A stretch of DNA of 64,000 nucleotides from assembly GCF_002017865.1 (NCBI RefSeq), contig NZ_MTJN01000002.1:3224001-3288000 (forward strand), read 5' to 3'. Made by a program: the position numbers and the translations under genes. This document shows positions 1 through 64,000 of this stretch, one piece after another. How positions within the stretch are numbered: position 1 is the first letter of the stretch; each line of letters opens with the position of its first letter. The stretch comes from Rhodoferax fermentans (GTDB lineage Bacteria > Pseudomonadota > Gammaproteobacteria > Burkholderiales > Burkholderiaceae_C). The notes beneath the pieces are model-generated. The model saw nothing but the letters and a program-made list of their open reading frames with translations, made no database searches and was not told where the DNA came from.

Positions 1-2
1 CC

Positions 3-686
3 GAGCCCGAGGACTTTGGCCTGCGCCCCCGGACGGACACCGAGGTCTTTGCCCCCTGCCCGCAGAAATTGGGCCTGTACGCGGTGTTGCCTAACGCGGC
101 ATGGGTGGGTCGAATGGCGCGCGCCGGGGTGCCCACGGTACAACTGCGTTTTAAATCCGACGACGCACAAACCATCACCCAGGAGGTGCGTGCAGCGGTC
201 GAGGCGGTGCGCGGCACCGAGGCGCTGCTGTTCATCAACGACCATTGGCAGGCCGCCATCGAGGCCGGGGCTTACGGTGTGCATCTGGGGCAGGAAGACC
301 TGGACAGCCTGAGCGAGGCCGACCTGGGCGCCGTCCGCAGCGCCGGGCTGCGCCTGGGCATCAGCAGCCACGGATATGCCGAGATGCTGCGCGCCGCCCA
401 CCATGGCCCCAGCTACATCGCGATGGGCGCGGTGTTTGCCACCACCCTCAAACGCATGGCCACCCCACCCCAAGGTCTGGCGCGTCTGCAGGTCTACAGC
501 CGCTTGCTGCGCCACTACCCCACCGTGGCCATTGGCGGCATCGACCTGGATCGCTTGGGCGCTGTGCTGGCGTGTGGGGTCGGGTCTGTAGGGGTGGTGC
601 GGGCGCTGGTGGCGGCAGACCAGCCAGAGGCGGCGGCAAATGCATTGCTGGCGCGAATGGAACAACTCGGTCCGCCAGCCTATTGA
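3..686 (+). CDS. thiE: Thiamine-phosphate synthase ThiE, 5'-truncated by window edge
   Basis: ThiE condenses HMP-pyrophosphate with thiazole phosphate to give thiamine monophosphate. The reading frame is open back to the first bases of the window (…DFGLRPRTDTEVFAPCP before the first in-frame Met-like region), so the true start is upstream and the protein has an N-terminal extension. ThiE motifs appear in order: VQLRFKSDD (substrate Lys loop), FINDH, GVHLGQEDL, LGISSH, YIAMGAVFATTLK, VAIGGID and a C-terminal phosphate-binding GVGSVGVV. It diverges clearly from the second ThiE encoded at 1915-2580. In related bacteria such a copy usually ends a thiO-thiS-thiG-thiE operon, which would lie left of the window (inference). 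It converges with thiD; a palindrome sits between them. Confidence 0.88.
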   Translation, partial: EPEDFGLRPRTDTEVFAPCPQKLGLYAVLPNAAWVGRMARAGVPTVQLRFKSDDAQTITQEVRAAVEAVRGTEALLFINDHWQAAIEAGAYGVHLGQEDLDSLSEADLGAVRSAGLRLGISSHGYAEMLRAAHHGPSYIAMGAVFATTLKRMATPPQGLARLQVYSRLLRHYPTVAIGGIDLDRLGAVLACGVGSVGVVRALVAADQPEAAANALLARMEQLGPPAY

Positions 687-710
687 TCTGGCCTCATCAA
701 GTCAGAACCT

Positions 711-754
711 TTCGCCCTGAACTTGTCGAAGGGCTTCGACAGGCTCAGCCTGAA
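711..754. repeat. REP-like palindrome between convergent thiE and thiD
   Basis: A 44-bp imperfect inverted repeat. The arms TTCGCCCTGAACTTGTCGAAG and CTTCGACAGGCTCAGCCTGA are reverse complements with a few mismatches around a GG centre. The GTCGAAG/CTTCGAC centre is a widespread intergenic repeat type in proteobacteria. It lies between two convergent genes, so it may act as a bidirectional terminator or mRNA stabiliser (inference). Confidence 0.6.
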
Positions 755-796
755 TGACAACAGTAACGGATGGCGCAATAACTAATGACGGCCTTG

Positions 797-1753
797 TCAG
801 TGCTCGTTGGGCCGCCCAAGGTCCCGCAAGCGCGGAGTCTCACCATCAAGACCATCCGTGTCTGGCATCACCAGCAAATCGGCAATCTTTGCGCGTGGTG
901 CAGGCGAACTCTCTGAGCACGGACAGACCCGCATCACCACCGGCGCAAAGCCGTGGTTCAGCGGGCCGCTGCCTTGGCCGGTTTTGACGGTGGCGCCGGC
1001 GGCCATGGCTTGGCGCACAAATTCTCGGGCCTGTTGCACCGCGTCTGGCAGGGTGTGGCCCAGCGCCAGATAGGCGGCCACGGCGCTCGACAAGGTGCAG
1101 CCGGTGCCGTGGGTGTTGGGGCTGTGGATGCGTGGGCCATGCATCCAGACGGGTTCGGCGCCCGATGCCAGCAGCAGGTCCACCACCTCTTCGCCGGGCA
1201 AATGGCCACCTTTGAGCAACACCGCCCGCGCGCCCTGGCCCAGCAACGCCTGGGCGGCGGGCAACATGTCTTGCACGCTGCTGAGCGGTTTGCCCACCAG
1301 CAAACCGGCCTCGTCCAGGTTGGGGGTGATCAGCGCCACCCGGGCAAACAGCTCGGCCACCAGCACATGGATGGCCTCCGCGTCGATCAGTACCGCGCCG
1401 CTGGTGGCCACCATCACCGGGTCAAACACCACATGCGGTGGCTGGTGTTTGTCCAGCGCCTGGGCCACGGTGCGCACAATGTCTGGCGCGTGCAACATGC
1501 CGATCTTGACCGCGTCCACGCCAATGTCTTCCATCACCGCGTCGATCTGGTCACGCAGTATGTCGGGCGGCACACCGTGGATGCTGCGCACCCCACAGGT
1601 GTTTTGTGCGGTGAGTGCGGTGATAGCCGTCATGCCAAAACAACCCAAAGCGGCAAAGGTCTTCAAATCCGCCTGGATGCCCGCGCCACCACCGCTGTCC
1701 GAACCCGCAATCGACAAAACATGGGGGTAACGCTGTGTCAGTTCAAAAGTCAT
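797..1753 (-). CDS. thiD: Hydroxymethylpyrimidine/phosphomethylpyrimidine kinase ThiD
   Basis: ThiD phosphorylates HMP and then HMP-P to HMP-PP, the pyrimidine substrate of ThiE. Ribokinase-fold signatures are present: SIAGSDSGGGAGIQADLKT near the N terminus, ALTAQNT, VKIGML, FDPVMVATSG, TPNLDEA, LLKGGH and the anion-hole/catalytic stretch THGTGCTLSSA. At 318 residues it is about 50 residues longer than typical ThiD. The extra part is a C-terminal tail (about residues 270-318, Pro/Ser/Asp-rich) with no recognisable motif. It is the last gene of the thiM-thiE-thiD salvage operon, 161 bp after thiE, and that gap holds two repeats. Its ribosome-binding site AGGACAG lies next to a degenerate palindromic repeat. 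Confidence 0.93.
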   Translation of the reverse strand: MTFELTQRYPHVLSIAGSDSGGGAGIQADLKTFAALGCFGMTAITALTAQNTCGVRSIHGVPPDILRDQIDAVMEDIGVDAVKIGMLHAPDIVRTVAQALDKHQPPHVVFDPVMVATSGAVLIDAEAIHVLVAELFARVALITPNLDEAGLLVGKPLSSVQDMLPAAQALLGQGARAVLLKGGHLPGEEVVDLLLASGAEPVWMHGPRIHSPNTHGTGCTLSSAVAAYLALGHTLPDAVQQAREFVRQAMAAGATVKTGQGSGPLNHGFAPVVMRVCPCSESSPAPRAKIADLLVMPDTDGLDGETPRLRDLGRPNEH

Positions 1754-1760
1754 AACAAAC

Positions 1761-1793
1761 TGTCCTTATGCCACAAGTGCTAGAGGCCAAAAA
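1761..1793. repeat. Degenerate copy of the AGAGGC-type palindromic repeat
   Basis: Reads TCCTTATGCCACAAG followed by TGCTAGAGGCCAAAAA. This matches the core and right flank of the better-preserved copies (for example at 47219-47267) with substitutions in both stem arms. It sits directly upstream of the thiD ribosome-binding site. The copy is weak and the assignment rests on the right flank. Confidence 0.4.
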
Positions 1794-1823
1794 GGCTTGA
1801 AAAAATAGAAGAAGCCTGGGCTT

Positions 1824-1861
1824 CACTCCCTCTCCCTCTGGGAGAGGGCTGGGGTGAGGGG
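1824..1861. repeat. CCCTCTCCC/GGGAGAGGG hairpin repeat
   Basis: A strong palindrome: CACTCCCTCTCCCTCTGGG followed by AGAGGGCTGGGGTGAGGGG. It is the familiar proteobacterial intergenic repeat in which CCCTCACCCC and CCCTCTCCC units face each other. It lies in the thiE-thiD gap of the thiamine operon and could reduce read-through or stabilise the upstream mRNA (inference). Confidence 0.6.
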
Positions 1862-1914
1862 AAACTGGTCTAGACACTTTTTGCTTGAGAGTGGCATTTA
1901 CCAAACCAGTCGGC

Positions 1915-2580
1915 TCAAAACAGCGCCCGAAAAGCCCGTGCCGCCGCTGCCGGGTCGTCTGCCGAACATAACGCACTGACCACCGCCAGCCCGTTGGCCC
2001 CGGCGGCCAACACCTCAGCCGCATTGCTCAGATGGATGCCACCAATCGCCACCAGCGGCAAATCGGTCACAGCCCGCACGGCAGACAAACCAGCCAGCCC
2101 CCAAGGCGGCGCGGTGTCCGTTTTGGTGGGGGTCGGGAACACCGGGCTGACACCCAGGTAATCCACTGGCCAACTGGCAGCGCGGTGCACGTCGTCGAGT
2201 GACTCGACTGACAGGCCGATGAACACCTGCGCTGGCAGCAGTTGGCGCGCCAACTCCACCGGCATGTCCGACTGACCCAGGTGCACACCTTGCGCACCAC
2301 AGGCCAAGGCCACGTCAATGCGGTCATTGATCACCAGCGGCACACCCAGCGGTGTCAACAAATCATTAAGCGCACACGCCAGCGCGACAAAGTCGCGCGT
2401 GTTGCTGGTTTTTTCACGCAGCTGCACACAGGTGGCGCCGCCCTGCACCGCCGCCATCACCACGTCCGTCAGGTTGCGACCGCGTAGCGCCTGCTGGTCG
2501 GTCACCAGATAAAGCCGCACCAGATCGGCCACCGCCGCGCGGTTTGGGCGCGCCATATCACTCACAAAATCGGAGTGCAT
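1915..2580 (-). CDS. thiE: Thiamine-phosphate synthase ThiE (salvage-operon copy)
   Basis: A second, full-length ThiE of 221 residues. The TIM-barrel motifs are all present: LYLVTDQQALRGR, CVQLREKTSNTRDF, VINDRIDVA, GVHLGQSD, IGLSVESLDD, YLGVSPVFPTPTKTDT, VAIGGIHLSN and NGLAVVSALCSADDP. This copy is closer to canonical ThiE than the partial gene at the left edge. It lies 3 bp downstream of thiM and upstream of thiD on the same strand. Thiazole kinase, HMP kinase and synthase are therefore made together under the TPP riboswitch, a layout that suits salvage of thiazole and HMP. Confidence 0.94.
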   Translation of the reverse strand: MHSDFVSDMARPNRAAVADLVRLYLVTDQQALRGRNLTDVVMAAVQGGATCVQLREKTSNTRDFVALACALNDLLTPLGVPLVINDRIDVALACGAQGVHLGQSDMPVELARQLLPAQVFIGLSVESLDDVHRAASWPVDYLGVSPVFPTPTKTDTAPPWGLAGLSAVRAVTDLPLVAIGGIHLSNAAEVLAAGANGLAVVSALCSADDPAAAARAFRALF

Positions 2581-2583
2581 GGC

Positions 2584-3432
2584 TCAGGCAGTGATTGGAC
2601 TAGAGGCCATTTTGAGCACAGACTCAAAGGTCACCCGGTCCAGCAGCTGCAACTGGTCCAGCAAAGCAATTTGCAAGCTGCCCACACCCAAACCCTGGGC
2701 CTGCACCTGCTGTGTGGCCACCTGCCCCACCACACCCAGATACGCCATGGCCGAGACCGTGGCGCGCCAGGCATCGGGCTGCACCGCACAAAACGCCCCC
2801 ACCAGCGCGGTGGCAGAACAGCCCACGCCAGTGATACGCGTCATCCACTCATGGCCGTTGGACAGACTCACGTGGCGGCCGCTGGCGTCCAGCACATGGT
2901 CCACCTCACCACTGACACACACCACACCGCCGGTGCTCTTTGCCAGGTCACGTGCGGCTTGCAGGGCGTCGCTGACGGCAGCGCCGCTGTCCACCCCGCG
3001 CGTCTGCACCGCCACACCCGCCACACTCATGATCTCGGACGCATTGCCCCGAATCACCGAGGGGCTGGCCTGGGCCAGCAAGGCAGAAATGCTCTGGTTA
3101 CGATAGCTTGTAGCCCCCGCACCCACTGGATCCAGCACGGTTTTGATGCCACGTTGAGCGGCAATAGCCAGCGCCTGGCGCATGCTCTCGATCCAATAGG
3201 GCTCCAAGGTGCCGATGTTGAGCACCAGCGCCTGCGCGATGGCCGCCATGTCGCGCACCTCTTCGTGTGCGTGCGCCATCACCGGTGAGGCGCCCATGGC
3301 CAGCAGGAAGTTGGCGTTGTAGTTCATCACCACCAGGTTGGTGATGGAATGCACCAGCGGGCGCTGCGTGCGCACCGCGAGCACGTCAGCCCAGATGTCA
3401 GAAGGTGTTAAAGCGTTGGAAAAAGTCGTCAT
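2584..3432 (-). CDS. thiM: Hydroxyethylthiazole kinase ThiM
   Basis: Phosphorylates 4-methyl-5-(2-hydroxyethyl)thiazole, the salvage route to the ThiE thiazole substrate. Diagnostic stretches are [70 protein letters not shown] and [13 protein letters not shown]. The length of about 280 residues is slightly above the family norm. I chose the ATG at 3432; an in-frame GTG nine bases upstream would add three residues, and neither has a strong Shine-Dalgarno. It is the first gene of the operon, about 50 bp below the TPP riboswitch. Confidence 0.94.
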
Positions 3433-3485
3433 GGCCGTCACAGGTTAAAGACCCGAAGTCGCACGACGCTAAGCAAGTTTTTGAC

Positions 3486-3565
3486 GCTTTCCTACGCTGG
3501 CACGACCCAGATCAGGTTCTAAGAGTATTTCTCAGCCACCGAAAACGGGTGGCACCTCTAGCAGG
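3486..3565 (-). promoter_or_regulatory. TPP riboswitch (THI box) of the thiM-thiE-thiD operon
   Basis: Read on the minus strand, the conserved THI-box blocks appear in order: AGAGGTGCC, a short hairpin (CACCCGTTTTCGGTG), GGCTGAGA, then GAACCTGATCTGGGT and GTGCCAGCGTAGGAA. These are the pyrimidine- and pyrophosphate-sensing arms of the TPP aptamer. The segment between aptamer and thiM holds a small GACTTCGGGTC hairpin followed by three Ts, which may be part of the expression platform. High TPP should lower expression of all three genes. Confidence 0.95.
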
Positions 3566-3645
3566 GGGAATTATGACGGATGCGGGGAGTGTCCGGCGAT
3601 AGCGGTCTGACGAAACTTTCAGATGTCGCTGATGCAGTGGTCGCA

Positions 3646-3837
3646 ATGTCTGCGTCTCACATTTTGGGGATAGTCAAATCCACAAAAGTCGTTTATCATG
3701 AACTTTTGTTTCTTGCACTTTTAATCACTGCTGCTGCAGTAGCTATGATTCTCGTCAGCCAAAACACTTCACAACTACACAAAAGTTCGGAAAACTCAAA
3801 TGAAAGTATTTATCAGCTGGTCAGGGGCGCGGAGTAA
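3646..3837 (+). CDS. Possible small single-pass membrane protein before the TIR gene
   Basis: A 63-codon frame starting at ATG 3646 (in frame with an earlier ATG at 3580). It encodes a convincing hydrophobic segment, ELLFLALLITAAAVAMILV, followed by a polar tail rich in Ser/Asn. It overlaps the start of the TIR gene by 38 bp in another frame. There is no clear ribosome-binding site and no recognised family. The overlap could mean translational coupling, or the frame may be chance; the transmembrane segment is the main argument for it. Confidence 0.3.
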   Translation: MSASHILGIVKSTKVVYHELLFLALLITAAAVAMILVSQNTSQLHKSSENSNESIYQLVRGAE

Positions 3838-4591
3838 AGCTGTCGCCGAATTATTGAGCGATTGGATTAAATGTGTTCTTCAGGCCGCGAGGCCATGGAT
3901 ATCCACACGTGATATTGATCGTGGTGCACTTTGGTTCTCAGAAATCAGCGATCAGCTAAAAGACACAACCGTTGGTGTAATTTGTCTAACACAAGAGAAC
4001 AAAAATAGACCATGGATTCTATTCGAAGCTGGTGCACTTGCAAAAGGTTTGTCTTCAAACAGAGTTTGTACGCTTCTGGTCGACCTAAAAACTACTGACA
4101 TAGAGGATCCTCTAGCACAATTTAATCACACCTTACCCGACAGAGATGGACTTTGGCAGCTAGTAAAAACCTTAAATGCTTCTTTAGGAATTATTGGTTT
4201 AGATGAGCGAATTCTTGACCAAGTATTTGCAACATATTGGCCTCAATTCGAGAAAAAGTTTACAGAAGTCCTAACAACAATACCAATTGGTCAAAAAACT
4301 GAACAACGCTCAGAAAAGAATCTCTTAACAGAGATACTTGAAAACACCAGATTTTTAAATCAAAAAGTTAGAAATCTTGAATTAAATATAGAGCAAAAAG
4401 ATAATTATTCTGATTATGTAAGAATAAAACAGAGTAATTTATATAATAATGGCTCAACAAAATTTTCCGATTCAACTGAAAACGACGAGGATCTTAAAAC
4501 ACTCAAAAAATTAGTTATTAATACTTTAGCAAAAAATAAGAATATACATAATTCCGACAAACACAATGATATCGAAAGGCCGCTGAAGTGA
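3800..4591 (+). CDS. TIR-domain protein, candidate defence effector
   Basis: Residues 1 to about 140 form a bacterial TIR domain: MKVFISWSGARSKAVAELL (beta-A and box 1), PWISTRDIDRGALWFSEI, VGVICLTQEN and PWILFEAGALAK. Glu76 in FEAGAL lies where the catalytic glutamate of NAD-cleaving TIR domains is expected. The region from about 165 to 200 (LTEILENTRFLNQKVRNLE) looks like a coiled coil, and the C terminus is Lys/Asn/Asp-rich and probably disordered. No second enzymatic domain is visible. The gene is strongly AT-rich with AAA/AAT/TTA codons, unlike its GC-rich neighbours, which points to horizontal transfer. NAD depletion during phage infection is the family precedent; the role here is inference. 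Confidence 0.82.
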   Translation: MKVFISWSGARSKAVAELLSDWIKCVLQAARPWISTRDIDRGALWFSEISDQLKDTTVGVICLTQENKNRPWILFEAGALAKGLSSNRVCTLLVDLKTTDIEDPLAQFNHTLPDRDGLWQLVKTLNASLGIIGLDERILDQVFATYWPQFEKKFTEVLTTIPIGQKTEQRSEKNLLTEILENTRFLNQKVRNLELNIEQKDNYSDYVRIKQSNLYNNGSTKFSDSTENDEDLKTLKKLVINTLAKNKNIHNSDKHNDIERPLK

Positions 4592-4958
4592 GAAAACAAT
4601 CCTTTAAGCGGAAGATTTTGCAGCAGTTTCCCCCACCCCAAAGAGCTGGGAGTTAGATCCGCTTCGGTTTGAAACGGTATTTATGACAACGACTGATCTT
4701 GTGTTCCCGGAACTGAAGCACACTGAACCCAGTCGGGGTACGGAGGGCAAGTACACGAAACAATTTGTTGAATGAGGCAATACCGTGGTGTTTCAGCCCG
4801 AATTTCAGAACGCTTTTCCGATTTCTGAAGCCGCCAACAAGGCATTGGCAACGCATCTTCACCTTTGCGCAATAAAACACAGAATTTGACTGTTCGCACA
4901 AACCGGACGCCATGTAAGCGCGACTTCATGCAGCTTTGGCCAACTGCTCGCCAGAGGA
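4592..4958. other. Intergenic region right of the TIR gene, no gene recognised
   Basis: 367 bp between the TIR gene and dnaQ. Base composition rises back toward the genome average across it. Short open frames on both strands (for example a 30-codon frame from ATG 4683 and longer frames on the minus strand) have no recognisable motifs. I see no tRNA, terminator or direct-repeat boundary that would mark an integration site. Confidence 0.5.
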
Positions 4959-5678
4959 TCACTCCGCCGCCACCGGCTCCAGCACCCGCCAAACCGTTTT
5001 TCCCTTGCTGTCCTTGTCGATCTGTTTCAGAACAGTTTCGTGGGCGGCCAGTTCCTGTTCGTTGGCGCTTAACACCGGCAGGTTGAACACCCGCAGGTCC
5101 ATCAGCGGCGCGCCGTTGCCCGACGCTTCGTTGGCCGAGCTGTCGTCCATCAGCAGCACGTCCTGACCTCGGGTCAGGTTGATGAACACGTCGGCCAGCA
5201 GTTCGGCGTCCAGCAGCGCGCCGTGCAAGGTGCGGCCCGAGTTGTCGACCTCCAGGCGGTCACACAGGGCGTCGAGTGAGTTGCGTTTGCCCGGGTACAG
5301 CTCCTTGGCCATGACCAAGGTGTCGGTCACGCTGGCGACAATCTCGCGCACCTTGGGGTGGCCGAGTTTGCCAAACTCCATGTCCAGAAAACCCAGGTCA
5401 AACGGCGCGTTGTGGATGATCACCTCGGCACCGCGCAGGTAGGCCAGCAGGTCGTCGGCAATCTCCTCGAACTTGGGTTTGTCCTTGAGGAACTCGGTGG
5501 TGATGCCGTGCACCTTGAGCGCTTCTTCGTGGCTGTCACGCCCCGGGTTCACATAGATGTGGCGGTTGTTGCCGGTGAGTTTGCGGTTGACCATCTCCAC
5601 ACAGCCGATTTCGATGATGCGGTCGCCGTTGTCGGCAGACAGGCCAGTGGTTTCGGTGTCGAGGAAGATTTGGCGCAT
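4959..5678 (-). CDS. dnaQ: DNA polymerase III epsilon subunit (3'-5' proofreading exonuclease)
   Basis: DEDDh exonuclease domain: ExoI DTETTG (Asp7, Glu9), ExoII HNAPFDLGF (Asp94) and ExoIII LHGALLDAELLADVF (His152, Asp157). After about residue 175 comes a shorter C-terminal tail that in DnaQ binds the alpha subunit. The total of 239 residues matches bacterial epsilon. Its start ATG is followed by RQIFLDTETTG, the normal N terminus. It is monocistronic-looking, 210 bp downstream of fdx on the same strand, with an inverted repeat in between. Confidence 0.95.
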   Translation of the reverse strand: MRQIFLDTETTGLSADNGDRIIEIGCVEMVNRKLTGNNRHIYVNPGRDSHEEALKVHGITTEFLKDKPKFEEIADDLLAYLRGAEVIIHNAPFDLGFLDMEFGKLGHPKVREIVASVTDTLVMAKELYPGKRNSLDALCDRLEVDNSGRTLHGALLDAELLADVFINLTRGQDVLLMDDSSANEASGNGAPLMDLRVFNLPVLSANEQELAAHETVLKQIDKDSKGKTVWRVLEPVAAE

Positions 5679-5749
5679 AGGTTCGGATCAAAAAAACAAG
5701 TCTAACTCTCTGAGACTGCCGTCAGCCAATCTGCCAAAAGAGGCTAGCA

Positions 5750-5847
5750 GCGTGCGTTGGGTGTCTGACAAAGCGGCATAAAGGAGGAGGCTGAAGGCGC
5801 AGCCGCAAGCCGGGGGACAGTCGCGGAGTCAGATACCCAGCGTGCGC
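5750..5847. repeat. Long-arm inverted repeat between fdx and dnaQ
   Basis: Arms of 20 bp at 5750-5769 (GCGTGCGTTGGGTGTCTGAC) and 5828-5847 (GTCAGATACCCAGCGTGCGC) are reverse complements apart from four positions, most of which would still pair as G-U in RNA. They enclose 58 bp that contain smaller hairpins (GGCTGAAGGCGCAGCC). It looks like a structured intergenic element rather than a simple terminator, as no T-run follows. Confidence 0.5.
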
Positions 5848-5888
5848 TGCGGGTTAACGCAAGATGCTGGTCAAGGCCCCGCCAAACC

Positions 5889-6227
5889 TCAGTGGTTTTC
5901 CTTGGCGTGGTTGATCGAGTACTTGGGTATCTCAATCACCAGGTCTTTTTGCGCCAGGATCGCCTGGCAGCTCAGGCGCGATTGGGGTTGCAGACCCCAG
6001 GCGCGGTCCAGCAGGTCGTCCTCTTCTTCTTCGGACGGTGCCAGCGACTCAAAGCCCTCGCGCACCACCACATGGCAGGTGGTGCAGGCACAGCTCATCT
6101 CGCAGGCGTGCTCGATGTTGATGTGGTTTTCCAGCAGCGCCTCACAGATCGAGGTGCCGGCCGGAGCGGTCACCTCGGCGCCTTGTGGGCAGTATTCGGC
6201 GTGGGGCAGGATTTTGATGGTGGGCAT
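5889..6227 (-). CDS. fdx: ISC-type [2Fe-2S] ferredoxin
   Basis: Electron donor for iron-sulfur cluster assembly. The adrenodoxin-type ligand pattern is Cys42-x5-Cys48-x2-Cys51-x35-Cys87 (HACEMSCACTTCHVVV and RLSCQAI), with an extra Cys46 common in Isc ferredoxins. 112 residues is the family length. It is the last gene of the iscRSUA-hscBA-fdx operon, 31 bp after hscA. The acidic SEEEEDDLLDRAWGLQPQSR segment before Cys87 is typical of Isc Fdx. Confidence 0.96.
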   Translation of the reverse strand: MPTIKILPHAEYCPQGAEVTAPAGTSICEALLENHINIEHACEMSCACTTCHVVVREGFESLAPSEEEEDDLLDRAWGLQPQSRLSCQAILAQKDLVIEIPKYSINHAKENH

Positions 6228-6258
6228 GGTGGTGGCAGTCCGGGAGGAAAAAGCGGGC

Positions 6259-8199
6259 TCAGACGGTGGCGATGTTTTTGCCCGAGAGCGCGTTCTGGAT
6301 GCCCCGGTTCATGCGCAGGGCGGCAAAAGCTTCGGTGCCTTTGGCCAGCATCGCGGTGATGGCCTCGATGGCGGGCGCGTCGTCCAGGTCACAGGCGGCA
6401 CGCACCTGGCGCATCAGTTGTTCGATCTCGGCACGCTGGGCCTCAGTCAGCAGGTCACCATCGGCGGCCAGGGCGCTTTGGGCGGCCAGGATCATGCGGT
6501 CGGCATCGACGCGGGCTTCGACAATCGCACGCACATACATGTCGCGCTCGGCCGAGGCAAAACTGTCTTGCAGCATGCGGGTGATCAACTCGTCACCCAG
6601 GCCGTAAGACGGCTTGACGGTGATGTGGGCTTCGACCCCGCTGGTCTGCTCCAGCGCGGACACACTCAGCAAGCCATCGGCGTCGACCGTGAAGGTAACG
6701 CGGATACGTGCCGCACCGGCGGTCATCGGCGGGATGCCGCGCAGGGTGAAACGTGCCAAGCTACGGCAGTCAGACACCAAATCGCGCTCGCCTTGCACCA
6801 CGTGCAATGCCAGCGCGGTCTGGCCGTCGACGTAAGTGGTGAAGTCTTGCGCCTTGGCGGTGGGGATGGTTTCGTTGCGCAGCACAATGCGCTCGACCAG
6901 GCCACCCATGGTTTCCACACCCAGGCTCAGCGGGATCACGTCCAGCAGCAGCAAATCACCGCCCGGGTTGTTGCCAGCGAGCTGGTTGGCCTGGATGGCG
7001 GCGCCGAGCGCCACGACTTCATCAGGGTTCAGGTTGTTGAGTGGCGGCTGGCCAAAGAAGTTGCCCACGGCTTGCTGGATCTGCGGCATGCGGGTGGAGC
7101 CACCGACCATGACCACACCTTTGACTTCTTCGGCTGTGAGTTTGGCGTCACGCAGCACCTTGCGCACCGCACTCAGGGTGCGTGCGGTGAGTGCGCTGGT
7201 GGCGGCATCAAAGTCAGCACGTGTCACGTTCAATGTGACCTGAGCCCCCGTCAATACAGCGCTGAATGTTACGGAATCTGTAGCGGTGAGGGCTTCTTTG
7301 CAGGCACGGGCGGCAGCTTTCAGGGCGGCTTTGTCGGCCGGGCTGCGGCTGTTGGTGCTGCCGAAGTTGGCACAGGTGCTGGCGCATTGGGGCTCGGCGC
7401 CCAGGTTGCTGCACACATTGGCCACGCTGCCCGATTGCGCTGCCAGCTGGGCCAGCACCCAGTCGGCCAGGGCGTGGTCGTAATCGTCACCACCCAGGGC
7501 CGAGTCGCCGCCGGTAGCCACCACCTCAAACACACCTTGGGTCAGGCGCAGGATCGAGATGTCAAAGGTGCCGCCACCCAGGTCGTAAATCGCGTAAACA
7601 CCTTCACTGGCGTTGTCCAGCCCGTAGGCAATGGCCGCAGCGGTAGGTTCGTTGATCAGACGCAGCACGTTGATGCCAGCCAGTTGCGCGGCGTCTTTGG
7701 TGGCCTGGCGCTGGGCGTCGTCAAAATACGCGGGCACGGTGATCACCGCGCCAAACAGATCGGTATTGAAAGTGTCTTCGGCGCGGTAACGCAGGGTGGC
7801 CAGAATCTCGCCGCTGACCTCGACTGGCGACTTCTCGCCGTGGGCCGTCATCAGGCCCAGCATGCCGGGGTGATCCACAAACTGGTACGGCAGTTTGGCC
7901 GCCAGCGCCACGTCCTTGAGGCCACGGCCCATAAAACGTTTGACCGAGCTGATGGTGTTGACCGGGTCATCGACCCCAGCCTGCACCGCATCCCAACCAA
8001 TCTGACGGCCACCACCAGCGAGGTAACGCACCACCGAGGGCAGGATCACCCTACCCTGGTCGTCGGGCAGGCATTCGGCCACACCGTGGCGCACCGAGGC
8101 CACCAGCGAATGGGTGGTGCCCAGGTCAATGCCCACGGCAATACGGCGTTGGTGCGGGTCAGGCGTCTGGCCTGGTTCTGAGATTTGGAGTAACGCCAT
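6259..8199 (-). CDS. hscA: Fe-S assembly Hsp70 chaperone HscA
   Basis: Specialised Hsp70 that binds the LPPVK loop of IscU to help transfer clusters. It has the actin-like ATPase domain with [50 protein letters not shown] and [10 protein letters not shown], followed by the substrate-binding domain starting near [14 protein letters not shown]. At 646 residues it is longer than typical HscA (about 616). The extra length is mainly an insertion at about residues 256-286, just after DHALADWV, with three cysteines (263, 272, 276) in a Ser/Asn-rich stretch. The gene is 42 bp after hscB in the isc operon. Confidence 0.96.
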
Positions 8200-8241
8200 G
8201 GTGTCTAGAGGGTGACAGGCCGCGTGACGGCCTGGGGAAAC

Positions 8242-8760
8242 TTAAAGTTCAAGTTGGTCAAGCCGCTTGTCCACATCGGCCGCAAAACGCTCAACAAACA
8301 TCAGCGCCCGGACCTGGCCCACGGCCTCGGTGTAAGCTTGGCTGCCGTCGATCAGCTGCTCTATTTTTTGCAGCACCTCACGGCTGGCTTGCTGGACCTG
8401 CTGACTGATTTGCTCAAGGTCTTCGGGACTTTCGGCCTCGTCCAGCGCTTCGCGCCAGGCCATTTGCAGCATCAGAAAGGCAGGTGGCATGGCGGTGTTG
8501 TTTTCGGCATTGACCGGCGCACCGTGCAACTCACAAAGGTAGGCCGCGCGTTTGAGCGGGTCTTTGAGGCGCTGGTAGGCCTCGTTGATACGCACAGACC
8601 ACTGCATGGCGATGCGTTGCGCCGCTGCGCCCTGGTCGGCAAACTTGTCCGGGTGGGCCTGGCGCTGCAGGTCTTTCCAGCGCGCATCGATCTGCGTTTT
8701 GTCCTGGGCATAGGTCTGCGCGAGGCCAAACAGCTCAAAGTCGTTGGATTGGAGATTCAC
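8242..8760 (-). CDS. hscB: Co-chaperone HscB (J-domain protein)
   Basis: J-protein that delivers IscU to HscA. An N-terminal J domain carries the invariant HPDKF, with [13 protein letters not shown] before it and [19 protein letters not shown] after it. A C-terminal three-helix IscU-binding domain follows ([18 protein letters not shown] region). I chose the GTG at 8760, which overlaps the iscA stop as GTGA and gives the usual N terminus (V/M)[12 protein letters not shown]. The longer ATG start at 8787 would put nine unrelated residues in front. The GTGA overlap implies coupled translation. Confidence 0.93.
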
Positions 8761-9080
8761 ACCCGAAAAGACTCGCCGCATCCGCAACGGTCTCTCTCAT
8801 TGGGGTTGTTGAACTTGAAGCCTTCGTTCAAGCCTTCACGCGCAAAGTCGAGTTCGGTGCCATCGAGGTACACATAACTCTTGGGGTCGATCATGATCTT
8901 GACGCCGGGTGCGTCGAGCACCATGTCGTCCTCCCCCACGGAGTCCACATATTCCAGCGTGTAGGCCATGCCTGAGCAGCCGGTGGTTTTGACACCCAGG
9001 CGCACACCCACCCCCTGGCCACGCTTGGTCAGGTAGCGGGCAAGCTGCGCGAGCGCCTTGTCAGTGAGCGTAATTGCCAT
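8757..9080 (-). CDS. iscA: Iron-sulfur cluster assembly protein IscA
   Basis: A-type carrier that passes clusters to apoproteins. The three conserved cysteines are Cys35 (TTGCSGMAY), Cys99 and Cys101 (DRCGCGESF). 107 residues is exactly the family size. It lies between iscU (66 bp upstream) and hscB (4-bp overlap). Confidence 0.96.
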
Positions 9081-9146
9081 GATGTCTTAAGAGGTCTGTT
9101 CAGGCTGACACCGCTGCCGGGTCAGGCCGGGTGTCGCCAGGAAGAA

Positions 9147-9545
9147 TTAAGCCGCTTGTGTTTCTGTGTGTTTTTGGCGGTAGTCATTGACGGCCGCCTT
9201 GATGGCGTCTTCCGCCAAGATCGAACAGTGGATTTTGACAGGTGGCAGGGCCAATTCTTCGGCAATCTCGCTATTTTTCAGCGCAGCGGCTTGGTCCAGC
9301 GTTTTGCCCTTGACCCATTCGGTGACCAAAGAGCTTGACGCGATGGCCGAACCACAGCCGTAGGTCTTGAAACGGGCGTCTTCGATCACGCCGGTTTCGG
9401 CATTGACCTTGATCTGCAACTTCATCACATCACCACAGGCCGGCGCACCGACCATGCCGGTGCCCACCGAGTCATCACCCTTGTCAAACGAGCCAACATT
9501 GCGGGGGTTTTCGTAGTGGTCGACTACTTTTTCAGAATATGCCAT
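9147..9545 (-). CDS. iscU: Iron-sulfur cluster scaffold IscU
   Basis: Scaffold on which IscS-derived sulfur and iron are assembled. Cys37 (APACGDVM), Cys64 (YGCGSAIASSS) and Cys107 are the ligands. LPPVKIHCSILAEDAI contains the HscA-binding LPPVK motif. The start MAYSEKVVDHYENPRNVG is canonical and follows a good GGAGAA-type Shine-Dalgarno; an upstream in-frame extension has no IscU homology and was discarded. 132 residues. It is separated from iscS by 133 bp containing a strong hairpin repeat. Confidence 0.96.
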   Translation of the reverse strand: MAYSEKVVDHYENPRNVGSFDKGDDSVGTGMVGAPACGDVMKLQIKVNAETGVIEDARFKTYGCGSAIASSSLVTEWVKGKTLDQAAALKNSEIAEELALPPVKIHCSILAEDAIKAAVNDYRQKHTETQAA

Positions 9546-9621
9546 GGTGTTTCTCCTACTTAAATCTGTCTCAAAAACGCGGCCTAAACCAGAGATGCCG
9601 TGGAACCGGCTTTGCCGGGCC

Positions 9622-9658
9622 GCTGGCATCGCCCCCTTGAGGGGGAGGCGGCGCCAGC
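9622..9658. repeat. Nested hairpin element between iscS and iscU
   Basis: Three nested complementary blocks: GCTGGC/GCCAGC outside, CGCC/GGCG next, and CCCCCTTGAGGGGG inside. A second small hairpin (CCGGCTTTGCCGG, 9606-9618) lies just left of it. The whole stretch resembles a repeat I recall near gene ends in Comamonadaceae. On the transcript it would form a very stable structure just after iscS, able to attenuate or protect the mRNA. Confidence 0.6.
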
Positions 9659-9678
9659 CGACACAGGGGTGCTCTTTT

Positions 9679-10899
9679 TTAGTGAGCTGCCCACTGAATC
9701 GTGGAAATATCGATGCCTTCTTTGTACATGTCCCACAAGGGGCTGAGTTCGCGCAGCTTGGCCACATTGACCTTGATGGTTTCCACCGCAAAGTCGATGT
9801 CGGCCTCGGTGGTCCAGCGGCCAATCGTCATACGCAGGCTGCTGTGGGCCAGCTCGTCACTGCGGCCCAGGGCGCGCAGCACATAACTGGGTTCCAGGCT
9901 GGCCGAGGTACAGGCTGAACCGCTTGACACGGCCAGGCCCTTGATGCCCATGATCAGCGACTCGCCTTCGACGTAGTTGAAGCTCATGTTGAGGTTGTGC
10001 GGCACACGCTGGGTCAGGTGGCCGTTGATGAACACCTGTTCAATGCCTTGCAGGCCCGCCAGCATGCGGTCATGCAAGGCCTGAATGCGCTTGTTTTCCT
10101 CGGCCATTTCTTCCTTGGCAATGCGGTAAGCCTCGCCCATGCCCACGATCTGGTGGGTTGGTAAGGTGCCGCTGCGCATGCCGCGTTCATGGCCACCACC
10201 ATGCATCTGCGCTTCGATGCGGATGCGTGGTTTACGACGCACAAACAGGGCACCAATGCCTTTGGGGCCATAGGTCTTGTGGGAGGTCAGGCTCATCAAG
10301 TCGACCGGCATCTGGCTGATGTCAAAGGCCACACGGCCGGTGGCCTGGGCTGCATCCACATGGAACACCACACCCTTGCCGCGGCAAATCGCGCCGATGG
10401 CAGCGATGTCCTGGATCACACCAATTTCGTTGTTGACAAACATCACGCTGGCCAGGATGGTGTCAGGGCGGATGGCGGCGGTGAAGGCATCCAGATTGAC
10501 CAAACCGTCCGACTGAACGTCGAGGTAAGTCACCTCAAAACCCTGGCGCTCCAGCTCGCGGCAGGTGTCGAGCACAGCCTTGTGCTCGGTTTTCACCGTG
10601 ATGATGTGCTTGCCCTTGGTCTGGTAGAAGTGCGCGGCACCTTTGAGGGCCAAGTTGTTGGATTCGGTGGCGCCCGAGGTCCAGACAATTTCGCGCGGGT
10701 CAGCACCAATCAGCGCGGCCACATGGCCACGGGCTTGTTCAACGGCGGCTTCTGCCTCCCAGCCCCAGGCGTGGCTACGCGAGGCCGGGTTACCAAAATG
10801 CTCACGCAACCAGGGGATCATCGCGTCCACCACCCGCTGGTCGCAGGGGTTGGTGGCGCTGTAGTCCATATAAATCGGGAAATGTGGGGTGCTGTCCAT
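9679..10899 (-). CDS. iscS: Cysteine desulfurase IscS
   Basis: PLP enzyme that removes sulfur from cysteine for Fe-S clusters and tRNA thiolation. Lys208 in [14 protein letters not shown] is the PLP lysine, His106 in TEHKAVLD stacks on PLP, and Cys330 in [10 protein letters not shown] is the persulfide-forming cysteine. The start [18 protein letters not shown] follows GAAAGAGAG at good spacing; the 29 residues upstream in frame lack homology. 406 residues, family length. 31 bp after iscR. Confidence 0.96.
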
Positions 10900-10930
10900 G
10901 GGTGACTCTCTTTCAGGTTGAAGAGACAAC

Positions 10931-11467
10931 TTACATTTTTGAGAAGGCGTTGCCCAGGGCAAACACCGAATTGGGCGCGTTGACACGCATCGGCTTGATC
11001 ACCGGCAGGCTGGAGATGGCGCGTTTGAGCGAGGGTTTTTCTTCCATCTGGAAACCCTTGGCCAACTGGTCGTCCACCAGTTTTTGCAGGCTGACCGAGT
11101 CCAGAAACTCAACCATCTTGACGTTGAGCGAGTCCCACAGATCATGGGTCATACAACGGTGACCTTCGCCCAGGCAGTTGCTTTTGCCGCCGCACTGGGT
11201 GGCATCCATGGGCTCGTCGACCGAGCTGATGATCTCGGCCACAGTGATGTTGTTGGCGGGTTTGGCCAAGGTGTAACCACCGCCGGGGCCGCGGGTGGAC
11301 TCCACCAGGGCATGGCGGCGCAGCTTGCCAAACAGCTGCTCCAGATACGACAGGGAAATTTGTTGGCGCTGGCTGATGGCCGCCAGGGTGACCGGTCCAT
11401 TGGCCTGACGCAGGCCCAGATCAATCATCGCGGTAACCGCAAAACGGCCTTTGGTGGTGAGACGCAT
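10931..11467 (-). CDS. iscR: Iron-sulfur cluster regulator IscR
   Basis: Rrf2-family repressor of the isc operon that senses cluster status by binding a [2Fe-2S] cluster. N-terminal winged helix [19 protein letters not shown], recognition region [19 protein letters not shown], wing [11 protein letters not shown]. Cluster ligands are Cys92, Cys98, Cys105 and probably His108 (the loop between the second and third Cys is one residue longer than in E. coli). The start ATG at 11467 follows AGGAG. First gene of the operon, with a type-1 IscR operator upstream. Confidence 0.95.
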
Positions 11468-11506
11468 GGCAAACTCCTGACATTCGGTTAAAAACCAGCC
11501 GACTGG

Positions 11507-11531
11507 GTTGTCGACTAACGGAGTCAAGTAT
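11507..11531 (-). promoter_or_regulatory. Probable type-1 IscR operator
   Basis: On the minus strand, about 40 bp before iscR, the sequence ATACTTGACTCCGTTAGTCG followed by ACAAC fits the known type-1 IscR pattern ATAsyyGACTrwwwyAGTCrr at nearly all positions. TTGACT within it could double as a -35 element, but I cannot settle a -10. Holo-IscR binding here would give feedback repression of iscRSUA-hscBA-fdx. Confidence 0.65.
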
Positions 11532-11605
11532 AGCAAAAACCCAGCGCCGCAGTCGGATAAATAGACTGAATGGTAATTTAATAAGGTTATTCCGCAGACA
11601 GGTAC

Positions 11606-11653
11606 AAATTCAATAGCGTTCAGCCCTTGTAATCAAAGGGCCAGAGGCCAATT
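11606..11653. repeat. AGAGGC-type palindromic repeat after uvrB
   Basis: CAATAGCGTTCAGCCCTTG, a short loop, then CAAAGGGCCAGAGGCCAATT. The CCCTTTG/CAAAGGG stem and the right flank AGAGGCCA match the family. It lies 7 bp from the uvrB stop and before the isc promoter region. Orientation is as in all other copies in the window. Confidence 0.7.
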
Positions 11654-11659
11654 CGGCAC

Positions 11660-13789
11660 TTATTTGCCAGCAGGCACCAGCAGCGCGATGTTGTCGCTGC
11701 CTGGCGCACCAAAGGCCTGTTCTTTCAGAATCGCCAGTTGGTCGCGCACCCGTGCGGCCTTCTCGAACTCCAGGTTGCGGGCGTGTTCCATCATGAGTTT
11801 TTCCAGGCGTTTGATCTCGCGTGAGATGTCTTTTTCGCTCATCTCTTCGACCTGGGCACGCTGCATTGCATCGCGCTCGAGCTTCTCGGCCTCTTTGCCC
11901 GCTTTTTCGCTGTAGACGCCGTCGATCAGATCACGGATCTGTTTGACGATGGAGCGCGGCGTGATGCCGTTCTTGAGGTTGTGCGCCACCTGTTTGGCGC
12001 GACGGCGCTGGGTTTCACCGATGGCGCGTTCCATCGAGTCGGTGATCTTGTCGGCGTAGAGGATCGCCCTGCCCTCCAGGTTACGTGCGGCGCGGCCAAT
12101 GGTCTGGATCAGCGAACGTTCGGAGCGCAAAAAACCTTCCTTGTCCGCATCCAAAATCGCCACCAGCGAGACTTCGGGGATGTCCAGGCCTTCACGCAAC
12201 AGGTTGATACCCACCAGCACATCAAACGCACCCAGGCGCAGGTCACGCAGAATTTCGACCCGCTCCACGGTATCGATGTCGCTGTGTAAATAACGCACCT
12301 TGACACCGTTGTCGGTCAGGTAGTCGGTGAGCTGCTCGGCCATGCGTTTGGTCAGCGTGGTGATCAACACCCGCTCGTTTTTCTCGACGCGGATGCGGAT
12401 TTCCTGCAACACATCGTCCACCTGGCTGCTGGCCGGGCGCACTTCGACCTCGGGGTCAACCAGACCTGTCGGGCGCACCAGCTGCTCCACCACCTGCCCG
12501 GCGTGGTCTTTTTCCCACTGCGCGGGAGTGGCCGAGACAAAAATAGCCTGGCGCATGCGGGTCTCGAACTCTTCAAATTTGAGCGGCCGGTTGTCCAGCG
12601 CACTGGGCAGGCGAAAACCGTACTCCACCAGCGTGGTCTTGCGCGAGCGGTCGCCATTGAACATGCCGCCAAACTGGCCGATCAACACGTGCGACTCGTC
12701 GAGGAACATCACCGCGTCTTTGGGCAGGTAGTCGGTCAGGGTGGCGGGAGGTTCACCGGGTGCGGCGCCACTCAGATGGCGCGAGTAGTTCTCGATGCCC
12801 TTGCAGTGGCCAACCTCGGACAACATTTCCAGATCGAACCGGGTGCGTTGCTCCAGGCGCTGGGCTTCCACCAGCTTGCCTTGGCCCACGAACTCCTTGA
12901 CGCGGTCCGCCAGCTCGATCTTGATCGCCTCCACCGCAGACAACACCTGCTCTCTGGGCGTGACGTAATGGCTGCTCGGGTAAACGGTGAAGCGCGGAAT
13001 CTTTTGCCGGATGCGCCCGGTGAGCGGGTCAAACAGCTGCAGGCTCTCAATCTCATCGTCAAACAGCTCAACGCGGATCGCCATCTCGGAATGTTCTGCC
13101 GGAAAGATGTCGATGGTGTCACCACGCACCCGGAACGCACCCCGGCTGAAGTCCATGTCGTTGCGCTGGTACTGCATCCGCACCAGCTGCGCAATCATGT
13201 CGCGCTGGCCCATTTTGTCGCCCGCGCGCAGCGTCATCACCATCTTGTGGTACGCCTCGGGCTGGCCGATACCGTAGATGGCAGAGACGGTGGCCACAAT
13301 CACCACGTCGCGCCGCTCCAACACACTCTTGGTGCAAGACAGGCGCATTTGTTCGATGTGTTCGTTGATCGCCGAGTCTTTTTCGATGAACAAATCGCGC
13401 TGCGGCACGTAGGCCTCGGGCTGGTAGTAGTCGTAATAACTCACGAAGTACTCCACCGCATTCTTCGGAAAAAACTCGCGGAACTCGCTGTACAGCTGTG
13501 CTGCCAGGGTTTTGTTCGGTGCAAACACAATCGCCGGACGCCCCAGGCGCGCGATCACATTGGCCATGGTGAAGGTTTTGCCCGAGCCGGTCACACCCAG
13601 CAAGGTTTGAAACACCTCACCGTCTTCGACACCTTCCACCAATTGCCTGATGGCTTCGGGCTGGTCGCCAGCAGGCGGGTACGGCTGGTACAGCTCAAAC
13701 GGTGAGCCAGGAAAGCTGACGAACTGGCCGCTGCGCGCGGGCTCGGCATCGTCAGGGGAAACCAGGTTCAGCGGGCTCGGTGCGGACAT
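11660..13789 (-). CDS. uvrB: Excinuclease ABC subunit B
   Basis: DNA-damage verification helicase of nucleotide excision repair. Walker A GVTGSGKT at residues 65-72, the beta-hairpin region [20 protein letters not shown], Walker B MFLDESHV, helicase motifs V and VI ([35 protein letters not shown]), and a C-terminal UVR domain ([20 protein letters not shown]) for UvrA/UvrC contact. 709 residues. It is divergent from tyrB, a common arrangement in this family, with a small membrane-protein gene between. No obvious LexA box CTG-N10-CAG upstream. Confidence 0.97.
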
Positions 13790-14011
13790 CTTGGGGTTTT
13801 CACTCGGTCAATAACAGGCGGCCATGTTATCCAATCCTGAGCTCAGACCCCAGTGAAACTCTGCTGAACCACAGCGTGTGGCGCTCCATAACCCTGATCA
13901 CAGCAGGTATTTGCTGAGGCCAACACAGGATGCAGCGTTCATTGGGCGTACTGTTCGGTCTGACAGATGACTGTTGCGTTCACGGTTTTTCCATCCTTTT
14001 GTGAGGTGACT

Positions 14012-14185
14012 ATGCGCTCTGATCTGAACGAGTTTCTGACCAAGTACTTGGCCATCGTGGGGGCTGCGGTGATGCTGGTGGGTTTTGTGGCCTTTGTGGT
14101 CACCGCCTACGACGCAGACCGCGTGGACAACCAGTACTCGGCCCTGCAAGACATCAGCACACCAAGCAGCAGCACCGGGTCCTGA
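14012..14185 (+). CDS. Small single-pass membrane protein, unknown
   Basis: 57 residues from ATG 14012, preceded by a good GAGGTGA Shine-Dalgarno. The N-terminal MRSDLNEFLTKY is followed by one transmembrane helix (LAIVGAAVMLVGFVAFVVTAY) and a short polar tail ending in a Ser/Thr cluster. No family recognised. It lies alone between the divergent uvrB and tyrB; codon use is like its neighbours. The ribosome-binding site and helix make it a credible real gene. Confidence 0.6.
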   Translation: MRSDLNEFLTKYLAIVGAAVMLVGFVAFVVTAYDADRVDNQYSALQDISTPSSSTGS

Positions 14186-14376
14186 GCCGCTGCCCGCGCG
14201 GCAGCAGGCCACGTGACACCTGTGGGTTCTTTGTGGGGCCACTGGGCAGTTGGCTGAATTGATGGAGGCTGGGGGTGCAAAAAGCGGCTTGGGGCGCCTC
14301 TCCTTGTCAGTAAAATGCATGGCTGGCCGGTCACAAGCTGAACGCGCCACCTCACCCCACTCCACAGGACTTTTCC

Positions 14377-15573
14377 ATGTCACTCTTTTCCGCTGTCGAA
14401 ATGGCCCCCCGCGACCCGATTCTGGGTCTCAACGAGCAATTCAACGCCGATACCAACCCCGCCAAGGTCAACCTGGGTGTGGGTGTCTACTTTGATGACA
14501 ACGGCAAGCTGCCGCTGCTGCAATGTGTGCAAGCTTTTGAGAAAACCATGATGGACAAACCCACCGCGCGTGGTTACCTGCCCATCGACGGTATTGCCGC
14601 TTACGACGCAGCGGTCAAAAGCCTGGTGTTTGGCACCGACAGCGAGCCCGTCAAGAGTGGCCGTGTGGCCACCATCCAGGCCCTGGGCGGCACCGGTGGC
14701 CTGAAGATTGGCGCTGACTTCCTGAAAAAGCTCAACCCAACAGCCAAGGTGCTGATCTCTGACCCCAGCTGGGAAAACCACCGCGCGCTGTTCACCAACG
14801 CCGGTTTCACGGTGGAGAGTTACCGCTACTACGACGCCAGCACCCGTGGTCTGAACTTTGCCGGCATGCTGGCCGACCTGAACGCTGCCGCCGCTGGCAC
14901 CGTGGTGGTCTTGCACGCCTGCTGCCACAACCCGACCGGCTACGACATCACCGCCGCCCAATGGGACGAGGTGATTGCGGTGGTCAAGGCCAAGGGTTTG
15001 ACCCCTTTCCTGGACATGGCCTACCAAGGTTTTGGTTACGGCATTCTTGAGGACGGCGCGGTGATTGGCAAGTTTGTCGACGCGGGCCTGGACTTCTTTG
15101 TGTCGACCTCTTTCAGCAAAAGTTTCAGCCTGTACGGCGAACGTGTGGGCGCCCTGTCGGTGTTGTGCGCCAACAAGGAAGAAGCCAGCCGCGTGCTGAG
15201 CCAGCTCAAGATCGTGATCCGCACCAACTACAGCAACCCGCCCACCCATGGCGGCGCGATTGTGGCCGGTGTGTTGGGCAACCCCGAGTTGCGCGCCCTG
15301 TGGGAAGCTGAACTCGGCGAAATGCGTGTGCGCATCAAGGCCATGCGCCAAAAACTGGTCGACGGCCTGAAAGCCGCTGGTGTCAAACAGGACATGAGTT
15401 TCATCACCCAGCAAATCGGCATGTTCAGCTACTCTGGCCTGAGCAAGGACCAGATGGTGCGCCTGCGCAGCGAGTTTGGTGTGTACGGCACCGACACCGG
15501 TCGCATGTGTGTGGCCGCTCTCAACAGCAAAAACATCGACTACGTCTGCGCCAGCATCGCCAAAGTGGTCTGA
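14377..15573 (+). CDS. tyrB: Aromatic/aspartate aminotransferase (class I)
   Basis: PLP-dependent transaminase of the AspC/TyrB subfamily, acting on aspartate and aromatic amino acids. The N terminus MSLFSAVEMAPRDPILGLNE is characteristic. Asn and Asp ligands lie in HNPTGYD and FLDMAYQGFG; Lys248 in STSFSKSFSLYGERVGAL is the PLP lysine, with Arg256 binding phosphate; Arg in TGRMCVAALN binds the substrate carboxylate. 398 residues. Divergent from uvrB. Aspartate versus aromatic preference cannot be decided from sequence alone. Confidence 0.92.
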   Translation: MSLFSAVEMAPRDPILGLNEQFNADTNPAKVNLGVGVYFDDNGKLPLLQCVQAFEKTMMDKPTARGYLPIDGIAAYDAAVKSLVFGTDSEPVKSGRVATIQALGGTGGLKIGADFLKKLNPTAKVLISDPSWENHRALFTNAGFTVESYRYYDASTRGLNFAGMLADLNAAAAGTVVVLHACCHNPTGYDITAAQWDEVIAVVKAKGLTPFLDMAYQGFGYGILEDGAVIGKFVDAGLDFFVSTSFSKSFSLYGERVGALSVLCANKEEASRVLSQLKIVIRTNYSNPPTHGGAIVAGVLGNPELRALWEAELGEMRVRIKAMRQKLVDGLKAAGVKQDMSFITQQIGMFSYSGLSKDQMVRLRSEFGVYGTDTGRMCVAALNSKNIDYVCASIAKVV

Positions 15574-15588
15574 TTCACACATTTAAGT

Positions 15589-15639
15589 AACAAATCGCTG
15601 CCTAGCCCTTATGTATTAAGGGCAGGCAGCTATTTTTTT
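15589..15639. repeat. AGCTAT-type palindromic repeat, likely tyrB terminator
   Basis: CTAGCCCTTAT, short loop, TTAAGGGCAGGCAGCTATTTTTTTA. The stem followed by seven Ts on the + strand has the form of an intrinsic terminator for tyrB, 16 bp after its stop. It also lies just upstream of the next gene's start at 15657. Confidence 0.75.
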
Positions 15640-15656
15640 ATGAGTCAACAACTGCC

Positions 15657-16475
15657 ATGACCAGCCTCAACATCGTCGGCGCGGGCCGTGTGGGCCAGAC
15701 GCTGGGGCGGCTGTGGGCGAGCTCTGGTGTGTTCCAGATCCAGGGCGTGCTGGCCCGCTCGATGGCCAGCGCTCAACAGGCGCGGGACTTCATTGGCACA
15801 GGCCAGCCAGTTGCCAACCTAGGCACCTTGCCGCCCGCCGATGTCTGGGTGTTGTCGGTGCCCGACAGCCAAATCACGCCGGTAGCCCAGGCTTTGGCGG
15901 CCCTGGACAGGCCCCCTGCCCTGGTGTGCCATTGCAGCGGTGCACTGGGGTCAAACGAACTGGCGCCACTGGGCCAACTCGGCTGGCAATTGGCCAGTGC
16001 CCACCCCTTGCTGAGTTTTGCCCAGCCCGAACGGGCGCTGGCCCAATTTGCCGGCACACCCTGTGCGCTGGAAGGCGATGCGACCGCGCTGGCCGTGCTG
16101 GAGGACGCCTTCAGCCGGATCGGTGGGCGCTGTTTTGCCCTGTCTGCGCAGAACAAACTGCTCTACCACGCCGGTGCGGTGTTGGCCACCAACTTTTTGC
16201 CGGTGCTGCAGGACCTGGCCGAACAGCTGTGGCAGCACAGCGGCATGCCCGAAGATCTGGCGCAGCAGATGCGCCGCACGCTGCTGCAGAACGCGGTCAA
16301 CAACATCGTGGCACTGGGCCCGCAGGCGGCGCTGACCGGCCCGGCCGCGCGTGGTGACACAGCCCTGGTGGCTCGGCAACAGCAGGCACTGGCGGACTGG
16401 CAGCCGCAGGTCGGTGAGGCGTATGCCGCCCTGAGCCAGCTGGCAACCCGGCTGTCCCGGCGTTCAAACCCCTGA
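15657..16475 (+). CDS. Rossmann-like and DUF2520 domain protein
   Basis: The N terminus LNIVGAGRVGQTLGRLW is a GxGxxG-type NAD(P)-binding fold. Further on, VWVLSVPDSQI and LVCHCSGALGSNEL resemble the ProC/KPR-like superfamily, and the C-terminal half (LLYHAGAVLATNFLPVLQDLAEQLW, LLQNAVNNIVALGPQAALTGPAARGD) is the DUF2520 helical domain. 272 residues. Members are annotated as oxidoreductases of unknown substrate. It lies 84 bp after tyrB, with a repeat between, and no operon partner that tells its job. Confidence 0.85.
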   Translation: MTSLNIVGAGRVGQTLGRLWASSGVFQIQGVLARSMASAQQARDFIGTGQPVANLGTLPPADVWVLSVPDSQITPVAQALAALDRPPALVCHCSGALGSNELAPLGQLGWQLASAHPLLSFAQPERALAQFAGTPCALEGDATALAVLEDAFSRIGGRCFALSAQNKLLYHAGAVLATNFLPVLQDLAEQLWQHSGMPEDLAQQMRRTLLQNAVNNIVALGPQAALTGPAARGDTALVARQQQALADWQPQVGEAYAALSQLATRLSRRSNP

Positions 16476-16568
16476 AAGGTCTGGACAGACGCACCCTGCC
16501 TCGCTGGTCTGCCTTTCTTTGGCCGCTTGGTGATTCAACCGATGTACTTTTTGGCCAGGACTGCTATA

Positions 16569-16579
16569 TTGCACTGCAA
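16569..16579. promoter_or_regulatory. Palindrome TTGCACTGCAA upstream of phaZ
   Basis: A perfect 11-bp palindrome in TATATTGCACTGCAACATAAA, 26 bp before the depolymerase start. Regulators of PHB metabolism (PhaR) bind TTGC/TGCA-rich palindromes in front of phasin and depolymerase genes, so this is a candidate PhaR site. The match is to a general pattern only. Confidence 0.4.
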
Positions 16580-16604
16580 CATAAATTAACCCAAAGGTGA
16601 CGCC

Positions 16605-18149
16605 GTGCTCTACAAACTTTATGAAACCCAGCGCTCGCTGATGGAGCCACTGACCGACCTGGCCGCGTCGGCTGCCAAGCTGTACGCCAACCCGCGCTCG
16701 ATCTGGGGCATGCACCCGATGTCGCAACGTATTTCTGCGGGTTATGACCTCTTGCACCGCCTGGGCAAGGACTATGAAAAGCCCGAGTTTGGTCTGCGCA
16801 CCGCCGATGTGGACGGTGTCGATGTGGCGATCCATGAACGGGTCGAGCTCAAGAAACCGTTTTGTGAACTGCGCCGATTCAAACGCTTCACCGACGACCA
16901 GGCCACGCTGACCAAACTCAAGGACCAGCCTGCGGTGCTGATTGTGGCGCCGCTGTCTGGCCACTACGCCACCTTGCTGCGCGACACGGTGAAAACCATG
17001 CTCAAGGACCACAAGGTCTACATCACCGACTGGACCAACGCACGCCTGGTGCCGCTGTCCGAGGGGGACTTCCACCTCGACGACTACGTCAACTATGTGC
17101 AGGAGTTCATCCGCCACGTGCAGGCCCGCTACGGCAACTGCCATGTGATGAGTGTCTGCCAGCCCACGGTGCCGGTGCTCGCAGCGGTCTCGCTGATGGC
17201 CAGCCGGGGCGAACTCACGCCCTTGAGCATGGTCATGATGGGCGGCCCGATTGACGCCAGCAAGTCACCGACCAAGGTCAACAACCTGGCGATGAACAAG
17301 CCACTGAGCTGGTTCGAGAACCATGTGATCTACCGTGTGCCCAGCCGCTTTCCTGGCGCCGGGCGCAAGGTTTACCCGGGCTTTTTACAACATTCGGGCT
17401 TTGTCGCGATGAACCCGAGCAACCACGCCCGCAGCCACTACGACTATTTTCAGGACCTGATCAAGGGTGACCGCTCCAGCGCCGAAACCCACCGCAAGTT
17501 CTACGACGAGTACAACGCGGTGCTCGACATGGACGCGCATTACTACCTGCAAACCATCCAGACCGTGTTTCAGGACCTCAAGCTGGTCAACGGCACCTGG
17601 CACGTGCGGGGTGTGGACGGCCAGATCGAACATGTGCGCCCGCAGGACATCACCAAGACCGCGCTGCTCAGTGTGGAAGGTGAACTCGACGATATTTCCG
17701 GCTCGGGCCAGACCGAGGCGGTGCACGGCATCTGCAGCGGTGTGCCCAAAAGCATGCAGGAACACTATGAGGTGGAAGGTGCCGGCCACTACGGCATTTT
17801 TGCCGGGCGGCGCTGGCGCGAAATGGTCTACCCGAAGGTCAAGGCCTTTATCCTGCGTTACCAGCCACCGGTGGCGAGCAGTGTGCCCGCGCTGAGCACC
17901 AGCCCTGCGGTGGCGGCGACACAGACCGAGCTGCCATCGAGCACAGCGGAGCTTGTGGCTGCCACCGCGCCCCAACAAGCAGACGCAGCAACATCTGTTG
18001 CACCAACATCCGCCCCCAAACCAGCGGCCAAGGCCAAAACTGTCAAAGCCAAACCTGTCGCACCCGTCGTCAAAACACCGGCTGCCGACTTGGCACCAGC
18101 TGCAAGCAAACCCGCCGCCCGAAAAAAGGCAATACCCCGTACCGCATGA
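16605..18149 (+). CDS. phaZ: Intracellular polyhydroxyalkanoate depolymerase
   Basis: Mobilises PHB granules. The PHB_depo N-terminal region ([20 protein letters not shown]) and alpha/beta-hydrolase core match the PhaZ1 type of Cupriavidus: nucleophile Cys185 in [10 protein letters not shown] instead of Ser, [12 protein letters not shown] for the acid, and [15 protein letters not shown] for the catalytic His. Residues 1 to about 415 are the usual enzyme. Beyond that is an extra tail of about 100 residues rich in Ala, Pro, Lys and Thr ([16 protein letters not shown]) resembling the histone-like tails of PhaF-type granule proteins. The stop overlaps the next gene as ATGA. Confidence 0.93.
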
Positions 18150-18802
18150 CCCCTCTGGCACAAGACATCCTGGCGGCCCTGCCGCAAACCCAATGCACCC
18201 GCTGCGGCTACCCTGACTGCGCCGCCTACGCGCAAGCGGTGGCCAACAACGAGGCCGACGTCAACCAATGCCCCCCGGGTGGCCAGGAGGGCGTGGCGCG
18301 CCTGGCGGCCCTGACCGGTCAGACGGCCAAGCCACTGAACCCGGTACATGGTGTGGAAGGCCCGCGCAGCACGGTGTTCATTGATGAGGACTGGTGTATT
18401 GGCTGCACCCTGTGTATCAAGGCCTGCCCGGTGGACGCGATTGTGGGCGCCAACAAACTGATGCACACGGTGATCGAGGCCCACTGCACAGGCTGTGAGC
18501 TGTGCTTACCGGTGTGTCCGGTGGACTGCATCCGGGTCGAGAACACCAGCGGCACAGCCACCGGCTGGGCCGCCTGGTCACAGGCGGATGCCGACAAGGC
18601 CCGAGACCGCTACGCCTTTCATAGCTATAGGCTCAAGCAGGACGAGGGCCTCACTGAGAAAGAGCTTGAAATCGCGCATCAAGAGAACCGGACGCATCCG
18701 GCACCCGCCAGCGAACCCGTGGTACTCGACAAAAAACGCGCCGTGATCGAAGCGGCGCTGGCCCGCGCCCGGGCTAAACGCGAAGCCAGCCCGGCGCCTT
18801 GA
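18146..18802 (+). CDS. rnfB: RnfB-like electron transport ferredoxin
   Basis: 218 residues. The N-terminal Fe-S domain has CTRCGYPDC and a later Cys in NQCPPGG (4Fe-4S, RnfB/ArsA-like). Two bacterial ferredoxin motifs follow: [12 protein letters not shown] and [12 protein letters not shown]. It lacks the N-terminal membrane anchor of full RnfB, as do the stand-alone RnfB-like proteins of betaproteobacteria, and no rnfACDGE genes are nearby. The C terminus is basic and Ala-rich. Its ATG overlaps the phaZ stop by 4 bp, implying translational coupling with the depolymerase. Confidence 0.88.
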
Positions 18803-18812
18803 CGCTTACGGC

Positions 18813-19295
18813 TTAAGCCGCCAGCTTGGCGAATGCCTCAATCACTTCGGTAGGCGCCTGCACCATTTCGATCAGCACACCTTCACCCGAGATCGGAAAC
18901 TCGTCGTTGCCCTTGGGGTGCAGGAAGCAGATGTCAAAACCGGCCGCACCCTTGCGGATGCCACCTGGGGCAAAACGCACACCTTGGGCGGTGAGCCATT
19001 CCACGGCTTTGGGCAGATCGTCGATCCAGATGCCGACATGGTTGAGCGGTGTGGCGTGTACGGCGGGCTTTTTCTCAATGTCGACGGGTTGCATCAGATC
19101 CACCTCGACCTTGAACGGGCCTTTGCCCATGGCGCAGATGTCTTCGTCAACGTTTTCGCGCTCACTCTTGAATGTACCGGTCAATTCCAGCCCCAACATG
19201 TCGACCCACAGTTTTTGCAGGCGGGTTTTGTCTGTGGCGCCAATGGCGATTTGCTGGATGCCCAGCACCTTGAATGGACGAACGACTTCAGTCAT
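18813..19295 (-). CDS. VOC-family protein, probable methylmalonyl-CoA epimerase
   Basis: A glyoxalase/VOC fold of 160 residues with two beta-alpha-beta-beta-beta modules. Candidate metal ligands are the His in [11 protein letters not shown] and the Glu in VLIEMVQA, plus Glu/Gln in KVEVDLMQ. The first ligand, His in most epimerases (DHVGIAV), is Gln here (IQQIAIGA). It is the distal gene of the mcm-meaB-pccB-pccA cluster, exactly the place for the epimerase that links (S)- and (R)-methylmalonyl-CoA. The assignment rests on context plus fold; another glyoxalase-like role is possible. Confidence 0.68.
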
Positions 19296-19311
19296 GTGAT
19301 TACCTTCTCAA

Positions 19312-19373
19312 AAAAACTATCAAAAACAGAGCTACCTGCCCTTTTTATATAAGGGCCGGAGCCCTATTTTTTA
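19312..19373. repeat. AGCTAT-type palindromic repeat touching the pccA stop
   Basis: ACTATCAAAAACAGAGCTAC, CTGCCCTTTTTATATAAGGGC, then CGGAGCCCTATTTTTTA. The GCCCTT/AAGGGC stem and the T-rich right flank are typical, with a longer left flank. The final TTA is the complement of the pccA stop codon, so the element abuts that gene and separates it from the VOC gene. Confidence 0.75.
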
Positions 19374-21419
19374 TGCAAACTCCACAATCGGCTGGTCCAC
19401 CGCGAGGCTGTCACCTTTGAGAGCCAGCACCTTGCCGACCACACCGTCGGCGGTGGCAAACAAGACGTTTTCCATCTTCATGGCCTCGATCACCGCCACG
19501 CGCTCACCCGCCACCACCTTCTGGCCGGGCTGCACCGCCACATCCACCAACAGGCCAGGCATGGGCGACAACACATAACGGCTCATGTCTGGCGGCGCCT
19601 TGTAGGGCATCAGCGCGTGCAACTGGGCGGCATACGGCAGCAACACCATCATGTCGACCTGGGTGCCATTGTGGATGACCCGGATGGCCAGCGGCTTTTT
19701 GGCGGTGCCGCGCTCAACCTGGGCAACAAAGGGCTTGTCATTGCAGGTGCCCACCATGCGAACATGGCCAAACTTGGTCTCGCTGTGAATGCGGTAACTG
19801 TTATTGCCCACCTGGATCGTGCCGGTGCGGGTGCGGTCGTTGAACTCAGGGATATGCGCCTTGTAGGACTGGCCGTTGCCGTTTTCACCCAAGGTGACCG
19901 CCACAAAATCTGCGCCGGTGCGCAACTCGTGGCCTTCCATCTGCCCGGTGATCGAAGCCGCGCGGTTGAGGTAACGGCGGTTCACAAACACCGCCAGCGC
20001 CACCAGAAACTCGACGTTGCTGTGTGGCACATCTTCGGCGCGGAAGCCTTTGCCGTAGTTTTCGGCAATGAACCCGGTGTTGAAGTCGCCCGCTACAAAT
20101 TTCGGATGCGCCAGCAACGCGGCCTGGAACGGGATATTGCTGGACACCCCACGGATCACAAAACCATTGAGTGCCTCGCGCATCTTGGCAATGGCTTCCA
20201 GGCGGTCCTTGCCGTGCACAATCAGTTTGGCGATCATCGAGTCGTAAAACATCGGGATCTCGCCACCCTCTTGCACACCGGTGTCGACGCGCACACCCTG
20301 CCATTTCGTCACGTCAGAGGCAAACATGCTCTCTTGTGGCGGCTGGAACTTGACCAGGCGACCGGTGCTGGGCAGGAAGCCGCGGAACGGGTCTTCGGCA
20401 TTGATGCGGCACTCCATGGCCCAGCCGTCACGTTTGACCTCGGCCTGGGTCAGGGGCAAGGCCTCACCAGCGGCGACACGGATCATCAGCTCGACCAGGT
20501 CCAGCCCGGTGATGCACTCGGTGACCGGGTGCTCCACCTGCAGCCGGGTGTTCATCTCGAGGAAATAAAAACTCTGGTCCTTGCCGACCACAAACTCGAC
20601 CGTGCCGGCGCTCTGGTACTTGACCGCCTTGGCCAGCGCCACTGCCTGCTCACCCATGGCTTGGCGGGTGGCATCAGAGATGAAGGGGCTGGGCGCTTCT
20701 TCGATGACCTTCTGGTGGCGACGTTGGATAGAACATTCACGCTCATTGAGGTAGACCACATTGCCCTGGCTGTCACCAATCAGCTGGATTTCGATGTGGC
20801 GCGGCTCTTCAACAAACTTCTCGATGAAAACGCGGTCGTCACCAAAGCTGTTGCGGGCTTCGTTTTTGCAACTGGTGAAACCCTCGAACGCTTCCTTGTC
20901 GTTGAACGCCACACGCAGGCCCTTGCCACCACCACCGGCGCTGGCCTTGATCATCACCGGGTAGCCGATGCCCTTGGCGATCTCGACCGCCTGCTCAGGT
21001 GTGTCGATGGCGTCGTTGACACCCGGAATGCAATTGACACCGGCCAGATCGGCCAGCTTCTTCGACTCGATCTTGTCGCCCATGGCTGCAATCGAATAGT
21101 GCTTGGGGCCGATGAAGACAATGCCTTCTTCTTCAACCCGCTTGGCGAATTCGGCGTTTTCACTCAGGAAACCGTAGCCCGGGTGAATGGCCTGGGCGCC
21201 GGTCTGTTTGCAGGCCGCAATGATCTTGTCGGCCAGCAGGTAACTCTCGCGGCTGGGCGCCGGGCCAATCAGCACCGACTCGTCGGCCAGCGCCACATGG
21301 CGGGCGTCGCGGTCAGCTTCAGAAAACACAGCCACGGTTTTAATGCCCATCTTGCGGGCAGTGAGGATGACGCGGCAAGCGATCTCGCCACGGTTGGCGA
21401 TCAGGATTTTTGTAAACAT
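19371..21419 (-). CDS. pccA: Propionyl/acetyl-CoA carboxylase biotin-containing alpha subunit
   Basis: Carboxylates its own biotin with ATP and bicarbonate; with PccB it makes methylmalonyl-CoA from propionyl-CoA. Biotin carboxylase domain from residue 1 (MFTKILIANRGEIACRV, HPGYGFLSENAEFA, KASAGGGGKGLRV, EMNTRLQVEHPVTE), a BT/linker region, and a C-terminal biotinyl domain with EAMKMENV. 682 residues. The ATG at 21419 follows GGAG at good distance; the 17-residue upstream extension is not homologous. The substrate is assigned from the pairing with pccB and mcm. Confidence 0.94.
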   Translation of the reverse strand: MFTKILIANRGEIACRVILTARKMGIKTVAVFSEADRDARHVALADESVLIGPAPSRESYLLADKIIAACKQTGAQAIHPGYGFLSENAEFAKRVEEEGIVFIGPKHYSIAAMGDKIESKKLADLAGVNCIPGVNDAIDTPEQAVEIAKGIGYPVMIKASAGGGGKGLRVAFNDKEAFEGFTSCKNEARNSFGDDRVFIEKFVEEPRHIEIQLIGDSQGNVVYLNERECSIQRRHQKVIEEAPSPFISDATRQAMGEQAVALAKAVKYQSAGTVEFVVGKDQSFYFLEMNTRLQVEHPVTECITGLDLVELMIRVAAGEALPLTQAEVKRDGWAMECRINAEDPFRGFLPSTGRLVKFQPPQESMFASDVTKWQGVRVDTGVQEGGEIPMFYDSMIAKLIVHGKDRLEAIAKMREALNGFVIRGVSSNIPFQAALLAHPKFVAGDFNTGFIAENYGKGFRAEDVPHSNVEFLVALAVFVNRRYLNRAASITGQMEGHELRTGADFVAVTLGENGNGQSYKAHIPEFNDRTRTGTIQVGNNSYRIHSETKFGHVRMVGTCNDKPFVAQVERGTAKKPLAIRVIHNGTQVDMMVLLPYAAQLHALMPYKAPPDMSRYVLSPMPGLLVDVAVQPGQKVVAGERVAVIEAMKMENVLFATADGVVGKVLALKGDSLAVDQPIVEFA

Positions 21420-21439
21420 GTTCTTGTGCTCCTCAGGCC

Positions 21440-22972
<1,533 letters not shown>

Positions 22973-23007
22973 GGTGTGGTATCTCTGAGGTCAGTAACAT
23001 TGACAGG

Positions 23008-23038
23008 AAGCAAACAATTTGATAGCAACCAGCCCTTA
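23008..23038. repeat. Half copy of the AGCTAT-type repeat at the meaB 3' end
   Basis: GCAAACAATTTGATAGCAACCAGCCCTTA matches the left half of the family (TTGATAGCnnnnnGCCCTTA). The right half is replaced by the end of meaB, whose stop TAA is read from the last TTA. Either the right half was lost, or the gene end arose from it. Confidence 0.55.
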
Positions 23039-24028
23039 TTTTGTCTGGGCTGCGAGCATATTCCGCGCTGCAGTCGAAGCAGCCATCCGGCCCTCTAGCA
23101 CCTCGTGGGTCAGCTTGGGCAACAGAGTTTGTACATCCGGATGCTGTCGGAAAGCTTGCTTGAGCCCCGCATCGATACGTTCCCACATCCAGGCCAGCGC
23201 CTGGTTCTGGCGGCGGGTGACCTGTTTGCCGCTGCTGACTTGCAATTTTTTGAACTCCAGCACCTTGGCCCAGAACGCGTCCACACCCAGACCTTGCAGA
23301 GCGCTGAGCTGGATCACCTGCGGGTGCCAGACCAATTCGTTGTGGTGGGCGTTGTCCGGGTTGCCATGCAGGCCCAGCAAACGCAGGCTGGAGGTGATCT
23401 GCGCCTGCGCCCGGGTGGCAGCAATGGCATCCAGATCGGCCTTGTTGATGACCACCAGGTCGGCGATTTCCATCACGCCTTTTTTGATCGCCTGCAAATC
23501 GTCGCCCGCATTGGGCAACTGCATCAGCACAAACATGTCGGTCATGTTGGCCACCGTGGTCTCGCTTTGACCGACACCCACGGTTTCCACAATCACCACG
23601 TCGTAACCCGCTGCCTCACACACCAGCATGGCCTCGCGGGTTTTCTCGGCCACACCACCGAGCGTGCCACTGCTAGGGCTGGGGCGGATGTAAGCGCGCT
23701 CATGGACCGACAAATGTTCCATGCGCGTCTTGTCACCCAGGATGGAGCCACCCGAGACACTGCTGCTGGGGTCGACCGCCAGTACCGCCACCCGGTGCCC
23801 CTGGCCAATCAGGTGCAGGCCCAGCGCCTCAATAAACGTGGATTTGCCGACACCCGGCACGCCGCTGATGCCGAGCCGAAAGGCCCGCCCGGTGTGTGGT
23901 AGCAGCGCCGTCAGCAGCTCATCGGCCTGCTGACGATGGTCGGCCCGGGTGGATTCGAGCAGGGTGATGGCCTTGGCCATGGCACGGCGCTGAACCGGGG
24001 CAGAACCATGAAGAATCGCTTCAAACAT
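23036..24028 (-). CDS. meaB: Methylmalonyl-CoA mutase-associated GTPase MeaB
   Basis: G3E-family GTPase that protects and reactivates the B12-dependent mutase. Walker A GVPGVGKS at residues 56-63, AVDPSSSVSGGSILGDKTRM, VIVETVGVGQSE and VVINKADLDA (NKAD base-recognition). A C-terminal dimerisation region follows. I chose ATG 24028; an upstream TTG would add 11 residues unlike the family. 17 bp after the GNAT gene, 63 bp before pccB. Confidence 0.94.
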   Translation of the reverse strand: MFEAILHGSAPVQRRAMAKAITLLESTRADHRQQADELLTALLPHTGRAFRLGISGVPGVGKSTFIEALGLHLIGQGHRVAVLAVDPSSSVSGGSILGDKTRMEHLSVHERAYIRPSPSSGTLGGVAEKTREAMLVCEAAGYDVVIVETVGVGQSETTVANMTDMFVLMQLPNAGDDLQAIKKGVMEIADLVVINKADLDAIAATRAQAQITSSLRLLGLHGNPDNAHHNELVWHPQVIQLSALQGLGVDAFWAKVLEFKKLQVSSGKQVTRRQNQALAWMWERIDAGLKQAFRQHPDVQTLLPKLTHEVLEGRMAASTAARNMLAAQTK

Positions 24029-24045
24029 ACTCAAACTGACACTCC

Positions 24046-24492
24046 CTAAGACTGGGACCAACGGTAATCCAGGTCAAAGTCAGACTCCCCCACCTGGACG
24101 AAGCCTTGGCGCAGGTAAAAACGGTTGGCATCACTGTGTTTCAGGGCCGACAAGCGGATGTCACAAGCCTGCGCCACAGCCTGGGCTTTGGCCCAAGCCA
24201 TCACCCAAGCACCCACACCCTGCCCCTGCCAGGCGGGGCGAAGGTACAAATGGTCCAGGTGCAAGGCGGGTGGCCCGGCGGCAGGGTCCGGGCGCAAGGT
24301 GACAAAACCGATACGCTCACCATCGCACATGATGTGTTGCATGAACTCGGGTTTGAACCCGGCCATCAGACGTTCGCGTGCCCGAGCTGGGTCGAAGCGC
24401 CCGAGACGCTCCAGGCTGTCGCGCAAAGCCTCCACGCGAATCGCCAGCATGGCCTCGAAGTCTCCCCAGACAACGGGAGCAAACGACAGCAC
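24046..24492 (-). CDS. GNAT-family N-acetyltransferase in the methylmalonyl operon
   Basis: 148 residues, GTG start, 8 bp after the mcm stop. GNAT fold: HLDHLYLRPAWQGQGVGAWV gives the acetyl-CoA pyrophosphate loop (QGQGVG), and DANRFYLRQGFVQVGESD is the last motif (YxxxGF). The substrate is unknown. Its tight position between mcm and meaB means it is co-transcribed with propionate metabolism, so it may acetylate a pathway protein or detoxify an acyl compound (inference). Confidence 0.85.
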   Translation of the reverse strand: MLSFAPVVWGDFEAMLAIRVEALRDSLERLGRFDPARARERLMAGFKPEFMQHIMCDGERIGFVTLRPDPAAGPPALHLDHLYLRPAWQGQGVGAWVMAWAKAQAVAQACDIRLSALKHSDANRFYLRQGFVQVGESDFDLDYRWSQS

Positions 24493-24500
24493 GGCAATAC

Positions 24501-26660
<2,160 letters not shown>

Positions 26661-26801
26661 GAGTCATGGCTCCAGTCGGCGATTCAAACAGTACACCTGC
26701 ACTGCCCAACGTACAGTGACGAGGTTTGCTAAAAAGCCCCTTGAGTTTACGTTATTTATAATTATTGATACAAAAAAATCCACCCAGCTTACAATTTCCA
26801 C

Positions 26802-27449
26802 ATGACTGCAAACGCTTTGGCCCCCCGTGCACTCTACGAAGAGGTAGCGGAACTCCTGCGCCAGCGTATTTTTGAACACGATCTCAAACCTGGCAGCTGG
26901 ATCGACGAATTGAAGATCGCTGAAGCCTATGGCATCAGCCGCACGCCTTTGCGCGAGGCACTCAAGGTGCTGGCTGCCGAAGGTCTGGTGACTATGAAGG
27001 TACGCCGTGGCGCCTATGTGACAGAAGTCTCAGAGAATGATCTGGAAGATGTTTACCACTTGCTGGGTCTGCTGGAATCAGACGCAGCAGCGGCCGTGGC
27101 CAGCAAAGCCAGCGATGAACAAATGCAAAGGTTGCAGACGCTTCACGAAACGCTGGAACAATCGGTGCAACCTGAACACGTCAACCGCGAGCAGTTCTTT
27201 GTGATCAATGAACAGTTCCATATGCTGATGCTGGAAATTGCCAACAACCGCTGGCGCAACCAGGTGGTGTCCGACTTGCGCAAGGTGATGAAGTTACACC
27301 GCCACGACTCCCTGTTGAAGTCCGGCCGGGTGGAGGCCTCGTTGCAAGAGCACCGTGGCCTGATGGCCGCCTTGCTGGCACGTGATCCCGCTTTGAGCCA
27401 GCAGCGTATGCTGGATCACTTCAAAAACGGCCTGAAAGCCGCTAGCTGA
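26802..27449 (+). CDS. GntR/FCD-family transcriptional regulator
   Basis: N-terminal winged helix ([53 protein letters not shown]) and a C-terminal all-helical FCD ligand domain ([32 protein letters not shown]) with likely metal-binding Asp/His residues. 215 residues. Divergent from mcm across 141 bp that includes an AT-rich block (TTATTTATAATTATTGATAC) and short inverted repeats such as CACTG/CAGTG; a GntR operator there is likely but I cannot define it. Probably controls the methylmalonyl-CoA genes by sensing a pathway acid (inference). Confidence 0.86.
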
Positions 27450-27483
27450 TACTGTGGGATGTTGGGGGCAACTGCGTTGATGG

Positions 27484-27557
27484 CCTGCCCGGAGGGGATC
27501 GAACCCCCGACCCACAGCTTAGAAGGCTGTTGCTCTATCCAACTGAGCTACGGGCAG
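27484..27557 (-). tRNA. tRNA-Arg (anticodon TCT)
   Basis: On the minus strand a full cloverleaf can be drawn. The acceptor CTGCCCG pairs with CGGGCAG, the D arm begins TAGCTCAGTTGGATAGAGC, the anticodon loop TTCTAAG reads TCT (decodes AGA), and the T loop is TTCGATC. The 3' CCA is not encoded. 20 bp from tRNA-Pro on the same strand. Confidence 0.95.
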
Positions 27558-27577
27558 AGATCACGAGAGATGAATGG

Positions 27578-27651
<74 letters not shown>

Positions 27652-27778
27652 ACCTCGCCATTGTAATGGCTCGAGAGCGGCTTTTTGCCCAAAACCCGGT
27701 CAGTTACCTCCTTGACCCAGACTTTTTTGTCGATGAACTGATGTGTTTGACACCCAGGGCATCCCAATCCGACACCGC

Positions 27779-28543
27779 ATGAGTGAAAACGCACTGAGCT
27801 TGGCATGGCTGGAACCGGGTGACGCCTTCCCGCCCGTCCACCACGCCTGGGGGCATAACTCGGACGCTCCCGGCTTGTTGTGTGCCGGTGGTGATTTGTC
27901 CGTGGACAGCTTGGTACGTGCTTATCGGACTGGCATTTTTCCGTGGTTCAGCCCGGGGCAACCCATTTTGTGGTGGAGCCCTGACCCCAGAATGGTGCTC
28001 AAGCCCGCCGCATTTCGTCTACACACATCTCTGAAAAAACAGCTCAAGAAATTTGCCAATTCACCCCATTGCGAGATCCGGGTGGATAGCGCCTTTGAAA
28101 CCGTCATCCAAGCATGTGCAGACAGCGGGCGTGGTGGGCAATCTGGGACCTGGATCGTGCCAACCATGGTGCAAGCCTATGTGGCACTACATCGGGCGGG
28201 TCTGGCACACAGCGTGGAAACCTGGGTACACGGCGAACTGGTTGGAGGTTTGTACTTTGTGGCGATCGGGCGTGCCGTGTTTGGCGAGTCCATGTTTCAC
28301 CGGGTGACCGATGCCTCCAAAATTGCCCTGGCTGCGCTGGTCGCGCTGTGTCGCCATGGCGGTGTGCATCAGATAGATTGCCAACAAAATACGCAGCACC
28401 TGGCCTCCTTCGGCGCGGCGGAAACACCCCGGGCGACTTTTGTGCAGGCTGTCACTGAGACCTTGCAGCAACCTGCGCCCGATTGGCGGTTCTCGCCCCT
28501 ATACTGGAATTGTCTTCTGACCCCTGCGGCTGCCAACACGTGA
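27779..28543 (+). CDS. aat: Leucyl/phenylalanyl-tRNA-protein transferase
   Basis: Adds Leu or Phe to proteins with N-terminal Arg/Lys, marking them for ClpS/ClpAP. Family motifs: GLLCAGGDLSVDSLVRAYRTGIFPWF, ILWWSPDPRMVL, TWIVPTMVQAYVALHRAGLAHSVE (split here by context), GGLYFVAIGRAVFGESMFHR and DCQQNTQHLASFGA. I chose ATG 27779 (MSENALSLAWLEPGD) over an upstream ATG at 27743. The stop overlaps the next gene's GTG as GTGA. Confidence 0.94.
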   Translation: MSENALSLAWLEPGDAFPPVHHAWGHNSDAPGLLCAGGDLSVDSLVRAYRTGIFPWFSPGQPILWWSPDPRMVLKPAAFRLHTSLKKQLKKFANSPHCEIRVDSAFETVIQACADSGRGGQSGTWIVPTMVQAYVALHRAGLAHSVETWVHGELVGGLYFVAIGRAVFGESMFHRVTDASKIALAALVALCRHGGVHQIDCQQNTQHLASFGAAETPRATFVQAVTETLQQPAPDWRFSPLYWNCLLTPAAANT

Positions 28544-29286
28544 CCCATTCCCAGCGATTTGTCTCAGACATTCAGTACTACTCGACTGCGGTTTACCCCT
28601 GCAGTTATATGGAAGGCCGTCTGGCCAGATCCCAGGTGGCCGCGCCCAGTGAAGCCATCGACGCTGCAAAATACGATGTGTTGATCCAAGCTGGTTTCCG
28701 GCGCAGTGGCTCTTTTGTGTACCGACCACAGTGTGACAACTGCAAGGCTTGTTTGTCCATCCGCTTGCCTGTTTCAGATTTCAAGCCTAACCGAAGCCAG
28801 AAACGGGCCTGGGCGAAACACCAGACACTGACGTGCACGGTGATGAAACCCACTTTTTTGCCTGACCATTACGCCTTGTACAAGCGTTACCAAAAATCCC
28901 GACATCCGGGGGGTGGCATGGACATTGATGATGAAGCGCAGTACACCGATTTTCTTGTGCGCTCCAATGTCCGGTCCTGGATGGTGGAGTTCCGCGAAAC
29001 CGTTCCAGGGCAGTCTGCGACAGAGCTCAAGATGGTGTCCATCATTGACCAGTTGAAAGACGGGCTGTCGGCGGTCTACACCTTCTACTCGCCCGAGCCG
29101 GGGCAAAACTATGGCACGTTCAATGTGCTTTGGCAGATTCAGCAGGCAAGGTCTTTGGGTTTGAACTACCTCTATCTGGGCTACTGGATCGAAGGCTGCC
29201 AGAAAATGAACTACAAATCCTGTTTCAAACCCTATGAACTGATGCAAAACGGGCTCTGGTTGCCCGCGCATCCTGAAATTTCATAG
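28540..29286 (+). CDS. bpt: Aspartate/glutamate leucyltransferase (Bpt)
   Basis: Bacterial ATE1-like enzyme that leucylates proteins with N-terminal Asp/Glu. It has the ATE N-terminal cysteine cluster (YPCSYMEGR, RPQCDNCKACLSIRLP) and the C-terminal GNAT-like domain (SAVYTFYSPEPGQNYGTF, LNYLYLGYWIEGCQKMNYK). The GTG at 28540 overlaps the aat stop, gives the normal N terminus (THSQRFVSDIQYY) and implies coupling. With aat it makes a complete N-degron (leucine branch) tagging pair. Confidence 0.94.
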   Translation: MTHSQRFVSDIQYYSTAVYPCSYMEGRLARSQVAAPSEAIDAAKYDVLIQAGFRRSGSFVYRPQCDNCKACLSIRLPVSDFKPNRSQKRAWAKHQTLTCTVMKPTFLPDHYALYKRYQKSRHPGGGMDIDDEAQYTDFLVRSNVRSWMVEFRETVPGQSATELKMVSIIDQLKDGLSAVYTFYSPEPGQNYGTFNVLWQIQQARSLGLNYLYLGYWIEGCQKMNYKSCFKPYELMQNGLWLPAHPEIS

Positions 29287-29319
29287 GATAAAATGTTCTG
29301 TTCATTTGTAGGAAGTCTC

Positions 29320-30099
29320 ATGCAAAAAACAGACTCGGGGATACCCTCCGTACCCACCGTGCAAGTCATTGAGAGAATGTTCACATTGATTGACATTCTG
29401 GCGTCCCGGGAAGACGCGATGTCCCTCAAGGAAATCAGCGAAAAAGCTGGTCTACACGCCTCAACGGCGCACCGCATCCTCAATGATCTGGCCACCGGAC
29501 GTTTTGTAGACCGGCCACAAGCGGGCAATTACCGCTTGGGCATGCGTCTGCTGGAACTCGGCAACCTGGTCAAAAATCGGCTCAATGTGCGTGATGCCGC
29601 CCTGGAGCCGATGCGGGAATTGCATCGCGTCACCCAGCAAACGATCAACTTAAGCATGCGACAGGGTGATGAAATTGTGTATGTGGAGCGGGCCTACAGC
29701 GAACGCTCAGGCATGCAGGTGATCCGCGCCATTGGCGGCAGAGCGCCCCTACACCTGACCTCGGTGGGCAAACTTTTTCTGGCGTCGGACGAGCCACAGA
29801 GAATTCGGGCGTATGCCACCCGCACTGGTTTGAGTGGCCACACCAAAAACAGCTTAACCCAACTGCCTGCACTTGAAAAAGAGCTGGCCAAGGTCCGTCG
29901 CGACAACTACGCAACTGACAACGAAGAACTTGAGTTAGGTGTGCGCTGTATGGCTGCCGGGATCTTCGATGACCAGAGAAAATTGCTCGCCGGCCTGTCC
30001 ATTTCGGCACCTGCCGGGAGAATGGACGAAGCGTGGCTACCCAAACTGATGGCCACCGCCGCAGAGATATCCAGAAACCTGGGCTATCACTCGACCTGA
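29320..30099 (+). CDS. IclR-family transcriptional regulator
   Basis: N-terminal winged helix (QVIERMFTLIDILASRED, LKEISEKAGLHASTAHRILNDLATGRFV) and C-terminal IclR effector domain (GDEIVYVERAYSERSG, RAPLHLTSVGKLFLAS, YATDNEELELGVRCMAAGIFD). ATG 29320 follows AGGAAG; a start 27 bp upstream is less likely. About 34 bp after bpt. It converges with the peptidase gene at 30101 with one base between the stops. Ligand and targets unknown. Confidence 0.88.
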   Translation: MQKTDSGIPSVPTVQVIERMFTLIDILASREDAMSLKEISEKAGLHASTAHRILNDLATGRFVDRPQAGNYRLGMRLLELGNLVKNRLNVRDAALEPMRELHRVTQQTINLSMRQGDEIVYVERAYSERSGMQVIRAIGGRAPLHLTSVGKLFLASDEPQRIRAYATRTGLSGHTKNSLTQLPALEKELAKVRRDNYATDNEELELGVRCMAAGIFDDQRKLLAGLSISAPAGRMDEAWLPKLMATAAEISRNLGYHST

Positions 30100-30100
30100 G

Positions 30101-31195
30101 TTAGCCTCCGACGACGGGCACAGCCGCTTTGGCGGAGACCCGCCGTTCACCCGATTCAAGCCAATGCCGCACACGTTCAGCATCACCGAGACGGCTGAGC
30201 TTGCCTGCTGAGTCCAAAAACACCATGATGAGTTTGCGCCCCGCCACACTGGCTTGCATCACGAGACAGCGACCGGCCTCAGAGATATAACCCGTCTTTT
30301 GCAGTCCAATATCCCAAGTGGGGTTCTTCACCAGTCGGTTGGTGTTGTTGTACTGCAGAGTGCGCCGACCCACATCCACCTCAAAACCGGGTGACGTGGT
30401 CAACTCCCGAAGCAAGGGGTGCTGGTGTGCCATGTCTACCAGTTTGACCAAATCATGGGCACTGGATCGGTTGCTGCTGGACAGGCCGGTGGGTTCAACA
30501 TAAACAGTGTCAGTCATCCCCAAAGCCCGCGCCTTGGCATTCATATGCGCCACAAACGTGGCCAAGCCGCCGGGTGACGTTCTTGCCAAGGCATGTGCAG
30601 CACGGTTTTCACTGGACATCAAAGCCAGGTGCAGCAACTCACCTCGCGTCAAGACACTGCCCACTTGCAGGCGAGAGCTGCTGTGTTTTTCGGTATCCAC
30701 ATCTTCTGAGGTGATGGCAATGGATTCATCCATCGGCAAATGTGCCTCACTGATCAGCAAGCCAGTCATGAGTTTGGTCAAAGAGGCAATCGGCAACACA
30801 GCCTTATCGTTCTTGCTGTAAAGAATTTCATTGGTCTGCTGGTCAACCACCAAGGCCACGCTGGATTTCAGATTGAGTTGATCTGACGCGGAATGCAAAC
30901 CGGCGATTTGACCGAAGGATGCCCGATCAACCACCGCCAGTGGCTTGGCTTGCACCCGCTTCCTGGCGATAACCACAGCCACACGCCGCTTGCTCTGCGC
31001 AACAACTTTTTTGGAGTTGCCCGCCTTCGCCTTGGCCACATGTGCTTTACTGACATGTGCTTTGGTTGCGTTGGCCTTGTTGGTTGCAGCGTGTGAGAGA
31101 GACAGCGGTGCCAATGCAAAAGCAACACAAAGGCCGATCAGGCAGACCAATCTCCGTGTTTTTCTGCCCAATAAACGCTGCTGATAAATTGTCAT
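30101..31195 (-). CDS. pbpG: D-alanyl-D-alanine endopeptidase/carboxypeptidase (PBP7-like)
   Basis: Periplasmic penicillin-binding serine peptidase of the S11 family. A signal peptide is visible (basic start, then LVCLIGLCVAFALAPLSLSHA). The next 50 residues are a Lys/Ala-rich linker (ATKAHVSKAHVAKAKAG). The catalytic domain has SxxK Ser138-Lys141 (ASLTKLM), SxN Ser195-Glu-Asn197 and KTG 300-302. It lacks the C-terminal amphipathic domain of PBP5, so it is closer to PBP7/8 (inference). Converges with the IclR gene. Confidence 0.9.
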   Translation of the reverse strand: MTIYQQRLLGRKTRRLVCLIGLCVAFALAPLSLSHAATNKANATKAHVSKAHVAKAKAGNSKKVVAQSKRRVAVVIARKRVQAKPLAVVDRASFGQIAGLHSASDQLNLKSSVALVVDQQTNEILYSKNDKAVLPIASLTKLMTGLLISEAHLPMDESIAITSEDVDTEKHSSSRLQVGSVLTRGELLHLALMSSENRAAHALARTSPGGLATFVAHMNAKARALGMTDTVYVEPTGLSSSNRSSAHDLVKLVDMAHQHPLLRELTTSPGFEVDVGRRTLQYNNTNRLVKNPTWDIGLQKTGYISEAGRCLVMQASVAGRKLIMVFLDSAGKLSRLGDAERVRHWLESGERRVSAKAAVPVVGG

Positions 31196-31242
31196 GACCT
31201 TGGCTCCTCACCGCGCTAAACCGAAGGCCGCAGTTTAATCTG

Positions 31243-31273
31243 AAAAATCTCGCAGTGACAAGTACTTGCGAGA
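31243..31273 (-). terminator. Intrinsic terminator after leuA
   Basis: On the minus strand: TCTCGCA, a 12-base loop, TGCGAGA, then TTTTT. A seven-pair stem with a five-T tail, 25-55 bp past the leuA stop and before the pbpG start. It should end the leuA transcript. Confidence 0.75.
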
Positions 31274-31297
31274 CTTTCTTAAACCAATGTACGGTAC

Positions 31298-32836
31298 CTA
31301 ACCTTGCGCGGCGACCCGTTCGGCCTGACTGCTCAATTTGTTCAAGGCACTCAGGTAAGCTTTGGCCGATGCCACCACGATGTCCGGGTCCGCACCCACC
31401 CCATTGACCACACGGCCACTGTTTTGCAAACGCACGGTCACCTCGCCCTGACTCTCCGTGGAACCACTGATGGCATTGACCGAATACAGCACCATGTCCG
31501 CACCACTCTTGACATGGGTTTCAATGGCTTTGAGTGATGCGTCCACTGGGCCATTGCCATCCGACTCACCTGTCACCTCTTTGCCATCCACCGTCATCAC
31601 CACCTTGGCATGTGGCCTCTCGCCAGTTTCACTGTGCTGCACCAGAGACACAAAGCCGTAGCGGTCATGGCTTTGCGCCACATTTTCCTCACTGACCAGG
31701 GCCAGGATGTCTTCGTCAAAAATCTCGCTCTTGCGATCGGCCAGATCCTTGAACTTGATGAACGCGTTGTTGATCTCCGCTTCACTGTCCATCGTGACAC
31801 CCAGTTCCTGCAGGCGCAACTTGAACGCATTGCGACCACTCAACTTGCCCATAACAATCTTGTTAGCGCTCCAGCCCACGTCTTCAGCTCGCATGATTTC
31901 GTAGGTATCCCGCGCTTTCAGAACTCCATCCTGATGGATGCCCGATGCATGGGCAAAAGCATTGGCGCCCACCACAGCCTTGTTGGGCTGGACCACAAAA
32001 CCGGTGGTCTGGCTGACCAGGCGGCTGGCCGCAACGATGTGTTTGGTATCAATGCCCAGATCCAGACCAAAATAGTCCTTGCGGGTTTTGACCGCCATGA
32101 CGATCTCTTCGAGTGAACAGTTGCCGGCACGTTCACCGAGGCCGTTGATGGTGCACTCGACCTGGCGGGCGCCACCGATCTTGACCCCAGCCAGGGAGTT
32201 GGCAACCGCCATGCCGAGATCGTTATGACAATGCACCGACCAGACCGCCTTGTCACTGTTGGGAATACGTTCGCGCAGATCCTTGATGAAGTTGCCATAC
32301 AGCTCCGGTATGGCGTAACCCACCGTATCAGGCACATTGATGGTGGTAGCACCTTCGTTGATCACAGCCTCAAAAACACGACACAAAAAATCAGGGTCTG
32401 ACCGGTACGCATCCTCTGCACTGAACTCAATGTCGGCTATCAGGTTGCGGGCAAAACGAACCGCCAGTTTGGATTGTTCAAACACCTGGTCCGGCGTCAT
32501 GCGCAACTTCTTTTCCATGTGCAGTGGACTGGTGGCAAGAAACAGGTGCAAACGACCGGAGTTGGCCGGTTTCAGAGCCTCTGCGGCCCGTGCGATATCA
32601 CGGTCACTGGCGCGTGCCAACGAGCACACGGTGGAGTCCTTGATGACTTCGGCAATCGCCTTGATACATTCAAAGTCACCATTGGAACTGGCGGCAAAAC
32701 CGGCTTCAATCACGTCCACCTTCAGGCGTTCCAATTGACGTGCAATGCGCAGCTTCTCGTCACGGGTCATGGAAGCGCCTGGAGACTGCTCGCCATCGCG
32801 CAAGGTTGTGTCAAAAATCACTAACTTATCTGCCAT
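31298..32836 (-). CDS. leuA: 2-isopropylmalate synthase
   Basis: First committed step of leucine synthesis: acetyl-CoA plus 2-ketoisovalerate. N-terminal TIM barrel with [16 protein letters not shown] (metal Asp), [16 protein letters not shown] (metal His pair) and [10 protein letters not shown]-terminal regulatory LeuA dimer domain that binds leucine ([18 protein letters not shown]). 512 residues. ATG 32836 follows AGGAG. It is the last gene in line of ilvB-ilvH-ilvC-pssA-leuA but has its own leader peptide and attenuator, so it can be controlled apart from the upstream genes. Confidence 0.97.
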
Positions 32837-32890
32837 GTTGTCACTCCTAAGTTCTCAATGAATTCGCAACTTCAATGTGTTCAAGCCAAC

Positions 32891-32924
32891 AAAAAAGCCC
32901 GTTGCGAATGGCATACGGGCTTTT
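32891..32924 (-). terminator. Attenuator terminator between leader peptide and leuA
   Basis: On the minus strand: AAAAGCCCGTATGC, loop, GCAACGGGCTTTTTT, giving a strong stem with a six-U tail about 55 bp before the leuA start. It lies 22-55 bp past the end of a leucine-rich micro-ORF, the usual spacing for ribosome-mediated attenuation. The leader segment ACGGG could pair with CCCGT of the 5' terminator arm as an antiterminator (inference). Confidence 0.8.
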
Positions 32925-32945
32925 CAGGGTTGATGCAATCAAGCG

Positions 32946-32999
32946 CTAACAACTCCACCCGTCAGGTGACCGTAGTAGAGCCAGAGATAGCTTGTGCAT
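32946..32999 (-). CDS. leuL: leuA leader peptide, probable attenuator peptide
   Basis: A 17-codon frame encodes MHKLSLALLRSPDGWSC. Four of the first nine codons are leucine (CTA, CTG, CTA, CTA), three being the rare CTA. The stop is followed closely by a stem-loop and the attenuator terminator. When charged Leu-tRNA is scarce a ribosome would stall on the CTA codons and let the antiterminator form. A clear Shine-Dalgarno is missing, which lowers certainty. The frame is too short for ordinary gene calling. I infer the function from codon content and position. Confidence 0.72.
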   Translation of the reverse strand: MHKLSLALLRSPDGWSC

Positions 33000-33060
33000 G
33001 GAAACAATGTACCACAGGCCAACAGACCATCCAGCAGAAAGAGTGTCTCTGCAAAGGAGT

Positions 33061-33873
33061 CTAGTGGTGCAAACCACGCTCTTCAGGTTCTTGGGTTGAG
33101 GTGCTGATAACGCTGGTCGGGATACCTTTGGTCTTGCGCCAAAAGTAGATGACATAACCACTCAAGCCGTAAACCACAAAAATACCAAACAACACGGTAG
33201 GTGGATCGATATTGATGAGCGCAATCGCAATGGCAATCAGCACAATCACCACAAAGGGCACACTACGTTTCATGCGCACATCCTTGAAACTGTAAAACGG
33301 CACGTTGGTCACCATGGTCAAACCGGCATACAGCGATACCGCAAACATAGGCCATGCCAGGCTGCTGCCAGAAACCCCCAGATCGGTCGCCACCCAAATC
33401 AAGCCAGCCACCAAGGCAGCTGCTGCCGGTGACGGCAAGCCCTGAAAGTAACGCTTGTCAACCACAGCGGTATTCACATTAAAACGGGCCAAACGCAAGG
33501 CGGCGCAGGCGCAATACACAAAAGCTGCCAGCCAACCCCAGCGCCCCAGCCCTTTGAGCGCCCAGACATAACTGATCAACGCCGGAGCCGCACCAAAAGA
33601 CACCATGTCTGACAAGGAGTCCATTTGCTCACCAAAAGCACTTTGGGTGTTGGTCATGCGGGCCACCCGACCATCGAGGCTGTCCAGAATCATGGCGCAA
33701 AACACACCGATAGCAGCCAAGTCAAAACGCCCGTTGATGGCCATCACAATGGCATAGAAGCCACCAAATAACGCGGCCAGCGTGAACAGATTGGGCAAAA
33801 CGTAAATACCCTTGCGACGCTTTTTGGGCGGCACGTCGAGTTCGGCAAAGTCAGAGGTAGTCACATCATCCAT
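33061..33873 (-). CDS. pssA: CDP-diacylglycerol-serine O-phosphatidyltransferase
   Basis: Makes phosphatidylserine in the inner membrane, precursor of phosphatidylethanolamine. The CDP-alcohol phosphotransferase signature is intact: D-x2-D-G-x2-A-R-x8-G-x3-D-x3-D in LDSLDGRVARMTNTQSAFG followed by EQMDSLSDMVSFG. About six to eight hydrophobic segments follow. 270 residues, with a soluble N terminus (DVPPKKRRKGIYVLPN). It sits between ilvC and leuA, a conserved order in Burkholderiales although the pathway is unrelated. Confidence 0.94.
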   Translation of the reverse strand: MDDVTTSDFAELDVPPKKRRKGIYVLPNLFTLAALFGGFYAIVMAINGRFDLAAIGVFCAMILDSLDGRVARMTNTQSAFGEQMDSLSDMVSFGAAPALISYVWALKGLGRWGWLAAFVYCACAALRLARFNVNTAVVDKRYFQGLPSPAAAALVAGLIWVATDLGVSGSSLAWPMFAVSLYAGLTMVTNVPFYSFKDVRMKRSVPFVVIVLIAIAIALINIDPPTVLFGIFVVYGLSGYVIYFWRKTKGIPTSVISTSTQEPEERGLHH

Positions 33874-33905
33874 TCAAGCGGCCTTTTGAGGGAGTCCATA
33901 ATAAC

Positions 33906-33929
33906 AAAAGGCCACCAAGGTGGCCTTTT
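33906..33929 (-). terminator. Short hairpin between ilvC and pssA
   Basis: A perfect palindrome AAAAGGCCACC-TT-GGTGGCCTTTT, 20 bp after the ilvC stop. The A-stretch and T-stretch on both sides make it terminator-like in either direction, but only four Ts follow on the ilvC strand. It probably reduces, rather than blocks, read-through into pssA. Confidence 0.6.
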
Positions 33930-33948
33930 GACAGGTCGGCTTACGCCC

Positions 33949-34965
<1,017 letters not shown>

Positions 34966-34987
34966 CTATCTCTCCGTTGTAAAAAAT

Positions 34988-35479
34988 TCAAACTCGCAAA
35001 ATCCGCTCACCGCGACCAATGCCACTCGCGCCAGTGCGCACGGTTTCCAAAATCGCACCACTTTCAATGGCACTCAGAAATGCATCGTTTTTGGACTGAT
35101 CACCCGTCAGTTCAATGGTGTAACTTTTTTCGGTCACATCAATGATACGACCCCGGAAAATGTCGGCCATACGCTTCATCTCCTCACGCTCCTTGCCCAC
35201 AGCGCGCACCTTGACCATCATCAACTCGCGCTCCGTGTAAGCCCCCTCGGTCAGGTCAACCACCTTGACCACTTCAATCAAGCGGTTCAGATGTTTGGTG
35301 ATTTGTTCAATCACCTCTTCGGAACCCGCCGTCTGAATGGTCATGCGCGACAGGCTGGGGTCTTCTGTCGGCGCCACCGTGAGGGATTCGATGTTATAGC
35401 CGCGGGCAGAAAACAGCCCAACCACGCGGGACAAGGCCCCGGCTTCGTTTTCCAGCAAAACTGCAATGATATGTTTCAT
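34988..35479 (-). CDS. ilvH: Acetolactate synthase small (regulatory) subunit
   Basis: 163 residues. N-terminal ACT domain (MKHIIAVLLENEAGALSRVVGLFSARGYNIESL) that binds valine, and a C-terminal activating domain (MMVKVRAVGKEREEM, RIIDVTEKSYTIELTG). ATG 35479 is preceded by AGGAG; the in-frame upstream stretch lacks homology. It lies 112 bp after ilvB and 22 bp before ilvC. Confidence 0.95.
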   Translation of the reverse strand: MKHIIAVLLENEAGALSRVVGLFSARGYNIESLTVAPTEDPSLSRMTIQTAGSEEVIEQITKHLNRLIEVVKVVDLTEGAYTERELMMVKVRAVGKEREEMKRMADIFRGRIIDVTEKSYTIELTGDQSKNDAFLSAIESGAILETVRTGASGIGRGERILRV

Positions 35480-35591
35480 GTGAATGACTCCTCTTTTCGC
35501 CAACGCGACAGCTTGCACTGTCGCCGCCCTCATCCACACACGGTAATGCGCGGACCTGGCGAGCAATAGATTTGTTCAGGTTGGGTTGAAA

Positions 35592-37394
35592 TTAAAGATC
35601 TTCGGAGCCCATCAGCATCTCGGTGATGCCGTGGCCTGCGCGCACCATCGGGAACACGTTTTCGGTCGGATCGGTGCGGAAATCCATGAACACCGTGCGG
35701 TCCTTGAGCTTGCGGGCCTCGCGTAATGCGGGCTCCACGTCTTCGGCGCGCTCAATCAGCATACCAACGTGGCCATAGGCCTCCGCCAGCTTGACAAAAT
35801 TGGGCAAGGCGTCCATGTAGCTGTGGCTGTAGCGACCGGAGTATTCGATCTCCTGCCACTGGCGCACCATACCCAGATAACGGTTGTTCAGCGAGCAGAT
35901 CTTGATCGGTGTGTTGTATTGCAGGCAGGTCGAGAGTTCCTGAATACACATCTGCACCGAACCTTCACCGGTGATGCAGAACACCTCGCTCTCAGGCTTG
36001 GCCAATTTGATGCCCATGGCGTAGGGAATACCGACACCCATGGTGCCCAGGCCACCTGAGTTGATCCAGCGCCGGGGCTCGTCAAAGCGGTAATACTGCG
36101 CAGCCCACATTTGGTGCTGCCCCACATCCGAGGTGATGTAGGTGTCGGCATCCTTGGTCATGTTCCACAGGGTTTCCACCACATACTGCGGTTTGATCAC
36201 ACCGTTGCTGCCACGGTCGTACTTGAGGCATTCGCGTTTACGCCAGCCATCAATCGTGTCCCACCAGGCACCCAGGGCGTGGGCGTCGGGCTTGAGGGTG
36301 CTTTCCTTGATCATGGCGATCAGCTCGGTCAACACCTCTTTCACGTCACCCACAATCGGGATGTCCACACGCACCCGTTTGGAGATGCTCGACGGGTCAA
36401 TGTCCACGTGGATGATCTTGCGCTCGTTTTGCGCAAAATGTTTGGGGTTGCCAATCACCCGGTCATCGAACCGCGCACCCACGGCGAGCAGCACGTCGCA
36501 GTTCTGCATCGCGCTGTTGGCCTCGAGTGTGCCATGCATGCCCAGCATGCCCAGGAACTTGCGGTCACTCGCCGGGTAAGCACCCAAGCCCATCAGCGTA
36601 TGGGTCACCGGGTAACCCAGCATGTCCACCAACTGGCGCAGTTCGTTGGAGGCATTACTCAGCAACACACCGCCACCGGTGTAGATGTAAGGCCGCTTGG
36701 CCGTCAGCAACAGTTGCAAGGCCTTGCGGATCTGGCCGCCATGGCCTTTGCGCACTGGGTTGTAGGAGCGCATCTCCACCTTGTCGGGATACCCGTGGTA
36801 AGGCACCTTCTTGAAGGACACGTCTTTCGGGATGTCCACCACCACCGGGCCGGGACGGCCGCTGCGTGCAATGTGGAAAGCCTTTTTCAGGGTCATCGCC
36901 AGATCACGCGCGTCTTTCACCAGGAAGTTGTGTTTGACCACCGGGCGGGTGATGCCTACCGTGTCGCACTCCTGGAAGGCATCCATGCCAATCGCCGCTG
37001 TGGGCACCTGGCCGCTGATGATCACCATCGGGATGCTGTCCATGTAGGCGGTGGCAATGCCGGTAACCGCGTTGGTGGCACCCGGGCCGGAGGTCACCAA
37101 CGCCACACCCACATCGCCAGTCGCACGGGCATAACCATCGGCGGCATGCACTGCAGCTTGTTCGTGGCGAACCAGGATGTGCTGGACAGTGTCCTGCTTG
37201 AATACCGCGTCATAAATGTGCAGTACCGCGCCACCGGGGTAACCCCAGATGTACTTGACGTTTTCGGCCTGCAGTGCCTTGATCAGAATTTCTGCGCCAC
37301 GAAGCTCTTGCACACCCGAGTCATGGGCAGCTTTGCTGGAGGTTGCGGCTGATGAGTTTGACACCGAAGTGGTTTCGGCTTTTGATATTTCCAT
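35592..37394 (-). CDS. ilvB: Acetolactate synthase large (catalytic) subunit
   Basis: ThDP enzyme that condenses two pyruvates, or pyruvate plus 2-ketobutyrate. Catalytic Glu in VRHEQAAVHAADGYAR, FAD-binding middle domain, and ThDP-binding TGEGSVQMCIQELSTC...NNRYLGMVRQWQ. 600 residues, including a Ser/Thr/Ala-rich N-terminal extension of about 30 residues before LRGAEILIKALQAENV. First gene of the ilv cluster. No leader peptide of the leuA type was found upstream. Confidence 0.96.
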   Translation of the reverse strand: MEISKAETTSVSNSSAATSSKAAHDSGVQELRGAEILIKALQAENVKYIWGYPGGAVLHIYDAVFKQDTVQHILVRHEQAAVHAADGYARATGDVGVALVTSGPGATNAVTGIATAYMDSIPMVIISGQVPTAAIGMDAFQECDTVGITRPVVKHNFLVKDARDLAMTLKKAFHIARSGRPGPVVVDIPKDVSFKKVPYHGYPDKVEMRSYNPVRKGHGGQIRKALQLLLTAKRPYIYTGGGVLLSNASNELRQLVDMLGYPVTHTLMGLGAYPASDRKFLGMLGMHGTLEANSAMQNCDVLLAVGARFDDRVIGNPKHFAQNERKIIHVDIDPSSISKRVRVDIPIVGDVKEVLTELIAMIKESTLKPDAHALGAWWDTIDGWRKRECLKYDRGSNGVIKPQYVVETLWNMTKDADTYITSDVGQHQMWAAQYYRFDEPRRWINSGGLGTMGVGIPYAMGIKLAKPESEVFCITGEGSVQMCIQELSTCLQYNTPIKICSLNNRYLGMVRQWQEIEYSGRYSHSYMDALPNFVKLAEAYGHVGMLIERAEDVEPALREARKLKDRTVFMDFRTDPTENVFPMVRAGHGITEMLMGSEDL

Positions 37395-37643
37395 GATGAA
37401 CCTTTGTGAATTTCTCTGACGAAAAACCTTGGGTGCTTCTTTGCAAACACTTGTGGCGTTGCATCGAAACTTAAGACCAAAGCCACAAGCGTTATGAATA
37501 ATTCGCCAGACTTTGATCCGTTTGCTTTAATTTGCAATGCGGATTATGGCACCGCGCCGATCAATAAGCCGAAAGCTCAGCAAAATCAAGTAAAGTCATC
37601 GGCTTGCGGAACACCTTCCGCGTCTAGTCCGCCTACGCCAGCC

Positions 37644-38165
37644 ATGTCTTTGCCATCCCCCCAATCCCCTGAATCAGCCCCCCTCTGCACCCCCAGCCTG
37701 CGCCGACGCATGGCGTGCTGGCTGTATGAGGGCATGTTGCTGTTTGGTGTGGTGTTTATTGCCGGTTATCTGTTCAGCGCCCTGAGCCAGACCAAAAACG
37801 CGATGGACAACCGCCATGCATTGCAGGCCTTCATTTTTGTGGTGTTTGGCATCTACTTTGGCTGGTTGTGGTCCAAAGGGCAGACCCTGGCCATGAAAAC
37901 CTGGCACATCCGTGTGGTCGATCGGATGGGCCAGCCCTTGACGCAGGGCCGCGCTTTGATTCGCTACCTGTGCTGCTGGTTGTGGGTGCTGCCGCCGCTG
38001 CTGGTGGCCTGGATGTTTGATCTGCCTGGCACTGAGGCCACGGTGATCACGCTGGGCTGGGTGGCGGTGTGGGCCATTCTGAGCCGCTTTCACCCGCGCC
38101 AGCAGTTCTGGCACGATGCGCTGGCAGGCACCCAGTTGGTGACCGCCCTGCCCCGCAAAAAATAA
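37644..38165 (+). CDS. RDD-family membrane protein
   Basis: Domain begins at LRRRMACWLYEGMLLFGVVF, followed by three or four hydrophobic helices; the second conserved part is TLAMKTWHIRVVDRMGQPL and RFHPRQQFWHDALAGTQLV. I chose ATG 37644; an in-frame ATG at 37494 would add 50 residues of Asn/Pro/Ser-rich sequence that may be leader DNA, and neither has a clear ribosome-binding site. RDD proteins are poorly defined membrane proteins, some acting as transporters. Divergent from ilvB. Confidence 0.8.
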   Translation: MSLPSPQSPESAPLCTPSLRRRMACWLYEGMLLFGVVFIAGYLFSALSQTKNAMDNRHALQAFIFVVFGIYFGWLWSKGQTLAMKTWHIRVVDRMGQPLTQGRALIRYLCCWLWVLPPLLVAWMFDLPGTEATVITLGWVAVWAILSRFHPRQQFWHDALAGTQLVTALPRKK

Positions 38166-38190
38166 GGCGGGGCCTGCCCAGACAAACGCG

Positions 38191-38547
<357 letters not shown>

Positions 38548-38627
38548 TTAGATACGCAAGTTCCTGGTGCAACCGGCCGGGCGTCGGCGGCTGACATGCA
38601 CCTTGATTGTGCATGAGAGCTGCTCTC

Positions 38628-40304
38628 TCAGGCCCGAAAGCGGTTGGTGATGGGGTAACGCCAGTCTTTGCCAAAACTGCGGTGGGTCACCCGGATGCCC
38701 ACCGGCGACTGGCGCCGTTTGTACTCGTTGATCTTGATCAGGCGGGTGACCCGCTCCACATCGGCACGCTCGAACCCGGCGGCAATGATCTCTTCAATGC
38801 TCTGGTCGTTTTCCATGTAACGCTCCAGGATCGCGTCCAGCACCTCATAAGGCGGCAAGCTGTCCTGGTCGGTCTGATCCGGGCGCAACTCGGCACTCGG
38901 CGGGCGGATGATGATGCGCTCGGGGATCGGTTCAGCACCTGTGCCATACGGGTCATGCGCATTGCGCCAGCGCGCCAGACGGAACACCGTGGTTTTGGCC
39001 AAATCCTTGATCACCGCAAAACCACCGGCCATGTCGCCGTACAGGGTGCAGTAACCGGTGGCCATCTCGCTCTTGTTGCCAGTGGTCAACACGATGCTGC
39101 CAAACTTGTTGCTCAAAGCCATCAGCAGCGTGCCGCGGATGCGGGCCTGGATGTTTTCTTCGGTGGTGTCTTCTGCCAGCCCCTTGAACTCACCCGCCAG
39201 CGTCGCCTTGAAGGCCTCGAACTCGGGCACGATCGACAGCTCGTCGTAACGCACACCCAGGCGCTTGGCCATCTCACGTGCGTCGATCCAGCTGATGTCG
39301 GCGGTATAGGGCGAGGGCATCATCAGCGCACGCACCCGGTCCTTGCCCAGCGCGTCCACCGCAATCGCCAGCACCAGCGCCGAGTCGATGCCGCCCGACA
39401 AGCCCAGCAACACCGACGGAAAGCCGTTTTTGGTGATGTAGTCACGCACACCCAGCACCAGCGCGTCCCACAGGTCTTCGTCGGGGGTCCGGTCGGGTGC
39501 GATGCTTGATATGATATTCATAGCTGTCTGCCCTTTATCTATAAGGGCCAGAAGGCTATTTTCTACAAAACTCGGGGCACGCCCGGCCAATGAGCCGTCG
39601 GCGTTCAGGATGAACGAGTGGCCCTCAAACACCACCTCGTCCTGCCCACCAACCAGGTGGGCGTAGACCAGCGGCAGACCACACTCCAGCGCACGTTGAC
39701 GCATCATCAACTCGCGCTCCTGCCCTTTGCCCACATGGAACGGTGAGGCGTTGATCACCGCCAGCAGCTCGGCACCGGCATCACGCGTCTGGCGTGCAGG
39801 CTCGGCAAACCAGGCGTCTTCACAAATCAGCAGGCCCACCTTGACGGTGTGGCCCACCTCCCCGGCCTCAAACACACACACGTCCTGCCCAGGCGAGAAA
39901 TAACGGCGCTCGTCAAACACCTGGTAATTGGGCAACTGGCGCTTGGCGTAACTCGCCACCACCTGCCCCTCGCGCAGCACACTGGCGGTGTTAAAACGCT
40001 GCTGCACCGCCACCGACTTGGTGCGGCTGTCGCCCCCTGTGGGGTGGCCCACCACCACAGAGAGGTCTTTCAACGGGGCCAACGCCGCAGCCACGGCTTT
40101 CACGGCATCATCACAGGCAGCAATAAAAGCGGCGCGCAAAAACAGGTCTTCGGCGGCATAACCACAAATCGAGAGTTCGGGTGTCAGCACCAGGCGGGCA
40201 CCATCTTGGTAGGCCTGTTGGGCGGCCTGGATGATTTTTTGCGAATTACCGGCCAGATCACCCACCACCAGGTTGAGTTGGGCAATGCAGAGTTTGAGCG
40301 TCAT
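38628..40304 (-). CDS. nadE: Glutamine-dependent NAD+ synthetase
   Basis: Amidates deamido-NAD using glutamine. The N-terminal nitrilase/glutaminase domain has VLTPELSICGYAAEDL (Glu), YAKRQLPNYQVFDE (Lys) and GLLICEDAWF (Cys). The C-terminal synthetase domain has the ATP P-loop GLSGGIDSALVLAI and TTGNKSEMATGY. 558 residues. Between the two domains, at about residues 246-262, is an insert read from a palindromic repeat (NSLLALIDKGQTAMNI). The position is a linker, so activity is probably kept. Confidence 0.94.
   Translation of the reverse strand: MTLKLCIAQLNLVVGDLAGNSQKIIQAAQQAYQDGARLVLTPELSICGYAAEDLFLRAAFIAACDDAVKAVAAALAPLKDLSVVVGHPTGGDSRTKSVAVQQRFNTASVLREGQVVASYAKRQLPNYQVFDERRYFSPGQDVCVFEAGEVGHTVKVGLLICEDAWFAEPARQTRDAGAELLAVINASPFHVGKGQERELMMRQRALECGLPLVYAHLVGGQDEVVFEGHSFILNADGSLAGRAPSFVENSLLALIDKGQTAMNIISSIAPDRTPDEDLWDALVLGVRDYITKNGFPSVLLGLSGGIDSALVLAIAVDALGKDRVRALMMPSPYTADISWIDAREMAKRLGVRYDELSIVPEFEAFKATLAGEFKGLAEDTTEENIQARIRGTLLMALSNKFGSIVLTTGNKSEMATGYCTLYGDMAGGFAVIKDLAKTTVFRLARWRNAHDPYGTGAEPIPERIIIRPPSAELRPDQTDQDSLPPYEVLDAILERYMENDQSIEEIIAAGFERADVERVTRLIKINEYKRRQSPVGIRVTHRSFGKDWRYPITNRFRA
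39519..39564. repeat. Palindromic repeat inserted in frame in nadE
   Basis: CATAGCTGTCTGCCCTTTAT then CTATAAGGGCCAGAAGGCTA and TTTTCT. Well-preserved flanks and GCCCTT/AAGGGC stem. The nadE reading frame runs through it without a stop. Same peptide frame as the copies in recB and recC. Confidence 0.88.
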
Positions 40305-40338
40305 GGAAAGCTTGGTGCAATGAAGGAAAAAAGAACAG

Positions 40339-41592
40339 ATGTCCGAGTCAAATGATTATGTCATCCGGGTGCTGGATTCACCTCTGGAGGTGGACGCCCA
40401 GGCCTGGGATGGGCTGCTATTCGCCCAGAGCCAGCCCACCCCCTTCATGCGCCACGCTTTCTTGAGCGCCCTGCACAGCACCGGCTGCGCCACCACGGCC
40501 ACCGGCTGGACACCGCGCTTCTTTCTGCTGGAGCGCCAGGGCCAGTTGCACGCCGCCTGCGCGATCTACATCAAGTCCCACTCGCAGGGTGAGTTTGTGT
40601 TTGACTGGGGCTGGGCGCGCGCCTACCACCAGCATGGTTTGTCCTACCACCCGAAAGCGGTGTGTGCCGTGCCCTTCATCCCGGTGCCCGGTAGCCGCTT
40701 ACTGGCACACACGCCAGAAGACCGCCTGGCATTGGTCCATGCGGTGCTGGACTGGTGCTCCGCCGAGCAACTCACCGGCTTGCACGCGCTGTTTGCCAGC
40801 GACGAGGATGTGACGGCACTCAGCCAGGCCGGCCTGTTGCTGCGCCACACCATCCAGTTTCACTGGTCCAACAGCCAACCCGGCTACACCAGCTTCGACG
40901 CATTTTTGACCAGCCTGTCACAAGAAAAACGCAAGAAGATCCGCCAGGAGCGGCGCAAGGTGATGGAGGCTGGTGTGACTTTTCGGGTGCTGGAAGGCGC
41001 GGCCATCACGCCGACCGACTGGGACTTTTTCTACCACTGCTACGAGCGCACCTACCTGGAGCACGGCAACCCGCCCTACTTCAACCGCGCCTTCTACCGC
41101 CACATGGCGAGCGACATGCCCGAGGATTGGGTGCTGTTCATCGCTGAGCGTGATGGGCGGCCCATTGCTGCAAGTTTGCTAGCTATCAACGCAAGCAGCA
41201 TCAGGGCTAAAGGCCAAAATAGCTCAGAACTCTCCACAGATCAGGAAGTCACTGTCGCGACTGGCACCACACGCCCGACCGAGCGTGTGGCTTATGGCCG
41301 TTACTGGGGCGCTCTGGAGCGCGTGGATTGCCTGCATTTTGAGGCGTGCTACTACCAGCCGCTGCAATGGTGCATCGAACACGGCTACCAGCGTTTTGAA
41401 GGCGGCGCCCAGGGCGAACACAAACTCGCCCGAGCCCTGCTGCCCGTCACCACCACCAGCGCCCACTGGCTGGCGCACCCGCAGTTTTTTGCGGCGGTGG
41501 ACAACTTCCTGACGCAGGAGCGCGAAGGCATTGGCGAGTACGTCGATGAGCTGGTGCGGCACAGCCCGTTCAAGGCGGGTGCGGCTGGCTGA
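40339..41592 (+). CDS. FemAB-like GNAT acyltransferase (peptidogalycan-type)
   Basis: 417 residues of the FemAB-like family: FAQSQPTPFMRHAFLSALH, EFVFDWGWARAYHQHGLSYHPK, KKIRQERRKVMEAGVTF, FYHCYERTYLEHGNPPYFNR, HFEACYYQPLQWCIEHGYQRF and EGGAQGEHKLARALLP. Members are annotated as peptidogalycan biosynthesis proteins or N-acetyltransferases; the substrate is not proven. Residues about 280-300 (LLAINASSIRAKGQNSSE) come from a palindromic repeat and break the usual segment before VAYGRYWGALE. Divergent from nadE, 34 bp apart. Confidence 0.85.
   Translation: MSESNDYVIRVLDSPLEVDAQAWDGLLFAQSQPTPFMRHAFLSALHSTGCATTATGWTPRFFLLERQGQLHAACAIYIKSHSQGEFVFDWGWARAYHQHGLSYHPKAVCAVPFIPVPGSRLLAHTPEDRLALVHAVLDWCSAEQLTGLHALFASDEDVTALSQAGLLLRHTIQFHWSNSQPGYTSFDAFLTSLSQEKRKKIRQERRKVMEAGVTFRVLEGAAITPTDWDFFYHCYERTYLEHGNPPYFNRAFYRHMASDMPEDWVLFIAERDGRPIAASLLAINASSIRAKGQNSSELSTDQEVTVATGTTRPTERVAYGRYWGALERVDCLHFEACYYQPLQWCIEHGYQRFEGGAQGEHKLARALLPVTTTSAHWLAHPQFFAAVDNFLTQEREGIGEYVDELVRHSPFKAGAAG
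41177..41225. repeat. Degenerate palindromic repeat inside the FemAB-like gene
   Basis: TTGCTAGCTATCAACGCAAG, CAGCATCAGGGCTAAAGGCC, AAAATAGCT. Left flank TAGCTATCAA and right flank GGGCTAAAGGCCAAAAT match the family; the stem itself is eroded. Unlike the other genic copies it is read on the + strand. Confidence 0.65.
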
Positions 41593-41778
41593 AGTGTTGA
41601 GATTATTGGGGTGTTGGGTGGCGGAAGGTGAGGCAGCTATAGGTGATAAGCGGTCAGATACAGCGCTTCATATCGCTCGTTCAACGTTTGACGTCAGTGG
41701 CAGCCGCAACGGCGAAGCTGCGAAGGGTACCCAAAAGCGCAGCTTGTGGGTGGTCCCTTTCGACGGAAGGTTTGGTTT

Positions 41779-42177
41779 CTACCGCTTCTTGGTAGGCGGC
41801 TTTTGTGCGAGTGCAGACCCTGCGGCAGCCTTCGAGGCTGCGCTCGTGCGGCCATCGCGAAGAACTTTGGATGCCGCTGTCGCTGCAGGAGCAGAGGTAA
41901 CTCTCTTTGGAACTACTTGTGCTAAAGAACTGGCCGCAGCCGATTTTGATGATGCTCCTGTTGATGGGCTCTTCAAAACGGCCGAGGCTTTTTGCGCTGT
42001 TGGCTGACTAGTCACCTTTACAGGTGCAGTGTTTTTAGCTGCTGCTGATTGAGAGCGCGCCGCAAAACTACCTTTTGAGACTGTGCCCCCCGTAGATTTT
42101 GCCGTCGCACTCTGAATGCGAGCAGATGCCTTTGGTGACATCGGCGTACTTCCTTTTCCATTCCCTTTAGTTACCAC
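41779..42177 (-). CDS. Small Ala/Ser/Lys-rich protein, SMP-like
   Basis: 132 residues from GTG 42177, preceded by a strong AAAGGAGG. The N-terminal region PKASARIQSATAKSTGG and SKGSFAARSQSAAAKN matches small bacterial proteins annotated as seed-maturation-like (SMP), as I recall. The rest is low-complexity Ala/Ser/Lys/Pro ending in PPTKKR. Probably disordered and basic; function unknown. It stands alone, 105 bp after the membrane gene on the same strand. Confidence 0.7.
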   Translation of the reverse strand: MVTKGNGKGSTPMSPKASARIQSATAKSTGGTVSKGSFAARSQSAAAKNTAPVKVTSQPTAQKASAVLKSPSTGASSKSAAASSLAQVVPKRVTSAPAATAASKVLRDGRTSAASKAAAGSALAQKPPTKKR

Positions 42178-42282
42178 AACAACCTCCTTTTTAGTTAATG
42201 ATGCAAATGAGCTCAGACCGGATCAGCGAAACCTAACATTGGAGTTCAGCGGCTGCTGAAAACAGTCCGCTGCAATGACGAG

Positions 42283-42753
42283 TCAGAGCGCATTCTTGGT
42301 TGTACTAGCTTCTTCTTTGTCTTGGCGCGACTTCATCTCCGCAATGCTTTCTTTGAAGCGTTGACGACGCTCCGCGATTGGGCCAAGGCTCGCAGTGTGA
42401 GGAACGAAAGCAAGCGCTCGGAAGAAAAAGTAGGTTGCGATTAAGTAACCCACCGCCGCAAAAATATCTAGCAAGGGAGAAACCGCCCACGAAAGGACGG
42501 TAACAACCAGACCTTTGAGAACATAGTGCATAGCACCATACAGGCAGAAGAAGCGCGCCTGCGCGCCAACTTCGCCGGAAGTCTCGTGCGCGGCCAAAGC
42601 AAACCAATTCGCGGTCTTCTTATCGCTGCCCAGGCGAGCAGCAAATTTGCGGACGCCTCGCTGGCCGATTTCGAGGATTGCCCAAAATAATGCGGAGCCC
42701 AATGCTCCTTGCACGATTACCGGCCAATCGGTGATGGTCTTCACAATGTCCAT
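42283..42753 (-). CDS. Hypothetical membrane protein
   Basis: 156 residues. Hydrophobic segments are IVQGALGSALFWAILEI, YGAMHYVLKGLVVTVLSWAV and LDIFAAVGYLIATYFFFRAL; the C terminus is charged (RRQRFKESIAEMKSRQDKEE). Not recognised. GC content is lower than in surrounding genes. It may be co-transcribed with the SMP-like gene below it; there is no clear Shine-Dalgarno. Confidence 0.55.
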   Translation of the reverse strand: MDIVKTITDWPVIVQGALGSALFWAILEIGQRGVRKFAARLGSDKKTANWFALAAHETSGEVGAQARFFCLYGAMHYVLKGLVVTVLSWAVSPLLDIFAAVGYLIATYFFFRALAFVPHTASLGPIAERRQRFKESIAEMKSRQDKEEASTTKNAL

Positions 42754-43269
42754 GATGTGACTATTGATGCGCTCTAACTCAATATATGGAGACAGAAGCC
42801 TGTCTCCCTAAAACGGCAATCGTCGCCCAAAAATCGCCGAGCGACTCCGTAACAAACCCGCTTGCAATAAGGCTTGCGGCCGATTTCTTGTATAAACAGA
42901 CAGCCATAACAACTCCAGACAAACCAGTAAACCGGTTCCCAAGTCAACCCAGCTTGTGGATCAATAACGCAAGCAAACACCTTGCTTTCACTGTAGCCGC
43001 AGTACAGAAGAGGCTTGGTTGTCTTGGATCAATAACTTCACCCGTTTTCATGGCTTGAGGCATCCGCGCGACATGAGGCAAATCGACATTGAATCGTTTT
43101 TGACTTTTCTGGCCATCACCCCTGTCATCTTCTCGTAGGTTATTCATGAGAGGATCAGCCCGAGCGCACACCGCGTCTGGCACCAAGATTGCTTGTTCAA
43201 CGCGGTATGAACGCACCCATTGCCGCGCCCGATCGCTGCCCGATTCCTCAGCCAACTTGAGATCCACGC
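42754..43269. other. 516-bp intergenic region with one perfect hairpin
   Basis: No convincing gene on either strand. At 42788-42807 is a perfect hairpin GGAGACAG-AAGC-CTGTCTCC, followed by CTAAAA, so it is not a standard T-tailed terminator. Composition is lower in GC than the flanks. Contains the promoter region of the large transglutaminase gene, whose elements I cannot define. Confidence 0.5.
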
Positions 43270-46200
43270 ATGTCCATCCACGCCGCGCTGAACCACGTTA
43301 CCCACTACTCGTATGACCGGCTGGTCGCCCTGGGGCCGCAGGTGGTCCGCCTGCGCCCTGCCCCGCATTGCCGCAGCAAGATCATCTCGTACTCGCTCAA
43401 GATCGAGCCCGAAGGCCATTTCATCAACTGGCAGCAGGACCCGTTTGCCAACTACCAGGCGCGCCTGGTGTTCCCCGAGAAAACGCGGGAGTTCAAGGTC
43501 ACCGTCGACGTGGTTCTGGACATGGCGGTCTACAACCCGTTTGACTTTTTCCTGGAGCCTGAGGCCGAAGAGTTTCCGTTCAACTACGCGGCCGACCTCA
43601 AGCAGGAGCTTGCCCCGTACCTGACCGCCGACCCGGTGACGCCGCTGGTGCAGGCCTACCTGGACAAAATCGACCGCACCAAACGCCGCAGTGTGTTGTT
43701 CCTGGTGGACCTGAACCAGTCGGTGCACCGCGCCATCAACTACACCATCCGTATGGAGCCGGGGGTGCAAACGCCTGAGGAAACCCTCACGCTGGGTTCG
43801 GGCTCGTGCCGCGACTCGGCTTGGCTGATGGTGCAGCTGCTGCGCAACTGTGGTCTGGCGGCGCGTTTTGTCTCGGGTTACCTGATCCAGCTCAAACCCG
43901 ATGTCAAGTCACTCGACGGCCCCAGCGGCACCGAGGTTGACTTCACCGATTTACACGCCTGGTGTGAGGTGTACCTGCCTGGCGCAGGCTGGGTCGGCTT
44001 GGATGCCACTTCCGGACTGCTGGCCGGTGAAGGCCATATTCCGCTGGCTTGCACACCCCAGCCGTCCGGTGCCGCACCCATCGAAGGTGGCGTGGACGAG
44101 TCCGAGGTGGAATTTGCCCACCACATGCAGGTGACGCGTATTTACGAGTCGCCCCGTGTCACCAAACCCTATACCGAAGCCCAGTGGGACAACATCATGG
44201 CCCTGGGCCACGCGGTGGATGCCGACCTGCAAACCAACGATGTGCGGCTGACCATGGGCGGTGAGCCCACCTTTGTGGCGGTCAACGACCGTGATGCACC
44301 GGAATGGAATACCGACGCGCTGGGCCCGACCAAACGCGGCTTCGCCACCGAATTGGTGCACAAGTTGCGCAAGGAATACGGTGAAGGCGGCTTTTTGCAC
44401 TACGGCCAGGGCAAGTGGTACCCCGGTGAACAACTGCCACGCTGGGCCTTGAACATCTACTGGCGCGCCGATGGCCAGCCGGTTTGGGCTAACCCGGCGC
44501 TGTTTGCGGATGAGAGGGTGCCCACCCACTACACCAGCCAGGACGCACAACGCTTCACCCACACGCTGGCGACCAAACTGGGCGTCACCGACAAGTTTGC
44601 CCAGACCGCGTATGAGGACAGCTGGTACTACCTGTGGCGCGAACGCCGCCTGCCGGTCAATGTGGACCCATTCAATTCCAAGTTGGACGACGAGATGGAA
44701 CGTGCCCGCCTACGCCGTGTGTTCACCCAAAAACTCGACACGCCAGTGGGTTATGTGCTGCCGATCAAGGTGGCGGGTTATGACGACACCTATGGCGCCG
44801 CCTGGACCACCGGCCCCTGGTTCCTGCGTGATGAACGCATGTACCTGATGCCGGGCGACTCCCCCATGGGCCTGCGCCTGCCGCTGGATTCCCTGCCCTG
44901 GGTCAGCGAGGCTGACTTCCCCTACCTGATCGAGCAAGACCCGTCCACCTTGCGTGGTGAGTTGCCGCTGCATGCCAGCGTGGCTGGGCGTTACGCCAAT
45001 GCGGCGTCTGACACTGCCAGCGCGCGCAGCAGCGTGAGCCCGGGTGTATCCGATGTGCCCAGCGGCCACGCCCCCGGCAAGGCCGGTCTGGCACTCGGTG
45101 CGGCGCGCCGTGCCGCCGCCGCCGTGGCTTCGGCCATGACCGGCAACACCAGCGCGGCTGCCGCTTATCTGGCCGGCACCGGCCCGCAGTCGGAGGCCAG
45201 CCGACTGATGCAAAGCCCCACCGGCCCGGCCAGCAGCACCGCCAGCCACGCGCAAAGCAACTTCCAGCCTGAGCCCGCCAACTTTGCCCGCGTGCCGGAT
45301 CGTCAGGAATCCGCCCACTGGATCACCCGCACCGCGCTGTGTGTGGAGGTACGCGACCCGCGCCGTGCCAATGGCCCCAAAGCCGAGGCAGTGGGCACGG
45401 CCTCCGGTGTGCTCTACATCTTCATGCCGCCGCTGGAGCGGCTGGAACACTACCTGGACCTGCTCGCCGCCGTGGAAGCCACTGCAGAAGAACTGGGCGT
45501 GCAGATCGTCATCGAAGGTTACCCACCGCCGCGTGACCCGCGTCTGAAATTGCTCAGCGTCACCCCCGACCCCGGTGTGATCGAGGTCAACATCCACCCG
45601 GCCAACAACTGGAAGGAGCTGGTCTACAACACCGAGTTCCTGTACCAGGCAGCGTTTGAGTCACGCCTGAGCGCAGAAAAGTTCATGACCGATGGCCGCC
45701 ACACCGGCACCGGTGGTGGCAACCACTTTGTGATGGGTGGCGCCACACCGGCCGACAGCCCGTTCCTGCGCAAACCCGAGTTGCTGGCCAGCCTGCTGCT
45801 GTATTGGCACAACCACCCATCGCTCAGCTACCTGTTCAGCGGCATGTTTGTTGGCCCCACCAGCCAGGCACCGCGTGTGGACGAGGCGCGCAACGACCAG
45901 CTCTACGAGCTGGAAATTGCCATCGAACAAATCTATAAAAACCGCGAGATCCACGGCCAGTCCATGCCACCCTGGCTGATTGACCGCACGCTGCGCAACA
46001 TCCTGATCGACGCCACCGGCAACACCCACCGCAGCGAAATCTCGATCGACAAGATGTACTCGCCCGACTCGGCCACTGGCCGCCTGGGCCTGTTGGAGCT
46101 GCGTGCGTTCGAGATGCCGCCGCACCCGCACATGAGCAGTGTGCAGCAGCTGCTGTTGCGCGCCCTGATCGCCCGCTTCTGGAAAACACCGTACAAGGCC

Positions 46201-46899
46201 CCGGCCACGCGCTGGGGCACCGAATTGCACGACCGCTTTATGTTGCCCAAATTCATTGAGATGGATTTCCTGGACGTGATGAGCGAAATGCGTGCGGCCG
46301 GTTACGCCTTTGACGACAGCTGGTTTGCGCCGCATGTGGAGTTCCGCTTCCCGCTGATTGGCTCGATCTGCACCGCAGGCATCCAGCTCACGCTGCGCAA
46401 CGCGCTGGAGCCCTGGCATGTGATGGGTGAAGAAGGTGCACCGGGCGGCACCGCACGTTATGTGGACTCCTCACTGGAACGCATCGAGGTGCGGGTCACC
46501 GGCCTCAACGAGAGCCGGTATGTGGTCACCTGCAATGGCCGCGCGATGGCCTTGCAGCCCACCGGTGTTCAGGGTGAGTATGTGGGCGGTGTGCGCTACA
46601 AAGCCTGGAACCCACCCAGCAGCCTGCACCCCAGCATTGGTGTTCACGCACCGCTGGTGTTTGACGTGATCGACACCTGGATGAAACGCTCGTTGGGCGG
46701 TTGCCAATACCATGTGGCGCACCCAGGTGGCCTGAGTTACCAAAGCCTGCCGGTCAACGCCAACGAGGCCGAGAGCCGCCGCCTGTCACGCTTCACCGCC
46801 ATGGGCCACACGCCGGGGGTTGTGAATGTGCCACCCGCCACCATCAACCAGCCCGGCAGCCGCGAGTTTCCGTTCACGCTGGATTTACGCCGGGGATAA
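43270..46899 (+). CDS. Large transglutaminase-like / DUF2126 protein
   Basis: 1209 residues. N-terminal bacterial transglutaminase-like domain (HVTHYSYDRLVALGPQVVRL), then a papain-like core with Cys180 (GSGSCRDSAW), His229 (DLHAWCEVY) and Asp245 (GLDATSGL), then a long DUF2126 region (LTMGGEPTFVAVNDRDAPEW, RWALNIYWRADGQPVW, GGGNHFVMGGATPADSPFLR, HPHMSSVQQLLLRALIARFW). About residues 575-680 are a low-complexity Ala/Ser/Gly insert. Family members usually sit with ATP-grasp (DUF404/407) and alpha-E genes that build or process small peptides; none is in this window. Confidence 0.88.
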   Translation: MSIHAALNHVTHYSYDRLVALGPQVVRLRPAPHCRSKIISYSLKIEPEGHFINWQQDPFANYQARLVFPEKTREFKVTVDVVLDMAVYNPFDFFLEPEAEEFPFNYAADLKQELAPYLTADPVTPLVQAYLDKIDRTKRRSVLFLVDLNQSVHRAINYTIRMEPGVQTPEETLTLGSGSCRDSAWLMVQLLRNCGLAARFVSGYLIQLKPDVKSLDGPSGTEVDFTDLHAWCEVYLPGAGWVGLDATSGLLAGEGHIPLACTPQPSGAAPIEGGVDESEVEFAHHMQVTRIYESPRVTKPYTEAQWDNIMALGHAVDADLQTNDVRLTMGGEPTFVAVNDRDAPEWNTDALGPTKRGFATELVHKLRKEYGEGGFLHYGQGKWYPGEQLPRWALNIYWRADGQPVWANPALFADERVPTHYTSQDAQRFTHTLATKLGVTDKFAQTAYEDSWYYLWRERRLPVNVDPFNSKLDDEMERARLRRVFTQKLDTPVGYVLPIKVAGYDDTYGAAWTTGPWFLRDERMYLMPGDSPMGLRLPLDSLPWVSEADFPYLIEQDPSTLRGELPLHASVAGRYANAASDTASARSSVSPGVSDVPSGHAPGKAGLALGAARRAAAAVASAMTGNTSAAAAYLAGTGPQSEASRLMQSPTGPASSTASHAQSNFQPEPANFARVPDRQESAHWITRTALCVEVRDPRRANGPKAEAVGTASGVLYIFMPPLERLEHYLDLLAAVEATAEELGVQIVIEGYPPPRDPRLKLLSVTPDPGVIEVNIHPANNWKELVYNTEFLYQAAFESRLSAEKFMTDGRHTGTGGGNHFVMGGATPADSPFLRKPELLASLLLYWHNHPSLSYLFSGMFVGPTSQAPRVDEARNDQLYELEIAIEQIYKNREIHGQSMPPWLIDRTLRNILIDATGNTHRSEISIDKMYSPDSATGRLGLLELRAFEMPPHPHMSSVQQLLLRALIARFWKTPYKAPATRWGTELHDRFMLPKFIEMDFLDVMSEMRAAGYAFDDSWFAPHVEFRFPLIGSICTAGIQLTLRNALEPWHVMGEEGAPGGTARYVDSSLERIEVRVTGLNESRYVVTCNGRAMALQPTGVQGEYVGGVRYKAWNPPSSLHPSIGVHAPLVFDVIDTWMKRSLGGCQYHVAHPGGLSYQSLPVNANEAESRRLSRFTAMGHTPGVVNVPPATINQPGSREFPFTLDLRRG

Positions 46900-46937
46900 A
46901 CGGCCAACACATCCACGGATGTGCTGGTGCCTTGGGT

Positions 46938-47017
46938 AGGCCATGTGGGCCAAAGCGGCAGGCCTCATACGCGCTGCGCTTTGCGAAATCGGCCCACCGC
47001 TTTGGCCCACATGGCCT
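46938..47017. repeat. Hairpin A: 21-bp perfect arms around a 30-bp core
   Basis: Left arm 46938-46958 (AGGCCATGTGGGCCAAAGCG + G) is the exact reverse complement of the right arm 46997-47017. The 38-bp loop holds a 30-bp core at 46963-46992 starting CCTCATACGCGCTGCGCTTT. The same core occurs in reverse at 47124-47153. Confidence 0.85.
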
Positions 47018-47099
47018 GAGACGCCTGTGGCGCTCGATGCCTTTGAGGACGCCTTTGGCGTCCGGCTATTGGATGCAAGCGAACTTGTGACGCACGTCG

Positions 47100-47177
47100 C
47101 AGTGGGTGGGGTGCTGGGGACCACCGATTTCGCAAAGCGCAGCGCGTATGAGGTGGGCCCCAATACCCCGCCCACTG
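47100..47177. repeat. Hairpin B: different arms around the inverted 30-bp core
   Basis: Left arm CAGTGGGTGGGGTGCTGGGG (47100-47119) and right arm CCCCAATACCCCGCCCACTG (47158-47177) pair at 17 of 20 positions. They enclose the exact reverse complement (47124-47153) of the core of hairpin A. The arm sequences are unrelated to those of hairpin A. Together with hairpin A this fills the gap before the acyltransferase gene. Confidence 0.8.
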
Positions 47178-47218
47178 CCACCCACAGCCTGCGATTCCAC
47201 AGGTAAACATTTCTTTTT

Positions 47219-47267
47219 CGATAGCTATCAGCCCTTGATCTATAAGGGCTAGAGGCTATTTTTTTGC
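47219..47267. repeat. AGCTAT-type palindromic repeat, best-preserved copy
   Basis: CGATAGCTATCAGCCCTTGA then TCTATAAGGGCTAGAGGCTA and a run of seven Ts. Use as the reference copy of the family: left flank GATAGCT, stem GCCCTT/AAGGGC, right flank TAGAGGCTATTTT. Intergenic, about 117 bp before the acyltransferase start. Confidence 0.9.
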
Positions 47268-47383
47268 AAAACCGGAAAACGTCAGCCAAACCACCCACTG
47301 ACCAGCTAACATGCCCCGCTGAGCAGCACCCTGCAAGCCTCTGCCACCCCGTTGCACAACCGACTCAGACAGGAGCATGAACC

Positions 47384-48691
47384 GTGATCTCGCGCCCTCT
47401 CGACCCCGGTGAAGCGTTTTTCTTCCTGTCTGACCAGCTCTCGTGCATGAACTTTGTGGTGCTGGCCGAGCGCAGCGGCACGCTGGCACCTGCGGCGATC
47501 CACCGCGCACTCGACACGGTGCAACAGGAACACGCGCTGCTGCAAACCCACATCAGCTGGACCGAGGCCAACGGCCTGCGTTTTGAACCCGCCCCCGGCA
47601 AAAAGATTGACCTGGTGTGCCACACGGTCACAGGCCAACACTGGCAGCGCCTGATTGAGCAAGAACTCTCCCACACGTTCCCGCCAGACAGCGCACCGCT
47701 GATGCGCTGCCACTACATCGCTCTGCCTGCCACCAAGACCTGTGTGCTGGCGCTGACCTTTCACCACTCGGTGGCCGATGGCCGTTCTGGCACCGCCATC
47801 CTGCGTCGCCTGCTGAGCCTGATAGCCCAGGAAGCCGCGCCGACCACTGGCACCAGCCCCACCCACCTGCCACCGATGGCCGAGCTGATGCCCAAACCCT
47901 ACCGCTGGGCCGAGCAGCCCGACGCCGCCAAACAATTGCGCAACACCCTGGTGGCCGACTACCGCCGCCACGGCCTGCTGCCAAGCATCCCCTGGCTGGC
48001 TGCAGACGCCAAGCACCGCGAGCCCCGGCTGATGCGTGTGTTGCTCGATACCGCCACCACCTCCCGCCTGATTCAACAGGCACACGCCCAAGGCTGCACC
48101 GTGCATGGCGCCTTGTGTGCCGCCCAGCTGCTGGCGCAATGGCAGCTGCAACCCACGGCCGAGCCGGTGGCGTCTTTTCTGTGCTGCCCGGTGGACCTGC
48201 GCCCGCACCTGGAGGGCACACCTGCCACCTCACCCACGGGCTTTTTCACCTCTCTGATTTCAGGCAGCTTTTTGACCGGCCCGGACACCGAGACCTGGGC
48301 CCTGGCGCGCGAGATCGTGGCCCAGACTCGCAAACAAATCGCGCGGGGTGAAGGCCACCTGCTCTACCACCTGTACGGGCTGGACGACTCGCCCCTGCCG
48401 CCGCAGGCGCTGGAGGGTTTTCGCAAAAAAACCATGGCGTCACTTCCTAACACCATGGTCAGCAACATCGGGGGGGTCGAACCTGTGGCAGATGACCCGG
48501 CGGTGCAGGCGATCTCGTTTGCGCTGTGCCCGATGCCGTACCAGACGCTGTTCACCGCCGCCAGTTGTTACCAGGGCCAGCTGATCCTGAACATTGGCTA
48601 TGACGCAGCGCGCATCACAAGCGACACCGCGCAGGCACTGGCCACCGGGCTACAAAACAGACTGGTATTGATGGCTCAAAACCCGTCTTAG
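47384..48691 (+). CDS. Stand-alone condensation-type acyltransferase (PapA/WES-like fold)
   Basis: 435 residues with the CoA-dependent acyltransferase/condensation fold. Catalytic HHSVADG at residues 127-133 (His128, Asp132), and the later DFGWG-like region is replaced by NTMVSNIGGVEPV. PVDLRPHLEG and SPTGFFTS resemble PapA5 and alcohol acyltransferases. There are no carrier-protein or adenylation domains, so it likely acylates a free alcohol or amine. Neighbours are an exporter on the opposite strand and no biosynthetic cluster. The last residues and stop lie in a palindromic repeat. Confidence 0.75.
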   Translation: MISRPLDPGEAFFFLSDQLSCMNFVVLAERSGTLAPAAIHRALDTVQQEHALLQTHISWTEANGLRFEPAPGKKIDLVCHTVTGQHWQRLIEQELSHTFPPDSAPLMRCHYIALPATKTCVLALTFHHSVADGRSGTAILRRLLSLIAQEAAPTTGTSPTHLPPMAELMPKPYRWAEQPDAAKQLRNTLVADYRRHGLLPSIPWLAADAKHREPRLMRVLLDTATTSRLIQQAHAQGCTVHGALCAAQLLAQWQLQPTAEPVASFLCCPVDLRPHLEGTPATSPTGFFTSLISGSFLTGPDTETWALAREIVAQTRKQIARGEGHLLYHLYGLDDSPLPPQALEGFRKKTMASLPNTMVSNIGGVEPVADDPAVQAISFALCPMPYQTLFTAASCYQGQLILNIGYDAARITSDTAQALATGLQNRLVLMAQNPS

Positions 48692-48726
48692 CCCTTATTT
48701 AACAAGGCGATACAGCTATCTTTTTT
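48666..48726. repeat. Palindromic repeat carrying both convergent stop codons
   Basis: TATTGATGGCTCAAAACCCG, then TCTTAGCCCTTATTTAACAA, then GGCGATACAGCTATCTTTTTT. The stem is AGCCCTTAT…AACAAGGC. The TAG of the acyltransferase and the TAA (complement) of the MFS gene both fall within it, and the T-run gives a terminator-like end on the + strand. Confidence 0.7.
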
Positions 48727-50152
48727 AAGACTCACCCCGGCTCACGCTGTCGCCGTCGTTGGGGCGCAGGGTCCAGAACAACAGGGACGAGAGCAAGGTC
48801 AAGCCACCCAGGGTGAGAAACGCGTGGTGGATGGCGCTGGTCACCGCTGGGGCATTGGTCTGGGGCAGGCCCGCCAGGTAAAAACCGGTCACCAGCGAAC
48901 CACAGGCCAGGCCAAAACTCAAGGACATCTGCTGCAAGGTGCTGGCCAGCGTGCTGGCCATGGCGGTGTCCTTGTCATCAATGTCGGCATAGGCCATGGT
49001 GTTCATGCTGGAAAACTGCAAGGAATTGAACAGCCCCATCATCAGGCCCAGCAGCACAATCAAAGCGATGGGTGTGCCCACCCCCACCAGGCTGTAGCAG
49101 GCAATGGTGCAGCCCACCAGCACGGTGTTCACAATCAGCACCTGACGGTAACCAAAACGCCGCAGCATCCAGGCGGCAAGCATCTTCATACCCATGGCCG
49201 CTGCAGCGGCGGGCATCATCAGCAGACCCGACTGCCAGGCCGGCAGGCCCAAGCCCACCTGGTACAACAGCGGCAACAAAAACGGCATGCCGCCCACACC
49301 CAGCCGGGTCACAAAACCACCCAGCACCGACACCCGAAAGGTGCGTACCAACAGCAAGGACAGGCGCAGCAGCGGGTGTGGCCAGCCCAGCGCGTGCCAA
49401 ACGTAGGCGGCCAGCAGGCTCAGGGACAGCAACAACACCCCCAGCGCCTCGGTGGTGCTCAGGGTGTGTTCACCAAACACCTCCAGCAGCCACGACAACA
49501 GCGCCACACCGCTGCCAAACAGCAGCAGCCCCCGCACATCGAGCGGGGTGCGGGTGTCACTGCGGTAGTCGGGCATGTAACGGTGGCCAAACCACAGCGC
49601 GGCCAGCCCCACCGGCACATTGACAAAAAAGATGTCGCGCCAACTCAGCCAGTGCACGATCAGCCCTCCCACCGTGGGGCCCAGCAAAGGCCCCAGCAGC
49701 GCGGGGATGATGACAAAGTTCATCGCCCGAAGCAGCTCCCCCTTGGGAAAGGTGCGCACAACGGCCATGCGCCCGACCGGCATCATCATCGCGGCCGCAA
49801 TGCCTTGCGGCACCCGCGCGGCCACCAGCATCGGCGCATTGACCGCCAGGCCACAGGCCACCGACGACAAAATGAACAGCATCAAAGCCGACATGAACAC
49901 CCGGCGGCTGCCATAACGCTCGGCCAGCCAACCACTCACCGGGATACTCACCGCCAGACTCAGGATGTAACTGGTCACCACCGCCTTGAGGCTCAGCGGT
50001 GTCACGCCCAGGCTGACCGCCATGGCGGGAATGCCGGTGTTGACGATGGTGGCGTCGAGCTGCTCCATGAACAGCGCGGTGGCTACCACCCAGGGCAGGT
50101 AACGTTTGGTGGTGGCCTGCGCCACGCCCGGCTCTGGCACACCGGTGCTCAT
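48725..50152 (-). CDS. DHA2-family MFS multidrug exporter
   Basis: 475 residues with 13-14 hydrophobic helices. DHA2 signatures: LDATIVNTGIPAMAVSLG (motif D1), SGWLAERYGSRRVFM (motif A), RVPQGIAAAMMMPVGRMAVV (motif B), LLGPLLGPTVGGLIVHWLSWRDIFFVNVP (motif C and H, in two parts). Close to the MdtD/EmrB subgroup of drug:H+ antiporters; no EmrA adaptor nearby. Convergent with the acyltransferase gene. Confidence 0.88.
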   Translation of the reverse strand: MSTGVPEPGVAQATTKRYLPWVVATALFMEQLDATIVNTGIPAMAVSLGVTPLSLKAVVTSYILSLAVSIPVSGWLAERYGSRRVFMSALMLFILSSVACGLAVNAPMLVAARVPQGIAAAMMMPVGRMAVVRTFPKGELLRAMNFVIIPALLGPLLGPTVGGLIVHWLSWRDIFFVNVPVGLAALWFGHRYMPDYRSDTRTPLDVRGLLLFGSGVALLSWLLEVFGEHTLSTTEALGVLLLSLSLLAAYVWHALGWPHPLLRLSLLLVRTFRVSVLGGFVTRLGVGGMPFLLPLLYQVGLGLPAWQSGLLMMPAAAAAMGMKMLAAWMLRRFGYRQVLIVNTVLVGCTIACYSLVGVGTPIALIVLLGLMMGLFNSLQFSSMNTMAYADIDDKDTAMASTLASTLQQMSLSFGLACGSLVTGFYLAGLPQTNAPAVTSAIHHAFLTLGGLTLLSSLLFWTLRPNDGDSVSRGES

Positions 50153-50186
50153 GGCTCACACCGGTAAAAACCGGGGCGCAACAGCC

Positions 50187-51581
50187 TCAGCAAGCCCGCT
50201 GACCCGCGGTGTTTTGCAAAGCCTCACGCACCGCCTGGATCACCGGCGCCCAACCGCCTTCCTGTGGCTGGCGAAACAGTTGCAAGGCGCCGGGGTACCA
50301 GGGGGAGTCGCTGCGTTGCTCCAGCCAGCGCCAATCGGTCATGAAGGCGGGCAACAGCACCCAGCAGGGTTTGCCCAGCGCACCGGCCAGATGCGCCACC
50401 GCGGTGTCCACACTGATCACCAGGTCCAGCTGCGCAATGATGGCGGCGGTGTCGGCGAAATTGCCCAGCTCTGGGGCCAGGTTGATCAGCGGCTGCGCCA
50501 GCTGCAACCGGCGCACCTCTTGTTCACCCTGGCCTTTTTGCAGGCTGAAAAACTGCACGCCGGGCACCTCCCACAAGGGTGCCAGTGTCTGCAGACCCGG
50601 CAGCGAGCGCTGGCTGTCGTTGCCAAAAGCCGGGTTACCCTGCCAGACCAGCCCCACCCGCAAGGCAGGTGGCAAATTCAGGCGTTTGACCTGCTGGCTC
50701 CAGCGCTCGGCTTTGGCGGGCGGCACCGCCAGATAAGGCAGCTTGGCAGGAATGGTGTCGAGCTGGGTGCCCACATAGTGCGGCAGGCTCATCACCGGCA
50801 CCCAATAGTCCCAGTCGCTGGCCGACACATCGTCGTTGAAACCAAATACCTCACCCACCCCGTCCAGCGTCTGCAGCAGCTCTTTGAGCTCGGGGTGGCA
50901 CAACATGTCGACATGGTCGGCGCCCAGGCGCCGCAGTTCTGCAACATACCGGCAAAACTGGATCATGTCGCCAAAACCAGCCTCGTACACCACCAGCACC
51001 GCACGGTTGGCCAGCGACTGGCCTTTCCAGCGGCGGCAGCGCAGGCGCATCTCAATCGGCTGGTACCAGTCGCGGAATTCCAGGTGGAACCAGCCCTCGG
51101 TGTAACGGCCTTTGCGCAGCAGCAGGCAGGCCAGGTTGAAATGGGCGCTGGCATGTTGCGGGTCAAGCTGCAGCGCGGTGTGCAAGCATTTTTCGGCCTC
51201 TTCGTCGCGGTGGTTCTGGGCCAACAAGGCACCCAGGTTGCACCAGGTGCCTGGCAAAGACGGGTCCACATCAAGTGCCCGGCGGTAAGCGGCCTCGGCG
51301 GCATGGAAGAACTTGAGCTCGGCCAGCAAGGCGCCAAAGTTCAGGTGGATACGGGCGTTGTCGGGCTGCAGCTCAATGGCCAGCTCGTAGTGGCGCACCG
51401 CCTCACTCATGCTGCCACGCCGATCCAGCAGCCAGGCCAGGTTGGCATGGGCTTCAGCCAGCCCGGGGGCCAGGTCCAGCGCGTTCATCAGAAGCGCCTC
51501 GGCGGCGTCATATTGGTCAGACCTGAGGGCGGTGCTGCTTTGTGCAAACAACTCTTCAGCCTGTTCTAGCGATGTGTTCAT
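50187..51581 (-). CDS. TPR protein with C-terminal glycosyltransferase-like domain
   Basis: Residues 1 to about 165 form four or five TPRs (AEAHANLAWLLDRRGSMSEAVRHY, ARIHLNFGALLAELKFFHAA, PGTWCNLGALLAQNHRDEEA, ASAHFNLACLLLRKGRYTEG). From about 190 to the end is a GT-B-like fold of the GT9/SPINDLY type, with AVLVVYEAGFGDMIQFCRYV and the nucleotide-sugar region LVISVDTAVAHLAGALGKPCWVLLP. Such fused proteins glycosylate proteins or act in surface-polysaccharide assembly; the target here is unknown. 35 bp after the MFS gene's start region, same strand. Confidence 0.85.
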   Translation of the reverse strand: MNTSLEQAEELFAQSSTALRSDQYDAAEALLMNALDLAPGLAEAHANLAWLLDRRGSMSEAVRHYELAIELQPDNARIHLNFGALLAELKFFHAAEAAYRRALDVDPSLPGTWCNLGALLAQNHRDEEAEKCLHTALQLDPQHASAHFNLACLLLRKGRYTEGWFHLEFRDWYQPIEMRLRCRRWKGQSLANRAVLVVYEAGFGDMIQFCRYVAELRRLGADHVDMLCHPELKELLQTLDGVGEVFGFNDDVSASDWDYWVPVMSLPHYVGTQLDTIPAKLPYLAVPPAKAERWSQQVKRLNLPPALRVGLVWQGNPAFGNDSQRSLPGLQTLAPLWEVPGVQFFSLQKGQGEQEVRRLQLAQPLINLAPELGNFADTAAIIAQLDLVISVDTAVAHLAGALGKPCWVLLPAFMTDWRWLEQRSDSPWYPGALQLFRQPQEGGWAPVIQAVREALQNTAGQRAC

Positions 51582-51666
51582 GATGGTGCGTATAACCCTT
51601 CAGTTCATCCAACGGCAAGCCAAGTCTGGGGCTCGACTGTTGTCGACGTGCAGTAGCTATTTTCCA

Positions 51667-52773
51667 TCATTTCTGTAGGGTTAAAGCCAATGGACCACCG
51701 TCACACAGGCCATCTGACAGCATCAACAGCTGGTAGCTGCCTGTGGTTTCCTGCAACACCGTGAGCGCCTCGGGTTTGATTTCGGCATCACACCAGCGCA
51801 GTTTGACCGCCCCCAGGTCCAGCCGGGCCAGCAGCCGGGGCTGCACCAAAGCCTGGCTGGCCTTGCCATCCCAGTGAAAAATGGCCCAGCCGACGGCCTC
51901 GCTGTCGCCATCATCGTCAGGGCCGGCCAGCACCAAAACACCGTCAGACACCGCCACCATGTCGCGAATGCCACGGTGAGCCCCCAGGGCCAGCCGGGTC
52001 ACCTGTGGCCGGGCATCACCCCCCTCAAACAGCGCCTTGGCGTCCACCGCCAAGGTGAAAGCGGCACCATGGATCACCGGCCCGCGAAAACCAAACATCA
52101 ATCGCCCATCCCGCACCGCCAAACCTTCGATGTTGATTCCCTGCTGGCCGCTCAGGCCAGGCGCCTTGGGCGGTGGCTCGGTGCCCAGGCATTTGCGCTC
52201 ACCCACATACGCCGCCAACTCGGGCTGAGCCTGCATCAGCGACCAGAGCCGACTGCTCTGCACCAGGCTGGTGTGCATCGCGCGGCCCGTGGCCGGGTCC
52301 AGCCGCAGGCGCAGCACAAAACGGCTGCCGGGGTTGCTGGCACAGTCAGCACGTTTGGCCGAGTGAGAACCGGTGATGTACACGTCCTGGCCATCGGTGG
52401 CGGCTGCTTCGGCATCCAGCTCACCTTGTAAACCGGTCAAGGACAGAACCTGCGGGTCGGGCACCAGAGCACGCTCTGTCAAGGTGGCAAAACCGGCCTG
52501 CGTGCCCTCGTCAAAAGCCACCAGGCAAACCCGCTGCTGGCTGGCATTCACGGTGCAGGCGATGCCACTGGCCGACTGCCGCGTTTTCTGCAGTTTTTTG
52601 GCCTTGACGTCAAAGGCAAAACCGTCGCCACTGTCTAGGATTGGGCCGCTGGGCGCCACCACAGGCGCCTGCGCCGGAGATGGGGTCTGGGCTAGCGTCA
52701 AACCACAACACACCAGCAGCGACATGCCCACAGCTACGGCAACGTGATGTACACAGGATCGGTTCCGTTTCAT
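51667..52773 (-). CDS. DUF3616 exported protein
   Basis: 368 residues. Signal peptide VAVAVGMSLLVCCGLTLAQ, followed by a Pro/Ala linker. The body has repeats typical of beta-propeller-like DUF3616: ELDAEAAATDGQDVYITGSHS, GINIEGLAVRDGRLMFGFRGP, RGIRDMVAVSDGVLVLAGPDDD and IKPEALTVL. Function unknown. The ATG overlaps the recD stop by 4 bp (ATGA), which is odd for a secreted protein after a repair nuclease. Confidence 0.82.
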   Translation of the reverse strand: MKRNRSCVHHVAVAVGMSLLVCCGLTLAQTPSPAQAPVVAPSGPILDSGDGFAFDVKAKKLQKTRQSASGIACTVNASQQRVCLVAFDEGTQAGFATLTERALVPDPQVLSLTGLQGELDAEAAATDGQDVYITGSHSAKRADCASNPGSRFVLRLRLDPATGRAMHTSLVQSSRLWSLMQAQPELAAYVGERKCLGTEPPPKAPGLSGQQGINIEGLAVRDGRLMFGFRGPVIHGAAFTLAVDAKALFEGGDARPQVTRLALGAHRGIRDMVAVSDGVLVLAGPDDDGDSEAVGWAIFHWDGKASQALVQPRLLARLDLGAVKLRWCDAEIKPEALTVLQETTGSYQLLMLSDGLCDGGPLALTLQK

Positions 52774-54611
52774 GTTTTGGCCTCCATGTTCAAACCACCA
52801 CTGCGCAGGATTTTCGCCGCCACCGCCTGGCGCAGCACACCGGCCTGTGGCACCACCAAGGTCAGCTGGCTTTTGGCACGCGTGATGCCGGTGTAGAGCA
52901 GCTCACGGGTCAACACCGGGGTCATACGCTCGGGCAGCACAAGTGCCACCTGGTCAAACTCGGAGCCCTGCGACTTGTGCACCGTCATGGCCAGCACCGT
53001 CTCGATCGCGTCCAGGCGGCTGGGCAGCACCCAGCGTACACCCATCACCCCGTCCGGGCCAGCAGCCGCAAAAGCCACGCGCAGGCCACGGGTGCTGGGC
53101 AGGCACAGGCCCACGTCGCCGTTCATGAGGCCCAGGTTGTAGTCGTTGCGTGTCACCATCACCGGGCGGCCCGGATACCAACCCTCCAGCGGGAAAGCCA
53201 GCGCACGCGCCAGGCTGCGGTTGAGCGCCAGCACACCGGCCGGGCCCTCGCGCAGCGCACACAAGACCTGAAAACGCCCCAGCGCCTTGAGCAGCAGCAA
53301 GGCTTGTTCATCGTCACACACCTTTGATTCGGCTTGCAGCGCCAACAGGCTGGCCAGCGTGGGCTGCCAGGCGGCCAGGACCAGCGCCGCCAGACCGGCA
53401 TCACTGCCAGAAGCGGGTTGCAGCCGGGTCACACTCGTCTCTTGTGTGTTGGACCAGCGCGGCGTGGCCTCCCACAACGCCGCCACGGCCTGTCTGTCGC
53501 CCGCATTGACGGCGCTGGCCCACTGGCCAATCAAGCTGTTGGCCGCAAAACGATGGCTGTGGCGCAGCATCACCGTCTGTTGCGCCAGTACCGAGCCCGC
53601 GCCAGCCCAGAGACGCACATCCTGGCCGGTGTGGCGCTGCAACCATTGCACCGTCTCTGCGCTGTAGCCACCGGCCTGGGCACCCGCACAGAGCTGGCCC
53701 ATCACCGCACCAGCCTCGACCGAGGCCAGCTGGTCCTTGTCACCGAGCAGGATCAGGCTGGCGCTCAAGGGCACGGCGGCAATCAGCCGCGCCATGAGTT
53801 CCTGGTCAATCATCGAGGCCTCGTCCACCACCACCACATCCAGCGCCAGCTGCGGTGCGGCGCTGGCCAGCACGGCAGCGCGCACCTGCAACAGCTTGTG
53901 CAGGGTCTGCGCCTGGGTCGGGATGTGGGCCTGCATGGCCAGCGGCAGGCGCTGGATCGCCTGGGAAATCGACTCACCCAGGCGCGCCGCCGCCTTGCCG
54001 GTGGGCGCCGCCAGCGCGATGCGTAAGGGCCGACTGGCCTGCGACTGCAGCAGCGCCAACAGCCGCACCACGGTGGTAGTTTTGCCGGTGCCCGGGCCTC
54101 CTGTGATCAGCGTGAATCGGCCTCGTGCCGCCAAGGCGCAGGCGACCTTTTGCCAGTCTGGTGCCACGCTGGTCTCGGCGCTGGCCGTTGGCGGTCGGTC
54201 AAACAGGCTGTCGAGCGCCTGCGCCAGCCCATCAGGCACCACACAAGGCTGGGCCAGCCGCGCCAGGATCGAGGCACGAATGGCTTGTTCGGCCAACCAG
54301 TTGCGTCGCAAATAGAGGCGCTCACCATCGAGCACCAGTGGGCTAGCCTCGCCCTGACACCAGGGCAGGCTGCTCGCCGCATCGGCCAGATCAGGCGGCA
54401 GAATTGTTTGCCAGCGGGCTTCCCAGCCCAGGGCCAACACGCCGTTCTGGCGCAACAGGTCCAAGTCCAGGCAAGCATGGCCACGACCAAACTGGTGGCT
54501 GGTCAGCGCGGCCAGCCAGATGTGGCGCACATCCTCACTGGGTTGGGCCTGTTGCAGGTAACGCGCAAAAGCGAGGTCAAGCGCAGTGAGCGGCAGCTCG
54601 GGCTCGTTCAT
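52770..54611 (-). CDS. recD: Exodeoxyribonuclease V alpha subunit RecD
   Basis: 5'-3' helicase of RecBCD. N-terminal domain (LTSHQFGRGHACLDLDLL), SF1B helicase with Walker A TGGPGTGKTTTVVRLLALLQ, DVVVVDEASMIDQELMARL (motif II), GDKDQLASVEAGAVMGQL (III) and C-terminal AMTVHKSQGSEFDQV and LLYTGITRAKSQL (V, VI). I chose ATG 54611 (MNEPELPLTALDLAFARYLQQ-like start, shortened here) over one at 54674; start uncertain. It is separated from recB by the yigZ-like gene on the other strand. Confidence 0.93.
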   Translation of the reverse strand: MNEPELPLTALDLAFARYLQQAQPSEDVRHIWLAALTSHQFGRGHACLDLDLLRQNGVLALGWEARWQTILPPDLADAASSLPWCQGEASPLVLDGERLYLRRNWLAEQAIRASILARLAQPCVVPDGLAQALDSLFDRPPTASAETSVAPDWQKVACALAARGRFTLITGGPGTGKTTTVVRLLALLQSQASRPLRIALAAPTGKAAARLGESISQAIQRLPLAMQAHIPTQAQTLHKLLQVRAAVLASAAPQLALDVVVVDEASMIDQELMARLIAAVPLSASLILLGDKDQLASVEAGAVMGQLCAGAQAGGYSAETVQWLQRHTGQDVRLWAGAGSVLAQQTVMLRHSHRFAANSLIGQWASAVNAGDRQAVAALWEATPRWSNTQETSVTRLQPASGSDAGLAALVLAAWQPTLASLLALQAESKVCDDEQALLLLKALGRFQVLCALREGPAGVLALNRSLARALAFPLEGWYPGRPVMVTRNDYNLGLMNGDVGLCLPSTRGLRVAFAAAGPDGVMGVRWVLPSRLDAIETVLAMTVHKSQGSEFDQVALVLPERMTPVLTRELLYTGITRAKSQLTLVVPQAGVLRQAVAAKILRSGGLNMEAKT

Positions 54612-54923
54612 TGAGCCGTCTGGCATCCCGAAAGGGCTGGATGCTGGAGCTTGGGAAAGACAAGAGGTTTGCATCCCTCAGAGGATAACTTTTGAACCGG
54701 CCCTTACTCGGCCAATCTTTCAGTCTTTGGCGAATTACCCGCCAAACTCGATCAGCTGCGTTTTCGTCGGATTTCCCCCCAGCCCAAGCCTGCGCTTGGC
54801 TTCACGGCGCAAGCACTGGCACCGAGCATTCATATTTGGCCAGAGCCTGCTAACACCCAGTTACAGTGCACCCCTCAATAAGGGAACCAACTGCCCCAAA
54901 AAAAGCAAAAAGTTTGATGCCCC
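54612..54923. other. Intergenic region between divergent recD and yigZ-like gene
   Basis: 312 bp without a recognisable gene (the left part could be an N-terminal extension of recD). At 54726-54746 is a perfect palindrome TTTGGCG-AATTACC-CGCCAAA that could be an operator. No clear sigma-70 promoter can be fixed. Confidence 0.45.
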
Positions 54924-55535
54924 ATGCCCCAATCCCTCACCACCCCCAGCACCAGCGAACTGGTGATCAAAAAGAGCCGTTTCATCGGATGCGTGCAGCC
55001 CGTTGCGGATCGGGCAGCGGCGCAGCAGGTGGTGGCTGCGCTGCGTTCAGAGCACCCGGCGGCGTCGCATGTGTGCTGGGCGCTGCTGGCGGGCGGGCAC
55101 TCGGCGGCGGTGGACGATGGCGAGCCCAGCGGCACGGCCGGGCGGCCCATGCTGGAAGTCTTGCGCCACCAGGATCTGGACGGCGTGCTGGCCACGGTGG
55201 TGCGCTACTACGGCGGCGTGAACCTGGGTGCCGGTGGCCTGGTGCGCGCCTACACCGATTGCGTTGCCCAGGCGTTGCTGGGCGCTGAAAAAGCCCCCAT
55301 CGTGCGCCTGCTCACCCTGCGCTGCGCCCTGCCCTATGCGCTGGAAGGTTTGGCCCGCCGTGAGTTGCAAGCCGCAGGTGGCACGCTGGGCCAGGTGCAG
55401 CACACCGCGCAGGTGGAAATGACCTTCACCCTGCCCGAGCCTGCGGCGGCCCCGCTGGTCGCCAAGCTCAACGAGGCAAGCCATGGGCAGATGCGTTGGC
55501 TGGGGTTGGACGAAGCGGCTGAGGGACTGTGGTGA
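54924..55535 (+). CDS. yigZ: IMPACT/YigZ-family protein
   Basis: 203 residues. N-terminal UPF0029 domain: ELVIKKSRFIGCVQPV, ASHVCWALLAG, DDGEPSGTAGRPMLEVL and VVRYYGGVNLGAGGLVRAYT, which is the family signature. C-terminal DUF1949-type domain (AQVEMTFTLPE). Binds nucleic acid or ribosomes in relatives; precise role unclear. It is the only + strand gene within the recC-recB-recD stretch. Confidence 0.9.
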   Translation: MPQSLTTPSTSELVIKKSRFIGCVQPVADRAAAQQVVAALRSEHPAASHVCWALLAGGHSAAVDDGEPSGTAGRPMLEVLRHQDLDGVLATVVRYYGGVNLGAGGLVRAYTDCVAQALLGAEKAPIVRLLTLRCALPYALEGLARRELQAAGGTLGQVQHTAQVEMTFTLPEPAAAPLVAKLNEASHGQMRWLGLDEAAEGLW

Positions 55536-55602
55536 CATGAACTCAAAACGCCTGAAGCACCTGCCTTTTGCCGATCACCGCACCATGTCCCCTCACAGCG
55601 AA

Positions 55603-58600
55603 TCAATCCTGCCGATCTAGCAACGGTGATCGCGAAAACACCTCATCCAGCGCCTCAATCAAAGCCACAGGCGGGCTCACATGCAGCAGGCCGCAGCCCG
55701 GCTGGTCGATGCCGCGCAGGAACAGGTACAGGGCGCCGCCCAGGTGCTGGGCGGGGTTGTAGTCGGGCAGGCGGCTTTTGAGCAGCCGGTGCAGCGCCAG
55801 CAGGTACAGCGCGGCTTGCACGTCGTAGCGGTGGTTCAGCATGGCCTGCTGCAAGGCCTCGGGCAGGTAGGCCGTCAGGCGGTTGGACTTGTAGTCGAGC
55901 ACGTAGTAGCGCCCCTGGTGCAGCAGCACCAGGTCCATGAAGCCGGTCAACATGCCTTGTAACTGGCGGTGTTGCAAGGCTGGTCGGGGCTGGCCGGGCC
56001 AGATCTGGCGCGTAATCAAGGCATCCAGCTCCTCACTGGCCAGGTGGTGCACCGGCAGACTAAAGCCCATCTCGGGCCACATGTCCTGTACCTGGATGTC
56101 ACTTAAATTGATAGCTGTCTGCCCTTGATTCATAAGGGATAGAGTCAGATTTGACTTCACAATCAAACGCACCCAGTCGTCCAGCAGTGCGCTGTGTGTG
56201 GGGCTCAGGTGGTGGCGCTGGCTTAAGCGTGCCAGCAGGGTTTGCCATGGCTGAGTCAGCTGGGACGGGTAAGCGTCTGTGGCCTTGGCAGCAGGCCAGT
56301 CGTGCACCGCCTGCCACTCCAGCAGGTCGTGCAACAAGGTGCCGTAACGGCTGCCCGCCGGGAAGTCGTTGAAGCGGGGAACCTCACTCAGCAAGTCGAC
56401 CCCTGTTGGGTTCGCGATGCCTTGGTCCTCGTCGAGCAGCAAACTGTCTGTCTGGGCGTCCAGCAGGCGTTCATCACGTTCGCTGGGCAGCATGGCAGAC
56501 GCGCCGTGCGCCAAGTCGCGGGTGAGTGCGCTGAAACTGGCAGTCCACCAGCGGTTGTAGATCAGGCGCTGCGGTACCCGTGCGCTCTGGGGTGTTTTGA
56601 CCTCCAGCACCGGCTGGTAAACGGCGTCATCGGGTTCGGGCGCGGTCAGCACCGCAATGTCAGCGCTCGCCCAGGCTTGCAATTTGTCCCACAGGTCGTC
56701 CGGCGCGCTGCGGCCCAGCAGGCAAGAGACCGCACTTTTGACCTGGGGCGATTTGCCATCCACGTCCCCTTTGACCTGGGCCACGCCGAGCCAGAGCGCC
56801 TGTTTGGCACGCGTGAGCGCCACATACAGCAGGCGGATGTCTTCACTGAGGCGCTCAGCATCATCGCGGCCACTGTCCTTGTCTTCGGCGCGGTAGAGCG
56901 AGATGAAGGGCAAAAACACCAGCGGGTACTCCAGCCCTTTGGATTTGTGCAGCGTCACCACCTGCACCAGGTTGGCGTCGCTCTCCAGCCGCAGTTGCGC
57001 GGCCTCACCACTGGCTTGCGGGCGGCGCAGCTGCTCTTCCAGGTAACGGATCAAAGCACCCTCCCCTTGCACCTGCAGGCTGGCCGCTTGCAACAGCTCA
57101 CCCAGATGTAACAGGTTGGTCAGCGCACGTTCACCCTGCGCCGGGTCTTGTAACAGGCGTTGGGCCAGACCCTGGTCGTGCAACAAGCGGTACAACATCG
57201 GCAAAAAGCCCTGGCTGCGCCAGACACGTTGCCATTGCAGAAACTGCTCCACCAGGGCGTCCCAGGCCGCCTCATCAGCCAGCAGCGCGTCCAGTTGCGC
57301 CCAGCCCAGCGACCAGGTGGGGGTGGCCAAGGCGGCACGCACCAGCCGGTTGGAACCCGGACTGGCCACCGCACGTAACAAGCGCCACAAGTCCTTGGCC
57401 TGCTGGCTGTCAAACACACTGTTGCGCTCGGACAGGTACACACTGCGCACACCACGCTGCGTCAGCGCCTGGCGAATCGCGTCGGCCTCGCTCCAGTTGC
57501 GCACCAACACGGCCATGTCACCACTCTGCGCGGCGCCACCTTGCAACAGCGCCACCATCTGGCTGGCAAACACCGCTGCCATCTGGCTCAGAAAATCGTC
57601 CTTGGTCGGGGTTTTGGCAAAAGGCAGGTGCCAAACCGTCATTGCCACCTGCGGTTGGCCTGACACCTGGAGCGGCTGGATGTGGGGGTTGCGGGCGTCC
57701 ACCTTCACAAAAGGTACGCTGCCGAAGGGCTGCTGCGCTTGGCAAAACACCCGGTTCACCGCGGCCACGACACCCATCGTGGAGCGGAAATTGCCCGGCA
57801 GGTTGTAGATGCCCTGGGCTTGCTCACGCGCGAGCAGGTAGGTGGCCAGGTCGGCACCGCGAAAGCTGTAGATAGCCTGTTTGGGGTCACCAATCATGAT
57901 CAGGCCGGTGTCCTGTGACTTCCGTTCATCTTCAGAAGAAATCGGGCTGTAGCCCTCATCTTGATTCGGCATATCGCTATAAATTTTGCGCAAGCTGCCA
58001 AACTGCCAGGGGTCGGTGTCCTGGAACTCATCGACCAGCGCCACCGGGTACTGGGCGCGAATGGCCGCTGCCAGCCGACCGTCAGGCGCTTGCAGCGCGT
58101 GGTAGAGGTTCTGCAGCAGGTCAGAAAAGTCAAACTGCGCGGCCTGGGCTTTGGCGCGCTGGTAACTCCGTTGCACCTCTTGCGCGGCATGCTGCAGCAA
58201 ATCCGTCACCACATCGGGCTCGGTGCTCAGGTGGTCGGCCAGGGTTTCCAATTTGGCAAACACCGGCCACTGGTCAGCTGCGGCCCAGCCTTTGGCCACC
58301 AGGGTACGGGTGGTGAAACGCTCCAGCGTGGTTGTGTCAATCTCGCCGCCCTGCACCCAATCGGACATCTGGGCCACCCAGCCGCCCAGCCAGTCTGGGC
58401 GGTAGTTCTTGAGCGTCTTGGCAGCAGCGACATCACTCACGGCCTGAGCAACTTCGGGCGTCCAGGCTAAACGCGCCGGGCTTTCCAGTTCCACACGGTG
58501 CTGTTGCCAAGCCGCCCAGCGCGCCAGCAACACATCGGGAGGTGTGGGCGCGGAAACACCGGTCTGCGGGGCGCGATCGGCATCACGCCACAAGGCCTTG

Positions 58601-59226
58601 AGTTTGTCGAGCAGCGCCTGCGGGGTGTCACCCACGGCCTTGAGTGCGGCCAGGGTCTGGGTATCCAGCGCGTAAAACCAGCGGCGCCAATAGTCTTGGG
58701 TGGCCACAAGCTGCAGGCGTTCACCGTCCTCGACCCGGTTCTGGGTGAACAGGCTGGCGCTGTCAAACGCATGGGTTTTGAGCATACGGCTGCTCCAGCC
58801 GTGGATGGTGAAAATGGCCGCGTCGTCCATCCACTGCGCCGCCATGTCGAGCCGCTGGGCGCACACCGGCCAGTGTTCGGGCGCGATGCTTGCGCGCAAA
58901 TCTTGCAAAAAGCCGTCCACCTTGGTCTCATCACCGGTCAGGAAAAACCGGGCAGACAGCGCCAGCCGCTCGCGGATGCGTTCACGTAATTCGGCGGTGG
59001 CGGCTTCAGTGAAGGTCATCACCAGGATTTGTGGCGGGTACAGGCCCACACCGGGCTGGTCTGAGTCAGCGGTGTGGCCCAGCACCAGTCGCACATACAG
59101 CGCGGCCAGTGTCCAGGTTTTGCCGGTGCCCGCTGATGCCTCAATTAGCTGCAGGCCATGCAGCGGCAGGGTCAGCGGGTTGAGGGTGTGTGTCACCGGC
59201 GATGTGGTGCTGGGGATGCTGCTCAT
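55603..59226 (-). CDS. recB: Exodeoxyribonuclease V beta subunit RecB
   Basis: 3'-5' helicase and the only nuclease of RecBCD. Walker A SAGTGKT at residues 31-37, QILVMTFTEAATAELRERI, VALVDEFQDTDPWQF (motif II), GDPKQAIYSFRGAD (III), VVTLHKSKGLEYPLVFLPF and LLYVALTRAKQALWLG. The C-terminal nuclease has GFMDLVLLHQGRYYVLDYKS (Asp and Asp-x-Lys). 1207 residues. At about residue 1025-1040 the chain reads TLSLMNQGQTAINLSD, encoded by a palindromic repeat. Its ATG overlaps the recC stop by 4 bp. Confidence 0.95.
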   Translation of the reverse strand: MSSIPSTTSPVTHTLNPLTLPLHGLQLIEASAGTGKTWTLAALYVRLVLGHTADSDQPGVGLYPPQILVMTFTEAATAELRERIRERLALSARFFLTGDETKVDGFLQDLRASIAPEHWPVCAQRLDMAAQWMDDAAIFTIHGWSSRMLKTHAFDSASLFTQNRVEDGERLQLVATQDYWRRWFYALDTQTLAALKAVGDTPQALLDKLKALWRDADRAPQTGVSAPTPPDVLLARWAAWQQHRVELESPARLAWTPEVAQAVSDVAAAKTLKNYRPDWLGGWVAQMSDWVQGGEIDTTTLERFTTRTLVAKGWAAADQWPVFAKLETLADHLSTEPDVVTDLLQHAAQEVQRSYQRAKAQAAQFDFSDLLQNLYHALQAPDGRLAAAIRAQYPVALVDEFQDTDPWQFGSLRKIYSDMPNQDEGYSPISSEDERKSQDTGLIMIGDPKQAIYSFRGADLATYLLAREQAQGIYNLPGNFRSTMGVVAAVNRVFCQAQQPFGSVPFVKVDARNPHIQPLQVSGQPQVAMTVWHLPFAKTPTKDDFLSQMAAVFASQMVALLQGGAAQSGDMAVLVRNWSEADAIRQALTQRGVRSVYLSERNSVFDSQQAKDLWRLLRAVASPGSNRLVRAALATPTWSLGWAQLDALLADEAAWDALVEQFLQWQRVWRSQGFLPMLYRLLHDQGLAQRLLQDPAQGERALTNLLHLGELLQAASLQVQGEGALIRYLEEQLRRPQASGEAAQLRLESDANLVQVVTLHKSKGLEYPLVFLPFISLYRAEDKDSGRDDAERLSEDIRLLYVALTRAKQALWLGVAQVKGDVDGKSPQVKSAVSCLLGRSAPDDLWDKLQAWASADIAVLTAPEPDDAVYQPVLEVKTPQSARVPQRLIYNRWWTASFSALTRDLAHGASAMLPSERDERLLDAQTDSLLLDEDQGIANPTGVDLLSEVPRFNDFPAGSRYGTLLHDLLEWQAVHDWPAAKATDAYPSQLTQPWQTLLARLSQRHHLSPTHSALLDDWVRLIVKSNLTLSLMNQGQTAINLSDIQVQDMWPEMGFSLPVHHLASEELDALITRQIWPGQPRPALQHRQLQGMLTGFMDLVLLHQGRYYVLDYKSNRLTAYLPEALQQAMLNHRYDVQAALYLLALHRLLKSRLPDYNPAQHLGGALYLFLRGIDQPGCGLLHVSPPVALIEALDEVFSRSPLLDRQD
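56104..56152. repeat. Palindromic repeat inserted in frame in recB
   Basis: TAAATTGATAGCTGTCTGCC, CTTGATTCATAAGGGATAGA, GTCAG. The left flank and stem are well kept (GCCCTTGATTCATAAGGG). Read on the minus strand it encodes LSLMNQGQTAINL, the same frame as in nadE and recC. Confidence 0.88.
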
Positions 59227-62200
59227 GCGGCCACCCCCGTGCTCACTTCGGCCTGGGCCAGCAGATCACCATAGAGCTGCTGCGCCCAGTGCGGCAGTGC
59301 TTCCGCCAGGTCGTCATAACTTACAAAAGCGCGCTGCAGGTAGGCTGACTCGGCGCGTTCACCGCCGCGCTGGCCGCCTTCAAAAGCGTCGCGGGTGGCC
59401 TCATGCGGGTCTTTGGTCACTTTGCCTGCGGCCAGCAGCGCCTGGTTTTGGCGCTCGGCCAGCAGGTAAGCCCAGGCGGTTTTGCAGGCGACTGGCAGCG
59501 GCTGTGCCCAGGCTTGGGTATAGGCTTGCCCCAGGTCGCCCAGTGTGGCCAAGGCCGCGTCAGACGACAGCGGGCGAAACACCACCTGGCCGTCGACCCC
59601 CAGCTGCACGCTGGTGATCTGCAACCCACTGGCACAGGCCACCAAATGCCGCAGCCACAGGCCCACCAACACATGGTGGCGCGCGGCCAGATTGGCGCCC
59701 CGACCCTGCAACACCGCGCCGGTGCGTTCGGCCAGTTGCAGACAAGGTGCCTCCCCGCCCTGCCCCTGCGACCACAGGCCGTTGAGCGTGCCGATCAGGG
59801 TCTGGCCCAAAGGCAAGCTCAGCTCAATCGGAACCGCCGCCATCACCACCGGGTAAGCCTGGAGCCAAGTGGCGCGGGACAGCAGCACGGTCTGCGCCTT
59901 GTCCATCAGCTCAGCCGCCACCCGGTTGCCAAAGCCAGCCAGCGGCAACTGGCCAGCGGCGTAGAGGCTGCGCAAGGCTAAAGCGCTGCCATCGGCTTGT
60001 AACAGCGCGGCACCAGCCTGGTACTGCTGCAGGTGGTTCAGGGCAAACGGTTCGTCTTCTTGCTCCAGCTCGTCCAGTTCGTCAAACTCCACCTGCAGCC
60101 GCTGGCGAAAAAACACCTCGACCGGCTGGCGCAGCAGGCGTTGTAAATCGGCCAGCGTCAATGCGCTGGGGACCGCACTGCCCGTTGCTGCTTCAGTCAC
60201 TTCACTCTTCATAGCAATCTGCCCTTTATTTATAAGGGCTAGAGGCCGAATCTTTTCCCAATCGGCGTCAAAGGTCTCAAAGCCTGAACCCTGCTCAAAG
60301 TAGGCCTCAGAAAACGGTTGCAGCGGCTGCGCCTGCGGCACCCGTTCAGGCGACCAACTGGCATTGACCACATCGAGCAACTGAGCCACCAGCACCGAGG
60401 GCGGCCGGCTGCTGTTGTCGGCCGCGCTGTGGCCCTGCCAGCTGATGTAGAGCCGGTGGCGCGCTGAGAGCAGCGCCTCCAGAAACAGGTAACGGTCGTC
60501 CTCGCGGCGCGAGCGGTCACCGGCGCGCCAGCTGCTGGCCATCAAATCGAAATCGCGCGCGGCCTGCACACGCGGGTAGGCGCCGTCGTTCATGCCCAAG
60601 AGGCCAATCACCTTGAACGGGATGGCGCGCATCGGCATCAAGGTGCCAAACTGCACACCACCACCAAAAAAGCGCTGCTGCAGACCCGCCTCGGTGATGT
60701 TGGCCAGCCAGTGTTCACGCACCACCTCCAGCGGCAGGGGGGTGTCCAGCGCCGCGTCCTCACAGGCTTGTTGCCAGTCGGCCAGGGGCGTGAGCAAGCG
60801 CTCGATGGCGCGCTCGTCCGCGTCGTCAGCCGGGGCAAAAAAGCGCTCGACCAGGGCTTGCAAAAGTTGACCCCACTGCGCGGGCGTGTGTTCCAGCTGC
60901 AAGATGGGCAGCGTCTGTTCAATGGCATCCAGCCAGTCCAGCAGGCCGGCTGCCAGCGGTGCGTCCAGGCCACTCAGTGCAGGCTGCGCCAAGGTGTCGC
61001 ACCAGATCGCGCCGCTGGCCGCGTCTTGCTCTGGCTGCGCCCCACTGCTGCCCAAGGCGTAACCCAGCAGCAGGCGGCGCAGGCCAAAGGCCCAGGTGTT
61101 TTGCGCCAAACCCTGTGCGCCCGCAGGCAGACCCCAGGCCAGGCGGTGATTGGCGTCCAGCCCCCAGCGCACACCGGCGGTGGCCAGCCACTGCTGCACC
61201 TGGCGCACTGCAGCTTCGTCCAGGCCAAAACGCTCACGCACTGCGGCCACCTCAAACAGGCCCAGCCAATCGGCCAGCGAAAGGCGGCTGGTGGGCAAAT
61301 TCAGCAACTGCTCCAGCGCCTGCACCAGCGGGCTCAAACGGGGGGTGCTGTCGGCCACCGAATACGGGATGTAACGCGGCTGGCCGGGTGTGAAGCGGCC
61401 AAACACCGCGTGGATGTGCGGCGCAAAAGCGGCCATGTCGGGCACCATCACCATCACCTCACGCGGCTGCAAAGCGGTGTCAGCCTCCAGCCAGGCCAGC
61501 AGCTGGTCGTGCAAGACTTCGAGCTCACGCTGGGCGCTGTGGCTGGTGACAAACAGCAGCGAGCCGTCGTCCGGCTGGGCCTGAGGCTCGGTGGGTGGTG
61601 GTGTCAGGTTAAAGATGGCCGACTGCAGCTGCGCCAGTTGGGTGGCGGGTGTTTCCCTGTCAGCCGGGTCCATAAACACATCAACCCGGCTCCAGTGCGC
61701 GCGGTAAGACTCGGGCTCGTCAAAGCCGTCGAGCAAATGCAAATAGTCACGCCCCTGTTTGCCCCAGGAGGCCAGCATCGGCTGCGCGCTAGCGGCAGGC
61801 AACGCGGTGCTGTTGACCTGTTGCGGCTTGCCCAACTGCCTGCGGCGCACCTGGGCGCGCAGGGCAGCGTGGCCCTCGACCACATCACCCCAGAAATACT
61901 GACACGGGTTTTGCACCAGCAGCATCACCTGGCACACCTGCCCCAGCGCTGCCAGCGCTTGCACCGCCTGCATCGGCAGGGAAGAAATACCAAACACCAT
62001 CAAGCGGCGCGGCACACCGGGCGGGCGCTGACCGCTGTTCCCGCTGCTGACCCACTGCGTCAGCGCCGCCAAAAAACGTTCGTGCACACTGGCGCGAGAG
62101 GCTTCCATCAACTCCGGCCCCACATCAGCGCGGATGTCGCGCCACAGCAGGGCCTGCCAGGTATGTTCGGGCGGCAGCGGCTGTGCCTTGTCCAACGGCC

Positions 62201-62744
62201 CGCGCAACTTGTCCAGGCCATCGGCCCAGTCGGCCAGCCAGTCGGCACGGTAACTTTGGTAGGCGTCCAGCACGTCGGCCAGTTGTTCGGCCAGCTGGTA
62301 GAGCTTGCGCGCCGGGTTGTCACCTGAGAGATAACGCTGCAAGGGTGCGTACACCGGGTTGGCAGAACACAGCGCGGGCAGCAGGCGCACCAGGCGCCAG
62401 AGCAGCGCGCTTTTGTCAAACGGCATGTGTTCGGGCACCGCGTCTGCCCCCAGCACAGCGCGGTACATCTGCCACAGGTAGCTGCTGGGCAGCTCCATGC
62501 GGGTGGCGGCACAAATGCCCAGGGCAGCGTCCTGGGCCAACGCCAGCTCCAGCCAATGTTTCATGCCGTTGCTTTGTAACAGGATGACCTCGGGCTCCAG
62601 GGGCGCCAGCGGGTGCGCCGCCACATAACTCACCAGCAGGTCGCGCAGGTCTTCCAGCCGGTTGCCGTGCAAGACCATGAAGCCGCGTGGGCTGCTGGGG
62701 TCGGAGGCTGGGTTGGCGGGAGGGTTCACATCAGGATTCAACAT
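59223..62744 (-). CDS. recC: Exodeoxyribonuclease V gamma subunit RecC
   Basis: Chi-recognition subunit with inactive helicase and nuclease folds. Recognisable parts are FMVLHGNRLEDLRDLLVSYV, VILLQSNGMKHWLELALAQ, RRLMVFGISSLPMQAVQALAAL, VMVMVPDMAAFAPHIHAVF, YSVADSTPRLSPLVQALEQLL and VIGLLGMNDGAYPRVQAARDFD. The start is uncertain: ATG 62744 (MLNPDVNPP) is chosen because the further 37 residues to ATG 62855 look unlike RecC. At about residue 840 (from this start) a repeat encodes RPLALINKGQIAMKSE. First gene of recC-recB. Confidence 0.93.
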   Translation of the reverse strand: MLNPDVNPPANPASDPSSPRGFMVLHGNRLEDLRDLLVSYVAAHPLAPLEPEVILLQSNGMKHWLELALAQDAALGICAATRMELPSSYLWQMYRAVLGADAVPEHMPFDKSALLWRLVRLLPALCSANPVYAPLQRYLSGDNPARKLYQLAEQLADVLDAYQSYRADWLADWADGLDKLRGPLDKAQPLPPEHTWQALLWRDIRADVGPELMEASRASVHERFLAALTQWVSSGNSGQRPPGVPRRLMVFGISSLPMQAVQALAALGQVCQVMLLVQNPCQYFWGDVVEGHAALRAQVRRRQLGKPQQVNSTALPAASAQPMLASWGKQGRDYLHLLDGFDEPESYRAHWSRVDVFMDPADRETPATQLAQLQSAIFNLTPPPTEPQAQPDDGSLLFVTSHSAQRELEVLHDQLLAWLEADTALQPREVMVMVPDMAAFAPHIHAVFGRFTPGQPRYIPYSVADSTPRLSPLVQALEQLLNLPTSRLSLADWLGLFEVAAVRERFGLDEAAVRQVQQWLATAGVRWGLDANHRLAWGLPAGAQGLAQNTWAFGLRRLLLGYALGSSGAQPEQDAASGAIWCDTLAQPALSGLDAPLAAGLLDWLDAIEQTLPILQLEHTPAQWGQLLQALVERFFAPADDADERAIERLLTPLADWQQACEDAALDTPLPLEVVREHWLANITEAGLQQRFFGGGVQFGTLMPMRAIPFKVIGLLGMNDGAYPRVQAARDFDLMASSWRAGDRSRREDDRYLFLEALLSARHRLYISWQGHSAADNSSRPPSVLVAQLLDVVNASWSPERVPQAQPLQPFSEAYFEQGSGFETFDADWEKIRPLALINKGQIAMKSEVTEAATGSAVPSALTLADLQRLLRQPVEVFFRQRLQVEFDELDELEQEDEPFALNHLQQYQAGAALLQADGSALALRSLYAAGQLPLAGFGNRVAAELMDKAQTVLLSRATWLQAYPVVMAAVPIELSLPLGQTLIGTLNGLWSQGQGGEAPCLQLAERTGAVLQGRGANLAARHHVLVGLWLRHLVACASGLQITSVQLGVDGQVVFRPLSSDAALATLGDLGQAYTQAWAQPLPVACKTAWAYLLAERQNQALLAAGKVTKDPHEATRDAFEGGQRGGERAESAYLQRAFVSYDDLAEALPHWAQQLYGDLLAQAEVSTGVAA
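60209..60251. repeat. Palindromic repeat inserted in frame in recC
   Basis: TTCATAGCAATCTGCCCTTT, ATTTATAAGGGCTAGAGGCC, GAAT. Perfect GCCCTT/AAGGGC stem and AGAGGC right flank. Read on the minus strand it gives PLALINKGQIAMK in the same frame as the nadE and recB copies. Confidence 0.88.
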
Positions 62745-62855
62745 GTTGGCGATACGGTCGGGTGGCGACAACGAGTGTAGTGAGGTGGGCTGCTGGTTCA
62801 CGCTCTTGGAGGCGCGAGTTTCTGTGTTTTGGAGCCTGGGTTCACGTGGGTTCAT

Positions 62856-63239
62856 TGAACCTTTGGTTCGCGTGGCGCCAGGCGGGCGGCGGGCTTACCG
62901 TTCTCCGGCCCCCTCGCGGGAGACCGTCTAGGTTAGTTGGTCAAATGAGTGTCGCCCCTGGTGGTGGTGCGCCACCTATCTCATCACGCGAATGGGTTCT
63001 GCGACCGGCAAGCCCACCACCCGCCTTCTGTGGGTTGGGAAGCAACGCAGGGGAGCTTCAGGCTGATAGCGGAATCCCAACCAAACAAACTGAATGCCTC
63101 AGAACAGACATTTATTGCTCGGAATCCGACTTGCATACGCCGTGACGTGTGCGATGCTTAGAGATAGCTTGCTTACAACTTCACTCGAATAGTTCTTCTA
63201 ATGCTGCAAGCGCTAGCACACTTAAATGACTGCGATGAA
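62856..63239. other. Intergenic region right of recC, no gene recognised
   Basis: 384 bp. Open frames are short and lack motifs. Base composition drops from GC-rich at the recC side to more AT-rich near the unknown gene at 63240, suggesting the edge of acquired DNA. No repeat of the families above and no tRNA seen. Confidence 0.5.
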
Positions 63240-64000
63240 CTAGTATTTCCGCTTGACTAATGCGACACCTGCCGCCGTGTCGACAGATACCTTGTCGTTT
63301 TCAATTCGAACACGACTAATACTTTCTGGCTGGACGTATTCATTGCAACTCACCCCATAGACACATTCGTCTCTGTCACTGAATTTAGCCAATGGCCGCA
63401 GTGTTATACGGTCATACAAATAAACATCCGATCCCAACTTACTTGACCTTGATGGGGTAGACCAAACAAATATGAGCCCAACGTAGCTTTTCGAACATAG
63501 TGCAGCAAAATTGTGGTATCGATCGAGAATTACGTACCTTCCGTCCAAGTTATCGAAGGAATCAGGGCTCTTAAAGTAAGTGCGCTTTTCTTCGCACGGT
63601 ATAGCCGCTTCCTCAGCCAGTTTCATTTGCGTCTTATTTTTACCAATGTTTCTTGAAGCAGGTGAAATTTCAGAAGGTACAACAACGGGATTCAACGCGA
63701 TCTTCAATGCGTCGTAGTAGCCCCTGGACAGACCGCTCCATTCGATTGAGTCTGATGTTGGAAAAACGTGCGTCCTATTATTTTTTGCGACTATTAATCG
63801 CAAATGTTGCTCATAGAGGGCTGTATTGCTAGCTCTATTCAGAATCCTGATGACTGCGCCTTCGGGAGTTCTCTTAACCTGCAAAGCAATATTTTTGGGC
63901 TTCACTGTGGACCGTACGGTCAACGTTGGCATATCGGCCAATTCAAACTTCTGCCAGTCGTAGCCAAAACGCTCATAACTCAAAAGTTCGGGGACTCGAA
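63240..64000 (-). CDS. Unknown protein, 5' end beyond window
   Basis: The frame is open from 63240 to the last base of the window (RVPELLSYERFGYDWQ before a possible TTG at 63983), so the gene very likely starts outside. The visible 253 residues have no known motif. There are beta-rich stretches such as LTVRSTVKPKNIALQVKR and VYLYDRITLRPLAKF, three cysteines, and no signal peptide or membrane segment in view. Codon use is clearly more AT-rich than the rec genes, so it is probably acquired DNA. Confidence 0.6.
   Translation of the reverse strand, partial: RVPELLSYERFGYDWQKFELADMPTLTVRSTVKPKNIALQVKRTPEGAVIRILNRASNTALYEQHLRLIVAKNNRTHVFPTSDSIEWSGLSRGYYDALKIALNPVVVPSEISPASRNIGKNKTQMKLAEEAAIPCEEKRTYFKSPDSFDNLDGRYVILDRYHNFAALCSKSYVGLIFVWSTPSRSSKLGSDVYLYDRITLRPLAKFSDRDECVYGVSCNEYVQPESISRVRIENDKVSVDTAAGVALVKRKY

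Follow-up and report, generated by a model that had tools for sequence, protein, structure and literature searches.

A repeat of about 60 bases within nadE, recB, recC and other genes of Rhodoferax fermentans: reading frames, modes of origin and species dialects

The nadE, recB and recC genes of Rhodoferax fermentans each carry a copy of the same repeat, which raises the question of whether a palindromic element has inserted in frame into three proteins or whether the motif came to be there in another way. A sequence-only reading of the window, the whole 64,000-nt stretch of DNA that was analysed, placed the copies at 39519-39564, 56104-56152 and 60209-60251 and read them on the minus strand as the peptides LALIDKGQTAM, LSLMNQGQTAIN and LALINKGQIAMK. 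The coordinates were borne out, the peptides do lie within NadE, RecB and RecC, and the protein families were confirmed. That observation is partly confirmed, and its interpretation as in-frame insertion is partly supported. Many genes contain the motif, which is read there in a few preferred frames; some acquired it by insertion, and in NadE and others it arose in place.

Copy number, distribution and reading frames

A trained 60-column profile found 16 copies of the repeat, which has an AT-rich consensus of about 60 bases, in the window. The copy in nadE (glutamine-dependent NAD+ synthase, 558 aa, minus strand, 38628..40304) lies on the plus strand at 39508..39567, with a score of 59 and its core at 39520-39555. 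Copy 1 in recB (1207 aa, minus strand, 55603..59226) lies at 56099..56158 (+, score 54, core from 56111), and the copy in recC (1210 aa, minus strand, 59223..62855, TIGR01450) occupies a length-variable linker at 60199..60258 (+, score 55, core from 60211). A second, weaker copy in recB at 57933..57992 (-, score 36) encodes YSDMPNQDEGYSP. The other intragenic copies are in the methylmalonyl-CoA mutase gene 24501-26660 (25117..25176, +, score 45) and in genes 40339-41592 (41167..41226, +, score 44), 6259-8199 (7225..7284, -, a weak copy of score 27) and 18146-18802 (18609..18668, +, weak, score 24). Intergenic copies occur at 11601..11660 (+, score 51), 15586..15645 (-, 51), 19316..19375 (+, 60) and 47209..47268 (+, 65). 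One copy at 23010..23069 (+, 40) runs across the spacer 22972-23036, and another at 48672..48731 (-, 42) lies between convergent gene ends (48691/48725). Two more cross the upstream end of gene 797-1753 (1740..1799, +, 40) and, weakly, the boundary between genes 1915-2580 and 2584-3384 (2560..2619, +, 19).

Within a 1.264-Mb sample that includes the window, 265 copies scored at least 15, and therefore the whole chromosome holds roughly 900. With genes from a simple purpose-made caller, 128 of them are classed as intergenic, 107 as intragenic and 30 as lying across gene ends. Chance matches in coding DNA are ruled out, since the highest control scores with the G000 profile were 9.8 in reversed DNA and 12.2 in codon-shuffled genes, and the motif-poor genome G003 gave two matches of at least 15 in 351 kb and none of at least 30. 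A pattern search allowing up to three mismatches found 7 matches in the window, where shuffles predict 0, and 292 across the genome, where a reversed control pattern had 0. No match to the consensus was found among phage records, and plasmid records gave one, in Rhodoferax antarcticus.

Overall, the motif favours neither strand (147 of 279 copies are plus with the profile), so an apparent excess of plus orientations among the pattern matches listed was set aside. The number of copies per 20 kb has a mean of 4.15 and a variance of 5.08, close to Poisson, and pairs less than 500 bp apart number 11 of 209 gaps, where 20.6 were expected. Orientation relative to the replication fork (118 vs 131) is void as a test because both extremes of the skew, minimum and maximum, coincided with the ends of the sampled map, in which no origin was found. 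Copies avoid atypical DNA. Codon score and copy number per 20 kb are positively correlated (Spearman 0.42, p 0.0008), and tandem spacers beside genes in the lowest quartile of codon scores carry the motif in 2 of 80 cases, compared with 77 of 243 elsewhere (p 4e-9). Density is 1.68 per kb in convergent, 0.78 in tandem and 0.22 in divergent spacers. Copies in tandem spacers are oriented with the genes in 39 cases and against them in 50; in those spacers that measure 200 or more, 24 of the 37 copies occupy the half closer to the upstream stop or its edge (below 0.4).

The claim that three of three copies share one frame does not extend to the eight intragenic copies of the window, which use three frames: antisense phase 2 four times (NadE, RecB, RecC and 25129), sense phase 0 twice (7237 and 41179) and sense phase 1 twice (18621 and, in recB, 57945). 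A count of frames over the larger sample is strongly biased and not even, with antisense-2 in 44, sense-0 in 35, sense-1 in 11, sense-2 in 9, antisense-0 in 5 and antisense-1 in 3 of the 107 intragenic copies. A frame constraint is thus real, with two preferred frames and not one. The suggestion that the preferred frame is the only one free of stops fails: among 104 intergenic copies scoring at least 40, the core is stop-free in antisense-0 in 79, in sense-0 in 70 and in antisense-2 in 59, yet antisense-0 is among the rare frames inside genes. A stop-codon filter does not fully account for the bias (chi-square 76 against the stop-free shares).

Origin in place and origin with length gain

NadE speaks against insertion. 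The segment is 48 residues long in 30 of 30 Rhodoferax loci, with residues homologous column by column, and the motif scores at least 30 in 17 of these loci, 18 in one and below 10 in 12. Alignment with the solved homologues 4f4h and 5kha leaves gaps of 3 and 1 residues at the motif. Constant length with or without the motif rules out a simple insertion of one element here; orthologues keep the residues without the DNA consensus. The same holds less cleanly for RecB, in which copy 1 occupies mostly native columns that are filled in motif-free relatives. The relative L106 carries the motif at other places in its recB and recC and is about 23 residues short here, a gap that might be taken for an empty site. 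Three relatives have 6-9 additional residues in the region.

Three relatives (1.15 Mb) provided 29 alignments covering 25 of the 107 intragenic sites. Of these alignments, 25 are ungapped across the 60-mer, and in 12 of the 25 (10 sites) the motif is absent from the relative. SelO and purine nucleoside phosphorylase have 3 and 0 gap residues against solved homologues. Methylmalonyl-CoA mutase spans its family model without net length change, and its in-place assignment rests on that equal span. The site L054_1055236 is weakly assigned as in place because its ungapped alignment has no codon in common.

Other sites gained length. MoeA has 48-76 residues in 20 motif-bearing loci compared with 24-34 in 7 motif-free loci; the claim that the repeat inserts stands there, fails at NadE and probably fails at RecB copy 1. 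Homologues are shorter at RecB copy 2, which has gained 18 residues relative to 5mbv. Gains were also found in ProA (18 residues), the LtaE-type aldolase (29), UvrA (17), CitE-like protein (8), PurL (7), an AceF-like protein (14 at the motif) and L093_3978922 (13, including 9 at the motif). In a convenience sample of 26 sites, 14 are in place, 9 have a length gain and 3 were assigned to neither; among sites scoring at least 40, those with a gain (8) outnumber those in place (6). The RecC, MocR linker and Cca sites were placed in neither class, and no solved homologue was found for the Cca site.

Dialects, structure and the process behind the motif

The stem differs between species, being GCCCTT/AAGGGC in G000, of a GCGC type in G010 and of mixed form in G036. 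All 13 of the 13 orthologous sites shared between genomes show a leave-one-out interaction in favour of the home dialect, and the relative's copy scores absolutely higher on its own profile in only 10 of 13. Reversed DNA peaks at 13.3 with the G010 profile and at 19.8 with that of G036, which is loose. Of the 23 loci with the extra MoeA segment, 20 have copies scoring 36-66, and the MoeA proteins of these species are 65-92% identical. The segment is also kept in G021 and G042, whose scores are -3 and 6 at this site, and -15 and -9 in NadE. G026 and G043 have no match with model R1 although their MoeA copies score 42 and 37; absence by R1 is therefore not proof of a motif-free genome.

The description of the repeat as palindromic holds weakly, since its arms are only 6 bp long and single-strand folding z-scores range from -0.6 to -2.5. 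Inverted repeats of at least 7 are absent from two of the three regions around the nadE, recB and recC copies, and the third has an imperfect one at a different place. In 235 copies, observed and expected pairing differ by no more than 0.06 at all ten stem pairs tested, which argues against a hairpin kept by covariation. The sole significant pair, columns 28-36, reached p 0.002 in G000, the minimum possible with 500 shuffles, and 0.014 in G010. Runs of A or T at columns 8-10 and 52-54 change as a block in three genomes and form two A-tracts about 44 bp apart around a pseudo-symmetric core. RTAG, mostly ATAG, occupies columns 13-16 in 174 of 235 copies. Information content is 47-53 bits, a figure inflated by the selection of copies scoring at least 25, compared with 13.2 bits needed for the observed frequency.

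The in-place origin in NadE and others suggests that the DNA motif itself is recognised, spread or maintained by the cell. From the copy number, frames, in-place and gain sites, dialects, rarity beside atypical genes and A-tract coupling, we infer a recogniser of duplex DNA and a drive; that the motif is recognised as a duplex and kept by genome-wide drive or selection has, in our judgement, about an even chance of being right. Some cell component would recognise it as double-stranded DNA, and a genome-wide process would favour any mutation that creates or keeps it. Such mutations may be point changes to codons already present (NadE, SelO and purine nucleoside phosphorylase, among others, and probably RecB copy 1) or small insertions into tolerant loops (MoeA, ProA, the AceF-like protein and UvrA). 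The frame bias would arise because few frames give residues that the protein tolerates or already had. By analogy with DUS and USS, the driver may tentatively be identified as sequence-biased DNA uptake with recombination, its most likely identity; a chromosome-organising DNA-binding protein would be the next choice.

A small mobile palindrome of the REP, RPE or MITE type, which inserts widely so that gene-sparing copies survive and old ones shorten or decay, extends the earlier interpretation genome-wide, and we regard it as unlikely. It accounts for the length gains from MoeA to RecB copy 2 and for the RTAG tag. The order of spacers, convergent before tandem before divergent, resembles that of REPs (PMC3733652), and recently acquired DNA might likewise contain few copies of an old REP family. 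The genome also has one Y1_Tnp (RAYT-like) gene, whose 3' end carries a strong copy. Against it, NadE, SelO, the nucleoside phosphorylase and weaker sites have no matching length change, old orthologous copies track species dialects, and the stem pairs show almost no excess pairing. The Y1_Tnp gene, moreover, is present in 53 of the 60 genomes of the genus, and the G000 locus of 3.3 kb has a copy on one side only. ComEC is found in 56 of 60 genomes, motif-rich and motif-poor alike. Both genes are near-universal and therefore uninformative about motif richness.

Less probable again is a binding site of gyrase or of a nucleoid or segregation protein, selected site by site after point mutation or tolerated insertion. 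The spaced A-tracts with their pseudo-symmetric core, the lack of strand bias and the depletion of close pairs agree with such a site, although selection tracking a dialect at each of about 900 sites is demanding, the information exceeds the need by more than 30 bits, and counts are near Poisson. An RNA hairpin serving as terminator or processing site would fit the density between convergent genes and the lean toward upstream stops in tandem spacers, but is very improbable, as both orientations are used in genes and spacers, the stems barely covary and fold weakly, and a terminator within recB, recC or nadE would presumably be harmful.

If duplex recognition with drive or selection is right, a motif of about 60 bp would be written in place and matched to a shifting dialect at hundreds of sites, and the proteins of a free-living bacterium would be shaped by a DNA-level process and not by protein selection alone. 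It is conceivable, though doubtful, that this is a new type of Rhodoferax self-recognition sequence, about 60 bp long with a species-specific core at some 900 sites, where drive rewrites codons and accepts insertions, most plausibly through biased uptake outside Neisseriaceae and Pasteurellaceae, adding or rewriting peptides in dozens of core enzymes. The genus contains motif-rich and motif-poor species with kept and lost sites, so drive, selection and mobility are separable. Repeat peptides in proteins are not necessarily insertions.

Comparison with known repeat systems

No description of the motif was recognised among the listings and abstract openings of openly licensed PMC papers. BRE (Beta-proteobacterial repeat element) has been reported from Rhodoferax and Polaromonas with some coding copies and is about 90 bp long with 69% GC (PMC3110155). 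By description, the shorter, AT-rich Rhodoferax motif is set apart from it.

RPEs are in-frame peptide insertions in conserved proteins, 105-146 bp long with long stem-loops and terminal repeats (PMC2229807). Some Rhodoferax copies, such as that in MoeA, are likewise in-frame peptide insertions, as in RPEs and their Wolbachia relatives. Extra peptides relative to orthologues were found at 9 of the 26 sites, with no gain at 14, and the motif has a shorter length and 6-bp arms in place of long stem-loops and terminal inverted repeats. The parallel with Rickettsia drawn in the sequence-only reading therefore fits part of the sites and not the whole phenomenon.

REPs and GTAG- or CGTC-tagged palindromes favour gene 3' ends and convergent spacers, with intragenic copies including recBCD and uvrA (PMC3733652). 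The Rhodoferax motif is also high-copy, favours gene 3' ends and convergent spacers and has intragenic copies in recB, recC and UvrA. It differs from REPs in its in-place copies, dialect tracking, A-tract blocks outside the stem and mostly ATAG tag. The two-sided flanking of a transposase gene typical of REP/RAYT was not seen in G000, which has the 3' copy only, and compensatory change does not keep the stem, where 28-36 is the only significant pair.

The DUS of Neisseriaceae and USS of Pasteurellaceae are 10-12 bp long, with a reported bias to genome-maintenance genes (PMC2346458). Species dialects (PMC3630211) have been described for uptake sequences, and a gradual drive of near-matches has been argued (PMC1939737). 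DUS and USS number hundreds to thousands, lie within and between genes and have an orientation bias in genes, as the Rhodoferax motif does. Like DUS, it is high-copy in coding and non-coding DNA in both orientations and has species dialects. With respect to an origin by mutation in place, as for uptake sequences, the convenience sample of 26 is divided, with 14 in-place sites, 9 with a gain and 3 in neither class. No uptake sequence as long as about 60 bp appears in the cited DUS/USS papers. In length, its 47-53 bits, pseudo-palindromic core and some length gains, the Rhodoferax motif differs from both DUS and USS.

Abundance and placement of the motif

The copies in nadE, recB and recC were confirmed in both position and translation, and the repeat to which they belong is real and abundant. 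The window contains 7 pattern matches and shuffled sequence none, while the 4.47-Mb genome contains 292, against 0 for a reversed control pattern. A 60-column profile, built from 30 copies and refined by iteration, was applied to 1.264 Mb, made up of the window and 60 stretches, each 20 kb long, spaced almost evenly along the chromosome. This sample gave 279 matches scoring at least 9 and 265 scoring at least 15, and both controls peaked below 15 (reversed sequence, 9.8; codon-shuffled genes, 12.2). The conserved stretch spans about 65 bp, and extrapolation from the sample suggests about 900 copies on the whole chromosome. Based on gene calls from a custom codon-score caller, copies scoring at least 15 are intergenic (128), intragenic (107) or placed across gene ends (30), and copy density in the sample is 0.77 per kb in spacer and 0.10 in genes.

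R1, a search model trained on the dialect (genome-specific consensus) of this genome, matched 25 of 47 other genomes of the genus and 0 of 32 from the order's other families, with at most 68 candidates scored per genome and other dialects under-counted. The sole RAYT-like gene (ORF 1126-1869 of stretch L039) has a strong copy (score 49; L039:1075-1134) directly at its 3' end; locus L178 of G019 likewise carries a copy at that end (31), and L176 of motif-poor G003 a faint one (15). Among the matches listed, two copies on C1, a contig of about 20 kb, match two chromosomal (C2) copies near 3.300-3.308 Mb letter for letter over 33 bases, in reverse orientation; a segment may have been duplicated, or the assembly may be at fault. 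The window also holds, on the minus strand, a TPP riboswitch (3472-3569) and two tRNA genes (27484-27557 and 27578-27651).

Reading frames and host proteins

The sequence-only reading proposed in-frame insertion in a single reading frame. Intragenic copies are indeed frame-biased, but the 107 are spread over six frames (orientation and phase relative to the host gene), mainly antisense-2 (44) and sense-0 (35), with sense-1 (11), sense-2 (9), antisense-0 (5) and antisense-1 (3) less frequent. Stop codons are ruled out as the whole cause. The core of 104 intergenic copies scoring at least 40 is stop-free most often in antisense-0 (79), followed by sense-0 (70), antisense-2 (59), sense-1 (32), antisense-1 (17) and sense-2 (4), so antisense-0 would be the commonest intragenic frame if stops alone decided. 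Its peptide is hydrophilic and rich in serine, and those from antisense-2 and sense-0 appear closer to ordinary protein sequence. The best antisense-0 copy is in MoeA, where it is accompanied by a length gain.

Insertion holds for some sites and fails for NadE, which has the same length with or without the motif. Its 48-residue segment aligns without gaps at 30 of 30 loci, and residues along it are common to motif-free (G040, SFIEDSLLVDVQRAPAGLQLEADIAPERS) and motif-bearing sequences (G047, SFIENSLVARIKRAQAAIYLEAEVAPERS, score 49), whose first codons differ chiefly synonymously, toward A and T. NadE is thus the decisive site. MoeA points in the opposite direction, with 24-34 residues at 7 motif-free loci and 48-76 at 20 motif-bearing ones; three further loci of 48-50 residues score -3 (G021), 6 (G042) and 15 (G036).

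In a convenience sample of 26 sites, chosen for available relatives or solved homologues and not random, 14 were in place, 9 had gained length and 3 (RecC, Cca and MocR) fell in neither class, the RecC copy sitting in a linker of variable length. Sites scoring at least 40 were in place in 6 cases versus 8 gained, and those below 40 in 8 versus 1. Besides NadE, the in-place sites are the first RecB copy (56099-56158), SelO (alignment gap 3), purine nucleoside phosphorylase (zero gap), methylmalonyl-CoA mutase (by equal span only), an acyltransferase-like gene at L067 and eight weaker sites (L042_159903, L042_163137, L054_1054286, L054_1055236, L074, L077, L090_3746433 and L093_3980335). Besides MoeA, gains were found in ProA (18 residues), an LtaE-type aldolase (29), UvrA (17), an AceF-like protein (14 at the motif), L093_3978922 (13, 9 at the motif), PurL (7), a CitE-like protein (8) and the second RecB copy (57933-57992; 18 versus 5mbv). 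A gain within a variable linker can be either insertion or ordinary length change.

At the first RecB site, four relatives align without a gap: L112 and L124, where no match reaches 16, and L117 and L118, whose only matches are faint and in the opposite orientation. In the remaining motif-free relatives the protein is shorter there by 1-5 residues or, in L115, L116 and L122, longer by 6-9. Near 7504-7576 in L114, L117 and L118, the usual recB copy is absent and faint opposite-orientation matches score 19-25. An extra stretch in the same loop of L105 recB encodes GPDPQSMASVEWMPDQARHDTKR, which resembles another common betaproteobacterial repeat peptide. The UvrA frame at L059:15645-20000 (minus strand) has 1451 residues, extends to the stretch edge and carries its copy within an extra linker; the 943-position family model matched in 4 stretches.

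Proposed recognition and upkeep

The strongest couplings in 235 copies join adjacent columns, namely TTT or AAA at 52-54, with similar blocks at 27-28 and 8-10. The 94 copies from G010 show blocks 8-10 and 52-54 as well, and the 35 from G036 show them less strongly. Pairing between stem columns is close to the level predicted for independent columns, with a small excess at 28-36. Together, these patterns suggest an A-tract motif read as double-stranded DNA rather than as a hairpin.

G010 and G036 each have their own consensus. All 13 orthologous sites that carry the motif favoured the home dialect in a leave-one-out comparison, and relatives' copies scored absolutely higher on their own profile at 10 of 13, the G036 profile being loose (35-40 training copies; reversed DNA reaches 19.8). 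MoeA copies reach scores of up to 65 even in species with 65-75% identity in this protein, and G021 and G042 have lost the motif at both MoeA and NadE. This combination favours upkeep that is still active, although MoeA copies also persist in G026 and G043, two genomes in which R1 found no match.

Local rarity and candidate drivers

Native codon score correlates positively with copies per 20 kb (Spearman 0.42, p 0.0008). Beside lowest-quartile genes, 2 of 80 tandem spacers hold a copy, versus 77 of 243 elsewhere; for all spacers of 60-600 bases, the counts are 10 of 133 versus 114 of 397. Genes of the top codon-score quartile carry 45 copies per Mb and those of the lower half 139-145. Five stretches, selected post hoc for zero copies, comprise 24.5 kb of spacer with 19 copies expected. 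Two large genes were scanned in each; metal-ATPase, helicase, AIPR and glycosyltransferase types were among them, and 3 of the 10 had no family match.

The preferred explanation is a duplex-level motif that would be driven or selected across the whole genome, with DNA uptake, by analogy, as the likeliest candidate driver. An old REP family could show the same local rarity. PMC3733652 describes intragenic REPs with recBCD and uvrA genes among the hosts, PMC2229807 summarises RPE, and PMC2346458, PMC3630211 and PMC1939737 treat uptake sequences. Copies scoring about 40 or higher occur here in recB, recC, mutL, recG, uvrA and topB (window 55603-62855; L087, L075, L059, L068). This list, uncorrected for gene number or length, resembles the genome-maintenance bias reported for uptake sequences and REPs.
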